Below, one piece after another: positions 1 through 51,398 of a DNA stretch of 51,398 nucleotides; position 1 is the stretch's first letter, and each line of letters opens with the position of its first letter. The DNA is from a virus, in IMG/VR virus record IMGVR_UViG_3300003890_000011, positions 30,436 through 81,833 of that record. One strand, 5' to 3'. The notes under the pieces are model-generated. The model had not been told where the DNA came from. It made no database searches and saw nothing but the letters and a program-made list of their open reading frames with translations. The translations under genes were made by a program, and so were the position numbers.

Positions 1-265
1 GAGCTGCCATTTGAGCATCTCTTAAACGAGGATCTAATGAAATACCTTCAAGCTCTGTTCTACCTAATTGTTCAGGAGTTAGTTCCCCAACAAGGTTTGG
101 AGCTTCAAGGATGAGTTTCATTTTCTCGATATCAGGAAGATCTACATTTTCTAAACGCTTAGCAGCTTCGCGCATTGCAGCGGCAGAAGAATCTGCATAT
201 CCTTTAGCTGCTCCAGTGTCAGTTAATCCAACTGCATCAGTAATTCCAGAAACTACCTTACCCAT
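1..265 (-). CDS. Probable virion/internal protein, C-terminus cut off by window edge
   Basis: Partial gene that starts at the ATG on the minus strand at 265 and runs off the left end of the window. The visible N-terminus begins MGKVVSGITDAVGLTDTGAA and is then helical, charged and rich in Ala, Glu and Leu. It sits at the end of the structural operon, after the adaptor and nozzle genes, where short-tailed phages often keep internal or ejection proteins, so that role is an inference from position. No catalytic motif is visible in the 88 residues present. Confidence 0.6.
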   Translation of the reverse strand, partial: MGKVVSGITDAVGLTDTGAAKGYADSSAAAMREAAKRLENVDLPDIEKMKLILEAPNLVGELTPEQLGRTELEGISLDPRLRDAQMAA

Positions 266-268
266 AAT

Positions 269-607
269 TTACCCTATCTTTTTTTGAAAATAAATAAGTC
301 CTGTATCTTTGTCAAACTTTATAGCGTTACAACCGTATTTTTGTATAAACTTAATTGACTGCTCCCAATTTAAAGCATTGGTGTCTACATGAGAGTATAA
401 CACTTTTGCTCCATTTTTTAAAGCCAGATCAACAACTTCATCTGCCATGTCTGTAGCTGTCTTGCTAAATCTTTGATTTGGCGTTACGAATATATCTTGT
501 ATAAAGACCCATCCATCGCCAATCTTATAAGTACAGAATCCATTTTCGTTTTCTACGGTATCTAGTCCTTCTCTTTCTTTTACATATTGAGAATAAAGAC
601 TAGTCAT
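269..607 (-). CDS. Small GNAT-fold-like protein
   Basis: A 112-residue protein whose pattern fits the GNAT N-acetyltransferase fold. A central strand (WVFIQDIFVTPNQR, about residues 33-46) leads into a long amphipathic helix, then a strand (VLYSHVD) and a second helix ending in a KYGCNAIKF segment like the end of GNAT domains. The acetyl-CoA loop (Q/R-x-x-G-x-G/A) is degenerate here (NQRFSKTA), so enzymatic activity is doubtful. Small GNAT-like proteins occur in the virion gene clusters of short-tailed phages. It is packed 3-4 bases from both neighbours in the minus-strand late operon. Confidence 0.5.
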   Translation of the reverse strand: MTSLYSQYVKEREGLDTVENENGFCTYKIGDGWVFIQDIFVTPNQRFSKTATDMADEVVDLALKNGAKVLYSHVDTNALNWEQSIKFIQKYGCNAIKFDKDTGLIYFQKKIG

Positions 608-609
608 AT

Positions 610-2496
610 TTATCCTATGTTAGTTATTGGACCAGCCATACCTACTGAAGACTGATCCGTTACTGGATTAGTTAATTCTCCAGTAGTCTTTCTTCCAAAA
701 CGATCTCTCAACGATTGTACTAAAGAAGCTAGTTTAGAAGTGTCAGCTAAGCGTACATTTTCAGCCTTTTGAGCTTCCAACGCCTGAGCCTGTCTTCCTG
801 ATAATTGAGCCAATGCTGAGTATCTAGCTCTATCTAAGTCGGTAGCAAGGCTTTCTCTTCCAATGTCTGCTCCTTGAGCAAACTGAGGATATCCAACGCC
901 TGTACTTTTTAGTATCTCTTGTTCTAGGTTTTTTTGCAAGTCAGTCTTTTGTTGTTTCAAAAGATTCTCAACTCTAGCTCTCTCACCTTCTAAAGCACCA
1001 AGATTGAATTGATATGCGTCGAAGATTCTGCCTGTATATGGATTGCCTGAAGTAGCTTGTCCGCCAAATCCTAAGTTCTGTAAAGTGGCTAAGTCTTGAC
1101 CGCCGGTAAATCCAAAAGCAGCTTTTACTGCTGGTTGCATATATCCATAGTCATCTTCAATACGAATGTTAGAAAGACCTTGACCAGTTTTTATATAGTT
1201 TTCAAGAATTTGGTTTACATCACCTACTGGAGCCGCCTGGTATTTTTGATTAGCATATCTTATAAAATCTTGAACTCCCCCGTCGCCAGTTTCTCTTTTA
1301 TATTGATTATAAAGAGGATTGTTGCGGTAGTTTTGAGGAGTAATATTACTTAAAGCACTTTGTCTGTTTTGTTGAGCAACTTGATTAGCTAATGTTTGGT
1401 TAAGCATTCCACCAAGAGAACTGCGCATTTGATCTACAGTACGTCTTCTTGTAGCTTCCCCAGAATAGTAATTTAATAGTTCGTCTAATTCTGATTGTTC
1501 TTGTTGCAATTGAGGATTTAAGAATTCGTTAATAATTCTTTGTCTTTGAGCTTTTTCTTGTTCTGCTTTTGTATCTAGTGCGGAAACAACTCCTTGTTGA
1601 GATGTTTCAGCTTCAGTTTGAAGCCCAGTACTAGCCTGTCTATTAGCTTCTAAAAGGTCTGCCAATTGTTGATTAGCTTGTTGTCTAGTACCTTCTACCT
1701 GCGCTTTAGTTTGATCTACAATACCTCCGCTTTGTTGTAAGAGGTTATTGAGATTTCCACCACGTTGTAATAGTAAACTATCTAACGTAGCAGCTCCAGA
1801 TCCATATGCTTGTCTTTTACCGAATAATTCTCTTAACTGTCCTGCTCTACCTTCAAACGTCTTAAGGTTCTCTGCTTGTCTAGCTAGGTTTTGCTTCTTT
1901 GCTTCTTCAGCAGCGAGATTAAGATCTTGAACATCTTTAAACTGCTTAGAACCTGTTGCTAAGTCTCTGAACGATTGTATTTCTTCTTGAGTCAGGCTTT
2001 TGGCAACCTCAGCACTTGGAGATACTGGCTGTACTGGAGCAGATTGATCACCTTGCTGTACAGGTTGAGGAGCAGAAATACCCATAGCTTTTTGTAAAAC
2101 GCTTTGAGCTTGTTGCTTAGCAGCGCCTAATTGTTGCTGCTGTTCTTGAACTTGTGATTCGTATCTTTGTTTTTGTTTATCTAACGACGCACCAATTTGC
2201 TGAGCTTGCTTATTCATATCACGAGTAACAGTCTGACCCATTCTTTGACCAGCACCTTGATTAGCTTGTATATAGCTTCTTAAATTAGTGAACTGTCCAG
2301 AAGATGGTTTTCTTTGTGATGATGTAGGAGCTTGAGGAGCTTGTTGTCCAGCACTTGGAGCTGCACCTATAAATGCGGATTCAGATCCAGTACCTACTTG
2401 CTGTGGCTGGTTCTGTACTTGCTGACCATTAGGTCCTAAAACTTGGGAACTTCCTTGGTTCTGTAGGTCAATTGGATTTTGTTGTAAATACGCCAT
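610..2496 (-). CDS. Gln/Ala-rich coiled-coil virion protein (candidate internal/ejection protein)
   Basis: A 628-residue protein. The first 190 residues are low-complexity and extremely rich in Gln, Pro, Ala and Ser. Long helical heptad-like stretches follow (about 190-360 and 540-600), with no transmembrane segment. It is the first gene after a copy of the TTAACAACTACTT motif at 2517-2529. Its size, Gln-rich coiled-coil character and place after the nozzle gene suit an internal head or ejected protein of a short-tailed phage. That is an inference from context, since no named family is recognised. Confidence 0.55.
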   Translation of the reverse strand: MAYLQQNPIDLQNQGSSQVLGPNGQQVQNQPQQVGTGSESAFIGAAPSAGQQAPQAPTSSQRKPSSGQFTNLRSYIQANQGAGQRMGQTVTRDMNKQAQQIGASLDKQKQRYESQVQEQQQQLGAAKQQAQSVLQKAMGISAPQPVQQGDQSAPVQPVSPSAEVAKSLTQEEIQSFRDLATGSKQFKDVQDLNLAAEEAKKQNLARQAENLKTFEGRAGQLRELFGKRQAYGSGAATLDSLLLQRGGNLNNLLQQSGGIVDQTKAQVEGTRQQANQQLADLLEANRQASTGLQTEAETSQQGVVSALDTKAEQEKAQRQRIINEFLNPQLQQEQSELDELLNYYSGEATRRRTVDQMRSSLGGMLNQTLANQVAQQNRQSALSNITPQNYRNNPLYNQYKRETGDGGVQDFIRYANQKYQAAPVGDVNQILENYIKTGQGLSNIRIEDDYGYMQPAVKAAFGFTGGQDLATLQNLGFGGQATSGNPYTGRIFDAYQFNLGALEGERARVENLLKQQKTDLQKNLEQEILKSTGVGYPQFAQGADIGRESLATDLDRARYSALAQLSGRQAQALEAQKAENVRLADTSKLASLVQSLRDRFGRKTTGELTNPVTDQSSVGMAGPITNIG

Positions 2497-2516
2497 TTTA
2501 GGTAATATCCTATTAC

Positions 2517-2529
2517 AAGTAGTTGTTAA
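2517..2529 (-). promoter_or_regulatory. Late promoter-like motif, copy A
   Basis: Minus-strand TTAACAACTACTT, starting directly after the TAA of the 2530-2937 gene and 21 bases ahead of the ATG at 2496. One of seven intergenic copies, all oriented toward the leftward late genes. Confidence 0.55.
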
Positions 2530-2937
2530 TTAAATGACAATAACAGTGAGCTTATACGTTACGTTAGGTACTAATCCCGTCACGTGACTGATTGTCACAC
2601 TTTGATTTCCTATTGGAGTATAACTAATAAAAGGAGTACTTGTCGGATAACTAGTTGAATTTGTTAAATTCTGTGCTCTTATTACCGTCAACCCTCTAGG
2701 ACTAGCCTTACCTACGTTTACCGAAGTAACTTTCAGTGGCTTACCATTACTATCGATAGATATGTCAAATTCAATAAGATTTTGATTTAAGTTATCGAAA
2801 TCTATATTACCATTAACAATGTTTACAGTATCTGACATGAACTGGTTTAGCACGTATCCAAGCTTAGATATAAGAGTCTGGTACTGAGGTTCAAAATCCT
2901 CTGTAATAATACGTTTAACGTTGTTTAATCGTGCCAT
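2530..2937 (-). CDS. Small structural protein of unknown function
   Basis: A 135-residue protein with a helical N-terminal half (MARLNNVKRIITEDFEPQYQ onward) and a beta-rich C-terminal half with many Thr, Ser and Asn. It lies 5 bases from the nozzle gene and ends at the copy A promoter-like motif, so it is probably the last gene of the 8.1-2.5 kb transcription unit unless there is read-through. Its position next to the tail nozzle suggests a small tail or virion component. I do not recognise a family. Confidence 0.5.
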   Translation of the reverse strand: MARLNNVKRIITEDFEPQYQTLISKLGYVLNQFMSDTVNIVNGNIDFDNLNQNLIEFDISIDSNGKPLKVTSVNVGKASPRGLTVIRAQNLTNSTSYPTSTPFISYTPIGNQSVTISHVTGLVPNVTYKLTVIVI

Positions 2938-2942
2938 AGTGC

Positions 2943-5900
2943 TTACCTATACGCTCTACTAGAAACCGCTCTAACGACTGCAGAAACGCCTAAAATACGC
3001 CATTTTTCACGAGCATTAAAATGATCGAACTTCATTGTCAAGTATCGACATCTTTGCTTCTGAAGAGGTACTATAGTTCTAAAAGGTGCATCATTACTTT
3101 CTCCACCCCAGTAGAATTGAGACTGACCATACTCACCATAGCCCCAGTAACCTACTCCTTTACTAAAGAAAGGTACTTCTTCTAGACTTTGTGATAAGTC
3201 AGAAGAAAATGATAATTTGGCACTATAAAAGTTATTCTGGTCAAACATTATTGTAGATTCTCTAATCTGCTTCAGTCCTGATGGATCTCCAAAGTGCATA
3301 GGCTGCCATTGGATTTTACTCTTAATAGCCTTAAATGCTATAATACTACCTTCTTCAAAAGGTACTGAGTGGCTTAGAGTGACTTCATTTTTAGCTACAT
3401 TTACTGAAGTTATAATAGCTTCGTATGAAATTGTGTCGCTAATCTGCTCATAATTCTTAAGACTTGTATCACAAGCTCCGTTATTTAACTGGGAGATCAT
3501 TGTATTGAACTGAGTCTGCATTGTAGACCAAGTTGTAGAGAATGCTTGTACTGTTACTGTGCCGCTTGCATCATCTGCAACTAACTTAGAATTTAAAGCA
3601 TTTAAAGCTGAAGTAATGTTATCGCCATATTTCATCTTTAAAGTAGACTCGTAGTCGTCTTCTGTTAGACCCTTGTCTAGGTCTAATTTTCTTAGAAGTC
3701 TATTAAATTGTGCAACAGTTATATACTGTTCTTGATAGATTACATCTCCAGCTTCTAGACTTGCAGCACTTGATACTTTAAGTACCTTATCGGAAAGAGC
3801 ATTCGAACCTAATGTAAGATTGAATTGTCTGTCCGCAAAATCAGTTCTATCGTCTTCTTTTCTTTCTTGGAATAGATAGTTGCTATTTCCAGATCCTACG
3901 TATAATTTATCGTCTTGAGATAAAACATGGGCACATGTAGCACTTACTGTCCACTTAGTCCAGGTTCTTTCAAAAGTATTATATCTAAAGCATTGGGTTG
4001 CTACGGTATCGGTCTTGATACTTGGTAGCCACAGTATGTAAGCTCTATCGCTTTCATATGCTAGTCCGAAAGAAGTATAGCGATAACTAAACTTAGTATT
4101 TGTTACTTCCGAGATAAGGTTTTCAATATCCCTGGAAATAATGCTTACTCCAGTATCACTAATTGTAACAATACCTTGAGTAGTTAAACAGTATATCTGG
4201 TTATTTAGTACAATTGCGCTATCAGGAGCTATAAGGTTTGTAGAGTTATCTAAAAGTCTAACAGTAAAGTTAGGGGCTACATCACCTGATAGTATGTAGA
4301 CTCCATCTGTCTTTAAAATAAAAAGGTTATCTCGTAGTCCAATGATTCTTTCAATAGCTTCATCTTTTGGTCCGATATCTATGTAGTTGACCAAAGGAAC
4401 AGCTTCTGGCTGGTTTGCCTTTGAGAAGTAAATTCTATTTGGAGATACTAGATTGTCCGAAACTTCTGAAGGAGTAAAATAAAAGGCATTTGCGGAAGGA
4501 TCATCTTCTGTTATTATATTTACTGGTACAGTAAAGTTATCTACATCTACTACCGTAATAGGATATTTACCATATATAGCTGGAGATGAATTTGGACTAT
4601 ATACAATTACTTCTGTACCTGTTGATAGACCGTGTGCTACTTTATTAATCTTAGCAGGACTATTTGAACCAGCAGAGAACTTAACGCTTACTATTGTTTG
4701 ATTCTCAGTTAGTGTAGGACTAAATTGACTTGTTAGAGAAAAGTCTCCTACTGACAAGTAAAACGGAACATCTTCTAAAGCTTTATTTTCAAAAAGTATT
4801 TTACCAGGAAGGTCATTTTCTGCCGATAGGTATGTCGCAGTTACTGGACTATTGGAATCTTGATTAATAACATAAATGAGAGAACGAGCAGTTTCTTCAA
4901 TTGACAAGGCGCTTGATTCCGAACCAGATAAGAATACTTTGTTTAAAGAAGCGTCTTCTCCATCGCCTTGAGTTGTAACAGATATTGCCCATCCAGTACC
5001 TATGTCGATAGACGGACTAGAAGAACCACTATAGGCATCTTCTGTATTACCATTATTCGTATTAGTAATAGTTACTACGTTAGTATTAACTGCTACATTG
5101 AAGTCGTCAAACTCTAGTAATGTTTCGTACAATCTTTGAGCTATTTGATTAGCTGTAGCTCCTGTCAAATCTGTTAGGTCTACAGTAACTCCTAGTCTTC
5201 CTGCGATTGCTGGGTCAACTCCAGAGCCTTTATTAAACCATAGATAGTACTTGACTTCATCGTTTGCGCTATTTAAAAGTATGTAGCTGTTATTGGCATT
5301 AGTTTCTAGAGTATTTGCATAGCTGTCGCAAGTTATGTCTGTTACTTCTGCAGCACCAACGAAAGTATATTCGCTAGTACCGTTTGCATTAGTTACAAAG
5401 AACTTAGAAGAACCTGATACAAAGTTACTTATACCTAGTAAGGATATTTGTAGTCTGTGGCGGCTTTTAGTATTTGCATAAAATACTGAGCTACCAAATA
5501 GTTCAATATCTTTAGCAATAGGTGGAGTATCGTTAGCTTGAAGAATACCTTCCTGGGAAACCGGATTAGTATAGAGGTCTTGTCCATTGTTTCTAAAAGT
5601 TTCGGGAGTATCGTCTACTACCGTAATGTATCCTAAACTAACATCAGTTGATGTTACAGCTTCTTCGAATACTAGTCTCATTTCATCACCTGGATCAATG
5701 TCGCTTAAAATCTGACCATCTACCGGAGAAATGATTTGGGTTCGGTATATTTGATAGAAGAAGTTAGTGGTAATTCCTGCTGGTATTGTAAAAGTTATTT
5801 CTGCATTAGCAGGTTGACCTTCGGCAACAGCTCCGTTTAAGCTAGTTGCCAAAGTTACACCCGTTACAGTTCCTGAAATATTGGTGGTATCTCCGCCTTC

Positions 5901-6794
5901 TTTCATGGTTATAGTAACTACATTTGATAATACGCTTAAATCAAATTCTGTGGTGGCGTTTAAAATGCTATCCGCTATTTTAGCAGCTACTTGATTATTA
6001 CTAGTTAAACCGTTTATTTTAACTTCTATTGCAGTTTTACCTATAGTGTTTGCATCTACAGGAGCAGTATCTGTTCCAGAAACGTTGAACCAAACGACGA
6101 ACTGAGAATTAATACTATTTACAATAAAATACTGAGAAGCAGTAATGGTTGCGTAAGCACTTACGGTTACGGTAGATTTTTCATATGTAAAGAAAGTGTT
6201 ACTGGTATTAGTAAGGACGTATCTAGAGCTTGGATATCCGTATAGTAAATTTGTGTTGTTGTCTTTGTAACCGAATAGTATTCTATATGCTACTTTAGAT
6301 TGTTCAGGAAGAAATCCTGATGCATCTGGATAGATTACAGCTTCTAGATCAGTCGCTTTTGGAACTCCTGAATCTAGTATATAGTTAGCTGCTGTAGTGA
6401 ATTGTGAAGCACTCGTTGCGCTTATTTTCTTGATACCTTTATCTGTTGTAAAATAAAGATTACCATTTGCTTCTTGATATTTAATTCTTAGACCAGCTTC
6501 TAGTTCTGAATAACTTCCGGAAAAATTAGAGAATGTTCCAGATCCATTGTCGAACTGAAGAGTACTATTGAAATGTCTTAGAAGACTGTTCTTGTATTCA
6601 AAAACTTGCTTTATTCGATCATTACCTAAAGGAAGGGAAGAACCATAGTCGGCTAATCCACGACGTTGAGTAATTACACCCTTCTCGTCAATATTAACGT
6701 TCTCTGCTATTTTTAAAGCTCCATCTCCAGCACTTAGTTCATTTAAGAACGTTCTAAGTCCTAAAGCCTGGATGACTGTGGCTCTCTGAGACAT
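2943..6794 (-). CDS. Tail nozzle / tail tubular protein B-like (gp12-like)
   Basis: A 1283-residue beta-rich protein. The N-terminus (residues 1-60) has the pattern typical of gp12-like nozzle proteins: a self-association segment, then AENVNIDEKGVITQRRG, followed by strands describing a ring. Residues about 780-970 contain propeller-like repeats (GLRDNLFILKTDGVYILSG, LNNQIYCLTTQGIVTIS) often seen in these proteins. In short-tailed phages gp12 forms the hexameric nozzle below the adaptor and above the fibres. It is longer than T7 gp12 (about 790 residues), with extra Ig-like or beta inserts at 230-700. Its stop overlaps nothing, and its start overlaps the adaptor stop by one base, suggesting coupled translation. 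Confidence 0.65.
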   Translation of the reverse strand: MSQRATVIQALGLRTFLNELSAGDGALKIAENVNIDEKGVITQRRGLADYGSSLPLGNDRIKQVFEYKNSLLRHFNSTLQFDNGSGTFSNFSGSYSELEAGLRIKYQEANGNLYFTTDKGIKKISATSASQFTTAANYILDSGVPKATDLEAVIYPDASGFLPEQSKVAYRILFGYKDNNTNLLYGYPSSRYVLTNTSNTFFTYEKSTVTVSAYATITASQYFIVNSINSQFVVWFNVSGTDTAPVDANTIGKTAIEVKINGLTSNNQVAAKIADSILNATTEFDLSVLSNVVTITMKEGGDTTNISGTVTGVTLATSLNGAVAEGQPANAEITFTIPAGITTNFFYQIYRTQIISPVDGQILSDIDPGDEMRLVFEEAVTSTDVSLGYITVVDDTPETFRNNGQDLYTNPVSQEGILQANDTPPIAKDIELFGSSVFYANTKSRHRLQISLLGISNFVSGSSKFFVTNANGTSEYTFVGAAEVTDITCDSYANTLETNANNSYILLNSANDEVKYYLWFNKGSGVDPAIAGRLGVTVDLTDLTGATANQIAQRLYETLLEFDDFNVAVNTNVVTITNTNNGNTEDAYSGSSSPSIDIGTGWAISVTTQGDGEDASLNKVFLSGSESSALSIEETARSLIYVINQDSNSPVTATYLSAENDLPGKILFENKALEDVPFYLSVGDFSLTSQFSPTLTENQTIVSVKFSAGSNSPAKINKVAHGLSTGTEVIVYSPNSSPAIYGKYPITVVDVDNFTVPVNIITEDDPSANAFYFTPSEVSDNLVSPNRIYFSKANQPEAVPLVNYIDIGPKDEAIERIIGLRDNLFILKTDGVYILSGDVAPNFTVRLLDNSTNLIAPDSAIVLNNQIYCLTTQGIVTISDTGVSIISRDIENLISEVTNTKFSYRYTSFGLAYESDRAYILWLPSIKTDTVATQCFRYNTFERTWTKWTVSATCAHVLSQDDKLYVGSGNSNYLFQERKEDDRTDFADRQFNLTLGSNALSDKVLKVSSAASLEAGDVIYQEQYITVAQFNRLLRKLDLDKGLTEDDYESTLKMKYGDNITSALNALNSKLVADDASGTVTVQAFSTTWSTMQTQFNTMISQLNNGACDTSLKNYEQISDTISYEAIITSVNVAKNEVTLSHSVPFEEGSIIAFKAIKSKIQWQPMHFGDPSGLKQIRESTIMFDQNNFYSAKLSFSSDLSQSLEEVPFFSKGVGYWGYGEYGQSQFYWGGESNDAPFRTIVPLQKQRCRYLTMKFDHFNAREKWRILGVSAVVRAVSSRAYR

Positions 6795-7753
6795 TAAAAC
6801 CTACTTCGATTTCTTTTAAATCGTGATAAATTGTTAGCTTCTTGTAGGGGAGAATATCTAGGTCTTACTTTTTGAGGAGCACCTTCAACTCTATTATCAA
6901 TTAGATTGTTAATGGACTTTTCCATTTGATCTAATTTAATTTTAGCATTGGCTAAGTTCTCGCTATCCCCCAAGGCTTCTAGTATGTAAACAGAAGCTCT
7001 TTGTGTTAGCAAAGGATGCATTTCAGTTGGTATATTAGGTACTGGAGATTGTTCTTTTTCACAAAGATAATCGCCTACCATAAGTTCTGAAGGAATATCG
7101 GCAACTGCAAATGTTACACTTTTTGTTGTAGAATCACTTGATGTTGGTTGTATGTCGTAATCGTATATTTTATTAGGACTTCTATACCCAACAAAGTCCA
7201 TCTGAGGTAGATTAGAGAATTTCTCTGGGAAATTGGATAGAGTAATTACACCAGTAGTTCTATTTATGTTAGTTACTTTTCCGCAGTGTTTTTCTAGAAC
7301 AATAACGTTTGGTCTAAGATAAAAATGCATTCTCATTTTATCACTATAACCGTTACTGTAGTCTACTAAAACAACTTCATTATTTTGAATATAAAATACG
7401 TTCCTATCACCAAAGATGGTGCCACTTTTATAATCTGAAAGTTGGTCTAGGGAAATACGACTTAGTTCGTACACTCCACCGTCTGCATTTACGAAAGATA
7501 CGTCTCTTAACTTGTTACCAACAGCTCTGTATGGAATTGGGTAATTAGCTGTGCCTGAAACAAATTGGAGATCTTCATAATTTACAAGGTGTTCTTCACT
7601 TAACACTAGCAACGTAGATAATAGACCAGCGTCCATTTCTTCGTTTAGTATATTTAGTATTGCTTCATCGCTATAGACAGAGGTGTCAGTAGGAATCATT
7701 GCCCTTTGACGTACCGCTTCAATTAGTTTTGAAGCCGTCATTACTCGGCTCAT
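6794..7753 (-). CDS. Head-to-tail adaptor / tail tubular protein A-like
   Basis: A 319-residue protein. The first 50 residues form a helical head (MTASKLIEAVRQRAMIPTD, SDEAILNILNEEMDAGLL), as in gp11-like adaptors that build the ring joining portal and nozzle. A beta-rich middle (residues 60-220) and a helical C-terminus that counts off subunits (RASVYILEALGDSENLANAK) follow. It lies immediately before the nozzle gene with a one-base overlap, which is the usual gp11-gp12 order in short-tailed phages. The assignment rests on architecture and neighbour, not on an exact match. Confidence 0.6.
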   Translation of the reverse strand: MSRVMTASKLIEAVRQRAMIPTDTSVYSDEAILNILNEEMDAGLLSTLLVLSEEHLVNYEDLQFVSGTANYPIPYRAVGNKLRDVSFVNADGGVYELSRISLDQLSDYKSGTIFGDRNVFYIQNNEVVLVDYSNGYSDKMRMHFYLRPNVIVLEKHCGKVTNINRTTGVITLSNFPEKFSNLPQMDFVGYRSPNKIYDYDIQPTSSDSTTKSVTFAVADIPSELMVGDYLCEKEQSPVPNIPTEMHPLLTQRASVYILEALGDSENLANAKIKLDQMEKSINNLIDNRVEGAPQKVRPRYSPLQEANNLSRFKRNRSRF

Positions 7754-7755
7754 GA

Positions 7756-8115
7756 TTACTCCGATTTAGCGGCTAATTGCTTCTTTAATTCTTCAATTTG
7801 AGCTTTAAGTGACTCAGGACTTTCTTCTTCCATTTCAGGAGCTTCTTCGCTTTCTTCTTCACAAGCTGGGCAGCCCATATCGCCACATTCATCACATTCA
7901 TAACCTTCAGACTCTTCGTCTTTCTTTTCCATTACATCTTCAGCTTTTTCAAGACCTTCTTTAAGACCTTCTTTGCTATCAGAAGCAACAGTTACTTTCA
8001 TGAGTTTTTTTCCTAGCACATCTTTAAGATCGCCACGACTTTCACCCATCATACTCATCATTTCTTTCTTAAGACTCTTAAGCATGGCTTTTTTAGCCAT
8101 CATCTTTGCATCCAT
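7756..8115 (-). CDS. Acidic protein with a four-cysteine knuckle
   Basis: A 119-residue protein. A basic, Met- and Lys-rich N-terminus (MDAKMMAKKAMLKSLKKEMM) leads into a very acidic C-terminal half (runs of Glu and Asp). Between them a CDECGDMGCPAC segment at about residues 76-87 gives a CxxCxxxxCxxC arrangement that could bind zinc. The end is a short coiled coil (ESLKAQIEELKKQLAAKSE). It is the first gene after copy B of the late motif and 2 bases from the adaptor gene. Acidic proteins at this place may be chaperones or minor head proteins, but the function is unknown. Confidence 0.5.
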   Translation of the reverse strand: MDAKMMAKKAMLKSLKKEMMSMMGESRGDLKDVLGKKLMKVTVASDSKEGLKEGLEKAEDVMEKKDEESEGYECDECGDMGCPACEEESEEAPEMEEESPESLKAQIEELKKQLAAKSE

Positions 8116-8148
8116 TTTCCAAGCTCCTTGAAGTGTATAACTACCCGT

Positions 8149-8161
8149 AAGTAGTTGTTAA
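8149..8161 (-). promoter_or_regulatory. Late promoter-like motif, copy B
   Basis: Minus-strand TTAACAACTACTT between the stop of the 8162-9016 gene and the ATG at 8115. The ACTAC half can also pair with a downstream GTAGTT (stem AACTAC/GTAGTT, loop of 6). An AAGGAG ribosome site follows before the start codon. Confidence 0.55.
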
Positions 8162-9016
8162 TTATTGTCTCTCTGACATGCGTTTTAAAGCATTTCTTCG
8201 AATATTTTGCATATCGTTAAATTTTTCACCAAATTCCAATGCGTTAGCTTGTCTTTCTTGAGATTTAGCCTTAGCTTCATCAGATTTAGCTCTCATCTCT
8301 GCTTGATACTGAGCGACTTGTTCAGGACTTAGCTCTTTATCTTCAGAAATACTAGAAGGTAGCAAAGCGTCTACAATTGGAGTAGTAACTTCTTCTTGAG
8401 CAGCTTTAGCGATAGCCTCAGGAACGCTTGCTCCTGCTTCTCTAGCCCCACCAAATGCCATAGCAGCACCTACTAGGGGTAATGCTCCAGCAACGCTCTT
8501 TAAGCCTTTTTTAGCGGCAGATCCGCCCATATCCATTAAAGCTTTACGCTTTGCGCCAGCAACATCAAGTTCTTGTACTTGTCGAGCATTAGGAATTGAA
8601 GTTTGTCCTAGTCTTTGAGCATCTCTAAATTTTAAGTCATTTATTTTAGCAGCTTCTTTTTCGAGTATTTTACCAGCTTCATCTTTAGCAGCTACTTTAG
8701 TGTAGCCCTTTTCAGATAGCTCGTCCATGTTAGTAAATGGAGAGTCTTTTTTCATTGTCGGAGCGTATTTCATTCCTGTAGTAAAGTTTCTTTCTAATAC
8801 ATTCTTTACGCTTTTCCATTCTTCAAATGCTTCAGCGTCTAATTTAGGATCAGGAGCTGATTTGTTTAAAAAGTCCATAACTTCATTGGCTTTAGCCATT
8901 ACAGCATCTTTTGTGCCAAATTTATCGGCTAATGCTCCGGGAGTTAAATCACCTTCCATTATGCGATTTTTAAGCTTTCTAAGACCGTCTACACTAAATG
9001 CTTGTTTATCTGCCAT
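8162..9016 (-). CDS. Helical virion-associated protein with a small hydrophobic segment
   Basis: A 284-residue, mostly helical protein (MADKQAFSVDGLRKLKNRIM at the start). Residues about 165-195 form an Ala/Gly-rich hydrophobic stretch (GLKSVAGALPLVGAAMAFGG) that could be one membrane-inserting helix. The tail is charged and Glu/Gln-rich. Proteins like this are often ejected with the DNA or sit inside the head, but the sequence does not show which. It is one base from the NlpC/P60-like gene upstream, and its stop abuts promoter motif B. Confidence 0.45.
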   Translation of the reverse strand: MADKQAFSVDGLRKLKNRIMEGDLTPGALADKFGTKDAVMAKANEVMDFLNKSAPDPKLDAEAFEEWKSVKNVLERNFTTGMKYAPTMKKDSPFTNMDELSEKGYTKVAAKDEAGKILEKEAAKINDLKFRDAQRLGQTSIPNARQVQELDVAGAKRKALMDMGGSAAKKGLKSVAGALPLVGAAMAFGGAREAGASVPEAIAKAAQEEVTTPIVDALLPSSISEDKELSPEQVAQYQAEMRAKSDEAKAKSQERQANALEFGEKFNDMQNIRRNALKRMSERQ

Positions 9017-9017
9017 A

Positions 9018-9521
9018 TTACTTTATCCTTGTTGTGTATAAATCGCAAAGTTCAAATAATTGTTTAGGGGTAGCTTTGTCTACATTTACGTCCATAGGAA
9101 CTTTTCCACTAGCTTTTAATACTCTAGCTACTAACTCTGAACAGATATATGCATTTTCTCCATCAAAGAACCACTTCCAGTGTACACCAAAACGAGCAAA
9201 AAATATACCCAATATGGTACGAATACTGTAAGGTCTGCCTAATTTATACCTGATAAGGTTTATTAATGCTAACTTTTCTGCAGATTCTATTGGCATAGAA
9301 AACTCTGCAACAACCTGATTTTCTTCTAAGAACGTCTGTTCTACAACATGGTTTACCATACCTTTGCTGGCTTGATAAATGTCAAAGTCGTTAAAGTGTT
9401 TATTACTGAGTTTAATATATGTATGTGAGTAGTTTGTACTATCAAACAATTGTATGGCTAGGCTAAAAGGCTTAAATCCTTTAGCTCTTGAAAATCCTAT
9501 AATTAAATTGTCTGATGCCAT
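9018..9521 (-). CDS. Permuted NlpC/P60 (YiiX-like) papain-fold hydrolase
   Basis: A 167-residue protein with the marks of the circularly permuted NlpC/P60 superfamily. A histidine lies in an early strand (NYSHTYIKL, about residues 29-37), and a catalytic-type cysteine in ENAYICSELVARVL (about residues 127-140). A TPKQLFEL segment, typical of YiiX-like members, is near the end. The family comprises amidases and peptidases acting on peptide or lipid amide bonds. Here, among virion genes, it could be a cell-wall-active or tail-associated enzyme. The His-before-Cys order is what marks the permutation. It lies 3 bases from the next gene. Confidence 0.6.
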   Translation of the reverse strand: MASDNLIIGFSRAKGFKPFSLAIQLFDSTNYSHTYIKLSNKHFNDFDIYQASKGMVNHVVEQTFLEENQVVAEFSMPIESAEKLALINLIRYKLGRPYSIRTILGIFFARFGVHWKWFFDGENAYICSELVARVLKASGKVPMDVNVDKATPKQLFELCDLYTTRIK

Positions 9522-9524
9522 ATA

Positions 9525-10310
9525 TTATGCTCTAAAATACTCTAACATTAAAAGTAGCTTGTGTTTAAATCCTACTGAATGTCTTACAACTACTTCTAAT
9601 TGATTAGCTTGAAATGGAACTCCTGCTATATCCTTAGCCATGTATTTAGCGGCTCTACCATCAGTTTTTACAGCTTCATTAGAGCCATAAAAACGCATAT
9701 TAATGCCTCCAGCAAATTCCTTAACATACGGACCACCTAAGTCTACAATACCACCTAAAACCCAAATACGAACGTCTGAAGCAGGAGCTTCTATTTGTTG
9801 TAGACTTCCAGCAATCAATTCATAATCGTACTGTGGTTTAAACAGTATTCTAGTTTTTACACAAGAAGAGTCTATATCTTGTTGTGTAGTTAATTCTACA
9901 TTATTTACATCATAGAATTTTAATGTGCATATATTTCTTGCTGCTTCTGCAGAAGTCTTTTCATATAAACTATTTAGTTGACTTGTTTCAAATTCTATTG
10001 GATGAGCAAAATAAACCCATCCTTTTTGACCTGCAGCGATTCGTGTTATTTGTCTTCCTTGTTCGTCAATTTCTGTATTTTTTATTTCTACAGATTGATT
10101 TATTAAAGGAATTTCTCGGTATATAGGAGAGTGATTTTGTACCAACGCATCTAAAATAGATTTTTCTTCTACACTAAGTTCTGATAAGAATACTATGCTA
10201 GTAAACGAGCCCTCTGTTTGTATAGAATTTAATTCTTTTATAATAGAACTATTATTAATTTCTTCATTTAACTGTGAAGCATGACAGAATTTCTCATATT
10301 GGTACAACAT
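9525..10310 (-). CDS. Virion protein of the fibre cluster, unknown function
   Basis: A 261-residue protein. The N-terminal 100 residues are helical and acidic. The C-terminal 160 are beta-rich and include a GGIVDLGGPYVKEFAGGINM segment followed by GRAAKYMAKDIAGVPFQANQ. The stop codon of the long fibre gene and this start overlap by one base (10310), so the two are probably co-translated. Its place directly after the fibre gene suggests a baseplate or fibre-attachment component, but no family is recognised. Confidence 0.45.
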   Translation of the reverse strand: MLYQYEKFCHASQLNEEINNSSIIKELNSIQTEGSFTSIVFLSELSVEEKSILDALVQNHSPIYREIPLINQSVEIKNTEIDEQGRQITRIAAGQKGWVYFAHPIEFETSQLNSLYEKTSAEAARNICTLKFYDVNNVELTTQQDIDSSCVKTRILFKPQYDYELIAGSLQQIEAPASDVRIWVLGGIVDLGGPYVKEFAGGINMRFYGSNEAVKTDGRAAKYMAKDIAGVPFQANQLEVVVRHSVGFKHKLLLMLEYFRA

Positions 10311-13045
10311 TATGATACCCTCCAGAACTCAAGTCTTGCTTCTCTAATACCTACAGTTCCTCCTCCACCACTTCTTGCATATTGTAATAATATAGTGTGT
10401 GTGGCAGTAGAGCCAAATGTTATGTAACCAAATCCGCCTCTAAGATTTCTTTGGCTGGTTGCAGAGTCTGAATGTTCTTCTTGATGGTCACATAAAATCG
10501 TAACGCCGTCAACAATAACTCTTCCTCTAAAACTGTTTGCGTTATCAGTATTGTAAAATTCATAACTCCATCCCACTCTGTATTTTCCGGCAGGAACAGA
10601 ACCAGTAACTAAAGTTACTTTTGTTGTTAATGTATTACTTGCTAAAGTACTTAAAGCTAAACTTTCTGCATCTACGGCATTGCTACCAAAAACCGCACTT
10701 ACTGATGTGGTTGTAACATTTGTAACTCTTCCTTTGTTATCTACAGTAACAATAGGAAAATTACTAGCATCTCCGTAAGTACCTGCGGTAACTCCTGTTG
10801 TAGTAAGAACTGCATTTATAGAATTTCCAGCATCATTATATGTAAAGTCTGTATCTACCGAGTCTGCAAACATTGCTCCAACAACATCTTGTGTAGCTTC
10901 GCTAAAATCTGAAATAGTTGAGGCTAATTGTGTCCCTGTATGATTAGCTCTATTTCTATCTGTAGAATGAAAATGTAGTGCTGAATCCCCTGCGTCAGTT
11001 AAATCAGTATACTCAGTTTGTGTTAAATGGAAGTGGGTTGTGCTATTTAAATTGTTTAATAATGCATGATTTACACCGGCAGGTAGTACTGCCGCAGTAA
11101 TCTGATTAGAGGCATCGTTATATGTTAAGTCTACTGAAGATGAATCAGTTAAAGCTCCACCAATAACGTCCTGCACTTCTTCGTCAAAGTTTAGTACCTG
11201 AGTTTTAGGTATATTAATGGCTATTGTAGTTACTGCAGTTAGCTGACCTTGAGAGTTTACTGTTATAGACGGAACAGTACTTGCGTTTCCATAACCGCCA
11301 GCTACAACTCCAGTATTTGCTATGTTTAAGGTGCGACTTGTGGTTATATCTCCACCTCCGCTTAAACCAGTTCCTGCATTTATATTTACAGTAGAATGAT
11401 CTATATGTTCATTAACTACAAAGTTTTGTAATGCATCATGGTTTACACCTGCTGGTAATACTGCGGCACTAATTTGATTTCCTGCATCGTTGTATGTAAA
11501 ATCAATTGATGCTGTATCTGTTAATATGTTACCAACAGCATCTTGTGCTTGTTCGTCAGTATATTGTGTAATTGTTGAAGCTATCGTTAACTGATTACCA
11601 GCATCGTTATAACTTAAGGATATTCCAGATCCTGCTTGTAATAAAGCGGAAACCCTATCATCTGTTGCCTCAGAAAAGTCTGTAACTTGACTTGCTGGAA
11701 TAGAAATATTTACATTTGCTGCAGCGGTTAATTGTCCTTGAGCGTTTACTGTATATGTAGGAACTTGTGTAGCACTTCCATAAGAAGCTGCAGTTATACC
11801 TGTGTTTGTTATAGCTACCGTAGGATTGCCAGAAACTCCATTACCATTTGTAACAGTAATTCCTGTAGAAGCCGTTAATGTTCTTCCTGTAAAGGTATCT
11901 GGAGCTGTTTGTGTTAAAAGACCATTTGTATTATATGCAGCTAAAGATGTTAATGTTGCATCTAAAGGTTGCTTTTCTGAATCTAATTCGTTTATTGCGG
12001 CTTGTACCGTTGTTGCAGATATGTTACCTGCAGGAGCGTTCGTTATTTGTGTTGCTGTATAATCACCGGATTGTGCAGTAACGGCTCCTGTTCTACTAAA
12101 AACACTAGTTACTTCACTAGGAGATATTTCTATATAAGCAGAACCAGACCATCTATATGTTTTATTATTGTTTAATGCTACATATATTTTACCAGTTTCT
12201 CCTGTAACAGGGAATGATGCTAAGTTTGCATATTCTTCAACATCGTCAACATAAGAAGGTAGTTGAGATGCAGGAACTTTTCCACCAGAATCTAAAGAAG
12301 CATATCCGTTAGGATTGCCTTTTTCTGATAATTGTTGATATCTAGCATCTCCTCTAGTTTGATTATAATACTGAGTGTGATCATCGTCTGCTAAACCAGA
12401 AATGCTTCCATGGTCTATACCAGATTGAATAATTGTAGCACTTATTGTATTTGCAGGATCGTTGTATGTAAAGTCAATTGTAGAGCTATCTGTTAAAATT
12501 GTACCAATAGCATCTTGTGCTCTTTCATTAGTGAAAAATTGATTAGTTCCTTCCGTAATATCGTCTGTAGTATCTACAGTCTTATCAAAAATATCTGAGC
12601 CTATGCTTAAAACTAATGATTCATTAAATCCTGGAAAACCAACTGATGTTTCTATTTTACCGGGAGTGCCGTCTATTTTTTCATTCAGATAATCTGCTGT
12701 AGTGTCTGCTGCAGTAACTTTTGATAAAAAATCATTTGGACTTGTTTGGGTTAATTCTACTTTTAATTTATTGTCGTTAGTTACCCCAACTCCAATACCA
12801 TTGTTACCTTGCAAAGATATTACAGGAGGAAGGTATCCTTGTAGAAAGAATACTGCTTCTACAGTTAGTAAGTCTTGCGTACCGTCGTTTATTACAGCAT
12901 CACCGGATTGTAAATCTACATAAAACACTTGATCAGCAAGAAGTCTTTGTATATCTACTTGTTGAATATTATACTGACTGCTGGCGAGGACTTCAATTCC
13001 TCCCCAATTTTTTGTACTTCCTGTGGTATTTTTTAATATCATCAT
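10310..13045 (-). CDS. Long tail fibre protein with ATxVQAAINEL modules
   Basis: A 911-residue fibre. A short attachment region (residues 1-100) is followed by repeated beta modules: four ITEGTNQFFTNERAQDA-/TYND-type units, a PAGNISATTVQAAINELD unit, and a GYASLDSGGKVPASQLP linker common in phage fibres. The C-terminal 120 residues (from about 790) read as a jelly-roll tip (PAGKYRVGWSYEFYNTD and later strands) and could be the receptor-binding head. It shares several modules with the 16286-18283 fibre. The start overlaps the previous stop by 4 bases. Confidence 0.75.
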   Translation of the reverse strand: MMILKNTTGSTKNWGGIEVLASSQYNIQQVDIQRLLADQVFYVDLQSGDAVINDGTQDLLTVEAVFFLQGYLPPVISLQGNNGIGVGVTNDNKLKVELTQTSPNDFLSKVTAADTTADYLNEKIDGTPGKIETSVGFPGFNESLVLSIGSDIFDKTVDTTDDITEGTNQFFTNERAQDAIGTILTDSSTIDFTYNDPANTISATIIQSGIDHGSISGLADDDHTQYYNQTRGDARYQQLSEKGNPNGYASLDSGGKVPASQLPSYVDDVEEYANLASFPVTGETGKIYVALNNNKTYRWSGSAYIEISPSEVTSVFSRTGAVTAQSGDYTATQITNAPAGNISATTVQAAINELDSEKQPLDATLTSLAAYNTNGLLTQTAPDTFTGRTLTASTGITVTNGNGVSGNPTVAITNTGITAASYGSATQVPTYTVNAQGQLTAAANVNISIPASQVTDFSEATDDRVSALLQAGSGISLSYNDAGNQLTIASTITQYTDEQAQDAVGNILTDTASIDFTYNDAGNQISAAVLPAGVNHDALQNFVVNEHIDHSTVNINAGTGLSGGGDITTSRTLNIANTGVVAGGYGNASTVPSITVNSQGQLTAVTTIAINIPKTQVLNFDEEVQDVIGGALTDSSSVDLTYNDASNQITAAVLPAGVNHALLNNLNSTTHFHLTQTEYTDLTDAGDSALHFHSTDRNRANHTGTQLASTISDFSEATQDVVGAMFADSVDTDFTYNDAGNSINAVLTTTGVTAGTYGDASNFPIVTVDNKGRVTNVTTTSVSAVFGSNAVDAESLALSTLASNTLTTKVTLVTGSVPAGKYRVGWSYEFYNTDNANSFRGRVIVDGVTILCDHQEEHSDSATSQRNLRGGFGYITFGSTATHTILLQYARSGGGGTVGIREARLEFWRVS

Positions 13046-13512
13046 GATACTGTCCTTATAAATAAATACACTGTAGCTCTAGCTATGCTACCAGAAGTTA
13101 CCTGTACTGATATTTCATCTAAGGAATTAAATGGTATATTTAATCCAGCTATAGCATTCTTTTTTTGAGCCGATAATGCTATATTTTGCACCGACGATCC
13201 ATTTCTAAATACTCGAGCATTCCCTGTAGCAGAAGTATCCGAAGTAACTAAAGATAATGCTATAAGTTCGCAATCCTCAGCTAAAACAAAAGGAACTGTA
13301 TTTGAAGGATTATTTGCAGAAAATTCTAACCATCTTCCGGTACTTGCCGTTCCATCAAAAGAACAAGTTGTTGGACCTCGTGATGCTGATGCAGCTAAAT
13401 CTCGTGCTTCTTCTATAGCGTCTTGTGCATTTGAAGAAGTAAATCCATTACCAGCATTATCAAATGGTAAAGATTCGGATACCTGTGTAGGACTTCCTCT
13501 TTTAGTGGACAT
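13042..13512 (-). CDS. Short fibre/attachment protein with a beta-sandwich C-terminus
   Basis: A 156-residue protein. The N-terminal part carries the GFTSSNAQDAIEEARDLA unit that matches the TxVQAAIDEL modules of the long fibres. The rest is a beta-rich domain (PFVLAEDCELIALSLVTSDT, ATGNARVFRNGSSVQNIALS) like small receptor-binding or tail-tip domains. It overlaps the long fibre gene by 4 bases and the next gene by one, so these genes are coupled. It probably assembles with the long fibre. Confidence 0.5.
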   Translation of the reverse strand: MSTKRGSPTQVSESLPFDNAGNGFTSSNAQDAIEEARDLAASASRGPTTCSFDGTASTGRWLEFSANNPSNTVPFVLAEDCELIALSLVTSDTSATGNARVFRNGSSVQNIALSAQKKNAIAGLNIPFNSLDEISVQVTSGSIARATVYLFIRTVS

Positions 13513-13796
13513 TAAGAAACCTCAGTAATTCTAACATTGACTGTTCCAGAACCTGCAACAATCCATACAGGGAGTAGTTCTCCAGCTTCTAAAGGATAGA
13601 CCTGACCTTTAAATATCTTAGTACCATTAGTTGAAGATACTGTATTACTATAACCAAAATATACTTCACCATCTATAGGTTGAATAGTTACAACTTGCCT
13701 ATCAGTTAATGGAGATGCTCCAACTTTTAACTCTATTGGAGTAGTAGTTACACTAATAGCTCCATATACTGCAGGACCATCTAAAGGCTGTAGCAT
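13512..13796 (-). CDS. Small beta-domain virion protein (paralogue of the end of the 14117-15205 product)
   Basis: A 94-residue, all-beta protein. From SPLTDRQVVTIQPIDGEVYF to the end it aligns by eye with the last 70 residues of the 14117-15205 protein (SPLAGRTKIVVQNLGNQAIF). Both keep a FGYSNTVSSTNGTKI / FGFDNTVTSANGLRI step. This looks like one duplicated domain kept as a stand-alone protein here and as a C-terminal domain there. It may be a decoration or fibre-tip domain. It overlaps both neighbours or nearly touches them. Confidence 0.5.
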   Translation of the reverse strand: MLQPLDGPAVYGAISVTTTPIELKVGASPLTDRQVVTIQPIDGEVYFGYSNTVSSTNGTKIFKGQVYPLEAGELLPVWIVAGSGTVNVRITEVS

Positions 13797-14054
13797 TTAT
13801 ACCTCAGACTTCTTTTTCTTCTTAGGTTCAGTTTTAACTTCTATATTTTGTTTTAGTTCTTCTTGTTTTTGAATTTGGATTGCTGTTTGCAGTTCTTTAT
13901 GAGCTTTAATCATTTTGTCTTCTAATGCTCTAAATGCTACAAATGATTGATATACCGCTATAACGGCATTTCCGTCTAAGTCATTCCACTTAGCTTTATT
14001 GATTGTTTCAAATACTTTTTTAATAGTTTCTAAGTCTTTATCCGTAACTTGCAT
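13797..14054 (-). CDS. Small helical protein with Lys-rich tail
   Basis: An 85-residue, largely helical protein (MQVTDKDLETIKKVFETINK) ending in a Lys-rich, low-complexity tail (TEPKKKKKSEV). It is the first gene after the hairpin at 14075-14103. Helical partners of this size in fibre clusters are often assembly helpers, but nothing in the sequence shows that directly. Confidence 0.45.
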   Translation of the reverse strand: MQVTDKDLETIKKVFETINKAKWNDLDGNAVIAVYQSFVAFRALEDKMIKAHKELQTAIQIQKQEELKQNIEVKTEPKKKKKSEV

Positions 14055-14061
14055 TTTAACC

Positions 14062-14103
14062 TCTTGTTAAATAAGGAGCAAGGGAATATAGTTCCCAAGC
14101 TCC
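14062..14103 (-). terminator. Hairpin between two fibre genes, probable terminator or attenuator
   Basis: GGAGC (75-79) and GGGAA (82-86) pair with TTCCC (92-96) and GCTCC (99-103), with a matching 2-base internal mismatch and a 5-base loop. On the minus strand the stem is followed by TTATTTAACAAG. This has only a partial U-run but resembles the first half of the late motif, so it may be a terminator followed by a degenerate promoter. Confidence 0.5.
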
Positions 14104-14116
14104 ATTATAACATAAA

Positions 14117-15205
14117 TTATGCTAATTGCACAACTCGAACAGATTGAGATCCGTTAGACGCAATAGCCCAAATATTCAAATCTTCGCCAAACTCTAACTC
14201 AAGAGTAGCACCAGCAGAAATTCTTAATCCATTAGCAGAAGTAACGGTATTGTCAAATCCTACGAAAATAGCTTGATTTCCAAGGTTTTGAACAACAATT
14301 TTAGTTCTTCCAGCAAGTGGAGAAGCGGCAAGTTCAGCAGCAGTTGTAGTTACAGTCGCTGCAGCTACGTTAAATCCAATATTTGGCGCAGAGTTTACGA
14401 ATAATCTGCGGTACATGTCAGAGATAAGGTTAGCTTTGTCTCCAGAAGCTGAAATAGCAGGAAGAAGACCGTCAACAGCACGAGAACCTACTTTAATAGG
14501 ATTTTCAGTGTCGACAGCATCATCAGCTACAGCAGAGCTAATAGAAGCTACAGTATAAAGTTGACCAAGAGCATCTACTTTAAGTGAAGCATAGTCCCCA
14601 TCAGCAGAAGTATCAGCAGCCAATGCATCTTGACGAACGGCTAGTACATAAGTACCGATGTCGCCAGAAGCATGAGCAGAGTCTTCAGCTTTGTCTGAAC
14701 CGTTAACTACTGAAATATCAGCATTAACGTTGATAGATCCGTCAGCGTTGATAGCTAAGAAATCTGTACCATCTCCGATCTTGATTGAGTCAGATACGTG
14801 AGTTAAGTCACGGATATCTAAATCAGTTGCAGACACAATCCATGGACTCGTACCTTGAAATACAGTGATTTCATCAGCTTGAGTCAAGTCTCTAATGTCC
14901 AAGTCTGTAGCTTGTACAGTAACAGTATTTCCAACATTGATACTACCGTCAGCATTGATTGCTAATACGTCAGTACCATCAGAAATTGCTACGTTATCTT
15001 GAGCTGCGTCTAAGTCGCGGATATCAAGGTCTGTAGCAGTTACTTCAATAGAAGCGTTAATGATATTTACATCAAGACCTTCTTTACCGCTTACATTTGT
15101 TGAACTGATTTTGGCACTTGCCGAACCGAGTAAGTGTGCGCCTACTTGGTCTGAATCACTAATAAATGATTCGTCAAAAATTAATTTGTCTTTGTCTAAA
15201 GCCAT
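14117..15205 (-). CDS. Virion protein with ATDLDIRDL repeats
   Basis: A 362-residue protein. Three copies of ATDLDIRDL, spaced by degenerate units with LAINADGSIN, lie at about residues 55-160 and are followed by a beta-rich C-terminus (from about 275) paralogous to the 94-residue protein at 13512-13796. It begins with MALDKDKLIFDESFISDSDQ and has a good ribosome site (GGAGAG). Repeats of this kind form beta-helical or trimeric shafts in fibre or head-spike proteins. The hairpin at 14075-14103 follows its stop. Confidence 0.55.
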   Translation of the reverse strand: MALDKDKLIFDESFISDSDQVGAHLLGSASAKISSTNVSGKEGLDVNIINASIEVTATDLDIRDLDAAQDNVAISDGTDVLAINADGSINVGNTVTVQATDLDIRDLTQADEITVFQGTSPWIVSATDLDIRDLTHVSDSIKIGDGTDFLAINADGSINVNADISVVNGSDKAEDSAHASGDIGTYVLAVRQDALAADTSADGDYASLKVDALGQLYTVASISSAVADDAVDTENPIKVGSRAVDGLLPAISASGDKANLISDMYRRLFVNSAPNIGFNVAAATVTTTAAELAASPLAGRTKIVVQNLGNQAIFVGFDNTVTSANGLRISAGATLELEFGEDLNIWAIASNGSQSVRVVQLA

Positions 15206-15221
15206 GGTTTCTCTCCTTTAT

Positions 15222-16229
15222 TTAAACCCATGCGATTACTTCCAGAATATTAGCAGCGCTACTAGTCTGAAAATAAATTGTTCTACTTGTAATAGTTGTT
15301 AATCGAAGGCTCTCTTGTCTATAAGCACATCCACGATTTACCGTAAAATATGTCGTTCCAGAAGCACCTAGTGTATAACAAAACTTCACTAACGCTTTAC
15401 TATCTCTAGAACGTATTTCAAATTTATTTGTATTTGCTGGTAACACAAAACTGTATTCTGTATTAGCCAACGGTGCTGCAATGTTTAGTACTGTCGGTGC
15501 TACCGAAAGTCCATCGTCAATTGCTGCATCTAAATCTATTCCTTTCTCAAAAGCTCCAGAATAGATGTTATAGTAATATCCTTTTAGAACCTGTCCATCG
15601 AATAGTGGATCAGTTCCGTCGTATTCAATATCAACCGTCTGTACTAACTGACTTACACCTTGTTGATTAAGAATTGTAAATCCTGTATCAACGTCTAATG
15701 AGTCAGTAGCTACTCCGCTTTTATTAGCGGTAATGTATAATAATGATCCTGATCTTTTTGCTTCAAAGTATTCACTAAAACTACTAGAGTTAAGTATTAA
15801 TTCTGTAGCATAGGCAACAATTGCCGAAGGATCGTTGGTATTAATAGCAACTTCTATTCCTGTGCTATTTGATGGAGCTGGATCTACTCCTGCACCATTC
15901 ACGTTATACCATACGTGAAACTTTCTATCACTTCTTCCTTCAAATATGAAGAAGTACTTATTATTTAAACTACCAGAAACATCAGAACCAATAGATACTT
16001 TTGTTTCATGATGACTTAATCCTACATAGTATTTTATTTGTGTAGGTAAATCATTTACATTGTATGTAGCAGTTAAATAATCATAATGTTGCTTTACTAC
16101 TGTAAGAGCATCTCGTACTCTTAAGTAGTGTCCAGGAAACGAATGTACGTCTTTGATTACTCCGCCATAATCTAATTGGCTTAGAGCATCAACGTCTTCT
16201 ATCCTATTATGATTTGGCTTACTTGCCAC
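15222..16229 (-). CDS. Fibre-cluster structural protein, Ig/beta-rich
   Basis: A 335-residue protein. The N-terminal 60 residues contain SKPNHNRIEDVDALSQLDYG and a VRDALTVVKQHYDYL helix. The remaining beta-rich part (HVWYNVNGAGVDPAPSNSTG) resembles the WYNVNGTGxDPA units that recur in the nozzle protein at 2943-6794 (WFNVSGTDTAP and WFNKGSGVDPAI). Similar calcium- or Ig-like folds occur in phage tail proteins. It lies downstream of a terminator-like hairpin at 16251-16268. Confidence 0.5.
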   Translation of the reverse strand: MASKPNHNRIEDVDALSQLDYGGVIKDVHSFPGHYLRVRDALTVVKQHYDYLTATYNVNDLPTQIKYYVGLSHHETKVSIGSDVSGSLNNKYFFIFEGRSDRKFHVWYNVNGAGVDPAPSNSTGIEVAINTNDPSAIVAYATELILNSSSFSEYFEAKRSGSLLYITANKSGVATDSLDVDTGFTILNQQGVSQLVQTVDIEYDGTDPLFDGQVLKGYYYNIYSGAFEKGIDLDAAIDDGLSVAPTVLNIAAPLANTEYSFVLPANTNKFEIRSRDSKALVKFCYTLGASGTTYFTVNRGCAYRQESLRLTTITSRTIYFQTSSAANILEVIAWV

Positions 16230-16242
16230 AAAAACTTCCTGT

Positions 16243-16268
16243 TAGAAAATGCGGAGCATCAACTCCGC
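16243..16268 (-). terminator. Probable terminator after the 16286-18283 fibre gene
   Basis: A 6-bp GC stem (GCGGAG/CTCCGC) with a 6-base loop at 16251-16268, followed on the minus strand by ATTTTCT. It lies in the 56-base gap after the fibre stop. Confidence 0.55.
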
Positions 16269-16285
16269 CGTTAAGTTAATAAAAA

Positions 16286-18283
16286 TTAAATACTAGTAGT
16301 TCTTGCCCTGAAGCGAATAGTTCCACTTACAAACGAGGGGTACGACTGTGAAATATATTGGATAGCTCCTCCAGAAGTAATACTAAATACTATTCCAGAA
16401 CTATCGCCAACAGATTCCTGAGACATATCCCAACTTGCGCCTTTCTGAATTCCATATAATGAAAATGTTTCATATAAATCAGATGCTGCGTCAATTTCTA
16501 CTGTAGCAAGAACTTCAAATCCTCTAACTACTGCATTATTAAAAGCTAAACCAGTTACGTTAGCAGGAGTTGCTTGGTTATTTGCAATAGAGAAAGACGT
16601 TTCAGCGATATCACCAGGAGATCCAGCACCAGCTAAATCAACAATAGTTTGTACTGTGACTTTCTTAAGAGCATTACTATCAGAAGCATCAGCAATTAAC
16701 ACTTGATCGCCTAAAGCTGCTGTAACAAGCGAAGCATTGTTTGGATCAATTACTAAGCTTCGAGAAGCTGTAATATCTCCACCACCGCTCAAACCTGAAT
16801 TAGCTGCAGTATTGATGTTAACTGAAGAGTGATCAATGTGTTCATTAGCTACAAAGTTACTCAATGCATCGTGATCTACACCGCCAGGGATAACCGCAGC
16901 AGTAATAGAAGGTGTACCATCGTTGTATGTGAAGTCAATAGAAGCTGAATCTACTAGAATAGTACCAACAGCATCTTGTGCTCTTTCATCAGTGAAGAAT
17001 AATTGAGATCCTTCAGTAATATCTCCAGAGTCATCGACAGCTTTGTCAAATACGTCTGCACCGATAGTAATTTGTAAATCTTCATTTGCTCCGTCGTTCA
17101 ACGTAGAAATTGAAATTTTACCAGAAGCACCTACAATCTTATCTTCGATGTATCCAAAAGTAGTATCGTTGGCAGAAACTTTTATTTCACCAGTAGCAGC
17201 TCCGCCGTTTTCAAGGTCAATTAATCTCTGACCAACTTCATCTAAAGTAGCTTCGATGGAAGAACCATCAGCTACTGTCCAGTCTGTAGGATCAACTTGA
17301 GTATAGTTAAGATCTCCAGCGTCAAGTACTACTGAACCTTGGAAACCGTTAACACTAGATACTGCATCTGTAGTATCGGCTTTTTCCCATACTTTAGAAG
17401 CATTTAAAATAGCATAGTCACCAACTGCGAAAGAAATTGAACCAGAGCCTAGGTCTTGAGAACCAGCAACTGATACGCGATAAACGTTACCAATTGCTTC
17501 ATCTGCGTTACCTACACCATCAGCTAAAGATGGAGAGTTTGTAGAAGCATTCCATACCCCCTGGTATTCCATAATGGCGTTAGGAAGCTGAGATACAGGA
17601 ACTTTACCAGAACTATCAAGAGATGCATATCCGTTAGCAGCACCTTTTTCAGATGTATCTTGCTTAGTATCTAATTGAGACTTATTAACAGCATCACCAG
17701 AGTTTGTACCATTGGCAACGTTAGTTAACTTGAAAGAACCCATTGACTGGTCAGCAGTAAAAGCTACTGAACCGTCTTTCTTAATAACTGCAGAGTCTAA
17801 AGCTCTACTGTCGATATCAGACTGTAGCTCATTTAAAGCTGCCTGAACGTCTGTAGCAGCCAAGTTACCAGCAGGTACGTTAGAGATAGCAGAAGCATCA
17901 TGAGCGTCTGAAGAGTCGCTAATGTGGTTAGAAAGGTCAGAAGCTAATGCTCTTGAATCAACGTCTGATTGCAATTCGTTTAATGCACCTTGTACATCAG
18001 TTGCTGCTAAGTTACCAGCAGGAACATTTAAAATTGCAGATGCATCGTGAGCATCGGCAGAATCGTTTATGTGATCTGATAGATCAGAAGCTAATGCTTT
18101 GTCATCTAATTGATCTTGTACTGAACTCGTCGTACCTGAGAGGTACCCAAGTTCCGTTTCTGTTACTGCTGAAGAGGAAATATCCCCACTCGCATCTACT
18201 GTTAGCGCACGTTGTGCGGTTTCCGCTGGTAAGCGTAATCCACTTTCTGCGACAACTAAGTCCTTAAACTTTTTGTTTGCCAT
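16286..18283 (-). CDS. Tail fibre protein with repeated NVPAGNLAATDVQ modules
   Basis: A 665-residue fibre. Two near-identical units (NVPAGNLAATDVQ then ALNELQSD) sit at about residues 78-145, each followed by a DLSxHIxDSxDAHDASA spacer. A fibre linker (GYASLDSSGKVPVSQLP), ITEGSQLFFTDERAQDA/TYND units and a NEHIDHSSVNIN segment shared with the 911-residue fibre follow. The C-terminal 120 residues are a beta domain and probably a tip. The repeated units suggest a trimeric shaft. It starts 11 bases from the upstream gene with a GGAGAT ribosome site. Confidence 0.7.
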   Translation of the reverse strand: MANKKFKDLVVAESGLRLPAETAQRALTVDASGDISSSAVTETELGYLSGTTSSVQDQLDDKALASDLSDHINDSADAHDASAILNVPAGNLAATDVQGALNELQSDVDSRALASDLSNHISDSSDAHDASAISNVPAGNLAATDVQAALNELQSDIDSRALDSAVIKKDGSVAFTADQSMGSFKLTNVANGTNSGDAVNKSQLDTKQDTSEKGAANGYASLDSSGKVPVSQLPNAIMEYQGVWNASTNSPSLADGVGNADEAIGNVYRVSVAGSQDLGSGSISFAVGDYAILNASKVWEKADTTDAVSSVNGFQGSVVLDAGDLNYTQVDPTDWTVADGSSIEATLDEVGQRLIDLENGGAATGEIKVSANDTTFGYIEDKIVGASGKISISTLNDGANEDLQITIGADVFDKAVDDSGDITEGSQLFFTDERAQDAVGTILVDSASIDFTYNDGTPSITAAVIPGGVDHDALSNFVANEHIDHSSVNINTAANSGLSGGGDITASRSLVIDPNNASLVTAALGDQVLIADASDSNALKKVTVQTIVDLAGAGSPGDIAETSFSIANNQATPANVTGLAFNNAVVRGFEVLATVEIDAASDLYETFSLYGIQKGASWDMSQESVGDSSGIVFSITSGGAIQYISQSYPSFVSGTIRFRARTTSI

Positions 18284-18294
18284 TGTAAAATCTC

Positions 18295-18678
18295 CTATTT
18301 AATTATAATCTTACCGGCAAATCTTAGATCCGGTGAAGATGAAACTGTTAATGTTATATTTCCGGCAGGAGTTATCTCCACACCAGTTAAAACTTCGTCA
18401 AAATTTAAACCATTTTCTTGATATACTTGTAGAATCGGACTAGCACCTCTACCGTGTGTTGCGGCAGTAATGGTGTAGTTATACTTATCTACGTTTAATA
18501 CCCAAGAACCTACTATGAAAGAAGCTACGTATGAAGCACCTGTGGATGCTGCAAGTTCGTCAATAGCTGCTTGTACATTTGTCGCGGTAAGACCTGAGCC
18601 ACTGTTATCATAGAAAGAATCTATGGCGTCTCCGCTACCAGATCCTCCTGATAGATTAACCTTTTTATAGGTATTCAT
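18295..18678 (-). CDS. Short fibre protein with a VQAAIDEL module
   Basis: A 127-residue protein. It has a Gly/Ser-rich start, a single SGLTATNVQAAIDELAAS module at about residues 28-45, and a beta-rich C-terminus ending in SSPDLRFAGKIIIK. The module is the same as in the long fibres, so it is likely a short tail-fibre or fibre-tip component. It overlaps the upstream gene by one base (18678). Confidence 0.5.
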   Translation of the reverse strand: MNTYKKVNLSGGSGSGDAIDSFYDNSGSGLTATNVQAAIDELAASTGASYVASFIVGSWVLNVDKYNYTITAATHGRGASPILQVYQENGLNFDEVLTGVEITPAGNITLTVSSSPDLRFAGKIIIK

Positions 18679-19034
18679 TAGTGTCTCCTCTTACCGTTGT
18701 AAGAAATTTTACTAATGTCTAAGCTTCCTGAAGTAACTGCAACTCGTACTCTTAGGTAGCTTGCTCCAGTTCCAGCGATGTCCCAAAAGTGATTACCAGT
18801 TGGATCGGTAATAACTTGGTCACTATCTGCTACGTCAAACCAGTTTTGATTATCTGTAGATACTTGTAACCAGAGAGTCATGTTTACGCTAGTTCCGTTT
18901 TCATAAGAAAATAAAACTCCGAATTCAGCTTCTCTGTTATCAATATCTAATGAAGGACTTTCGTAATCAGAGTTTATTGACTCTGGTCCTATAACAATGT
19001 CTTTCTTGAGTATGGTATCTAATACTGCTGGCAT
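18678..19034 (-). CDS. Beta-sandwich virion protein
   Basis: A 118-residue all-beta protein (TLWLQVSTDNQNWFDVADSD, then WDIAGTGASYLRVRVAV). The xVSTDNxNWxxV pattern is seen in small beta-sandwich domains of fibre clusters. It overlaps its downstream neighbour by one base and probably belongs to the same complex. No catalytic residues are apparent. Confidence 0.45.
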   Translation of the reverse strand: MPAVLDTILKKDIVIGPESINSDYESPSLDIDNREAEFGVLFSYENGTSVNMTLWLQVSTDNQNWFDVADSDQVITDPTGNHFWDIAGTGASYLRVRVAVTSGSLDISKISYNGKRRH

Positions 19035-19328
19035 TTACTCTCCCTTCTTACTATTATCTAACGTTGAACCACTAGATCTAGTAAGTGCTCTCCCAAAATA
19101 TAATCCTGCACAAATTATCAATAGTTCTAAAGTATTTTCTATGTCTACTCCATCTACAATTTTTGCCACCTTATTTAAAAGCGACATTACAGAAAGAGTA
19201 AAAGCTATTACTAACATAGTTAAAGATACACTGGGTTGATTAGACACAGGATCTTTAATAAAGAATAGAGGTATTCCTCTGTTCTGTAATTCTTTAATTA
19301 AGGCAATCATTTTTTCTTTCATGGTCAC
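19035..19328 (-). CDS. Small membrane protein, holin candidate
   Basis: A 97-residue protein. A short basic head (MTMKEKMIALIKELQNR) is followed by a conserved-looking GIPLFFIKDPVSNQPSVSLT step. Two hydrophobic segments follow (about residues 38-55, TMLVIAFTLSVMSLLNK; and 68-85, LELLIICAGLYFGRAL), then a polar tail. Two-helix proteins of this size lie near lysis genes in many phages, so a holin role is possible. No endolysin is visible next to it, so this remains a guess. Confidence 0.4.
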   Translation of the reverse strand: MTMKEKMIALIKELQNRGIPLFFIKDPVSNQPSVSLTMLVIAFTLSVMSLLNKVAKIVDGVDIENTLELLIICAGLYFGRALTRSSGSTLDNSKKGE

Positions 19329-19810
19329 TTTTTAAAGAACTCTTTCCAATCTTCAAAGCTCATTACTGTTGCTCTGTGAATGCTTTCATCATTGTAGTTG
19401 TTAGTTATGTTCCTCAAAAACTGTCTGTAGTCTCGGTACAGCGCCTTAGCTTTACTATCTAGTGGATAATCAGCTAGTTGCGTACAATCAGTTTCTGCTA
19501 ACAATATATCTCTTTTTATCCTAAGTTTAGCCCAATCTTGAGCTAGTTCTTCATCTCTATCTGGCTGAACATCATTAAAGTTCCATTCAGGTCGTATTAA
19601 GTAAAACTTCTGTTTATTCTTAATTTGCTCAGCTACTATGTATTTCTTGTCTTCCTCAGCTAAGAACCTATCATGTATCCATTTTTGGGGTCTATCCCAA
19701 GCATGAAATACTGAGTGGTACTTCTTGTATAACTCCATTTCTTCTTTTGTACTAAACTCTATTTCCTTAAGTTTACCTGAGGATAAATTCCTAAGTAAAA
19801 GCTTATACAT
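19325..19810 (-). CDS. Tail-fibre assembly chaperone-like protein
   Basis: A 161-residue protein whose C-terminal half carries the pattern of phage tail assembly chaperones that act beside fibre genes: KRDILLAETDCTQLADYPLD, then KALYRDYRQFLRNI (about residues 100-140). These helper proteins bind fibre tips during folding and are not part of the virion. The N-terminal half (WNFNDVQPDRDEE and basic parts) is not recognised. It overlaps the membrane protein gene by 4 bases and has the gene order expected of a fibre helper. Confidence 0.6.
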   Translation of the reverse strand: MYKLLLRNLSSGKLKEIEFSTKEEMELYKKYHSVFHAWDRPQKWIHDRFLAEEDKKYIVAEQIKNKQKFYLIRPEWNFNDVQPDRDEELAQDWAKLRIKRDILLAETDCTQLADYPLDSKAKALYRDYRQFLRNITNNYNDESIHRATVMSFEDWKEFFKK

Positions 19811-20065
19811 TTACTTTCCTAACATTCGAGCAATACGCTCAAATAATAACCTTTTTTCTACAGGTACTTGAAATCCTTGCTCTCTTAAGTCTTTATCTAC
19901 TTTATAAGGCTCAGGATATTGTATCTCTTCAGGTTGATCAGCTTGTTGAGCTGCTTTCCTAGCTAGTACTATATCTAAAATACCGCGCTTATCCGGCTTA
20001 ACCATCTCTACTGGTTTTTCTCCTTCTTCTGCAGCTAATTGATCTAGTAGTTTATTTTTATCCAT
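19811..20065 (-). CDS. Small charged protein of unknown function
   Basis: An 84-residue, highly charged, helical protein (MDKNKLLDQLAAEEGEKPVE; GILDIVLARKAAQQADQPEE). It is packed directly between the fibre-chaperone-like gene and the gene at 20068. It has no membrane segment or metal site. The location suggests a fibre accessory or assembly protein. Confidence 0.4.
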   Translation of the reverse strand: MDKNKLLDQLAAEEGEKPVEMVKPDKRGILDIVLARKAAQQADQPEEIQYPEPYKVDKDLREQGFQVPVEKRLLFERIARMLGK

Positions 20066-20067
20066 AA

Positions 20068-20712
20068 CTAATAATTGCTTAGTAAGCTTAAGCAGCCGTC
20101 TTTAAGATCTTGAGTTACTATCACTCCATCTACAGATACTGCTTGTATTAGCCCTTTAGCAAGGCTAGGACGAGAAGCTTGTAAAGAAGCTTGTATGTTT
20201 GCAAAACTAGATTGCATTGATGTAATCTGCTCAGAAGTTAAATTACGATCTAAGTTAACTCCCGCAATAAAATCTAGTACAGCTTGACATGCTTGACGTG
20301 CAGCAGCACCAGCTTTGATCTTGTTCAACTTATCTTGTTCTGCATTGTATTGAATTGAAATATCTTGTATTTCTGATGTATATTGTGCTCTTAGACGAAC
20401 ATGAGTTTGCACCATAGCAGTTTGAGGTACAGAGTCTACGATCTGCACACCTTCAGCGTCTAGTACTGGCTGATTTTGCTCGTCAACTCTAGGTACTTGC
20501 AATGGTTCTATAGACTGCTCGGTTTCAATAATTTCAAGTACATCTTCTTGGGCGTATTCTGAATCGATAGCTTCGATGCGCTCAGGAAGTCTATGAGGTT
20601 TACCGATTTGTCTGTCGAGCCATGCTTGTGCTTCTTCTTGTGAAGGAAAATTTCCTACCCATGGAGCACCATATTGAACTGCATTTGCATTTTGTATTAT
20701 TACTTTAAACAT
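20068..20712 (-). CDS. Fibre-cluster protein with a tail-chaperone-type N-terminus
   Basis: A 214-residue protein. The start (MFKVIIQNANAVQYGAPWVG then FPSQEEAQAWLDRQIGKPHR) has the hallmark of small proteins encoded next to fibre genes in many phages. A Gln-rich middle and a helical C-terminus (AAARQACQAVLDFIAGVNLD) follow. These proteins are thought to help fibre assembly. It lies 6 bases after the 1046-residue fibre gene. Confidence 0.45.
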   Translation of the reverse strand: MFKVIIQNANAVQYGAPWVGNFPSQEEAQAWLDRQIGKPHRLPERIEAIDSEYAQEDVLEIIETEQSIEPLQVPRVDEQNQPVLDAEGVQIVDSVPQTAMVQTHVRLRAQYTSEIQDISIQYNAEQDKLNKIKAGAAARQACQAVLDFIAGVNLDRNLTSEQITSMQSSFANIQASLQASRPSLAKGLIQAVSVDGVIVTQDLKDGCLSLLSNY

Positions 20713-20718
20713 ATATAC

Positions 20719-23700
20719 CTACTTTATTCTCTTAATATGTAATTGATTTCTTCTTCCAGATAATGCAACAGTTAAAGTTATCGCGTTAGTGATATTTTCT
20801 TCAGCAAGAACTCTTATTGTCTCTCCCTGCGAAAGGCTAAAATAGGCAGTAGCAGAAGAACTATATGACCTAGAGGAAGCGACTTCACATATATCTCGTT
20901 TACCGCTATATGTAATAGTAGACAATCCTTGTTTTTGTATGGTTATACCAAAGTAGTTTGTTACTGCTGCTACTACAGCGTCAGACACTACCACTGTGCT
21001 TACTTCATAGATACCTGAAACTGGGACAGTATAAATACCGGTAGAAGTGTTATATGCATTATGTGTATCAAAAGCTCTATCTTCAAATATAACTATTCCG
21101 TTATCTGTAAAAGTAGCTCCTGCGTCAGTTGTGTAGCTACAAGCAACAACTTCTGTTGGAGCAATTTGAGCTGGGTTGTTGATTTTAAAACCTTCAAACA
21201 TGGAAGAATCAGTAGAATCTCCACCGATAATAGTATATGAAGCGTCTCCAGCATTATATACTTCTACAAAGTCTCCCTTACTCAATTCTAAAGTAGTTGT
21301 TCCTGTCCATTGATGTGTAGCTTCATCTGCCCACCATCTAAAGTTCTTAACTGATGTTGCATTTTTTCTTATTTGAGCAGTATAAGCCGCACCTGCTGTA
21401 ATATCAGTATTCGCCAGTAATACGAAGTTAAAACAATATAATCCAGATTCTGGAGCTTCGAAACGAGTGTTAGTAGTGCTAAATCCTGACCCTTTATTGT
21501 AACAACCTAGTACGGTTCCTGTAATAGTATCAAATGTTATTTTAGTAAGAGCTGAGGTAGCAATTGCCTGATTCGCAGATAATCTAGCTTTAAATCCTAT
21601 TATATTCCCAGTGCTATCGCTAGCTCTACCTTCTTTAGCTATTGTAAAAGTTACTAAATCAGCAATTGATGCAGCTACTCCGGTAGTATGAGGTCTTATT
21701 ATATCACCCTTACTAAGATACCCACTCCAAGATACGTGTCCAGTTTCTCCAGAGAGTGTCTTAACTCCTGACAATCTTTGAGCTACAGCTAATCCTGAAT
21801 AATTAGATGTAAGTGAAGCGGCATTTAAAGAAATACCAAAATTTTCAGAAGAAGCAGAAAAATTATCTGAATATGAAATATGATATACACCATTTTCATT
21901 TACAGTAAAGCTTGCTCCATTTGTTGCACTGTCAGCATATGTAATTGCTGACCCAAAATTATTATTAATGTTAGTAAATCTTCGGATTCTAGTTCCAGTA
22001 GATCCATACCCATTAGCTGTATTTAATCTAACCATAGAATCAAAACTAACTACTGGAGCAGAAGTAGTTACTGGACCAACATAAACATTATCTAGTTTAA
22101 AATCATAATTAGCTGTAGAAGCATTAGATATATGCCATGCTATTCTATAACTTGTAGAGTTACTAGCAGCTTGGAAATATCCACGATATGCAGCTTGTCC
22201 AGAATTAGCTAGGATGTCACGTTGTGAAGGCTCTATAACCTGAGCGTTAGTAACATCGTAAATATATACACGCATGTCTCCATCGACATATGCGCTAGTT
22301 ACTGTATAGTCAAAACTTATTTCAAGCATTTTAGCTTGATCAGCAGTATCTATAGTAAAGTTATAGCTAAATCCTTCTCCTAATCTCGAAGCTGTACCAG
22401 TCTTGCTCCAAAGTCCAGAGGCTGTACCTCTTAATGGAGAAGAAGTCGAGCGAGTAATCGTAGTTGCCGGAGAACCTCCTGTAGCATCTACAATAACTGC
22501 AGCTCCATCAGCATAGGCTGTATATCCTGTAATAGCAGCTTCAAAGTCTGAATTAGCAGAAACGTAGTTAATTCCCGCAGTACCAGAACCACCAGTTCCA
22601 CCAATTACCATCCAGCGCGATTCAGTAGAATCATACTCAAGAATAAGAGAAGCTTCATCTTTAAGAGCTAAAGCTGCCTTTTGTCCAGTTAAAATACGAT
22701 TACCTGTAGTAGCACCAGTGTTATCGTTAATTGTAACTGAGTTACCTGTATGGTTAATGACGGTAATTTGCTGACCAGCAGATCCAGCAGGAATCATGTC
22801 AACTGAAGCAAGAGATGCGTTAGTTAAGCGAATAATCTTTGTTGCTGGAGTAGCTAGTGTAGCGTTAGATCCTGTACTAGCAGAATCTGTAGTTATCTCA
22901 TAAGCTACGTTTTGAAAAAAGCGAGTATCTTTATTAAGATCAATAATACCTGTACCATTTGGCGTAATATCAATGTTACCGTTAGTATCTGTAGAGCTTA
23001 TTACGTTACCATCTAAGCGAATATTATCTACGTTAAGTTGAGTAGCTCCCGAAACAACTCCAGCATCAGAAATGGTAATTGAAGAGTTTTGTAAAAGTTT
23101 ACCCGTAGTTCCATCGAATCTAGCAACAGCTTCATCAGTAGCAGAAGCTGGACCTTCTACGTCATCGGTAATGTCAGTATTGATTGTGTCAATATCGCCT
23201 TGCAACTCGTTAAGAGCAGCTTGTACTGTAGTAGCGGCTAGGTTACCTGCCGGAGTATTAGTAATTGCAGAAGCAGCGTGTGCATCTGTAGTATCATTTA
23301 AGTGAGCTTCATGAGCTGTTTCTAAAGCCTGAATAGCTTGTTTATTTGTTTGGTTATCTGGAATAGTAGTTCCAGTAAAAGTACCTAAGTTAACTGCATC
23401 TAAAGCTACTCCAGAAAGAGTAACAAGATTATCTACGTTTCCATCAACTTCGTCAATAGCAGCTTGAACTGTAGTAGCAACTAATCCAGAAGCTCCATTA
23501 CTAAAAGCAATTTCAGAAGCATCATTTACTGTAGCAATACTGTTGTCAACATAAGTCTTAACAGCTAAAGCTGAAGGAACTTGTGTATTAGAAGCTGCAG
23601 CTAAAGTAGTAGAAGTATTAAGCACTCCAGACTTTAGGTTATCAGTTTCGATATTAGATACAGTGTTATTATCTACATCAATAGTTTTATTTTCTAAACT

Positions 23701-23859
23701 CTGTACTTGATTTTCAGTTACGATAGTACGTTCTACTCCGTCAAGATATACTTTTACTTCATCACTAGCACTGTCAACTCGAACTTCACCTTCAATTGAA
23801 GCTACAGTTGTAGTTGGATTGAGTGTGATACCTTTATCGAACCGTTTTGAAATTTTCAT
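20719..23859 (-). CDS. Large tail fibre with several jelly-roll domains (candidate receptor-binding protein)
   Basis: A 1046-residue fibre. It starts with a short N-terminal attachment (MKISKRFDKGITLNPTTTVA). Coiled and triple-beta shaft units with ATTVQAAIDEVD and ATTVQAALNELQ modules follow at about 128-225. A carbohydrate-binding-like domain lies at about 440-600 (SFDYTVTSAYVDGDMRVYIY). Three consecutive C1q/TNF-like jelly rolls (about 610-760, 760-900, 905-1046) end the protein, each with a FxxPxxGxYxx-like step (TVNENGVYHIS, EAPESGLYCFN, TVPVSGIYEVS). Three C1q-like domains in a row suggest a multivalent binding tip. Confidence 0.7.
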   Translation of the reverse strand: MKISKRFDKGITLNPTTTVASIEGEVRVDSASDEVKVYLDGVERTIVTENQVQSLENKTIDVDNNTVSNIETDNLKSGVLNTSTTLAAASNTQVPSALAVKTYVDNSIATVNDASEIAFSNGASGLVATTVQAAIDEVDGNVDNLVTLSGVALDAVNLGTFTGTTIPDNQTNKQAIQALETAHEAHLNDTTDAHAASAITNTPAGNLAATTVQAALNELQGDIDTINTDITDDVEGPASATDEAVARFDGTTGKLLQNSSITISDAGVVSGATQLNVDNIRLDGNVISSTDTNGNIDITPNGTGIIDLNKDTRFFQNVAYEITTDSASTGSNATLATPATKIIRLTNASLASVDMIPAGSAGQQITVINHTGNSVTINDNTGATTGNRILTGQKAALALKDEASLILEYDSTESRWMVIGGTGGSGTAGINYVSANSDFEAAITGYTAYADGAAVIVDATGGSPATTITRSTSSPLRGTASGLWSKTGTASRLGEGFSYNFTIDTADQAKMLEISFDYTVTSAYVDGDMRVYIYDVTNAQVIEPSQRDILANSGQAAYRGYFQAASNSTSYRIAWHISNASTANYDFKLDNVYVGPVTTSAPVVSFDSMVRLNTANGYGSTGTRIRRFTNINNNFGSAITYADSATNGASFTVNENGVYHISYSDNFSASSENFGISLNAASLTSNYSGLAVAQRLSGVKTLSGETGHVSWSGYLSKGDIIRPHTTGVAASIADLVTFTIAKEGRASDSTGNIIGFKARLSANQAIATSALTKITFDTITGTVLGCYNKGSGFSTTNTRFEAPESGLYCFNFVLLANTDITAGAAYTAQIRKNATSVKNFRWWADEATHQWTGTTTLELSKGDFVEVYNAGDASYTIIGGDSTDSSMFEGFKINNPAQIAPTEVVACSYTTDAGATFTDNGIVIFEDRAFDTHNAYNTSTGIYTVPVSGIYEVSTVVVSDAVVAAVTNYFGITIQKQGLSTITYSGKRDICEVASSRSYSSSATAYFSLSQGETIRVLAEENITNAITLTVALSGRRNQLHIKRIK

Positions 23860-23874
23860 GTATTATTTTCCTTG

Positions 23875-24339
23875 CTAATCTGCGACGATTGCTTTACCTT
23901 TAAATTTAATTACTATAGAATCTGTATTTGCTTTATTTGAAGCAATGTAAGTGAATTGACCTACGTTAGTTATGTCTAATTCAATGCCAGTATTATTACC
24001 AACGTATTCAACGTTAATGCTAAACGTGGAACCGTTATATGCACCTGTAACAACAAAAGCTTCTGCTTCTGTAGGAGTGGAATCTGTGAATGTACGGGTA
24101 ATAAGACCTTCGACTGAAACTTGCTGAACAACTGAGGTATCGAACGATAATCCTGCAACATCTCCACTAGCGCCATTATTGAGAATAGCTTCTGTAATGA
24201 GGATATCTTCAGGACCTTGGACTGTCTCTAAGGCTTCGGTTACAGCTTCCGCCCAAGCGGTTGCTTCTTCGCCCCAATTGCCATCCCCCTGCACTGGATA
24301 TTCGAACGTTTGATTTCCTATCTGGAGGGTTTTAGGCAT
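23875..24339 (-). CDS. Structural protein downstream of the major capsid gene
   Basis: A 154-residue protein. Its start (MPKTLQIGNQTFEYPVQGDG then NWGEEATAWAEAVTEALE and VQGPEDI) matches a family of small phage virion proteins with YPxxGxxxWG near the N-terminus. A beta-rich domain follows. It lies directly before the 1046-residue fibre and after the promoter-like motif C, so it may be an attachment or fibre-base protein. Confidence 0.5.
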   Translation of the reverse strand: MPKTLQIGNQTFEYPVQGDGNWGEEATAWAEAVTEALETVQGPEDILITEAILNNGASGDVAGLSFDTSVVQQVSVEGLITRTFTDSTPTEAEAFVVTGAYNGSTFSINVEYVGNNTGIELDITNVGQFTYIASNKANTDSIVIKFKGKAIVAD

Positions 24340-24365
24340 AATAATTTCCTATATCTACTTTCTAC

Positions 24366-24378
24366 AAGTAGTTGTTAA
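24366..24378 (-). promoter_or_regulatory. Late promoter-like motif, copy C
   Basis: Minus-strand TTAACAACTACTT, 27 bases ahead of the ATG at 24339 and immediately after the capsid terminator. Terminator followed by motif is the order expected where one late transcript ends and the next begins. Confidence 0.6.
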
Positions 24379-24407
24379 AATAAGAAGCCCCAGCATTGCA
24401 CCGGGGC
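24377..24407 (-). terminator. Rho-independent terminator after the major capsid gene
   Basis: GC-rich stem GCCCC/GGGGC (24387-24391 with 24403-24407) and an 11-base loop, followed on the minus strand by TTCTTATTTT. It lies 20 bases after the capsid stop codon. Confidence 0.75.
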
Positions 24408-24427
24408 GATAAGCGTCAGAGTGACGA

Positions 24428-25651
24428 TTAGTCTTTGATATAACGTAGGATTGTGATACAAGAAGGGCGAGTAGTGAAAAGAGCTTGGTCAGAATAACAT
24501 CTCATTTCGTAACCGTTAGCGTTCTCAAGAAGCTTGAAGAACTCTCCTTCGTATCCAGGTGGATCGAAAGTTACGTCTGTAGAACCAATTCTTACCAATT
24601 CTTTCTCACAGAAAGCATAAGCAAAACCAGCTTTGATATAAGAAGAAGCCATGATTTTGATCATTCCATTCTGTCCGTAGAATTTCAATGACTTAGAACC
24701 TTGCTCCAATTGAGCAGAAGAGTATGAAGCATCATAGTCACGCTTAGCAGCTTGTTCAGTCAAAAGGTTCTTCCAAGAACGATTTGATACTAGAACAGTT
24801 ACTTCTTCTTCAGCAAGACCTTTGTCCATCATAGCGGCAACAGCTTCTTCGATTTTATCGAAAGAAAGAACTGCAGCACCAGTATTAGCGTCAGATCCAA
24901 CGTTAACAATGTTACCTTGGAAAAGAGGCTCAGAAGAGTTATTGATACCGAAAAGAGTTGCTTTAATTTCAGCAATTCTATGCATACCAAGTTGCTCTTT
25001 GAATTCAGGAGTTACACCAGCAACTACTGCACCAGCAAAGAAAACTCTATCTGTAGCAACTACACCAGCAACTGACAAGTTACCATCAGTAGTGATTCTC
25101 TTGTTTTCAAGATCAACAGCAGTGATCTTGAAAGAACCGCGTAAAGTAGCTAAAGTAGCATCGAAAATGTCGATTTCATGTCCAGTCATTCCTAACCAGA
25201 TTCCAGCAGCCCATTCATAAGCTTCTACGTTAAAAGCAGCAGTACCTTGCAAAGAGTCAACTTCAGCAAGACCTTTCTGTCCGTAAAGCATAGCACACTC
25301 TAATCGGTGATGCATAGACTTAAGCATGTTTCCAACGAGAAGTTTAGTACCTCTTTCGAAAGAGTTTTTACTAGAAACAGCGCGAGAAGCAGCTCCAACA
25401 GAAATAGCAGAACGTAATACAATCTCGTATCCTTTGATTGTAGCGTTTTTCATTGGGAAAGAAACGATGTCATTAAGAGCAAAAGCTTCGCCTTCGCTAC
25501 CGCCGTAAGTTACGCCACCTTCCAAACCGATGATTACTGGCTCGTTAAAGCTCAAACCAAGTTGCTTATCTCCCTTAGAGAATTTAACAAGGTTAATGAA
25601 CTTTGCCGAAGCTGGAACGAGGTCTTTAATTTGAGAAGAGTATACTTCTTT
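24428..25651 (-). CDS. Major capsid protein, exon 2 (residues 20-426 of the spliced protein)
   Basis: The main part of the major capsid protein, which forms the icosahedral head shell. Before the first start-like codon (a TTG at 25555) the frame stays open and reads KEVYSSQIKDLVPASAKFIN, typical capsid N-arm sequence, back to the intron boundary at 25651. The fold region has LSFNEPVIIGLEGGVTYGGS and later a long helical spine. Spliced to the 19-codon exon 1 at 26556-26612 it gives 426 residues, a normal size for this class. Similarity to the N4 gp56-type capsid family is suggested by the SSQIKDLVPAS...KQLGLSFNEPV start. The terminator at 24387-24407 follows the stop. Confidence 0.85.
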   Translation of the reverse strand, partial: KEVYSSQIKDLVPASAKFINLVKFSKGDKQLGLSFNEPVIIGLEGGVTYGGSEGEAFALNDIVSFPMKNATIKGYEIVLRSAISVGAASRAVSSKNSFERGTKLLVGNMLKSMHHRLECAMLYGQKGLAEVDSLQGTAAFNVEAYEWAAGIWLGMTGHEIDIFDATLATLRGSFKITAVDLENKRITTDGNLSVAGVVATDRVFFAGAVVAGVTPEFKEQLGMHRIAEIKATLFGINNSSEPLFQGNIVNVGSDANTGAAVLSFDKIEEAVAAMMDKGLAEEEVTVLVSNRSWKNLLTEQAAKRDYDASYSSAQLEQGSKSLKFYGQNGMIKIMASSYIKAGFAYAFCEKELVRIGSTDVTFDPPGYEGEFFKLLENANGYEMRCYSDQALFTTRPSCITILRYIKD

Positions 25652-26555
25652 CAGTTACTTCATATACTTAGCTAGTCGTATATGACCTGACTATATCATC
25701 CTTCTATTGAAGGGGTTGCGCTGTAAGACTTTTTTTGATACATGAGTTCTAGATATCTAAATTTATGTTGCATAGATTTAAATTCTAATACAAAAGATCG
25801 GATTTTTTCCCATATCTTTAGTGAATCTGAATTGTTTATTTTCAAATAAGGATATTGTTTATTTCCTTTTTTTGAATAACAGATTCTTAAATTTACGTCA
25901 AAGTTGGTTTTAAACCAGTCTATTATTTTAGCCTGAGTTTCTAACGTTTGATCACAAGTGAATAATCTAAGTCTTGCTCCATAGCATTCTGTTTTATCAG
26001 CTTTTACAACACTAGCCTCTACATACCCATCATCCATTAACCATACGGCTAATGCCATTTCTGGATGTCTTATAAAGGGAAGTATTCTTGCTAAGTCTTT
26101 CTTATTATTAGGATAAGTAAACTTTTTCCAGGATCGCATTCTCACATCAGAAACTGATAATTGAACTGCTTTTCCTTTGTGGCTATTTCTACATCTTACT
26201 TCTCTTCCGAATATCTCGGTTAGAAGTTTAGCTTTCCATGCTTGATAGTCAGCTTGTACAATTCCATGCCCTATTGTTATAGCAGCACTGGCTTTGTTAG
26301 AAGTTAAGTGTAGACAGCCATCACCTAATAAAAGAAGTAAGCAAAGACTTCTTTTGTCTTTATTCATTAAACTCATATATACTCCAACACCAAACGGTTC
26401 AGGATAAAAAATGTCTTTAGTCGATGAACGTTCCGTATCTCTACGGCTTCGCTGCTGATTGCCCTTTTCATTATAGCAGGGGTTCCAGCAATTCACAACC
26501 TTTTCCGACTTTAAGTCGTGAGGGGTTACACCTCAGTTGTTCTCAGATTACTCTA
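25652..26555 (-). ncRNA. Group I self-splicing intron interrupting the major capsid gene
   Basis: A 904-base intron. P1: exon GUUGUUU pairs with the internal guide GAACAAC 13 bases inside the intron, giving six Watson-Crick pairs plus the U.G pair at the 5' splice site. The group I core is recognisable in order: P (AAUUGCUGGAA), Q (AAUCAGCAGCGAAG), R (UUCAUCGACUAAAG) and S (GAUGAUAUAGUC). P7 forms between GACTA (26418-26422) and TAGTC (25689-25693). The endonuclease gene sits between the two P7 strands, in the P8 region. The intron ends in G at 25652, and splicing keeps the frame. Confidence 0.85.
25696..26376 (-). CDS. Intron-encoded LAGLIDADG homing endonuclease
   Basis: A 226-residue double-motif LAGLIDADG endonuclease inside the capsid intron. 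Motif 1 is LCLLLLLGDGCLHLT (about residues 11-25) and motif 2 is ALAVWLMDDGYVEAS (about residues 111-125). Each has the Gly-Asp or Asp-Asp acidic residue that binds metal at the active site. I chose the ATG at 26376 because GGAGTATAT precedes it. An upstream TTG at 26496 lacks a ribosome site and would add an unlike leader. It would cut intron-less capsid genes at the insertion site. Its stop lies within the 3' P7 strand of the ribozyme, so coding and RNA structure overlap. Confidence 0.85.
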   Translation of the reverse strand: MSLMNKDKRSLCLLLLLGDGCLHLTSNKASAAITIGHGIVQADYQAWKAKLLTEIFGREVRCRNSHKGKAVQLSVSDVRMRSWKKFTYPNNKKDLARILPFIRHPEMALAVWLMDDGYVEASVVKADKTECYGARLRLFTCDQTLETQAKIIDWFKTNFDVNLRICYSKKGNKQYPYLKINNSDSLKIWEKIRSFVLEFKSMQHKFRYLELMYQKKSYSATPSIEG

Positions 26556-26612
26556 AAACAACCCATTTAGTGAAGCCTGGGTGTTGGCTTTTGAAGGATC
26601 TAAATTCGCCAT
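26556..26612 (-). CDS. Major capsid protein, exon 1 (19 codons)
   Basis: Starts at the ATG at 26612, 8 bases after an AGGG ribosome site. It reads MANLDPSKANTQASLNGLF, then meets an in-frame TAG that is the first codon of the intron. Splicing after TTT joins it in frame to KEVYSS at 25651. The pairing GUUGUUU/GAACAAC fixes the boundary precisely, so the short exon is real and not a decayed start. Confidence 0.8.
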
Positions 26613-26742
26613 ATAATGGTCCCTTTTAAAAATTAGTTTTTAAGCCTAAATAGTTAATAATACTAAGTTTTCTTACAGGGTATTTATGAATCCGTCAGGG
26701 TATCATAAAGCCGTAAAAGTAATACTACACCGTGTATTATCT

Positions 26743-26774
26743 AGTAGAGAGAAAGGCTTATTATTCTCTCTACT
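26743..26774 (-). promoter_or_regulatory. Hairpin in the 5' leader of the major capsid transcript
   Basis: A perfect 10-bp stem AGTAGAGAGA/TCTCTCTACT with a 12-base loop, starting 1 base downstream of motif copy D. It is followed by a near-palindrome (TAATACAC...GTATTA, about 26718-26740). With no U-run it is more likely an mRNA-stabilising or processing hairpin than a terminator. The remaining leader to 26613 has no gene. Confidence 0.55.
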
Positions 26775-26787
26775 ATGTAGTTGTTAA
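26775..26787 (-). promoter_or_regulatory. Late promoter-like motif, copy D
   Basis: Minus-strand TTAACAACTACAT, 163 bases ahead of the capsid ATG and just after the scaffold stop. It would give the capsid gene its own late transcript with a long structured leader. Confidence 0.55.
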
Positions 26788-26801
26788 AATTCAATAACTT
26801 A

Positions 26802-27770
26802 CTAATAAAGTCTCATGAAGTCTTCAAGTTTACGTTTTTCCTTAGGAGTTTCGTCCTTAGGAGTGTCAGTAACTTTAGGTACTACGTTAGACACTGTATT
26901 AACAGTTTTAGCCTTCTTGGCTGCGTCTATTCTCTTCTTACGTAAACGGTCAATATTCTTTTGACCAATAAACTCTTCAAGAAAGTCTTCTGGTAGGTTG
27001 CTTAGTAAGTCATTGATTTCTTGTCTAAGCTCTTTACGTACTTGAGGTATAACGTCTTCAGGAGTTACATCATCAAACCCGTTTTCCATTGACCAAAGCA
27101 TAGTATCAGCGATACGAGCTATAATCTTTGGAGAAGCTGAGATATCTTTATGGGCATCTAAAGCCTTGATAATGTTATTTTCTAGGTCTTGAGCAACTTC
27201 TGTCTCAAACTTTTCACGTTTAAGCTGTTCTTCTTGCTCTTCTTTTTGTTTAAGCTTTTGTCTAGCTTCTTCTAGTTCTTTTTGTAAAGACATTCTTTCT
27301 TGTTCTTTCTTTTCAGCTTCCTTTTGTTCAGGAGTCTTACTAAGTTCTTCAATCTTCTGTTGAATTCGCATTTCTGCTAATTGGTCTGGATCTAGTCCTA
27401 GCTCAGCCAGAACATCCCAAGGATTTTCCTTCATTCGTCCAATTTCTTGAGCAAACAATCGCTTAAGTTCGGCAGCTTCATTCATTGCTTCTCTTCCTGC
27501 AGCAGCAAGTTGAAGTTCTCTGATTAGTTCTTTTTCATTATTTAAATCAATCTTCTTAGTAATGGTTTTTCCATTAACTTTCAAGGAATACTCGCGTAGC
27601 ATGTCCTTGATTTGTTGATCAGAAGCACCGTTCTTAGCAGCAGTTTCAATTGCTTCTTTAACTTCTAATACTCCATCTGATGCAGTATCTACGTCTTGCG
27701 TATCCACTATTTCTTGGGTTTCTTGAGCAGCTTCTACTGGTTGCTCTGCAGTTTGTTGTGTTTCACTCAT
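26802..27770 (-). CDS. Capsid scaffolding protein
   Basis: A 322-residue acidic and helical protein. An acidic Gln/Thr-rich start is followed by NPWDVLAELGLDPDQLAEMR (about residues 137-157, found in scaffolds of short-tailed phages). A long coiled coil (about 160-215, EAEKKEQERMSLQKELEEAR) and a basic C-terminus (KKRIDAAKKAKTV, then KRKLEDFMRLY) that would bind the capsid protein follow. Scaffolds guide head assembly and leave before packaging. The position between portal and capsid is the standard one. Confidence 0.75.
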   Translation of the reverse strand: MSETQQTAEQPVEAAQETQEIVDTQDVDTASDGVLEVKEAIETAAKNGASDQQIKDMLREYSLKVNGKTITKKIDLNNEKELIRELQLAAAGREAMNEAAELKRLFAQEIGRMKENPWDVLAELGLDPDQLAEMRIQQKIEELSKTPEQKEAEKKEQERMSLQKELEEARQKLKQKEEQEEQLKREKFETEVAQDLENNIIKALDAHKDISASPKIIARIADTMLWSMENGFDDVTPEDVIPQVRKELRQEINDLLSNLPEDFLEEFIGQKNIDRLRKKRIDAAKKAKTVNTVSNVVPKVTDTPKDETPKEKRKLEDFMRLY

Positions 27771-27802
27771 ACATTCTCCTTGAAAATTTGTATATTTCTA
27801 AG

Positions 27803-28147
27803 TTATTCCGTCCGGTTATCGGATGGGAATTTATTGTTTACGTGTTTCTTTTGATTGTAGCCTTTTTCACAAAGACCAAATGTCCTATTACGACTCTCGT
27901 CGTTAAATCGCACACCAAGGCTTTCTAAATCTCTCTTTGCTGCACGTTTAAGTACATTCAGATTGTTTATACCTTTCTCTTTTTTTATAATGTTTAGTTT
28001 ATTATGTTCGTTTCTAATTCTATAAGAAAAATTAACTACATTTATAAACACTTTATACCTAGCTCCAGTACTAGAGGATACGAATATCTTTATCGACTCA
28101 TATTCCCCTTCTCTGTCTGTAGGTGCGTATCTAATTCTTGCTGACAT
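27803..28147 (-). CDS. Small basic protein between portal and scaffold
   Basis: A 114-residue basic protein with a beta-rich first half (IKIFVSSSTGARYKVFINVV) and a helical, Lys/Arg/Asn-rich second half (NLNVLKRAAKRDLESLGVRF). It starts 2 bases after the portal stop and ends 32 bases before the scaffold. Position suggests a head-assembly component, but no family is recognised. Confidence 0.45.
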   Translation of the reverse strand: MSARIRYAPTDREGEYESIKIFVSSSTGARYKVFINVVNFSYRIRNEHNKLNIIKKEKGINNLNVLKRAAKRDLESLGVRFNDESRNRTFGLCEKGYNQKKHVNNKFPSDNRTE

Positions 28148-28148
28148 C

Positions 28149-31100
28149 TTAGCCGCCTAATTGTCTAGCCATTGCCTCTTGAGCTGTTTGAGGAACATCT
28201 TCAAATGGAGCCGGAGGAGTAGAAGGTTCAGGAACTGGAGGCAACTGATCCTGTATAGCTACTGACTGAGCTTGAGGATTATTCATAATATCTTGTGTAT
28301 TTTGAGGAGCCTGCGCTTGAGTTGGAGGAAGTGGTTGCTGTTGTATCACTCCAAGTAGTCCTGGGTCTACAGTCTTAAGCATATCAATATGTTCTTGAAT
28401 GTGCTTTAAAGTTCTTTGTAACAACTCAGGGTCTTTACGTAGAATTGGATCAGCAATTACACCTTTATGTTGACGAATATGACTAGCATGATCGTCAGTA
28501 ATAACGGCAATTACTTCATCGCCTTTAAGGAGTGCTTCATTCTCAGCTTTTATTGTATCTAGCTCATTTACTTCATCTTCCATGAAATAATCTAAGCTAC
28601 CAGTATTAAGTACCATTAAGTACTTTTCTGGAGATTTAATTAATCCCATCTGCATTAGGTTTTCTGCAATCTGTGCTCTACCTGCAGTCGTATTATGGGT
28701 TACTGTAAAATCTTTTAATAAGAAATGAGGATCTTCTTTTAAACAAAATCCATAGTAGATTTCTTTATTAACTTTAGTTAGTTTAATTCCATAATTTAAC
28801 CAATTTTTTTGTTTTTTACACTCTTTAGATTGTTTTCTTGGAAGTTTTGTAGGAATTCTCCATGTATCTCCTCCAATTGAAACAATGTTATATTCGTTTT
28901 CTTGTTTACTTTTTTCGGTCTGTCTTTTTAATTTTTTCCTAGATACTCTAAATCCTAAACTTCCTGCAATAAAGCATATATCGTCAGTAACTTTATTACA
29001 TTTTTGAGTAAAAACAAACGTTTGGTCAACCAAGGTTCCGTCTATATCTAAAAACCCTGCTAGTATTTGAAGCCTTGTTAATTCATCGTTATACTTATAG
29101 TCAGCAGGAATGTGCTTATTTTTAATCAAATTGTACTGATTAAAATAATTCAGTACTTTGTTTCGAAGAACACATCCATGACTTTTTTGACTTGTTATTG
29201 TAAAAGTACTTGCTCTTCCTGAAGTATTAGATTTTCTTCTTATAAGAGCTAACCCATTATGATTAGCGTATTCTCTCCAATAATTTTCTATTTCTTTATC
29301 CATGGTGGTAATGCTAGGTTCACATCTATTACCATCTCCTAACCATGATCCTAATATGTAGGGGTCTAGAGTTACGAACTTGTGATCAAAATTTATAGGT
29401 ACTTTAAAACCCATTAAAATTCTTTGATGTCTTTCAGGAAGTTTTAAGTAATCTTTTACAGAAATGTCTATAATTTGACCTTTTTTAACTCCATATCGAG
29501 AATCGGAAGAACAATATTTTAAAGTCATTATATGATTTTCGTTACATTTGTAAATAAAGTTTCCATTTCTATCATGCACTTCATACATTTGTTGAAATCC
29601 TGTTCCAGCAACAGTAACGGTCTTGGGTTTAGAATCCCATCCCATTACTAAATTACCTTCGTATATATCTTCGACTTTTTTAAATGTTCCGTCGTACATC
29701 ATTACTTCTGTACCTTCCGCAAGACACGACATCAAAGCGTTACCTACGTCTACAACAACTCTAGATATGGAACTAATATCATCACTCTTAAACTTTTCCA
29801 TCTTAGTAGTTTGGCTTACTCCAGCAATAGCGATAATCCTAGGTACCTTAGCAAAGTCTTGTAATAGCTTAACTAATCCTGTTCCAACGTCTTCTAATAA
29901 CTGAATATACGATTGTTGTAAACCAGAGATGAATTGTAGAGCTTGAGATTGTACTAGAGCTAAAGCGTTTCCTGATCTTAAGGAAGCTTCTGGATTACCT
30001 CTTGCTACAGAGTTTACACCAGAAATAGTTTCCATTGTAGATTCTACTTTTTGTAAGAAATTAAATATTTCTCCTGGAGTAGCAGTAAGGTTTAATGGAG
30101 TTGGAGCACCTACTTGATTGTTATATTCAATAAAGTTAAGTCCACCTTGTAACTGAGTTACCTTTACGTCATTTCCTCTAGGATTCAAAATACTTTGAAC
30201 ACCAAACGCATTTTGGTTTGTCATAATAGTCGAGTAAAGACTATTAACAGTATCTTGTAAAGGAAGAAGATCAAACATCATAGAATATCCATAAGGAGTA
30301 CCTAGGATGTCTGAAGGAGCAATGCGATAAATGGGAAGTTGACCATACGGCATGATAGTATCAATCAATACGCAGTCATCATGCAAGAATAGGCAGTAGT
30401 TACCCTCAGGCATTGATTCAGTTCTTTTATGGAAAAACTCATAAACCGCAACGTCTACCGTTTCATCATAAGGAGTTAACGTAGTTTTATAGCTACCTTG
30501 TTCTTTGTCCTTTGTAGGGACAGAAAGGATCTTATCTGCGAACTCAGGATACTTCTTAGCAAGATCAAACTTATTTAAGAATGTTCTACAAAGAACCCAG
30601 TCATGTAGTTCTGGGTTTTCTTTAGTACTGTCGAATACTACGTCTAAAGGTGATAGTACGTTGAATTCAACATCTCCTTCATGGATAGGAAACGCTTCTA
30701 GCTTATTTCCAGCTTCATCCAAAGGATTGCCTTCTTCATCATATCCGACAATAGAAGATGGATCTGGTTCGACATAGTCGTGAATTTCACCTCGTGTGGA
30801 ATTCCACTCCATCTTCACATAGCCGGAACCTAGAACGATAGCGTATTCAACCGCTTTTTTTAAATATTTTTCTAGGCGTTTTTCTCTCATGTAGTAATCG
30901 AGAAGGTTATTTGCTAATTTAGTTTGAATTAAAGACTTACGATCTGTATTTACTGCACGAGCTTGGAATGCTGGTCTTGTTGATGTAACCATAACAAGCA
31001 TGTGCTGAGCAATGTTCCTGTAATGGTTTACCGCTAGGTTTACTAGCTCACCTTGTTCTCCACCATATCCTAAAGAATGATCACTATTGTAATAATTACC

Positions 31101-31235
31101 ATGATAGGCATTATATGAACGAGTCAATTTTTCTAAATAATTACTGCTATTTACACTTTTAAACCAAGCACCTGACTTGGACATTAAGTGTGCTACTTTT
31201 CTTTGGGATTCATCGGCTGCAAAATATATATCCAT
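28149..31235 (-). CDS. Portal protein (with intein)
   Basis: A 1028-codon portal gene. The N-terminal 503 codons carry portal features: a long helical start, GEQGELVNLAVNHYRNIAQH, a wing region with EPDPSSIVGYDEEGNPLDEA, and ATPGEIFNFLQKVESTMETI with SGVNSVARGNPEASLRSGNA. A 345-residue intein (residues 504-848) interrupts before TTAGRAQIAENLMQMGLI. Rejoined exteins give a 683-residue portal. The portal forms the dodecameric packaging channel at one vertex. The C-terminal 60 residues are Pro- and Gln-rich. A late motif copy (E) lies 17 bases before the ATG. Confidence 0.85.
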   Translation of the reverse strand: MDIYFAADESQRKVAHLMSKSGAWFKSVNSSNYLEKLTRSYNAYHGNYYNSDHSLGYGGEQGELVNLAVNHYRNIAQHMLVMVTSTRPAFQARAVNTDRKSLIQTKLANNLLDYYMREKRLEKYLKKAVEYAIVLGSGYVKMEWNSTRGEIHDYVEPDPSSIVGYDEEGNPLDEAGNKLEAFPIHEGDVEFNVLSPLDVVFDSTKENPELHDWVLCRTFLNKFDLAKKYPEFADKILSVPTKDKEQGSYKTTLTPYDETVDVAVYEFFHKRTESMPEGNYCLFLHDDCVLIDTIMPYGQLPIYRIAPSDILGTPYGYSMMFDLLPLQDTVNSLYSTIMTNQNAFGVQSILNPRGNDVKVTQLQGGLNFIEYNNQVGAPTPLNLTATPGEIFNFLQKVESTMETISGVNSVARGNPEASLRSGNALALVQSQALQFISGLQQSYIQLLEDVGTGLVKLLQDFAKVPRIIAIAGVSQTTKMEKFKSDDISSISRVVVDVGNALMSCLAEGTEVMMYDGTFKKVEDIYEGNLVMGWDSKPKTVTVAGTGFQQMYEVHDRNGNFIYKCNENHIMTLKYCSSDSRYGVKKGQIIDISVKDYLKLPERHQRILMGFKVPINFDHKFVTLDPYILGSWLGDGNRCEPSITTMDKEIENYWREYANHNGLALIRRKSNTSGRASTFTITSQKSHGCVLRNKVLNYFNQYNLIKNKHIPADYKYNDELTRLQILAGFLDIDGTLVDQTFVFTQKCNKVTDDICFIAGSLGFRVSRKKLKRQTEKSKQENEYNIVSIGGDTWRIPTKLPRKQSKECKKQKNWLNYGIKLTKVNKEIYYGFCLKEDPHFLLKDFTVTHNTTAGRAQIAENLMQMGLIKSPEKYLMVLNTGSLDYFMEDEVNELDTIKAENEALLKGDEVIAVITDDHASHIRQHKGVIADPILRKDPELLQRTLKHIQEHIDMLKTVDPGLLGVIQQQPLPPTQAQAPQNTQDIMNNPQAQSVAIQDQLPPVPEPSTPPAPFEDVPQTAQEAMARQLGG
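28692..29726 (-). mobile_element. Intein in the portal protein (LAGLIDADG type)
   Basis: A 345-residue self-splicing intein, bounded by Cys1 (CLAEGTEVMMYDG, block A) and the terminal HN of DFTVTHN (block G). The next extein residue is Thr, a legitimate nucleophile. Splicing block F reads YYGFCLKEDPHFLL. Block B is unusual: NENH where most inteins have TxxH. The endonuclease part carries YILGSWLGDGNRC (about residues 123-135) and ILAGFLDIDGTL (about 221-232), a double LAGLIDADG active site. Both ends rejoin the portal frame exactly. Confidence 0.85.
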
Positions 31236-31251
31236 GTATTACCTCGTGTAT

Positions 31252-31264
31252 TAGTAGTTGTTAA
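31252..31264 (-). promoter_or_regulatory. Late promoter-like motif, copy E
   Basis: Minus-strand TTAACAACTACTA, 17 bases ahead of the portal ATG (an ACGAGG ribosome site lies between). The terminase stop is 12 bases upstream. Confidence 0.55.
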
Positions 31265-31275
31265 ATTAGAATGTA

Positions 31276-33816
31276 TTATTTTTTAATGTTTAAGACAGTC
31301 TTAACCCATTCCAAGGCACTATTTGAGTCCTCGTCTCTAGTAGGACTTCTAAATACATTCCGTCCTTTTAACTTTCCATATCCTTCTGGAAAAGGGTTTC
31401 TAGATTCCATTACATTTCGCACCAAATAAGAACAAGCTGGAAGCGCATCGCAGTGACCTCCACGAACTTCTCCACTAGGTGAATCTTTTAAGTGCTTAAA
31501 ATCGCTACGAGTTTTATTCCACTGGGCATTCTCTAAATGATATATAAGAGTCTTGCATCTTTCGTGTATTTCTATCTTACCATTACTAATCCACATACGC
31601 AGATTGTTAATGGCAGCATCTCTATTATCTTTTTTTGTAGGAATAAACTGTATTTCATGTAATCGACTTAGATCGTTAATAAGCTTTAGATCATTATCCA
31701 TGATCCTTAAGTAAGGTTGGTTAACTTCTCCAGTTTGTTCATCAAGGAATCTTATAGACTCTATTTCTTTAATACGCTTTGCTAAATGTTGAGTGGTCAT
31801 TTCAGGACCATTCATTACAAGCTCGTCAATAATCTTTAACTTAGCTTCTCTAAAGTCATAAACTGCAAACAATGCCACAGTTAAGTCTTTAAACCCTACG
31901 TCCATTGAAACATAAGCATCATAGAATGAAGGCTTTTCTACCATAGGCTTTACAATATCAAACTTGTGTTCATAAAATTCTGGAACTACAGTGGATTCAG
32001 AAGACTTTGGTATTTCTACAAGATACTCGCATTTGAATTTAGGATTTTCTACTCCACCAGGATAACGAGCAATAACTTTCTGTATCTTTTCTGGAGTAAG
32101 CATTGGAGAATCATAGATAGTATACTTTACTATGTTACCATCTGCTTCAGCAGGTTGAACAAATGACTCATGGAACTCATGGTTAGGGTCTTTAAAGTTA
32201 GGAGTAGATGCTAATACTAGTTTACCGTTAGTAGTATCTGTAGTAGGAAGCATAATACTATTAACGACGTAGTCTAAATCATCGCAAAATCCTGCTTCAT
32301 CTATGATACAAAGATTCGCGTACCCTCCGCGAAGATTTTCGGCATTACCAGAATCAGTTCCTGCTATTTGTATCTCTGATCCATTCTTGAATCTAAAGAC
32401 TTTTTCTTGAGCAAGCCACTCTGGACGTAATTCTTCTGGACAATCTGCAAGTATTTCTCTCATGATGGGACGAATGATAGTACGAACCATTGTTTGCTGA
32501 GGACACGCATATTTTACAATGGCATTTGGTATCTTTACACAAGTTTCTGTAGCAAGAGTACAAAGAACGTACGAATTATGAGTGACTAATCCATTTCCTG
32601 TTAGAAATAAGTGATCAGGTGTATCTATTCCTATGTCGTAAGTTTTAGCTTTGTATTTTTTTCCTAATTTAATTCCAACACTGTCAGGTCTAGTATTGTT
32701 TTCTAGACAATTTTCATATTCTTCTTTCCATTTTTTTCTAGGAACCACTAAATATTCATTTAATTCTTTTAATGCTCTTTTTGCATAGATATTACAAGAA
32801 ATTCTTACTGTATAACAAGGACCATTTACGTATTTTTCTCTATTATCTGCCGAATAGTTACACTCATATTGCCATAAAAACTTGTAAAGATACTTTACTA
32901 CTTTTATCATACTTAACGACTGACTATGAAACTCAATAAATAATCTATTTTTTTTAAATTGAATACTTCCGTCAGTATCTATTAGTCCTGCTAATAAATT
33001 TAATAACGATTCCCTATCCCAATTTTTTATAACATCTATATCAATTACTTTTTCGTGAGCGTATCTTCCTTTGACCCAATCATTGTAATAATTACAGTGA
33101 ACCTTATTTGGATATGTCTGTCCTTTTCTTACTTTATTTTCCGAATTAGAAATGACCCAAGTATAATTATTTTCGCTTTGTCTATAAACCATTTTAGCAT
33201 TTAAAACTTTAGCCACTTTGTTAGGGATGATTTCATTTTCCGATGAAATATGAATATTATTTATTCCTTGTCTAGAGCAACCATCTCCAAGCAATGCACC
33301 TATGGCGTACGCATGCGATTCATTAACTAAACCTCCTGGAGCCTGTATAAATTCTCTAACTATTTTATCTCTTATTGTTAATTCTTTTGTCGTTTTGTAT
33401 CTATATACAAACTTTTCATTTTTATAACAAGTTTTTACTAACCATCTATGATCTTCAGTAGCTCTTTCTATTACTATATTATTATGAGTTAATTCAACTA
33501 CCTCTTTTTCACCTTGAACATGAACCTGCTCAACTTTAACTATAGTTGTAGAATTAGTTTCCGTAGAATAGGCATAGACTTTGTCACCGACTTTTATGTC
33601 TTTAATTAAAACTAATCCAGATGGTGTAAGTATCTCTGTGTCTTCATGTAGACATTTTCCTATTCTTCGGGAACATAGCACAGTAGAAATTGGTTTATCA
33701 TTATCAATGACGTACTTATGAATATCCTTTTGGATACCTTTCAGTTTCCAAGAAAGCTCACCTAGTTCCCATAGCTTTTGTTTTGCTGAATTTACGTCAA
33801 TAGGTTTCTTAGACAT
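31276..33816 (-). CDS. terL: Terminase large subunit (with intein)
   Basis: An 846-codon terminase. After the 360-residue intein is removed, 486 residues remain, normal for TerL. The ATPase Walker A is rebuilt across the intein as CSRRIGKS. Walker B is NLCIIDEAGF, and the coupling motif STPN follows. The nuclease domain has AYVSMDVGF, a middle RIMDND, and HCDALPA near the end, giving the three acidic positions of the RNase H-like fold. The protein packages DNA by ATP hydrolysis and cuts concatemers. TerS lies 2 bases upstream. Confidence 0.9.
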   Translation of the reverse strand: MSKKPIDVNSAKQKLWELGELSWKLKGIQKDIHKYVIDNDKPISTVLCSRRIGKCLHEDTEILTPSGLVLIKDIKVGDKVYAYSTETNSTTIVKVEQVHVQGEKEVVELTHNNIVIERATEDHRWLVKTCYKNEKFVYRYKTTKELTIRDKIVREFIQAPGGLVNESHAYAIGALLGDGCSRQGINNIHISSENEIIPNKVAKVLNAKMVYRQSENNYTWVISNSENKVRKGQTYPNKVHCNYYNDWVKGRYAHEKVIDIDVIKNWDRESLLNLLAGLIDTDGSIQFKKNRLFIEFHSQSLSMIKVVKYLYKFLWQYECNYSADNREKYVNGPCYTVRISCNIYAKRALKELNEYLVVPRKKWKEEYENCLENNTRPDSVGIKLGKKYKAKTYDIGIDTPDHLFLTGNGLVTHNSYVLCTLATETCVKIPNAIVKYACPQQTMVRTIIRPIMREILADCPEELRPEWLAQEKVFRFKNGSEIQIAGTDSGNAENLRGGYANLCIIDEAGFCDDLDYVVNSIMLPTTDTTNGKLVLASTPNFKDPNHEFHESFVQPAEADGNIVKYTIYDSPMLTPEKIQKVIARYPGGVENPKFKCEYLVEIPKSSESTVVPEFYEHKFDIVKPMVEKPSFYDAYVSMDVGFKDLTVALFAVYDFREAKLKIIDELVMNGPEMTTQHLAKRIKEIESIRFLDEQTGEVNQPYLRIMDNDLKLINDLSRLHEIQFIPTKKDNRDAAINNLRMWISNGKIEIHERCKTLIYHLENAQWNKTRSDFKHLKDSPSGEVRGGHCDALPACSYLVRNVMESRNPFPEGYGKLKGRNVFRSPTRDEDSNSALEWVKTVLNIKK
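32575..33654 (-). mobile_element. Intein in the TerL Walker A motif (LAGLIDADG type)
   Basis: A 360-residue intein that splits RRIGK from SYVLC, inside the P-loop. It starts CLHEDTEILTPSG (block A), has ERATEDHRWL (block B, TxDH) and ends TYDIGIDTPDHLFL then VTHN (blocks F and G). The next extein residue is Ser. The endonuclease part has AIGALLGDGCSRQG (about residues 118-131) and LLAGLIDTDGSI (about 220-231), so both LAGLIDADG motifs look intact. Insertion into the ATP-binding loop makes the terminase dependent on splicing. Confidence 0.9.
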
Positions 33817-33818
33817 TA

Positions 33819-34208
33819 CTAACTTCCCTTAGATCCTTCTACGATCTTGAAAAGTTCCGCAACATCTGCCTTCTTATTTGACTTAGATGACTTATCTACT
33901 GGACTCTGTCCTCGTATTGCACGAAGATTCTTGTATAGTATGTCCAACACCTTGGCTTCATTCTCAGTAAACAGACCTTTCTCGGAGAGTTCCTTGAGTT
34001 TACGTATTTCATTAACACAAATAAACTCTTCATCGGTAACAGTTTGTGTTAAACCCTCAATCTCTTCTTCAAGATCGTTGTCTTTTAGTATTTGTTTTAG
34101 TTTATGGTTCTCTTCTTCTAGCTGTTGGATACGCTTCTTAAGAGCAGTTATCTCAAAAGTAGCTTCCATACCAAGAAGAGTTTTATTAGAATCGGATTTG
34201 TTGTCCAC
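33819..34208 (-). CDS. terS: Terminase small subunit
   Basis: A 129-residue, mostly helical protein. An N-terminal coiled coil (EITALKKRIQQLEEENHKLK) is followed by EIRKLKELSEKGLFTENEAK and VLDILYKNLRAIRG (about residues 67-100), a pattern typical of T4 gp16-like small terminases. The tail is basic and Ser/Lys-rich. It lies 2 bases from terL and overlaps the upstream membrane-protein gene by 23 bases. It recognises packaging DNA and regulates TerL. Confidence 0.7.
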   Translation of the reverse strand: MDNKSDSNKTLLGMEATFEITALKKRIQQLEEENHKLKQILKDNDLEEEIEGLTQTVTDEEFICVNEIRKLKELSEKGLFTENEAKVLDILYKNLRAIRGQSPVDKSSKSNKKADVAELFKIVEGSKGS

Positions 34209-34494
34209 CGAATCCTCCTCTCGTAACAGATAGGCTTACTTTAGAGAAATCTTCTTTCACTTTAGTAAGTTCTGATCTGTCTTGGTCAATTTGTCTACGT
34301 AAAGTTTCAATTTCTTTACGAAGAGTAATGGAGGGGTCTGGTGTTTCTATTCTATCTAGGTACGCTCTGTAAGCAGAGAGAGCACAAAGACCGAGAATAA
34401 CAACCGAAGTTGCTATAGTCTGACCTTGCACACTAGAATATACTAGAAATAAAAATAATAGAACGGCAGGATACTGCCTCACGTTTTGCTTCAC
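34186..34494 (-). CDS. Membrane protein with a C-terminal coiled coil
   Basis: A 102-residue protein. A hydrophobic N-terminus with two near-adjacent segments (about residues 9-23 and 27-43; PAVLLFLFLVYSSVQG, IATSVVILGLCALSAY) is followed by a charged coiled coil (SITLRKEIETLRRQIDQDRS, about 56-75). The shape resembles phage spanin or holin-like accessory proteins, but no lipobox or Rz motif settles it. It overlaps the terS start by 23 bases, so the two may be translationally coupled. Confidence 0.45.
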   Translation of the reverse strand: MKQNVRQYPAVLLFLFLVYSSVQGQTIATSVVILGLCALSAYRAYLDRIETPDPSITLRKEIETLRRQIDQDRSELTKVKEDFSKVSLSVTRGGFGGQQIRF

Positions 34495-34518
34495 AACTAC
34501 CTCCTATGTCTTAAGTGT

Positions 34519-34677
34519 CTATCGCCCTGACTTGGGTAGATATTGCTTAAGAGTATCTGGTGATTTAGCTAATCTTTTTCTTAATTTACCAAAAATGGAC
34601 TTCTTCTTTGCAGATCCTACAAGATTTGCTACCTTATCTGAGTAGACTTTCTTTAAATTTGCATCCATGTTTGACAT
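34519..34677 (-). CDS. Small basic protein, FGKLRKRL-type
   Basis: A 52-residue protein (MSNMDANLKKVYSDKVANLV), Lys-rich and helical, with KSIFGKLRKRLAKSPDTLKQ near the end. The same FGKLxxRxxK step is in its neighbour at 34681-34851, so the two look like paralogues. No strong ribosome site is visible. The minus-strand frame is open from ATG to TAG in the 185-base gap. Basic proteins beside terminase may bind DNA, but this is inference. Confidence 0.5.
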   Translation of the reverse strand: MSNMDANLKKVYSDKVANLVGSAKKKSIFGKLRKRLAKSPDTLKQYLPKSGR

Positions 34678-34680
34678 ATG

Positions 34681-34851
34681 TTATTTCTTTTTTGAAATTC
34701 TTTCTTTTAATTTACCAAAAGCGTACTTACCTTTGTTTCCCTTAGTCATTTCTTTAGCTACGTCCTTGCTAACTCCTGCTTTCTTTGCAAATTCAGGATT
34801 ATTCTCTATAGCTTTAAAAAACTTAAAAGCGGCTTTACTCTTTACTGGCAT
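34681..34851 (-). CDS. Small basic protein, FGKLKERI-type
   Basis: A 56-residue basic protein (MPVKSKAAFKFFKAIENNPE) ending GKYAFGKLKERISKKK. It shares the FGKLxxRxxK step with the 34519-34677 protein. Its start overlaps the end of the HNH endonuclease gene by 17 bases. Small Lys-rich proteins of this type recur beside packaging genes in phages. The function is unknown. Confidence 0.5.
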   Translation of the reverse strand: MPVKSKAAFKFFKAIENNPEFAKKAGVSKDVAKEMTKGNKGKYAFGKLKERISKKK

Positions 34852-35431
34852 TTCTTTTATCCATTTCTAAGTTTATTTTAATTATCTCGTAGCCCAATGA
34901 TCTATTATTGTCAAATAAATGATGGTGATTTGGACATAAGGGTGAAGTATTCTTGTAACTTAAGACTCCACCTTTAGAAGCTGGAATTATATGTGCAACT
35001 TCTACAATCCTATCAAATCCGCATATACAACAATTTTTATAGTCATCACGTTTTAATAATTTATTTTTTATAGAACTATAAGATTTTCCACCGTCTGCGT
35101 ATCTGCGAAACTTTATTTGGTTTAAATAACCTCCAACAGTGCCGGAAGGAATTCCCATCAATTCGGCTATTTCTCTATTAGTTTTCCCCCCAGTAGCATA
35201 TTTATAACATAACTGTCTTTTAGATCTTCTTTCAGGATCTATTTTAATAAATTTTCTAGAACATTCGACAGAGCAACACTTGGCTTTTAAAACTCTGTGA
35301 GGAAATACCTTAAATTCTTTATTACAATATTTACAATTAACAGATATACGAGGTTTTTTATTATGAGGAATCATTCCTTTTTTAAAAGAAGTAGAGTTAT
35401 GTTTTGGATGTTTTTTTTCTACTTCAAACAT
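34835..35431 (-). CDS. Free-standing HNH homing-type endonuclease
   Basis: A 198-residue protein, taking the ATG at 35431 just after the upstream stop. Domains in order: a zinc-binding region with CKYCNKEF and CCSVECSRKF (about residues 33-62), a helix-turn-helix (TNREIAELMGIPSGTVGGYL, about 83-102), and an HNH nuclease (CCICGFDRIVEVAHIIPASK then LCPNHHHLFD, about 135-175) with the His-Asn-His metal site. It is probably a homing endonuclease wedged among late genes. It slightly overlaps the next small gene. Confidence 0.8.
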   Translation of the reverse strand: MFEVEKKHPKHNSTSFKKGMIPHNKKPRISVNCKYCNKEFKVFPHRVLKAKCCSVECSRKFIKIDPERRSKRQLCYKYATGGKTNREIAELMGIPSGTVGGYLNQIKFRRYADGGKSYSSIKNKLLKRDDYKNCCICGFDRIVEVAHIIPASKGGVLSYKNTSPLCPNHHHLFDNNRSLGYEIIKINLEMDKRNASKE

Positions 35432-35435
35432 ACTA

Positions 35436-35726
35436 TCAGTCTTCTCCTCTAGGTCTTGTAATTTTAGGACTATTCTTAGACCAAAGAGCTTTACATGCCC
35501 AGTAACGAGCACTCATTTTATCCTTAGCTTGAGCACAATTGTGTCTAGCTTTAAAGTTCTTGCGAGCTTTATCTGAATAATTAGACTTCATGTTTGCATC
35601 ACCAAAATGAACAAGTTTTTCTTGTCCATCTTGACAAGCCTTTACCATCTTCTTCTTTTCAGGTTTAGAAGAGGGTACGGGCTTATTGCATTTTAGTCTT
35701 TTTTTAATTTCTGACCAATCTGCCAT
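35436..35726 (-). CDS. Conserved phage protein with KARKNFKARHNC motif
   Basis: A 96-residue basic protein. LVHFGDANMKSNYSDKARKN then FKARHNCAQAKDKMSARYWA (about residues 38-77) is a pattern I recognise from many short-tailed and marine phage genomes, in small proteins of unknown function near packaging genes. It has four Cys, a few of which could bind metal. It is the first gene of the leftward late block, after a structured leader and copy F of the late motif. Confidence 0.6.
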   Translation of the reverse strand: MADWSEIKKRLKCNKPVPSSKPEKKKMVKACQDGQEKLVHFGDANMKSNYSDKARKNFKARHNCAQAKDKMSARYWACKALWSKNSPKITRPRGED

Positions 35727-35835
35727 ATAACCTCTGAAAAAAACTAAGTGTAGATACAGCGTCTTCCTAAATCCATAACACCACGGTTGGTAGTGAAGGT
35801 GTAGTTTATCTTAGTGCGGAATCATCATTCCACGT
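35727..35835 (-). promoter_or_regulatory. Structured 5' leader of the leftmost late transcript
   Basis: About 109 bases between motif F and the ATG at 35726. It contains GGAAT/ATTCC (4-base loop), ACACC/GGTGT, and an outer CTAAG/CTTAG stem followed on the minus strand by TTTTTTT, about 10 bases ahead of the AGAGG ribosome site. This may be an attenuator-like or translational control leader. The stems are short, so the structure needs testing. Confidence 0.4.
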
Positions 35836-35848
35836 AAGTAGTTGTTAA
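35836..35848 (-). promoter_or_regulatory. Late promoter-like motif, copy F
   Basis: Minus-strand TTAACAACTACTT, 110 bases ahead of the first late gene. It is preceded by an AT-rich stretch (GTATATT), as at several other copies. Confidence 0.55.
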
Positions 35849-35987
35849 ATATACTAATGTAGGGTGATATATGGGAAAATCTCTATACTATACTAACTTT
35901 GCTATATACTTATTATCTAGTTTTTGAGTATAAAATCCCTTAAGAAAGTGTTTGTTTCGATTTAAACTCCCTCAATCCTTAGAGTTT

Positions 35988-36015
35988 AAAAACAAGCCAA
36001 TTAACCTAGATTGGC
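35988..36015 (-). terminator. Minus-strand rho-independent terminator
   Basis: Stem GCCAAT/ATTGGC (35996-36001 with 36010-36015), 8-base loop, then TTGTTTTT on the minus strand. No minus-strand protein gene exists upstream, so it probably ends a non-coding transcript. Between it and motif F (35849-35987) I see only AT-rich sequence. Confidence 0.65.
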
Positions 36016-36330
36016 ACCGTCTGTAATGTAGTCAATAAATAACTTGCGTCAACATGATATTATTTGGGATAAGGCTTGTGTCTATTTGTGAGATAGACCT
36101 GTCAACCTACACAGGAGATCGCCATCTCCCGAAGCATGGTGTTGCTTCTTGCCCTGAGTGTGCTAAGGGTTTCACCTTAGTCTCTGCTCATATGGGAACC
36201 AGTTTACCTTTACGAAATCGTAACCCTCTTCTGATTAACCCAATCTACATTACAAAAGATATAGTTCGTCGGCTCTCTTTTCATGCCTATATAACTTATA
36301 CCTTCAATATTTGATTATAAGGTAAAAATA
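36016..36330 (-). ncRNA. Candidate structured RNA 1 (minus strand)
   Basis: A gene-free 315-base region with many stable stems: GTCTAT/ATAGAC (36080-36098), CTGT/ACAG, GGAGAT/ATCTCC with a 4-base loop (about 36115-36130), GAAGCA/TGCTTC (about 36131-36148), CCCT/AGGG and TTACG/CGTAA (about 36213-36226). A terminator on the minus strand lies at its left end, which sets the direction. The only plus-strand frame here (36054-36314) has no ribosome site and an odd composition. No known RNA family is recognised. Confidence 0.5.
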
Positions 36331-36336
36331 CCTTTG

Positions 36337-36365
36337 TTGTCAAATATTGCTATATCCTTTACTTT
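36337..36365 (+). promoter_or_regulatory. Sigma70-like promoter for the first rightward gene
   Basis: TTGTCA (36337-36342), 17-base spacer, TACTTT (36360-36365). It lies about 45 bases ahead of the ATG at 36411. The -10 box is a weak match (4 of 6). Confidence 0.4.
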
Positions 36366-36410
36366 AATTCAAACTCATGATACTCTAAAAATAATCACTG
36401 GGAGGTCAGG

Positions 36411-36668
36411 ATGTATTATCTCGTAGCCTATTTGATAATTTTTGGAATCATCACAACAGTCAACTACAACGTCTATCAGGGAGCTGTCCCTTTTCTTTCA
36501 TGCATGGTGGCTGCCTTGTTCTTCCCCCTTCAAGTGGTAAATTACATAGTGACGTACATTTTAGGATTTTTTGGGGTATTATGGACCCTTAGAGTAGGTT
36601 TCTTAGTAAGCCCAGAACAGTTCAAAAACGCCACTTCTGACGATGACAATAGCAAAGACCCTAAATAA
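36411..36668 (+). CDS. Small membrane protein, first rightward gene
   Basis: An 85-residue protein with two or three hydrophobic segments (MYYLVAYLIIFGIITTVNYN at the start; FLSCMVAALFFPLQVVNYIV; YILGFFGVLWTLRVGFL) and a polar, acidic tail (ATSDDDNSKDPK). It has a strong GGGAGG ribosome site. Small early membrane proteins often alter the host envelope or block superinfection, but no specific family is seen. Confidence 0.55.
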   Translation: MYYLVAYLIIFGIITTVNYNVYQGAVPFLSCMVAALFFPLQVVNYIVTYILGFFGVLWTLRVGFLVSPEQFKNATSDDDNSKDPK

Positions 36669-36698
36669 CAGGTGACAACTATCCCTTAGAAGGACCTA

Positions 36699-37019
36699 AT
36701 GGTGACACATAACATACCTTTAACTGAATTTATAGTGCAACTACTTAAAATCATTGAAGACAACTCCAAAGGAATGTCTTATAGTGATCGCTATGCCTTA
36801 AAATCCCTAGTCCTTTCTTGTTATCAAACATATGCAATAACTGTTACAAAGGAAATCCCAATAGCCAATCCTAAGCTCCTATCCACTGAACTGCAAGACG
36901 ACCTTAAATACCAACTAGGATCTCTTCTTGGCGAAGCCTTGACTGAGCAATGTGCTTCCTTTAACCTATCTAAACATAAACTAACAACTACTGTTATAGC
37001 CTTAAAAATCAAGGCTTAG
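36699..37019 (+). CDS. Small helical protein of unknown function
   Basis: A 106-residue, mostly helical protein (MVTHNIPLTEFIVQLLKIIE; ELQDDLKYQLGSLLGEALTE). It has no membrane or metal features. It lies 30 bases after the membrane protein gene and 18 bases before the zinc-ribbon gene, so the three probably form one unit that ends at the 37475 terminator. The plus-strand sequence TAACAACTACT occurs inside it (36982-36992) but is probably coding coincidence. Confidence 0.5.
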   Translation: MVTHNIPLTEFIVQLLKIIEDNSKGMSYSDRYALKSLVLSCYQTYAITVTKEIPIANPKLLSTELQDDLKYQLGSLLGEALTEQCASFNLSKHKLTTTVIALKIKA

Positions 37020-37037
37020 CAAGGATTTACCTTTAGA

Positions 37038-37391
37038 ATGAAACCCACTAAGTTTCGACATGGAGATATAGTCTATACCCCCTTTAATGAGAAGGTTAGG
37101 GTACTTAGATCTTATGGCGAACACGGCATTATAATGTACGAAGTTACCTTCCTAGATAAAGATCTAAAGACTTGTTATTCAGAGAAAAGCCTAAGCTTCC
37201 ATCCATCAGATTATAATAAAAACAATGACTCAGATAACTTTGTTCCTGCCAGTCCTAAATGTCCAGTATGTCATAGCCCCTGGAATTATAGCTCCTATGG
37301 TAGGATGAAGTGGTATGACTGCTCCACTTGTAAGGATACAGCAGAGAATATCTGCAAGAGGAAGAGTCACAGTAACGGATACTGGATTTGA
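37038..37391 (+). CDS. Protein with a C-terminal zinc ribbon
   Basis: A 117-residue protein. The N-terminal 55 residues are beta-rich (GDIVYTPFNEKVRVLRSYGE), like a small KOW- or SH3-type barrel. The C-terminal part has CPVCHSPWNYSSYGRMKWYD then CSTCKDTAENICKRK, giving two CxxC knuckles about 18 residues apart. These ribbons usually bind nucleic acid or protein partners. The exact partner is unknown. Confidence 0.5.
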   Translation: MKPTKFRHGDIVYTPFNEKVRVLRSYGEHGIIMYEVTFLDKDLKTCYSEKSLSFHPSDYNKNNDSDNFVPASPKCPVCHSPWNYSSYGRMKWYDCSTCKDTAENICKRKSHSNGYWI

Positions 37392-37474
37392 CAAACTCAG
37401 TCACTTCCTTTATACTTGAAGTTACAAGGACGTACTCTCCTCAAAACCTTAGTCCTTTGTAGGTTTCTCCTTTT

Positions 37475-37508
37475 GGACAGGAAGGTTTCCCAGACCTCCT
37501 GTCCTTTT
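37475..37508 (+). terminator. Strong rho-independent terminator
   Basis: Eleven-pair stem (GGACAGG and AGGT with ACCT and CCTGTCC, one bulged A) and a 7-base loop, then TTTT. A second hairpin (ACAAGGAC/GTCCTTTGT) lies just before it at 37424-37460. It closes the 36.4-37.4 kb unit. Confidence 0.7.
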
Positions 37509-37524
37509 AAATAAACCCCCTTTT

Positions 37525-37562
37525 GCGAGCCGGATGCGAGCACTATGTGTCCGAAAGCTCGC
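37525..37562 (+). promoter_or_regulatory. Compact hairpin in front of the 37578 gene
   Basis: GCGAGC/GCTCGC outer stem, then CGGA/TCCG, then a CAC-TAT-GTG inner hairpin. It ends 15 bases before the ATG at 37578 and about 6 bases before the GGAGAG ribosome site. A 38-base compound hairpin between a terminator and a gene looks like a translational control site or an RNA-binding target, and may be the 5' end of a separate transcript. No riboswitch class is recognised. Confidence 0.45.
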
Positions 37563-37577
37563 GACCATGGAGAGTAA

Positions 37578-37883
37578 ATGAAACGTCGTAAAAGCCCCAA
37601 AAAAGCCCACTACATAGCCAAAGGCATTGGTCCTATAGACAATACCCCTAAAGGCTTCACCGAGCTTAGAGAAGCCATTCTAGTCAATCCTATGATGGTA
37701 TATGAGCTTCTAGGATCTATCCCCCAACTGTCCATGCAATCAGGACTTCCCTTAAAGAAGTACTCCATCCATACCAGCATTCACATGCCCATTACCAAAG
37801 CATACATCATCGACAGTAACCTTGTTAAACAAATCATAAACTTCTACGGATCTGCCGAAGAAATTGAACAAGAAGAAGATTAG
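37578..37883 (+). CDS. Small protein of unknown function behind a hairpin leader
   Basis: A 101-residue protein. The basic start (MKRRKSPKKAHYIAKGIGPI) is followed by a mixed helix/strand body and an acidic end (EEIEQEED). GGAGAG is the ribosome site. It uses more CCC and CTT codons than genes after 39.8 kb, as do its three neighbours to the left, hinting that this small block has a separate history. No function is recognised. Confidence 0.5.
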   Translation: MKRRKSPKKAHYIAKGIGPIDNTPKGFTELREAILVNPMMVYELLGSIPQLSMQSGLPLKKYSIHTSIHMPITKAYIIDSNLVKQIINFYGSAEEIEQEED

Positions 37884-38446
37884 TACCCTTTACACTTTCT
37901 TTACTTGAAACTGTATTATCAACCACTTACATTACGTTAACTGCCGAAAAGGTATAGATAAAAAGGCTATAGGTGTATTATCTTATACGTTGTATGGAAT
38001 ATTTTAGTAGTAAGTAATTTCCTGACAATTGAAGGTATCTCTCAAAGATAGTGCCAGAATCGACAAAACATGCCCTAGAATCGACGAGAAGGTATAGGGC
38101 TATGCAAGTACTAGGATAAGGGAAATGGAGTGCGAGAAATGGGATTATTAGAAGTTGAGTGTATTATATAAGTTGTAGAGATATCTGTGTTGTGAGGTAT
38201 AAAAAATTTTTATCCCATCACGCGGGTCACGTGGGGGGGGGTCCCCCCTGCAAGAACCGTGCCAAGTTTACTGCCCACTATAATTGGCACTCATCCATAA
38301 GTTCTACTAATGGGGGTGTCAGAATAACATACATATCGAAAATACTGACAGCAACAATCAATTACTTACAAAATCTTTCACGACTAATCAAGTACTTATG
38401 TTACTGGCATTCACATTGCATATTAGTCTGGTAAGAGAATCATCGT
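37884..38446. other. Gene-free region with unusual G/C tract and AT palindrome
   Basis: About 560 bases without a convincing gene. It holds two AGAATCGAC repeats (about 38053 and 38088) and a CCCTA/TAGGG hairpin nearby. A near-palindrome ATAAAAAATTTTTAT (about 38202-38216) is followed by nine Gs, one T and six Cs (38233-38248). A 7-bp stem GTGCCAA/TTGGCAC lies at 38259-38290. TCACGTGGGGGG (38227-38238) recurs at 39546-39557. This mix could be a replication origin, a packaging-related site or an RNA. I cannot tell which from sequence alone. Confidence 0.5.
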
Positions 38447-38460
38447 AAATGACGCGGTGA
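38447..38460 (+). repeat. GACGCAGTG element, copy 1 (variant)
   Basis: AAATGACGCGGTGA, 21 bases ahead of the ATG at 38481. One of four related elements between 38.4 and 39.8 kb. Confidence 0.5.
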
Positions 38461-38480
38461 ATAAACAGGGAGAAAATCAT

Positions 38481-38612
38481 ATGAAGGACCTAGCAGTATT
38501 AGCAATCTTTATCTTAGGATCTCTAATCATGACTGGATCATTAGTTAAGTCATACGACAAAACAACTCAAGGTGTTCAGTCTTATGCAACTGAAATTGCT
38601 AAGAAATTTTAG
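38481..38612 (+). CDS. 43-residue single-span membrane protein
   Basis: MKDLAVLAIFILGSLIMTGS and then LVKSYDKTTQGVQSYATEIA, with AGGGAG as ribosome site. One hydrophobic helix near the N-terminus (about residues 4-20) is followed by a polar tail. It is a likely early membrane protein of unknown function. The sigma70-like promoter for the next gene begins right after the stop. Confidence 0.55.
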   Translation: MKDLAVLAIFILGSLIMTGSLVKSYDKTTQGVQSYATEIAKKF

Positions 38613-38614
38613 TG

Positions 38615-38643
38615 TTGACAACAAAAAAGAATAGTGATAGAAT
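38615..38643 (+). promoter_or_regulatory. Sigma70-like promoter
   Basis: TTGACA (38615-38620), 17-base spacer, TAGAAT (38638-38643): a near-consensus host-type promoter. It is followed by element copy 2 at 38650-38670. Confidence 0.7.
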
Positions 38644-38649
38644 TAGATA

Positions 38650-38670
38650 TCACAGCAAATGACGCAGTGA
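38650..38670 (+). repeat. GACGCAGTG element, copy 2, with inverted partner
   Basis: TCACAGC, 7 bases, GCAGTGA: a near-perfect inverted repeat around the start of the transcript from the 38615 promoter. It looks like an operator or 5'-UTR hairpin. Confidence 0.5.
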
Positions 38671-38691
38671 GTAATAACATAAGGAACGTAT

Positions 38692-38904
38692 ATGGAAAAT
38701 CAATTACTTAAAGAACAACATGAAATGTGCATCAGGTACGCCAACAGTATGATGAACATGATTAAGATATATGAAAAGCAAGGTGATAGACAGGAATCAA
38801 TTAAGCAATGTGCATTAGAAGGACGTAATGCCCTTTTAAAAGCTAAAGAACTTGAAGCACTACTTGACCAAGCCAATGAAATTACGCTTATTCTAGCTGC
38901 ATAG
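38692..38904 (+). CDS. Small helical protein of unknown function
   Basis: A 70-residue, fully helical protein (MENQLLKEQHEMCIRYANSM; ALLKAKELEALLDQANEITL). It has a strong promoter (38615-38643) and an AAGGAA ribosome site, so it is likely expressed early. No family is recognised. Confidence 0.5.
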   Translation: MENQLLKEQHEMCIRYANSMMNMIKIYEKQGDRQESIKQCALEGRNALLKAKELEALLDQANEITLILAA

Positions 38905-38914
38905 GAGAAGGTAT

Positions 38915-39049
38915 ATGTACGTTTTAGTGTATAGTCCTAAGGAGAGAGTTATATTAAATGGAACTTTAAAAGAATGTATACTTCATTTGTCATGGATAAA
39001 GAGCTTATGTCCAACCAAGTACTCTCAGTATACTATCATTAAGAAATAA
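38915..39049 (+). CDS. 44-residue small protein
   Basis: MYVLVYSPKERVILNGTLKE, then CILHLSWIKSLCPTKYSQYT. The ATG follows the AGGAGAAG ribosome site at 38903-38910. It is the last gene before the terminator at 39074. The length and ribosome site favour a real gene. No family is recognised. Confidence 0.5.
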   Translation: MYVLVYSPKERVILNGTLKECILHLSWIKSLCPTKYSQYTIIKK

Positions 39050-39073
39050 CAAGTACTTACATTCACATGATCG

Positions 39074-39095
39074 CCCACTTTTGAGTGGGATTTTT
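39074..39095 (+). terminator. Rho-independent terminator
   Basis: CCCAC/GTGGG stem with a 6-base loop, then ATTTTT. It ends the small 38.5-39.05 kb transcript. Confidence 0.7.
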
Positions 39096-39120
39096 CTATT
39101 TATACTCACTGCCTCTTGTC

Positions 39121-39160
39121 TTGAGACACTGCTTATTCACGGATAGAAATGACGCAGTGT
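39121..39160 (+). promoter_or_regulatory. Promoter with overlapping GACGCAGTG operator (copy 3)
   Basis: TTGAGA (39121-39126), 17-base spacer, TAGAAA (39144-39149). An inverted repeat ACACTGC (39126-39132) and GCAGTGT (39154-39160) straddles the spacer and the start. No protein gene follows on the plus strand for about 650 bases, apart from a possible 15-codon frame near 39200, so the promoter may make a short RNA. Confidence 0.45.
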
Positions 39161-39239
39161 GTAATGGAGTAATTATACTGGAAAAGGAAAGTTGTTTGGT
39201 ATATGAGACAAGTGTTTGGTAAGGAAGACAGAGAGAGTG

Positions 39240-39668
39240 AGGAGAAGTGAGCTTTTGAGAGGAAGTTTCTTATTTTCACATCTACATTTTACTATGTTTT
39301 ATATGTTGGTTAGTTACCCGTAATACATCAAGAGAGTTACTGTATATTCACTTTCGGGTATAGTATAGCTATATAGCAGATTTTAGCTATAGTTACTAGT
39401 ACTATACCTTTCACCTAATGTGCCCGAACTTTCAGTGAAGGTCTATAGTCGAGATTCCTTAATCTCTGGACGACTTCGGTACCTTAATCTTACCTAGTCA
39501 TTAGTAGGGCGTTCCGCTTGAGTCTTATCCCTTATCCTCAAGTGCTCACGTGGGGGGTAGCATAGCCGATTCTAGCTTTTCAGTCTGATCACCCGGGAAT
39601 GTTACTTCCCTTCAAGATGCTTACTAAGCGCAACTAAGGTTAATCGTTTTTTAACGGTCCCTACTTAG
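39240..39668 (-). ncRNA. Candidate structured RNA 2 (minus strand)
   Basis: A gene-free region of about 430 bases directly downstream of late-motif copy G, so probably transcribed leftward. Stems on the minus strand include GGGAA/TTCCC, CTTGAG/CTCAAG, and GAGATT/AATCTC with an AAGG loop and a closing GTC/GAC. A long stem of TATA and CCTTCAC with GTGAAAGG and TATA, ATAGC/GCTAT, and TACCCG/CGGGTA follow. A CCCCCCACGTGA tract matches one at 38.23 kb. It is unlike tmRNA or RNase P RNA. It may be an undescribed phage RNA. Confidence 0.55.
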
Positions 39669-39681
39669 TATTAGTTGTTAA
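39669..39681 (-). promoter_or_regulatory. Late promoter-like motif, copy G
   Basis: Minus-strand TTAACAACTAATA. The first ten bases match the other six copies. No protein gene lies downstream on the minus strand, only the structured region at 39240-39668. This is the best sign that the motif starts transcription, not translation. Confidence 0.55.
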
Positions 39682-39740
39682 ATATGATAACACATGAATA
39701 CACTTTAGACAATAGTGAGTCTTTAAGTGTTTGAATTGTT

Positions 39741-39751
39741 ATGACGCATTG
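39741..39751 (+). repeat. GACGCAGTG element, copy 4 (variant)
   Basis: ATGACGCATTG, 63 bases ahead of the ATG at 39804 and the start of the main rightward block. The ATG in it could be read as a start codon but has no ribosome site. Confidence 0.4.
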
Positions 39752-39803
39752 TGGCATGACATATGCATATAGATATGGTAAGAACTTAACTAGAGGAGTT
39801 AAC

Positions 39804-39989
39804 ATGAAACATCAAGAAGAACTATTGAACGCTTACGTTATGCTTTTTAAAGAGTTCGCCGAAAAGAACAATACTTTCATGGCGACTAACATTCTCAACA
39901 AAATTAGCGAGCATTTAGTGCTTAATTGCTACACTCTAGATCAGGCTATGGAGTTCTATAAAACTAACTTAAATGAGTACTTGAAATGA
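39804..39989 (+). CDS. Small helical protein, first gene of the main rightward block
   Basis: A 61-residue helical protein (MKHQEELLNAYVMLFKEFAE). I chose the ATG at 39804 because GAGGAG lies 8 bases upstream. An upstream ATG at 39741 in the same frame has no ribosome site and overlaps the GACGC element. It overlaps the next gene by 4 bases. The function is unknown. Confidence 0.55.
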   Translation: MKHQEELLNAYVMLFKEFAEKNNTFMATNILNKISEHLVLNCYTLDQAMEFYKTNLNEYLK

Positions 39990-40183
39990 TTACCAAACTA
40001 TTGTTGTATATACTGAATTTTAGTATGATAGTCTTACTTATTGTTGGGCATATCAAACAGCCTGAATTGGTAAACTCTGGATCTGTAACTTTTTTAATAA
40101 TAGTTGTATTTTCTTATTGCTTTGCAATAATTTTAGGTGTAACATTGTCTTTAATAACTAACTACTTTCTGAGGAGGAAGTAA
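39986..40183 (+). CDS. Small two-helix membrane protein
   Basis: A 65-residue protein with two hydrophobic helices (about residues 4-20, LLLYILNFSMIVLLIVG; and about 32-58, SVTFLIIVVFSYCFAIILGV) and a basic end (RRK). Translation is probably coupled to the upstream gene by an ATGA overlap. An early membrane role is likely. The function is unknown. Confidence 0.5.
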   Translation: MITKLLLYILNFSMIVLLIVGHIKQPELVNSGSVTFLIIVVFSYCFAIILGVTLSLITNYFLRRK

Positions 40184-40184
40184 T

Positions 40185-40451
40185 ATGATGAGTAGAAAAA
40201 AACAAAAGTACAATTCAATTTTAAGCGAACTTTTAGAGCGCAATACTATCTACAATGAAGAAGATTTACACGATATTATTGCAGATAATAGCGAGTTAAA
40301 CTTTTTAGTATACGACTATATTTTTGACGTAACTGACGGTAACATAGGAATGGAATTTTCAGGAAACCCAGCTTATGAAGATCTTCTTGGAGATTTATCT
40401 TTTGACATAGAGGAGAAAATAAATGAAAACAATAGTAAAGTACTCGAATAG
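40185..40451 (+). CDS. Small acidic protein of unknown function
   Basis: An 88-residue protein. The basic first ten residues (MMSRKKQKYN) lead into an acidic helical body (NEEDLHDIIADNSELNFLVY). GAGGAGGAAG is a strong ribosome site. It ends 29 bases inside the PhaR-like gene, which suggests translational coupling. No family is recognised. Confidence 0.5.
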   Translation: MMSRKKQKYNSILSELLERNTIYNEEDLHDIIADNSELNFLVYDYIFDVTDGNIGMEFSGNPAYEDLLGDLSFDIEEKINENNSKVLE

Positions 40452-40644
40452 AAAGCTTTATAACTTAAACGAGAGTAGATATACTACTCTCCATGAACTT
40501 ATAGAGTTTGCCAAGAATGGGCAGCCCTTTGTTGTTATCAGACATGACGATAACGAGGACATAACAAACGATACTTTGAAACAATGCTTACTTAATTTGA
40601 ATATTAACCAAAACGTACTACTTAATTTAGTAGCAAATTCATAA
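40423..40644 (+). CDS. PhaR-type DNA-binding domain protein
   Basis: A 73-residue protein that is essentially one domain of the polyhydroxyalkanoate-accumulation regulator family (PHB_acc_N type). KYSNRKLYN (residues 6-14), YTTLHELIEFAKNG (20-33) and FVVIRHDDNEDIT (36-48) match the conserved KYxNRRLYDTxxxxYxTLxxL and VxDxxTGEDIT pattern. Cellular PhaR is more than twice as long and binds both DNA and granules. Here only the DNA-binding part is present, so it is probably a phage regulator recruited from a bacterial source. Confidence 0.75.
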   Translation: MKTIVKYSNRKLYNLNESRYTTLHELIEFAKNGQPFVVIRHDDNEDITNDTLKQCLLNLNINQNVLLNLVANS

Positions 40645-40653
40645 GGAGAATCT

Positions 40654-40956
40654 ATGCATCATTTAAACGTTGTTCCCTATACTGAAGAATACAAAACACT
40701 TGACCACGCTTTAAATCGTATTATGTACCTTAAAAGCATGTCTTTGTTCTTAAGAGAAACATCTTCTTCTAAAGAAGTTAAGAGATATGAGGATGAAATC
40801 TACGACACTGAATGTCAATTGCTAGGACTTATTGCAGATCTAGACAATGGAGATTCTCAAGACGTAGATAAGCTTTTCTTTAAGACTGAAAACTTTGGTA
40901 TTGTTACAAAAGAAATTGCTAGAAATTTAAGTAATAATTTATTAAAATTTAATTAA
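40654..40956 (+). CDS. Small helical protein of unknown function
   Basis: A 100-residue, acidic helical protein (MHHLNVVPYTEEYKTLDHAL; RYEDEIYDTECQLLGLIADL). It lies 9 bases after the PhaR-like gene with a good AAGGAGAA ribosome site and belongs to the same operon. No known family is recognised. Confidence 0.5.
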   Translation: MHHLNVVPYTEEYKTLDHALNRIMYLKSMSLFLRETSSSKEVKRYEDEIYDTECQLLGLIADLDNGDSQDVDKLFFKTENFGIVTKEIARNLSNNLLKFN

Positions 40957-40964
40957 AGGATGTT

Positions 40965-41156
40965 ATGAAAACTTATGAAACTTTTCCAGTGGGAACACAT
41001 GTTAAATTTGGACTGTACAAAGGAATGGTAGTAGAATCCTCTCCAGAAGCTGTAATTGTTCAGTACTCTACATGGTCCTACATTAGCACATGGACTGGAG
41101 AATACCCAAGAATATCTTATAAAATTCTAGATCTGTTAGAGGTGGACAGTGAATAA
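40965..41156 (+). CDS. Small beta-barrel-like protein
   Basis: A 63-residue protein with the look of a small beta barrel (FPVGTHVKFGLYKGMVVESS; AVIVQYSTWSYISTWTGEYP). Such barrels often bind nucleic acid or protein, but nothing more can be seen. It overlaps the next gene by 8 bases. Confidence 0.5.
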   Translation: MKTYETFPVGTHVKFGLYKGMVVESSPEAVIVQYSTWSYISTWTGEYPRISYKILDLLEVDSE

Positions 41157-41652
41157 GGTATATACTAAAAGACTTGAAGAAGGTAAACACTTAGTAAAAA
41201 ACTATAGAGCGTCTAAGTTCTACTTAGGGAAGTACGCTTTAGAGATGATTGATCAGTTCCCCGGACTAACACTAAAGAGACTTTCCCAAGACCTTAAGTT
41301 ACCTTATGGAACAATGAAACCAATAGTTGCATACTATAGGAAATCTAGAGAAACTTTTAGCGAAGATAAGCAAGAGCGGGGGTTCTTTCTTATACAAAAA
41401 TTAGTTTGTGCGCATAAACTTAAAATTTCTGAACTGAATAGTTCGAATTTAGTTATGCTAGAAAAGAAGCTAGAAGATAATAACATTCCTAAAGGGTTTG
41501 CAGCTTTTGGTAAGTTTAAAAGCTATAGTAATCAGCTCATTTCCTTTTTAAGTAAGAATCCTTTGATTGTAGATTCCGAGAAAAAGGAGATCTACGAGAT
41601 ATTAAGGAAGATGGAAATGGCTTTAGAAGGAAAGTTAAAGAAGATTGCCTAA
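41149..41652 (+). CDS. Helical protein with possible helix-turn-helix
   Basis: A 167-residue, basic, helical protein. FPGLTLKRLSQDLKLPYGTM (about residues 38-57) has the spacing of a helix-turn-helix, with a turn near DLKLP. The start is GTG at 41149, overlapping the previous stop by 8 bases and preceded by GAGGTGGA. It may be an early DNA-binding regulator. No family is recognised with confidence. Confidence 0.5.
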   Translation: MNKVYTKRLEEGKHLVKNYRASKFYLGKYALEMIDQFPGLTLKRLSQDLKLPYGTMKPIVAYYRKSRETFSEDKQERGFFLIQKLVCAHKLKISELNSSNLVMLEKKLEDNNIPKGFAAFGKFKSYSNQLISFLSKNPLIVDSEKKEIYEILRKMEMALEGKLKKIA

Positions 41653-41665
41653 CAAAAGGATTCAT

Positions 41666-42100
41666 ATGGGTAAATCCCAACAAAGAACACTAAGGCATAA
41701 AGAAGATAAGGGCGGAGAAATCAAGAGACTAAAGAACGCTATAAGAAGATTAGAAAGTGACAAAAGGAAGTTACTATCTGAAATAAAAACACTTGAGGAA
41801 GCTTTTGGGAAGAACATTCAGTTTCTAAAAGGTAAGACCGATGGACTAACACTGAATGAACTAATAAAGGCAGCAAAGAACGAGCAGAGTCTAGAGCAAG
41901 TTAAGAATGAAAAAGAGCAGAAGTTTTCGGACATGGAAAAGAAATGGAAGTGTTTTGACTGCGAGAACGGGCTACTAAAGATTATCAAGTATAATAATAG
42001 AGATGGTGAACATTATTTTAGATTGTGTTCTAATCATCCGAAGTGTAAGAAACGTACTAAACCTAAAAAATGGCACGATAACGTGGAAGGAATAAGATGA
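41666..42100 (+). CDS. Coiled-coil protein with C-terminal zinc finger
   Basis: A 144-residue protein. Residues about 15-55 form a coiled coil (IRRLESDKRKLLSEIKTLEE). The C-terminal part has CFDC, then CSNHPKCKKRTKPKKW, a CxxC...C-x5-C zinc-binding pattern, at about residues 98-135. This is like the topoisomerase-type zinc knuckle that binds single-stranded DNA. I took the ATG at 41666 because AAAGG lies before it. A TTG at 41645 is possible but lies inside the previous gene. Confidence 0.55.
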   Translation: MGKSQQRTLRHKEDKGGEIKRLKNAIRRLESDKRKLLSEIKTLEEAFGKNIQFLKGKTDGLTLNELIKAAKNEQSLEQVKNEKEQKFSDMEKKWKCFDCENGLLKIIKYNNRDGEHYFRLCSNHPKCKKRTKPKKWHDNVEGIR

Positions 42101-42291
42101 AAGACATTTACGACAGAAAAGATCTTGAACTAATGGAATCAGTACTTGAAAATAAATTTCAAATACTAGAACACATCGAGCAGTATTTGCTAAACGATAC
42201 TTGGGTAGACGAGTTTAGAGTAAAAAATAATAAAGGACTAGAACAAGTCATTGTGGTTGACTTTGACGGCGAAATAATCGCATCATTTTAA
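42097..42291 (+). CDS. Small acidic protein of unknown function
   Basis: A 64-residue protein, helical then beta (MKDIYDRKDLELMESVLENK; LEQVIVVDFDGEIIASF). It overlaps the zinc-finger gene by 4 bases (ATGA), so translation is coupled. No family is recognised. Confidence 0.5.
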   Translation: MKDIYDRKDLELMESVLENKFQILEHIEQYLLNDTWVDEFRVKNNKGLEQVIVVDFDGEIIASF

Positions 42292-42298
42292 GGGTTAT

Positions 42299-42448
42299 AT
42301 GCAAAAAATAGTATTGATTGGATGGGCATTTTTAATGGTAGGTTATGTGTTACTGTATATAGCGCAAGAACCTGAAATAGCGATATTCTTTTTTATAGTA
42401 AGTTTTGGTACATTCATTATTAAATTATTGAATTTAGGTATAGAATAA
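42299..42448 (+). CDS. 49-residue two-helix membrane protein
   Basis: MQKIVLIGWAFLMVGYVLLY and IAIFFFIVSFGTFIIKLLNL are two hydrophobic helices joined by AQEPE. Upstream is only AGGG as ribosome site. The frame is open and in line with the operon, with a promoter following its stop. The function is unknown. Confidence 0.5.
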   Translation: MQKIVLIGWAFLMVGYVLLYIAQEPEIAIFFFIVSFGTFIIKLLNLGIE

Positions 42449-42456
42449 AATAGTTG

Positions 42457-42485
42457 TTTACATTGTGTTTGAAAAGTAGTATTAT
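42457..42485 (+). promoter_or_regulatory. Sigma70-like promoter
   Basis: TTTACA (42457-42462), 17-base spacer, TATTAT (42480-42485). It starts a transcript just ahead of the 42502 gene, with the AAGGAG ribosome site. Confidence 0.65.
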
Positions 42486-42501
42486 TGTGTAAGGAGTTTA
42501 C

Positions 42502-42759
42502 ATGACGACATATTACAAAGCAAAATATACTTTCGAATGTGAAGATCTTCTTAACGACAATGATGAACACGTTCCAGAATATACAGCGTATTTTAACGGT
42601 GTAGAATACTTTAAAGAAGATGGAATCGAAGTTGAATTAGTAGAAATAGTTGATGAGAATGGACAAGCAGTATCTACAAATAAATTTTCTAAAGAAACCG
42701 TAAGATATTTGTATGATAAAGCTTATTATTTAGACTTTAACAAAGTAGAATTGGAGTAG
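42502..42759 (+). CDS. Small acidic protein of unknown function
   Basis: An 85-residue acidic protein, mixed beta then helix (MTTYYKAKYTFECEDLLNDN; VELVEIVDENGQAVSTNKFS). It is the first gene after the 42457 promoter and has an AAGGAG site. No family is recognised. Confidence 0.5.
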   Translation: MTTYYKAKYTFECEDLLNDNDEHVPEYTAYFNGVEYFKEDGIEVELVEIVDENGQAVSTNKFSKETVRYLYDKAYYLDFNKVELE

Positions 42760-42761
42760 AT

Positions 42762-42890
42762 ATGTTGAAAATATTTATGGTGTTTTGTATGATTCTTGGG
42801 GCAACTGCAATTGCTACAAGCTTAGGGGTTTACACTTACATGTTCTTTACAGAAATTGAACCAGCAATGGGGAGTAGTTATGAGGAATAA
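42762..42890 (+). CDS. 42-residue membrane protein
   Basis: MLKIFMVFCMILGATAIATS then LGVYTYMFFTEIEPAMGSSY. One hydrophobic segment spans about residues 3-29. It begins 2 bases after the previous stop, with GGAGTAG as ribosome site, and overlaps the kinase start by 11 bases. It is a probable real small gene of unknown function. Confidence 0.5.
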   Translation: MLKIFMVFCMILGATAIATSLGVYTYMFFTEIEPAMGSSYEE

Positions 42891-43548
42891 TACTATAATT
42901 GGATTAGTAGGAACCAAGGGATCGGGAAAGACAACGGCAGCAAGACATATCGTAGAGAAACTACGGGAATATAATCCTAGTATCGTTTCTTTTGCTGATA
43001 AACTAAAGAGAACCTGTTCAGAAATAACTGGACAACCTTTAGAGAACTTTGAAGAACAAGATAAGAAAGAACAGGTATTTGAAAAGTCCGAGTTTCTTTA
43101 TACTTCACAAATACTAAAGATACTAAAAAACTTTAATATTAATTCTGCTTGTACAGACATTCCGGAAAAGTTTTCGGGCATTATATACAATACCAATAGG
43201 CAGCTAATGCAGATTGTTGGTACTGATATGCTAAGATCTTACGACGATCTAATCCATGTAAAGACTTTAGCAGACCATAAAGGATTATTGATTGTTCCAG
43301 ACGTTAGATTCGCAAATGAGGCGGAATATATAATAGAGAACAAAGGATATCTTATCTATATTTCCAATACCGAAGCCGAGTCAAAAGTCAATGAAAATTC
43401 TCACCAATCAGAGAAAGAGGTAGTAGAAAAAACTAGACATTTGGCTAACTTTACGGTTCATAACGATGGAAAGAATTTAACAAAGTTTATTGAAAATGTT
43501 GATGACATTTTGTTTGATATAGAGTATTATATTAAAAATCATTCATAA
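42880..43548 (+). CDS. Deoxynucleoside monophosphate kinase-like P-loop kinase
   Basis: A 222-residue kinase. The ATP-binding P-loop is LVGTKGSGKTTAARHI (residues 9-24), preceded by a beta strand (NNTIIG). A CTDIPEKFSGIIYNTNRQLM segment (about residues 89-108) and VKTLADHKGLLIVPDVRFANEA fit the phage dNMP kinase family, which makes dNDPs for DNA synthesis. I chose the ATG at 42880 over one at 42856 because GGGGAGT lies ahead of it. With thyX in the same block, it suggests nucleotide-pool control. Confidence 0.65.
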   Translation: MRNNTIIGLVGTKGSGKTTAARHIVEKLREYNPSIVSFADKLKRTCSEITGQPLENFEEQDKKEQVFEKSEFLYTSQILKILKNFNINSACTDIPEKFSGIIYNTNRQLMQIVGTDMLRSYDDLIHVKTLADHKGLLIVPDVRFANEAEYIIENKGYLIYISNTEAESKVNENSHQSEKEVVEKTRHLANFTVHNDGKNLTKFIENVDDILFDIEYYIKNHS

Positions 43549-43559
43549 AGGGAGAAATT

Positions 43560-44264
43560 ATGAAAACAACTTTCGGAATCTTATTAATAGTACTGCTCTC
43601 GGGATGCAATAATAATTCGCATATTTCAGCATCACCGACAGCTACACCAACTTCAATAGCAACTGTAGTCCCTACTGCAGTACCTACAGTGGCTCCAACG
43701 GCTGCACCAACCGCAATTCCTAATCCTAACCTTATATGCGACGGTTCTTTTGAGGGCATCTACTCTGGATCTTCTTGGGAAGTCTTCGACTACCTATCAT
43801 TACCTGAGAATTGCTGGAAGATTAAAGATGTTAAAGCTGGACTTGAAGTTCAATTTAGCGGAGTAACTAAGCCAGCGGTACATGGTAACTATATTGCAGA
43901 ATTAGATTCTCATAAAGTAAATGGATTGACTAAATCAAACGTAGAAATTTACCAGATACTAAAAACTGTACCAGGACAATCATACGATCTAACTTTTTAC
44001 TATGCAGCAAGAACATCTAACTCAAGCTCTAATATGGATGTAACTATTGCAGAAGTAAATGGTATAACTCTAACTACCACTACTCTAAAACATTACTCGT
44101 CTACTAACTCAAACTTTGCTAAGTACTCGATAAAGTTTGTAGCTACTTCTTGTGAAACCTATGTATCATTCAAAGGTACTGGGACGGAAGATAGTTTTGG
44201 GGCATTACTTGATGCCGTAGTATTAAAAAAGTACATACCTAATATTGATTGCGATTGTAACTAA
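43560..44264 (+). CDS. Lipoprotein with Thr/Pro linker and carbohydrate-binding-like domain
   Basis: A 234-residue lipoprotein. The signal peptide is MKTTFGILLIVLLSGCNNNS, with a lipobox LLSGC and the lipid Cys at residue 16. A Pro/Thr/Ala-rich linker (about 24-60, TPTSIATVVPTAVPTVAPTA) follows. A beta-sandwich domain (about 62-234) with LICDGSFEGIYSGSSWEVFD and EIYQILKTVPGQSYDLTFYY resembles DUF642-like or carbohydrate-binding domains. A phage gene for a surface-exposed lipoprotein could change host surface binding or block superinfection. Its start is 11 bases after the kinase stop. Confidence 0.65.
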   Translation: MKTTFGILLIVLLSGCNNNSHISASPTATPTSIATVVPTAVPTVAPTAAPTAIPNPNLICDGSFEGIYSGSSWEVFDYLSLPENCWKIKDVKAGLEVQFSGVTKPAVHGNYIAELDSHKVNGLTKSNVEIYQILKTVPGQSYDLTFYYAARTSNSSSNMDVTIAEVNGITLTTTTLKHYSSTNSNFAKYSIKFVATSCETYVSFKGTGTEDSFGALLDAVVLKKYIPNIDCDCN

Positions 44265-44265
44265 T

Positions 44266-44385
44266 ATGACAATTACTGAAATATGTTTTATAATATTTGC
44301 AATAACCTCCACTGCACAGTTTATCTTCACTGTGTACGTGGAGTTCTTTAGGAGAAGAGATGAAAGTAACCATAAAGTACGATAA
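44266..44385 (+). CDS. 39-residue single-span membrane protein
   Basis: MTITEICFIIFAITSTAQFI then FTVYVEFFRRRDESNHKVR: one hydrophobic helix and a basic end. It begins 1 base after the lipoprotein stop and overlaps the next gene by 26 bases. The ribosome site is weak, so it is a plausible but uncertain gene. Confidence 0.4.
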   Translation: MTITEICFIIFAITSTAQFIFTVYVEFFRRRDESNHKVR

Positions 44386-44845
44386 GAAAACCAAGGAATA
44401 CTATTTCGATATTGATGATTTTAAAGATCTCATAGATATATCTAAAGTAGTAACATATAAACTAGATAGGGAAGATGGAGGATTTACTATAAAATTCTAC
44501 GATAAAAATAAGAAACTAATTAAGCCTAAGCAAGACAAGGCACCAAGTAAAGAACCTCGGGACTTTGTTAAAAAACTGGCAGAGTACTTAGTCAAAGAAG
44601 ACCAGTATTTGGCATTAAACATAACACAAGCTACTATTTTAGCAGAAAATGTTAATAGATTCTTTTCTAAGAAAAAGCTAGTAACATTCATCGATCCGCC
44701 CGAAGGATACAAGCACGGTTTTCCTAAAATATTACCTAAGCCATTTCCGAAAAACATAAAGACATGGTTAGTAAAGAATGGATATCCCAAAAAGGACGTT
44801 GACTTTGCTATAAAATACTGTAGAATGTGGGAAGAGGAAGTATGA
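44360..44845 (+). CDS. Basic/helical protein of unknown function
   Basis: A 161-residue protein. The N-terminal 60 residues are beta-rich and charged (MKVTIKYDKKTKEYYFDIDD). A helical body and PPEGYKHGFPKILPKPFPKN follow. AGGAGAAGA is the ribosome site. Its stop overlaps the next start (ATGA). No family is recognised. Confidence 0.5.
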   Translation: MKVTIKYDKKTKEYYFDIDDFKDLIDISKVVTYKLDREDGGFTIKFYDKNKKLIKPKQDKAPSKEPRDFVKKLAEYLVKEDQYLALNITQATILAENVNRFFSKKKLVTFIDPPEGYKHGFPKILPKPFPKNIKTWLVKNGYPKKDVDFAIKYCRMWEEEV

Positions 44846-45030
44846 TTACAATAGCTCATCCATTTTCGACACTATCAGAATACTTGTACGCAACAGTATT
44901 ATGTTATGTACTGTATAAGGTACTTATGGCTGCAATAGAGCCTCATAGACCGACAAGGAAGACCAAGGTATTAGACTTCCGTAGAGTGGCTAAAAATGAC
45001 ACAAATGGGTTATTTTGTATTAAACAATAG
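44842..45030 (+). CDS. Small membrane-anchored protein
   Basis: A 62-residue protein from the ATG at 44842 (overlap ATGA with the previous stop; AGAGGAAG upstream). It has one hydrophobic segment (LSEYLYATVLCYVLYKVLMA, about residues 11-30) and a basic C-terminus. The function is unknown. Confidence 0.5.
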   Translation: MITIAHPFSTLSEYLYATVLCYVLYKVLMAAIEPHRPTRKTKVLDFRRVAKNDTNGLFCIKQ

Positions 45031-45039
45031 GTGTTCAGT

Positions 45040-45231
45040 ATGTCTCACATAAATCTTAATCAGCACGTAAAAGCCTTAAAAGAATCTATTGCATACCTAT
45101 CTGGTAACGATGGAGCATCAATCGAGATAGTCTTAGACAAACAAACCTATGAAACATTGAAAGAAGAATATATGATAGACAGAGAAACCGAGGAGTTTAC
45201 AATCCAAGGAATACAAATCAAAGGTAATTAA
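45040..45231 (+). CDS. Small protein of unknown function
   Basis: A 63-residue, mixed helix/strand protein (MSHINLNQHVKALKESIAYL; REEFT-like end FTIQGIQIKGN). I took the ATG at 45040, with AGGTG upstream, instead of the GTG at 45031. It lies 2 bases before the CYTH-like gene, so the two are probably co-translated. No family is recognised. Confidence 0.5.
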   Translation: MSHINLNQHVKALKESIAYLSGNDGASIEIVLDKQTYETLKEEYMIDRETEEFTIQGIQIKGN

Positions 45232-45233
45232 TA

Positions 45234-45800
45234 ATGTTTTCAGAACTAGAGTACAAATACAGATCAGACAGTATAAAGCTTACAGACTTTGAAGCATTTG
45301 CCGAGTCTATGCTATATACTAAGAAACTTACATGTTCATCGTGGGATTTCTATCTTAGTAAAGAAAATAGTCCCGATGAGTTCCAAAGATACCGAGAATC
45401 TGACAGACCAGAACTTACTAAAAAAGTAAAGACCGTTAGTGGCAATAGTTGGAACAGAACGGAAGTAGACCTTCCAATCGACGCGAATAGAATATCGTAC
45501 AAGATTATTGAAAGGTTTTCAGAACTGGATGGATATAAGTTTAACTTCAAGATATTCAAAAGCTGTGCATTGTACTGGTTTAATAATATAAACATGGTAC
45601 ACTATACAGTATTTGACGAGAATATGGGAAAGCTCGGCAGCTTTATTGAGATTGAGTATGACAAGGACAAGGTAGCTCAAGTTGGTGAAGAGAAAGCTTT
45701 TGAAGAGCTTAAGGAATGGGAAAAGAAACTTGGAACTTTAGGAATAAGTGCCCAAAACAGACTAAAGAAAAGCTTATTTGAGCTTTATCGTAAGGTATAA
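45234..45800 (+). CDS. CYTH-domain protein (class IV adenylate cyclase/triphosphatase-like)
   Basis: A 188-residue protein with the outline of the CYTH superfamily. The first strand, ELEYKYRSDS (residues 4-13), fits the ExExK metal/phosphate motif. SSWDFYLSKENSPDEFQRYR (about residues 36-55) and LTKKVKTVSGNSWNRTEVDL (about 62-81) supply the Arg/Lys lining of the tunnel. GKLGSFIEIEYDKD (about 131-144) is the usual LGxFxEIE strand. Members act on triphosphate substrates, as RNA triphosphatase, adenylate cyclase (CyaB) or thiamine triphosphatase. Which applies here cannot be told. Confidence 0.65.
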   Translation: MFSELEYKYRSDSIKLTDFEAFAESMLYTKKLTCSSWDFYLSKENSPDEFQRYRESDRPELTKKVKTVSGNSWNRTEVDLPIDANRISYKIIERFSELDGYKFNFKIFKSCALYWFNNINMVHYTVFDENMGKLGSFIEIEYDKDKVAQVGEEKAFEELKEWEKKLGTLGISAQNRLKKSLFELYRKV

Positions 45801-45803
45801 TTT

Positions 45804-46118
45804 ATGCTTATTTACATAAAAAAAGTCCTGTTAATTATGCTTATATGCACAATTATAGGATGTGTAGATGAACCTAAATATCACATTGGAGATAGGGTAA
45901 GTTTCACCGTACCTCAAGACTACTACGCTGAATGTAGAGGAAGTGGCACTATAACAGGTATAGTCTATACAGTAACGGGAGAAGTTACCTATAACATTAA
46001 TCCAGATCCCAAGCTGTTCCAATACAGAATGGCACATTGTCCTGATCTGTTCAACTTCGAAGAACATAGAATAAGAAGATATCAAAGAACAATTAGAGAG
46101 GACATATTCGATGAATAA
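45804..46118 (+). CDS. Small lipoprotein
   Basis: A 104-residue lipoprotein. The signal peptide MLIYIKKVLLIMLICTIIGC ends in a lipobox (IIGC, Cys at residue 20). A beta-rich domain with EPKYHIGDRVSFTVPQDYYA and a basic, Glu-rich end follow. Second of three phage lipoproteins within 3 kb. It overlaps the next gene by 8 bases. It may act at the inner face of the outer membrane. The function is unknown. Confidence 0.6.
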   Translation: MLIYIKKVLLIMLICTIIGCVDEPKYHIGDRVSFTVPQDYYAECRGSGTITGIVYTVTGEVTYNINPDPKLFQYRMAHCPDLFNFEEHRIRRYQRTIREDIFDE

Positions 46119-46284
46119 CTATAGGTTTAGTAAGAAAAGAACGGTATTACTTATACTCAATTTGCTATTCTGCTTGTTCATATATTATTTTGGCAATGAT
46201 GAACAGTCCAGAGGATTAGTATTAGCAGTTGCTGTATTGTGTTTTATATCGCTTTATGATAATCTATTTAACGAGAATAAATAA
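46111..46284 (+). CDS. 57-residue two-helix membrane protein
   Basis: MNNYRFSKKRTVLLILNLLF then CLFIYYFGNDEQSRGLVLAV: a basic start, two hydrophobic segments (about residues 11-28 and 35-50) and a polar end. It overlaps the lipoprotein gene by 8 bases, with AGAGAGG upstream. A membrane role is likely, with unknown function. Confidence 0.5.
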   Translation: MNNYRFSKKRTVLLILNLLFCLFIYYFGNDEQSRGLVLAVAVLCFISLYDNLFNENK

Positions 46285-46304
46285 CGTCCACTATAGGAGA
46301 GGCT

Positions 46305-46517
46305 ATGAAGTATTTAATCGTATTGTTCGCTTTATTATCGTCTTGTTCAGCAAAGAAAGAAGCTTACTATGTTGTAGGTCAATTCATTTGCTCTGAGCTA
46401 GGAAAAGACAAGGATACTGGAGTTATTACTTTGTCCAATTGCGAAACTTTAAACGCTCCTGTTCCAGGAAAAGTAACACTGTATAATCCAGTAAACTTTA
46501 TGAAGATTGAAGAATAG
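46305..46517 (+). CDS. Small lipoprotein
   Basis: A 70-residue lipoprotein. MKYLIVLFALLSSCSAKKEA has a short signal and a lipobox (LLSSC, Cys at residue 14). A small beta-rich domain (YYVVGQFICSELGKDKDTGV) follows. TAGGAGAGG is the ribosome site. It is the last gene before a terminator at 46542. Third lipoprotein of the block. Confidence 0.6.
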   Translation: MKYLIVLFALLSSCSAKKEAYYVVGQFICSELGKDKDTGVITLSNCETLNAPVPGKVTLYNPVNFMKIEE

Positions 46518-46541
46518 TTGGGACTTTTACCCTATCACATT

Positions 46542-46561
46542 CTCCCAGATTTGGGAGTTTT
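46542..46561 (+). terminator. Rho-independent terminator
   Basis: CTCCCA/TGGGAG stem with a 4-base loop, then TTTT, 24 bases after the lipoprotein stop. Confidence 0.75.
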
Positions 46562-46576
46562 AACCTAGGAATATAT

Positions 46577-47458
46577 ATGAGATTAAGTACGTTTACCGAT
46601 CCCATTGGACGCATAAGTGATAAGCATTACAGTCAAGAAGATGGGTTGAGCGATAATCCAGTGCTCTTTACGGGAGAGTATTGTTTTCTTGCTAAACTAC
46701 TTAACAAATTTGGCACACAGGAAGAGTTGCTATGTTTAAGTACGCATGGTTTTGCAATTGTAGAGCAGGGACTTTACACAAGACATCCGCAATTTCTTAG
46801 GGATAAGTTTAATATACCGTGGAACACTGTTAGCCATGATGAATATCTAGGAATACTACTGATTGCATATTGCCTAGACATTCATAAAACCATAGCTCAG
46901 GACATTGTAAACTACGGCAAAGCTTACAATTGGCAGTACACCGATCTATATCCTAAAGCAGACTTCTTTGCTGCATTAAAGAAGAATCCAATAGATACTA
47001 TTAAGAAATTCATTGCATATAAGAAAGACTATAAAGCTAATCCTCAGGATACTAACTCAGTTGACTTGCGCCACGACGGCAATATCACCGCACTCACCTT
47101 TATAAGGCAGCCCAGGGACAGAGCGCTTTATAAACTCATAGCCGGGGAGACTCCCTCTCTACTTGAGTCTCTCTGGCTTTCTTTCGCTCATGTATATTCT
47201 ACTAGAAGAGATCTAGAGGATGGATCAAGAGGCGGCACCATGCTTCTTGCTTGGTTTAGAATGCAGTTATTGGAAAAGGCTATAGGAAAGAAAATGCCAC
47301 TTAGTGTAAAACTAGCTCATACATTATTTGATAAGATCCTTGTTAAAAAGTATGGAAAAGAGTATGCTTATGTTATTGCTAATCGTTATTTTGACAGGAT
47401 AGGATCTAACGGTGAAAGACACCCCATTATATCAATGATTAAGGAGTATATAGCATGA
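46577..47458 (+). CDS. Helical protein of unknown function (293 residues)
   Basis: A largely helical 293-residue protein, the longest in the rightward block after 39.8 kb. Stretches such as DGLSDNPVLFTGEYCFLAKL and NITALTFIRQPRDRALYKLI, and the run SRGGTMLLAWFRMQLLEKAI, do not match a family I know. It has AGGAATATAT as a weak ribosome site. It starts 16 bases after the terminator and overlaps the next gene by 4 bases. The function is unknown. Confidence 0.55.
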   Translation: MRLSTFTDPIGRISDKHYSQEDGLSDNPVLFTGEYCFLAKLLNKFGTQEELLCLSTHGFAIVEQGLYTRHPQFLRDKFNIPWNTVSHDEYLGILLIAYCLDIHKTIAQDIVNYGKAYNWQYTDLYPKADFFAALKKNPIDTIKKFIAYKKDYKANPQDTNSVDLRHDGNITALTFIRQPRDRALYKLIAGETPSLLESLWLSFAHVYSTRRDLEDGSRGGTMLLAWFRMQLLEKAIGKKMPLSVKLAHTLFDKILVKKYGKEYAYVIANRYFDRIGSNGERHPIISMIKEYIA

Positions 47459-47601
47459 AAGAAAGTATTGATGACGTAATACTACTAGGCATATTTATGG
47501 TAATCTTGGCGATATCCTTATCGGTGAATACTACTGGAAGTGAGAAGTTAATAGAAGTCACTGAAGATTCTTTGTTTACTAAATGGAGACACATATTTTA
47601 A
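47455..47601 (+). CDS. 48-residue membrane protein
   Basis: MKESIDDVILLGIFMVILAI then SLSVNTTGSEKLIEVTEDSL: one hydrophobic segment (about residues 8-24) and an acidic tail. It overlaps the previous gene by 4 bases (ATGA), with AAGGAG upstream. It is a likely real small gene of unknown function. Confidence 0.5.
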   Translation: MKESIDDVILLGIFMVILAISLSVNTTGSEKLIEVTEDSLFTKWRHIF

Positions 47602-47609
47602 ATATACCC

Positions 47610-47638
47610 TTCCAATTTTTGCAGGAATATGCTATTAT
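47610..47638 (+). promoter_or_regulatory. Promoter with extended -10 element
   Basis: TTCCAA (47610-47615), 17-base spacer ending TGC, TATTAT (47633-47638). An inverted TTCCAA/TTGGAA pair flanks the site and may be an operator. It starts the 47667 gene and thyX transcript. Confidence 0.55.
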
Positions 47639-47666
47639 TGGAACGGTGTAAATAAAAGAGATACCT

Positions 47667-47903
47667 ATGGAAGGCTTAAAAGGACTAGTAAAGAATATCT
47701 CAGAGAGGGATAGGCGAACTGTAGAGGAAGTTAGAGAGCAAATAAAAGAAGCTCAAATGGAAGGTAAGTCGTCTATTAATTTTCCAATTAGTAGAGTAGC
47801 TTATGATAGGCTATCTCCGAGACTTATTTCCATGGGGCTAGATACAAAGTTTATTAATTCTAGTGGAAGTAGATCTTCTTATATGGAAATTAGGTTTATC
47901 TAA
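47667..47903 (+). CDS. Small helical protein preceding thyX
   Basis: A 78-residue protein: a charged helix (MEGLKGLVKNISERDRRTVE, EEVREQIKEAQMEGKSSINF) followed by a small alpha/beta end (RVAYDRLSPRLISMGLDTKF). It is the first gene after the 47610 promoter and stops 1 base before the possible upstream start of thyX. No family is recognised. Confidence 0.5.
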   Translation: MEGLKGLVKNISERDRRTVEEVREQIKEAQMEGKSSINFPISRVAYDRLSPRLISMGLDTKFINSSGSRSSYMEIRFI

Positions 47904-47972
47904 ATGAACCCTTGTAACTTTTGTAGTGTACACTGTGGACGACCATGGTGTCGTACAGACGAAGGAGATAAC

Positions 47973-48686
47973 ATGACATCAGCTAAGCTTGTAAGTAAGA
48001 CTATGGTAGATCCTGATTATGTTGATTCACTTATTGATATAAACGAAGTAGATGATATCAAGACTTTGGAATTCTATAGGAATATCAAGAGAGACCCGGA
48101 ACAACTTATGATATACTTGGCACGAGTTAGTAGTCCTAACCAGCTCAATCCAGACTATGCCAAGCTTTTAAAATACTGTTGGGTTCACGGACATGTAAGC
48201 GTATTTGAGCAAGTGAGTTTGACTATGGAAGTAGAAACTGATTTGAATATTGCTGCCCAACTTCTAAGACATAGATCGCTTTACTTTCAACAACTCAGTC
48301 GTAGGTATAGCTCAGATGGAGTAGACTTTGTTACTATTGAAGCTAGACAGCAAGATCCTAAAAATCGTCAAAGCAGCCTAGATACTTTAGATGAGAATAC
48401 AAAAGCGTGGTTCTTAATGGCACAGAACAATGTGCATGTTACTGCTAAGAAATATTATGAAGAAGCTATACAAAAGGGCATCGCCAAAGAGATATCAAGA
48501 TACTTGCTTCCAACTGCAACAAAGACAAAGCTATACGTTACTGGACCACTTCGCAATTTTCTTACTTATATAAATACACGAACTACAGAAGGAACACAGA
48601 AAGAACATAGAGACTTAGCAGAAGCAATGAAAGTGCAAATTAAACTTGCGTTCCCTATAACTTATTCTGCAGTCTGGGGAGAGTAA
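47973..48686 (+). CDS. thyX: Flavin-dependent thymidylate synthase ThyX
   Basis: A 237-residue ThyX. The signature RHRSLYFQQLSRR (residues 99-111) matches RHRxxSxxxxSxR, except Tyr replaces the first Ser. VHGHVSVFEQVSLTMEVETD comes before it, and later TGPLRNFLTYINTRT gives the substrate-binding helix. It makes dTMP using FAD and methylene-tetrahydrofolate, helping the phage's DNA synthesis. I chose the ATG at 47973 because GAAGGAG precedes it. A frame-matched ATG at 47904 would add CNFCSVHCGRPWC, a Cys-rich head with a weaker ribosome site. Confidence 0.85.
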   Translation: MTSAKLVSKTMVDPDYVDSLIDINEVDDIKTLEFYRNIKRDPEQLMIYLARVSSPNQLNPDYAKLLKYCWVHGHVSVFEQVSLTMEVETDLNIAAQLLRHRSLYFQQLSRRYSSDGVDFVTIEARQQDPKNRQSSLDTLDENTKAWFLMAQNNVHVTAKKYYEEAIQKGIAKEISRYLLPTATKTKLYVTGPLRNFLTYINTRTTEGTQKEHRDLAEAMKVQIKLAFPITYSAVWGE

Positions 48687-48687
48687 C

Positions 48688-49173
48688 ATGGTATCTCATT
48701 ATTGGGGCGACAAAGACTTTGACTGGGACTCGCTATATAAAGCCGAACAGCTTGGTAACAAACTAATGAAAAGTCTTGGTAGAATCGGAGTACATTCAAA
48801 AGAAAAATTTGGGAGTTTACGCTGGGATCTGCACTTATTCGATGGCACTCTACACTCTCTTACTCACCCAGGCTATGTCTATTCTCAGTACCCAAAGTGG
48901 CTATGGGAGCTTGATGTAGAATATCGTCCATTACGCTTTCTAGTGTATCCTATTCAATTTTACCAATCTCTAATTGTTAAACTTACTTTTCTATACCTAT
49001 GCTACAAGTTTCCTCACATTGAGAGAGAGATCATACTAGACGCACCTAGAGAGCTGCTTACTACAAGACTAAAGAAATTATCTGGCAGTATGTGGAGTAC
49101 CTATTGCAAATCTTGCGAAAAAGAGTATACTTGTGATAACGAGGCTTGTCCCTATTGTGGGAGTAAAAAATGA
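48688..49173 (+). CDS. Protein with a hydrophobic helix and C-terminal zinc ribbon
   Basis: A 161-residue protein. It starts MVSHYWGDKDFDWDSLYKAE. A hydrophobic helix at about 95-112 (FYQSLIVKLTFLYLCYKFPH) precedes a C-terminal CKSCEKEYTCDNEACPYCGS (about 140-159), two CxxC pairs forming a zinc ribbon. GVHSKEKFGSLRWDL is a pattern seen in other unknown phage proteins. It lies 1 base after thyX. The function is unknown. Confidence 0.5.
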   Translation: MVSHYWGDKDFDWDSLYKAEQLGNKLMKSLGRIGVHSKEKFGSLRWDLHLFDGTLHSLTHPGYVYSQYPKWLWELDVEYRPLRFLVYPIQFYQSLIVKLTFLYLCYKFPHIEREIILDAPRELLTTRLKKLSGSMWSTYCKSCEKEYTCDNEACPYCGSKK

Positions 49174-49367
49174 CTATACACATAGACGAAGGTTCTGTAA
49201 TATACAGCGTAACAAAAGACTTGCGGTTTATTATAACATCAGCTACAATAACTAGGGAAGGTACGATCTTTGCCTTTATAAACTTGGGAGATAAAGAGTT
49301 TAGTTTTGTAGATATACATCCAGAGTTTTTAACAAATGGCACATTGCACTTAGTAGGAAAGCTATAG
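49170..49367 (+). CDS. Small beta-rich protein of unknown function
   Basis: A 65-residue, beta-rich protein (MTIHIDEGSVIYSVTKDLRF; TREGTIFAFINLGDKEFSFV). It overlaps the previous gene by 4 bases. No family is recognised. It is the last gene before the promoter at 49432. Confidence 0.5.
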   Translation: MTIHIDEGSVIYSVTKDLRFIITSATITREGTIFAFINLGDKEFSFVDIHPEFLTNGTLHLVGKL

Positions 49368-49422
49368 TTTAAGCCATGTTTATAGTAGTTTATTTCAGCT
49401 TAAGAATAAGTAGCTACATTGC

Positions 49423-49446
49423 TGGAACTTGTGCTATAATGTTCCA
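49423..49446 (+). promoter_or_regulatory. Extended -10 promoter inside an inverted repeat
   Basis: TGC then TATAAT (49432-49440), a strong extended -10. TGGAAC (49423-49428) and GTTCCA (49441-49446) flank it symmetrically, as an operator would. A short AGTCCA/TGGACT hairpin at 49471-49486 follows in the leader. It starts the 49501 gene and operon. Confidence 0.6.
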
Positions 49447-49500
49447 TAAATGGTCAAAAATAATCGAAATAGTCCAAATATGGACTTTTAGGAGTATGAG

Positions 49501-49890
49501 ATGAAAAAGTCATTTAGCGAGCAGTTTAAGCCTGGGGATATTATTTGCTGCAACACATTTCATGACGGTAAATGTTTAATTGTGGAAGAATTTAAAAATG
49601 ATGGTTATGTCTGTGAGGACTTGATAGTAGATAATCCAGATTGGAGAGCTTACGACATATCTCTTAGATCCGAAGCTGAATATAAATGGAGATTGGCAAA
49701 AGATAAGGATATTGTTTACTATTTAGAAAGATATATAGATGTTAGGGAAAAGTCTATTGGGTATGGCGTGAGTTTGCAAATGACCGATGATACGTTAATC
49801 ATAAAAGACTGTGGGGCTGGAGTTTACCTAGACGCAAACCAAGCTGCTAAGCTTAGAGATTACTTGAACAAATATGTAATAGGAGGATAA
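49501..49890 (+). CDS. Small protein of unknown function
   Basis: A 129-residue, mostly beta protein (FKPGDIICCNTFHDGKCLIV) with a helical end (DANQAAKLRDYLNKYVIGG). It is the first gene of the 49.4 kb transcript. The C-terminal pattern occurs at the end of other small phage proteins. No function is known to me. Confidence 0.5.
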   Translation: MKKSFSEQFKPGDIICCNTFHDGKCLIVEEFKNDGYVCEDLIVDNPDWRAYDISLRSEAEYKWRLAKDKDIVYYLERYIDVREKSIGYGVSLQMTDDTLIIKDCGAGVYLDANQAAKLRDYLNKYVIGG

Positions 49891-49891
49891 G

Positions 49892-50092
49892 ATGAAACGC
49901 AGCGAAGTGGTTGATATAATAGCAGAATATTTAAAGAACTATCAAAACTGTGGAAATGAAAAAGAAGAAGCAGATAATCTTTTAGTTACATTAGAATCTT
50001 TAGGAATGCTGCCACCATTAATTGAAAAAATGGAAGACGGTAGATTTGTCGGATCTAGTTCTGCACTCTATCCAGAATGGGAGGAAGAATGA
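49892..50092 (+). CDS. Small helical conserved phage protein
   Basis: A 66-residue protein (MKRSEVVDIIAEYLKNYQNC) with AGGAGGATAAG as ribosome site. ADNLLVTLESLGMLPP and a WEEE end are seen in small conserved phage proteins of unknown function. It overlaps the next gene by 4 bases. Confidence 0.55.
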   Translation: MKRSEVVDIIAEYLKNYQNCGNEKEEADNLLVTLESLGMLPPLIEKMEDGRFVGSSSALYPEWEEE

Positions 50093-50298
50093 GCCATAAA
50101 TCACTAAAACCTGGCTATTATCTAAGTAGTGCAACAAGTATACAACTGTGGTACCCTAAGGGATTCTTCATACCAGGACATCAGACATTAGAAACTTATG
50201 ATCCACGTAGCGAGATGTTTATAATGATGCATTATAATGATCGTATGATGAGAATACTACTTGCAGTTTTAGAATTTGAATTTATCGGTCCACTTTAG
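50089..50298 (+). CDS. Small protein of unknown function
   Basis: A 69-residue protein from the ATG at 50089 (GGGAGGAAG upstream; ATGA overlap with the previous stop). SHKSLKPGYYLSSATSIQLW and QTLETYDPRSEMFIMMHYND do not match a family I know. The function is unknown. Confidence 0.5.
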   Translation: MSHKSLKPGYYLSSATSIQLWYPKGFFIPGHQTLETYDPRSEMFIMMHYNDRMMRILLAVLEFEFIGPL

Positions 50299-50306
50299 GA
50301 AGCATT

Positions 50307-50513
50307 ATGAAACTACATTTAGGTGTAACCTATACCAATAATACTTCAGACCTTGCAATAAAAGTGTTGTCAGTATACTACGAAAATGCTACAATAGTAA
50401 AGATAAGAGGCAAGCTCTTTAACAAGCGTAATGGCTTGGTATATGAGCAAAAGCAGTTTGATTTGAGCAAAGAGCTGATTAAGGATTGGCAAGTTTTTAG
50501 GAGCATATCATGA
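50307..50513 (+). CDS. Small beta-barrel-like protein
   Basis: A 68-residue protein (MKLHLGVTYTNNTSDLAIKV; VYYENATIVKIRGKLFNKRN) with a beta-rich start and a helical end. AGGAAG is the ribosome site. It overlaps the next gene by 4 bases. The function is unknown. Confidence 0.5.
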   Translation: MKLHLGVTYTNNTSDLAIKVLSVYYENATIVKIRGKLFNKRNGLVYEQKQFDLSKELIKDWQVFRSIS

Positions 50514-50809
50514 GCAAAAAGACGATTGAAGATAAATTTATATCATACCAACATGAGATCACAACAGCGTTTTCAGTAAACGATATTGTAGATAAACACG
50601 GAAAAGAAAAATATCTCAAAGTGCATCAAAATCAGTTTCTGTCTTATAAAGCTGGTTACGAGACTGCACAAAAAGAAATGATCGACAGATCGAAAGAAGC
50701 TGAAGAACTTTTGAGTCACGTTCAATATCTACCAAAGCTACCAGAGAGTTTACAGAGATATTTAGCGGAAGTAACAAGAAACTATCTTAAAAAGTGGGGA
50801 GTGGAATGA
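50510..50809 (+). CDS. Small helical protein of unknown function
   Basis: A 99-residue helical protein (MSKKTIEDKFISYQHEITTA; QFLSYKAGYETAQKEMIDRS). It overlaps both neighbours by 4 bases, so this run is translationally coupled. No family is recognised. Confidence 0.5.
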   Translation: MSKKTIEDKFISYQHEITTAFSVNDIVDKHGKEKYLKVHQNQFLSYKAGYETAQKEMIDRSKEAEELLSHVQYLPKLPESLQRYLAEVTRNYLKKWGVE

Positions 50810-51312
50810 GACTACTATTTGAAACCATAAAACGCTTCTTCTACTGGGGATGGGCTTTACGCAATAATAGAGACTGGGATAACACTTTCTTGGATGAAAT
50901 TATCCTGCTAAAACTACAGCGTATGCGAGCTTGCTTTAACTCAGAAGAGTTTCACCACAATCGCTGGAGCTTGAAAGAAGAACTTGAAGATACTCGTCAA
51001 ATCGAGTTTAAACAAGGACTAATTGATCAGTACAAAGCTGACGTTGCACTAGACATATGCATTTCCATACTTAAGCGTAGAATGGACGATCGGTATTACG
51101 ACAAACTTGTTGGACTAGAGAAGCTATATGAGCGTGTAGAACACAACTTCGACAACGGTACAATCAATACCATAGTCGATGGAAAGCCTGCTACTCCAGA
51201 GTTTAGAAGCTACCAACGAGAGCTTATGTTTAAGTCTGCCGAAATAGCAGCTAGAGATAACAAGCTTCTATTTAGCTTAATGGAAAAATTCAACTCTAGT
51301 TGGTGGTCCTGA
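50806..51312 (+). CDS. Helical conserved phage protein
   Basis: A 168-residue, helical protein (MRLLFETIKRFFYWGWALRN; DNTFLDEIILLKLQRMRACF). The RDWDxxFLxxIxLLKLxRMxxxF pattern is common in phage proteins of unknown function. I used the ATG at 50806 (ATGA overlap, GGGGAG upstream). A GTG at 50794 is possible but lies inside the previous gene. Confidence 0.55.
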   Translation: MRLLFETIKRFFYWGWALRNNRDWDNTFLDEIILLKLQRMRACFNSEEFHHNRWSLKEELEDTRQIEFKQGLIDQYKADVALDICISILKRRMDDRYYDKLVGLEKLYERVEHNFDNGTINTIVDGKPATPEFRSYQRELMFKSAEIAARDNKLLFSLMEKFNSSWWS

Positions 51313-51398
51313 TGTCAAATAAATTTTACTTCTCTTTTGGTGATCCAGTCTGTATTAGGGAAATACTACAACGTATGTACCCCATAACAAAGCTTCAA
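51312..51398 (+). CDS. Partial gene running off the right edge
   Basis: The first 29 codons of a gene (MSNKFYFSFGDPVCIREILQ), whose start overlaps the previous stop by 1 base. The remainder is beyond the window. No function can be given. Confidence 0.5.
   Translation, partial: MSNKFYFSFGDPVCIREILQRMYPITKLQ

Follow-up and report, generated by a model that had tools for sequence, protein, structure and literature searches.

The word that recurs on the minus strand of this phage DNA is very probably the late-class promoter of the phage lineage. A phage-specific late promoter had been proposed in the initial annotation, and the proposal is supported by the position of the copies, by their strand, by their recurrence in orthologous gaps and by a coordinated drift of the word from relative to relative. 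Across a dozen relatives the motif appears, as judged from sequence, to behave like a start signal of late genes. With moderate confidence we favour the fuller reading in which such a promoter is read by the host RNA polymerase together with a phage specificity factor.

The window, by which we mean the whole analysed stretch of 51,398 nt, comprises bases 30436-81833 of a virus record of 81,833 bases. Since the ends of the record share a perfect 65-base repeat, the 81.8-kb genome appears complete. The minus strand carries the structural genes (terminase, portal, capsid, tail) with a P22/SU10-like virion module; P22 portal, SU10 portal and SU10 adaptor are among its Pfam matches. Genes of replication and nucleotide metabolism (primase/DnaB, family B polymerase, RNR, ThyX, dUTPase, dNMP kinase) are located on the plus strand. 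The arms are divergent and separate at about 36-40 kb of the window. In-frame inteins of ~340-360 aa each are present in the portal (28149-31235) and terminase (31276-33816) genes, after residue ~504 of the portal and at the Walker A motif after residue 54 of the terminase; portal and terminase of the relatives are uninterrupted. The family B DNA polymerase (L006:1620-4606) is split into ORFs of 566 and 254 aa with a 200-aa ORF between them, likely by an intron or insertion, and is a single 701-aa ORF in G002. Between the capsid gene and 26802-27770 lies the ORF 25696-26496, which probably encodes the LAGLIDADG homing endonuclease detected in scans of the whole protein set (PF03161, E 6e-16).

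Copies of the repeat in the window and in related genomes

The useful unit for counting is the 10-base core TTAACAACTA and not the 13-mer. The core occurs eight times on the minus strand of the window and never on the plus strand, and it is the top 10-mer by count on the minus (late) strand; a Markov null gave a mean of 0.22 copies and a maximum of 2 in 300. The 13-mer with three mismatches was discarded as a test because it is too loose (59 found versus 45 expected, not rarer than chance). All seven minus-strand sites of the initial annotation are present, four of them as the exact 13-mer TTAACAACTACTT, two with one mismatch and one with two (Table 1), and all seven are indeed intergenic. Gaps make up only 3% of the late region, yet seven of the eight core copies are found in them. 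The eighth, near the 3' end of a gene, is absent from the earlier list; in G005 a one-mismatch counterpart, ATAACAACTA, is located just past the orthologous gene. One copy had been described as directly following a terminator, and a GC-rich stem with a T-rich tract does precede the copy at 24366.

Table 1. Predicted elements of late transcription in the window, with the genomes that hold counterparts.
Feature	Position	Strand	Description	Counterparts
Putative late promoter copy	2517..2529	-	exact; precedes 628-aa gene (610-2496)	G001, G002, G004, G005, G006, G007, G013 (with G000, all eight genomes compared)
Putative late promoter copy	8149..8161	-	exact; precedes 119-aa gene (7756-8115)	G001, G004, G005, G006
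Additional copy, TTAACAACTATTA	15290..15302	-	in last ~80 bases of 15222-16229, 98 bases before 14117-15205	G005
Putative late promoter copy	24366..24378	-	exact; between major capsid gene and 154-aa gene (23875-24339)	G001, G004, G005, G006, G007, G013, ahead of 154-aa gene
Terminator-like stem-loop, T-rich tail	24387..24407	-	GCCCCGGTGCAATGCTGGGGC-TTCTTATTT; directly upstream of the 24366 copy	
Predicted 5' leader hairpin	26742..26775	-	directly after promoter; -16.3 kcal/mol, 0/300 shuffles as stable	
Putative late promoter copy	26775..26787	-	1 mismatch; upstream of major capsid gene, ORF 25696-26496 intervening	G001, G002, G005, G007, G013; also G004, G006 at matching place
Putative late promoter copy	31252..31264	-	1 mismatch; precedes intein-containing portal gene (28149-31235)	G001, G002, G004, G007, G013, ahead of portal
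Putative late promoter copy	35836..35848	-	exact; late operon head	G001, G002, G004, G007, G013
Candidate late non-coding RNA, ~370-430 nt	39240..39672	-	begins at promoter	
Putative late promoter copy, TTAACAACTAATA	39669..39681	-	2 mismatches; early arm, no ORF downstream	

Contigs that encode the capsid or portal protein number almost thirty in IMG/VR, with one more in GTDB. One phage contig from the genome-collection scan is found in a bin labelled Bacteroidales, a label that does not establish the host. Copies of the element precede the same genes in up to eight genomes, and the core is distributed 28:0 between the late (structural) strand and the other strand (G000, G002, G004, G005, G006). 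A motif search over the full genome and relatives, as suggested at the outset, yielded no further core copy in the remaining 30 kb of the genome (L005/L006) and, in the relatives, copies in the same gaps on the late strand. Loss of the motif in relatives with the same gene order had been named beforehand as evidence against a promoter. G001 keeps the gene order and lacks TTAACAACTA, but its gaps ahead of the same genes carry another shared word, TAACACCCTTATATTA (wTAACACCCTTATATTA or close variants), at ~10 places on the late strand versus one near-match on the other. This outcome speaks for the promoter. The corresponding word is TTAACAAGTTATA in G013 and TTAACAAATATTAAATG in G007/L025, and in L029 it begins TTAACATATAA. 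The diverged words of G001, G013 and G007 keep only (T)TAACA. A TAACA common to all, with a remainder that shifts together genome by genome, is what would be expected if the element drifts with a changing phage-encoded reader. Silvanigrella phage CP017838 was rejected as a carrier of the motif: it shares portal and terminase and has the word only as scattered near-matches. A search of the literature for this word brought up no phage paper among the matches listed.

Site anatomy, leader hairpins and the ORF-free stretch

For the anatomy of the site, 65 copies were aligned that match the core with at most one mismatch, the first T being numbered 0. High information is confined to the ten core bases. 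As the sites were picked by their core, part of its conservation among them is built in by the selection, which does not apply to the missing upstream block: the 65 sites have neither a conserved block upstream nor a separate -10/-35 at conserved spacing. No pattern of TTGACA and TATAAT at a spacing of 16-18 and no conserved upstream hexamer is seen among them, in agreement with the earlier statement that the motif does not resemble sigma70 promoters. Downstream of the core there is a preference for T at position 14 and for purines at positions 15-18.

Analogous capsid-leader hairpins, of different sequence from that in Table 1, are predicted in G006, G005, L014 and L008. The stem starts at position 12-14 in G000, G006, G005 and L014, with energies of ~-11 to -16 kcal/mol, and in none of the four were more than 4 of 300 shuffles as stable; another hairpin follows the copy at 35836 (about 35833-35816). 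Hairpins at the same offset despite differing sequence suggest that the transcript starts there. Purine-rich positions and leader hairpins are located 3-7 bases past the core, and transcription would probably start within about the same ~3-7 bases.

The copy at 39669 had been noted to face a gene-free region, and the stretch behind it is free of ORFs. Over ~430 bases this stretch is homologous to L012, where it is found behind the same promoter, and the two-sequence consensus fold contains 39 pairs, 11 of them doubly compensated, and a long-range helix (AGURGGG:CCCYACU). The folding energy of the single sequences is unexceptional (z -1.25 and -0.77), Rfam gave no match for the ORF-free RNA, and word scans for more copies of it returned only the already-known contig. 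The same arrangement is present in L012, G002 (3987, minus) and G001 (1119, minus); in the latter two a late-type promoter is followed by several hundred ORF-free bases with no detectable sequence homology. These features make a late non-coding RNA from the 39669 copy plausible.

A perfect sigma70 promoter (TTGACA-18-TATAAT) is present at window 36343-36314 on the minus strand, followed by ~310 ORF-poor bases and then a terminator-like stem (36015-35996). Window 35990-36343 (minus) is apparently a second candidate non-coding RNA, early in this case, with no homologue among the loci examined. Good sigma70-like sites are present elsewhere in the early arm. Words of the form wATGACGCrgTG are repeated on its plus strand (38447-38465, 38660-38675, 39149-39165, 39741-39755) and are possibly a shared early leader element.

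From the position, strand and drift of the element we infer initiation of transcription at it, its timing and its reader, and propose the following model. The promoter would consist of wTTAACAACTA as a single uninterrupted element, with an A/T-rich stretch and purines behind it and no -35 partner. Each copy would open its own late transcript, namely those of the operon head, the portal, the capsid leader, the gene behind the post-capsid terminator, the tail genes and the ORF-free RNA. A phage specificity factor made from the early arm would replace or bypass the host sigma factor, and the host RNA polymerase would then read the element, as presumed here by comparison with gp36 in phiEco32.

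Candidate readers of the element

Recognition by a phage-encoded sigma factor or polymerase had been suggested initially. This suggestion stands in part: a phage-made factor is still the favoured source of specificity, but a T7/N4-type polymerase is absent and the motif-bearing genomes contain no recognisable sigma factor. PF00940 found nothing in G000, G001 and G002, T7 and N4 polymerases being detected as positive controls; phmmer with T7 RNAP and N4 gp16 gave nothing significant, and no family of a multisubunit polymerase appeared in the Pfam scans, among the matches listed. Neither PF04542 nor PF08281 detected a sigma gene in G000 or in any other motif-bearing genome covered by the scans; in the controls PF04542 (sigma region 2) matched phiEco32 only and PF08281 (sigma region 4) matched 7-11. 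The sole sigma region 4 match in G000 is the helix-turn-helix of an HNH endonuclease and was discounted. A phiEco32 gp36 / 7-11 gp47 profile found no significant homologue. A very diverged factor may nonetheless be encoded in the motif-bearing genomes. One ORF of G013 (L071:14434-14937, directly upstream of the DNA polymerase) looked ECF sigma-like by eye and was set aside, Pfam and PDB sequence searches being unsupportive; no homologue of it turned up in the remaining genomes or in viral contigs. Given neither a T7/N4-type polymerase nor a recognisable sigma factor, a host RNA polymerase redirected by a phage factor appears likeliest.

When the early arm was scanned against Pfam and PHROG, the only hint of a transcription factor among the matches listed (25 families) was a PhaR-like domain. 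This DNA-binding domain of the PhaR (PHB_acc_N) type, unusual in phage, is found in a 73-aa early protein (40423-40644) and also in G001. Among the non-structural proteins common to all four complete genomes are a winged-helix protein (L006:9436-9891; model pLDDT 82), an adjoining one of 201 aa and an HNH-like one of 145 aa that is related to phiEco32 gp30. The conserved 201-aa protein was dropped as evidence because of its poor model (pLDDT 57). On present evidence none of these three proteins can be named the reader.

The winged-helix and the PhaR-like protein would be the candidates for another arrangement, in which the host polymerase and a host sigma factor act together with a phage DNA-binding activator and the motif is an activator box or an unusual -10. 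We consider this unlikely. Few non-structural proteins are found in every one of the four complete genomes, and the winged-helix protein, which models well as a winged helix, is one of them; the PhaR-type domain (Pfam match 1.8e-14) is assigned to 40423-40644 by signature. The 65 sites, however, lack the separate -10 and -35 described above, the winged-helix protein has no significant structural match, a weak primase C-terminal resemblance in one of its homologues points to replication, and G001 alone has a homologue of the PhaR-like protein.

Less likely still is a phage RNA polymerase, T7-like or of another kind, that is too diverged to be recognised. T7/SP6-type promoters end in ACTATAG, and the variants in L008, L014 and L012 read AACTATAG, close to that end. 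The element is moreover a single block with leader hairpins that begin right after it, and nearly all its variants retain the AACA of the AR9 late promoters (AACA-6N-TA/G). Yet the 6N spacing of AR9 is not kept, the polymerase searches were negative as listed above, and no early ORF without assignment is large enough. That the motif is instead a site on the DNA for packaging, replication or homing, or a signal for RNA processing or translation, would agree with its repetition on one strand of non-coding DNA but is highly improbable: the copies stand at gene or operon boundaries, straight after stops or a terminator; distances of up to 292 bases to the next start and a copy ahead of ORF-free DNA argue against a translation signal; a replacement word fills the same gaps in relatives; and the early-arm genes on the opposite strand are without the motif, the single early-arm copy facing the ORF-free stretch.

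We thus return to a late promoter read by the host polymerase with a phage specificity factor. From sequence alone, the word allows late operons to be predicted in many uncultured phage genomes, together with likely 5' ends in some places, and a word that drifts at fixed positions provides a natural series for finding its reader protein. That a complete genome of 81.8 kb has such promoters, while neither a sigma factor nor a polymerase can be recognised in it, points to a specificity factor that is undescribed or very diverged. We suggest only tentatively that a widespread SU10/P22-like uncultured lineage may combine a fast-drifting single-block late promoter, a reader outside the current sigma and polymerase families and a new ~400-nt late non-coding RNA made from this promoter within the early arm.

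Comparison with known promoter systems

Phage-specific late promoters are known as a kind; new are the element, the lineage and the missing reader. The late promoters of AR9, AACA-6N-TA/G, are read by a phage multisubunit polymerase (PMC5312081). AACA is present in nearly all variants of the element, with T and purine downstream. However, the fixed spacing is not found, since the T required at base 12 is there in only 29/65 sites, compared with a T at base 14 in 44/65; AR9 is an unrelated jumbo phage, and no multisubunit phage polymerase was found here, among the matches listed. With T7-type promoters the element shares a short contiguous block, and some variants end in ACTATAG, whereas the block is shorter here, its upstream positions are unconserved and the complete genome has no PF00940 polymerase.

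The closest known promoters are those of phiEco32 and 7-11. The gp47-dependent late promoters of Salmonella phage 7-11 stand ahead of late genes and are bipartite, GTAAtg-16-aCTA (PMC8948821). Their -10 part, aCTA, resembles the AACTA end of the present core, but no conserved upstream block exists at the present sites. In phiEco32 (Kuravirus) the late promoters consist of a single element, with starts 6-8 bp downstream, and are read by the host polymerase with the sigma factor gp36; the gp36-dependent middle/late consensus is tAATGTAtA (PMC8948821). This consensus differs from our core, and the element is unlike all promoters of the phiEco32 group in sequence; gp36 is detectable by Pfam there, whereas no ECF-like sigma was detected here. 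Both systems nevertheless have one element without a -35, upstream of late genes on the late strand, and a similar order of the late module (terminase, portal, capsid). Likeness to SU10-type phages is seen in the Pfam SU10 portal and adaptor families, which match the virion proteins of this phage. By analogy with phiEco32, a phage specificity factor acting on the host polymerase would be the most likely arrangement.
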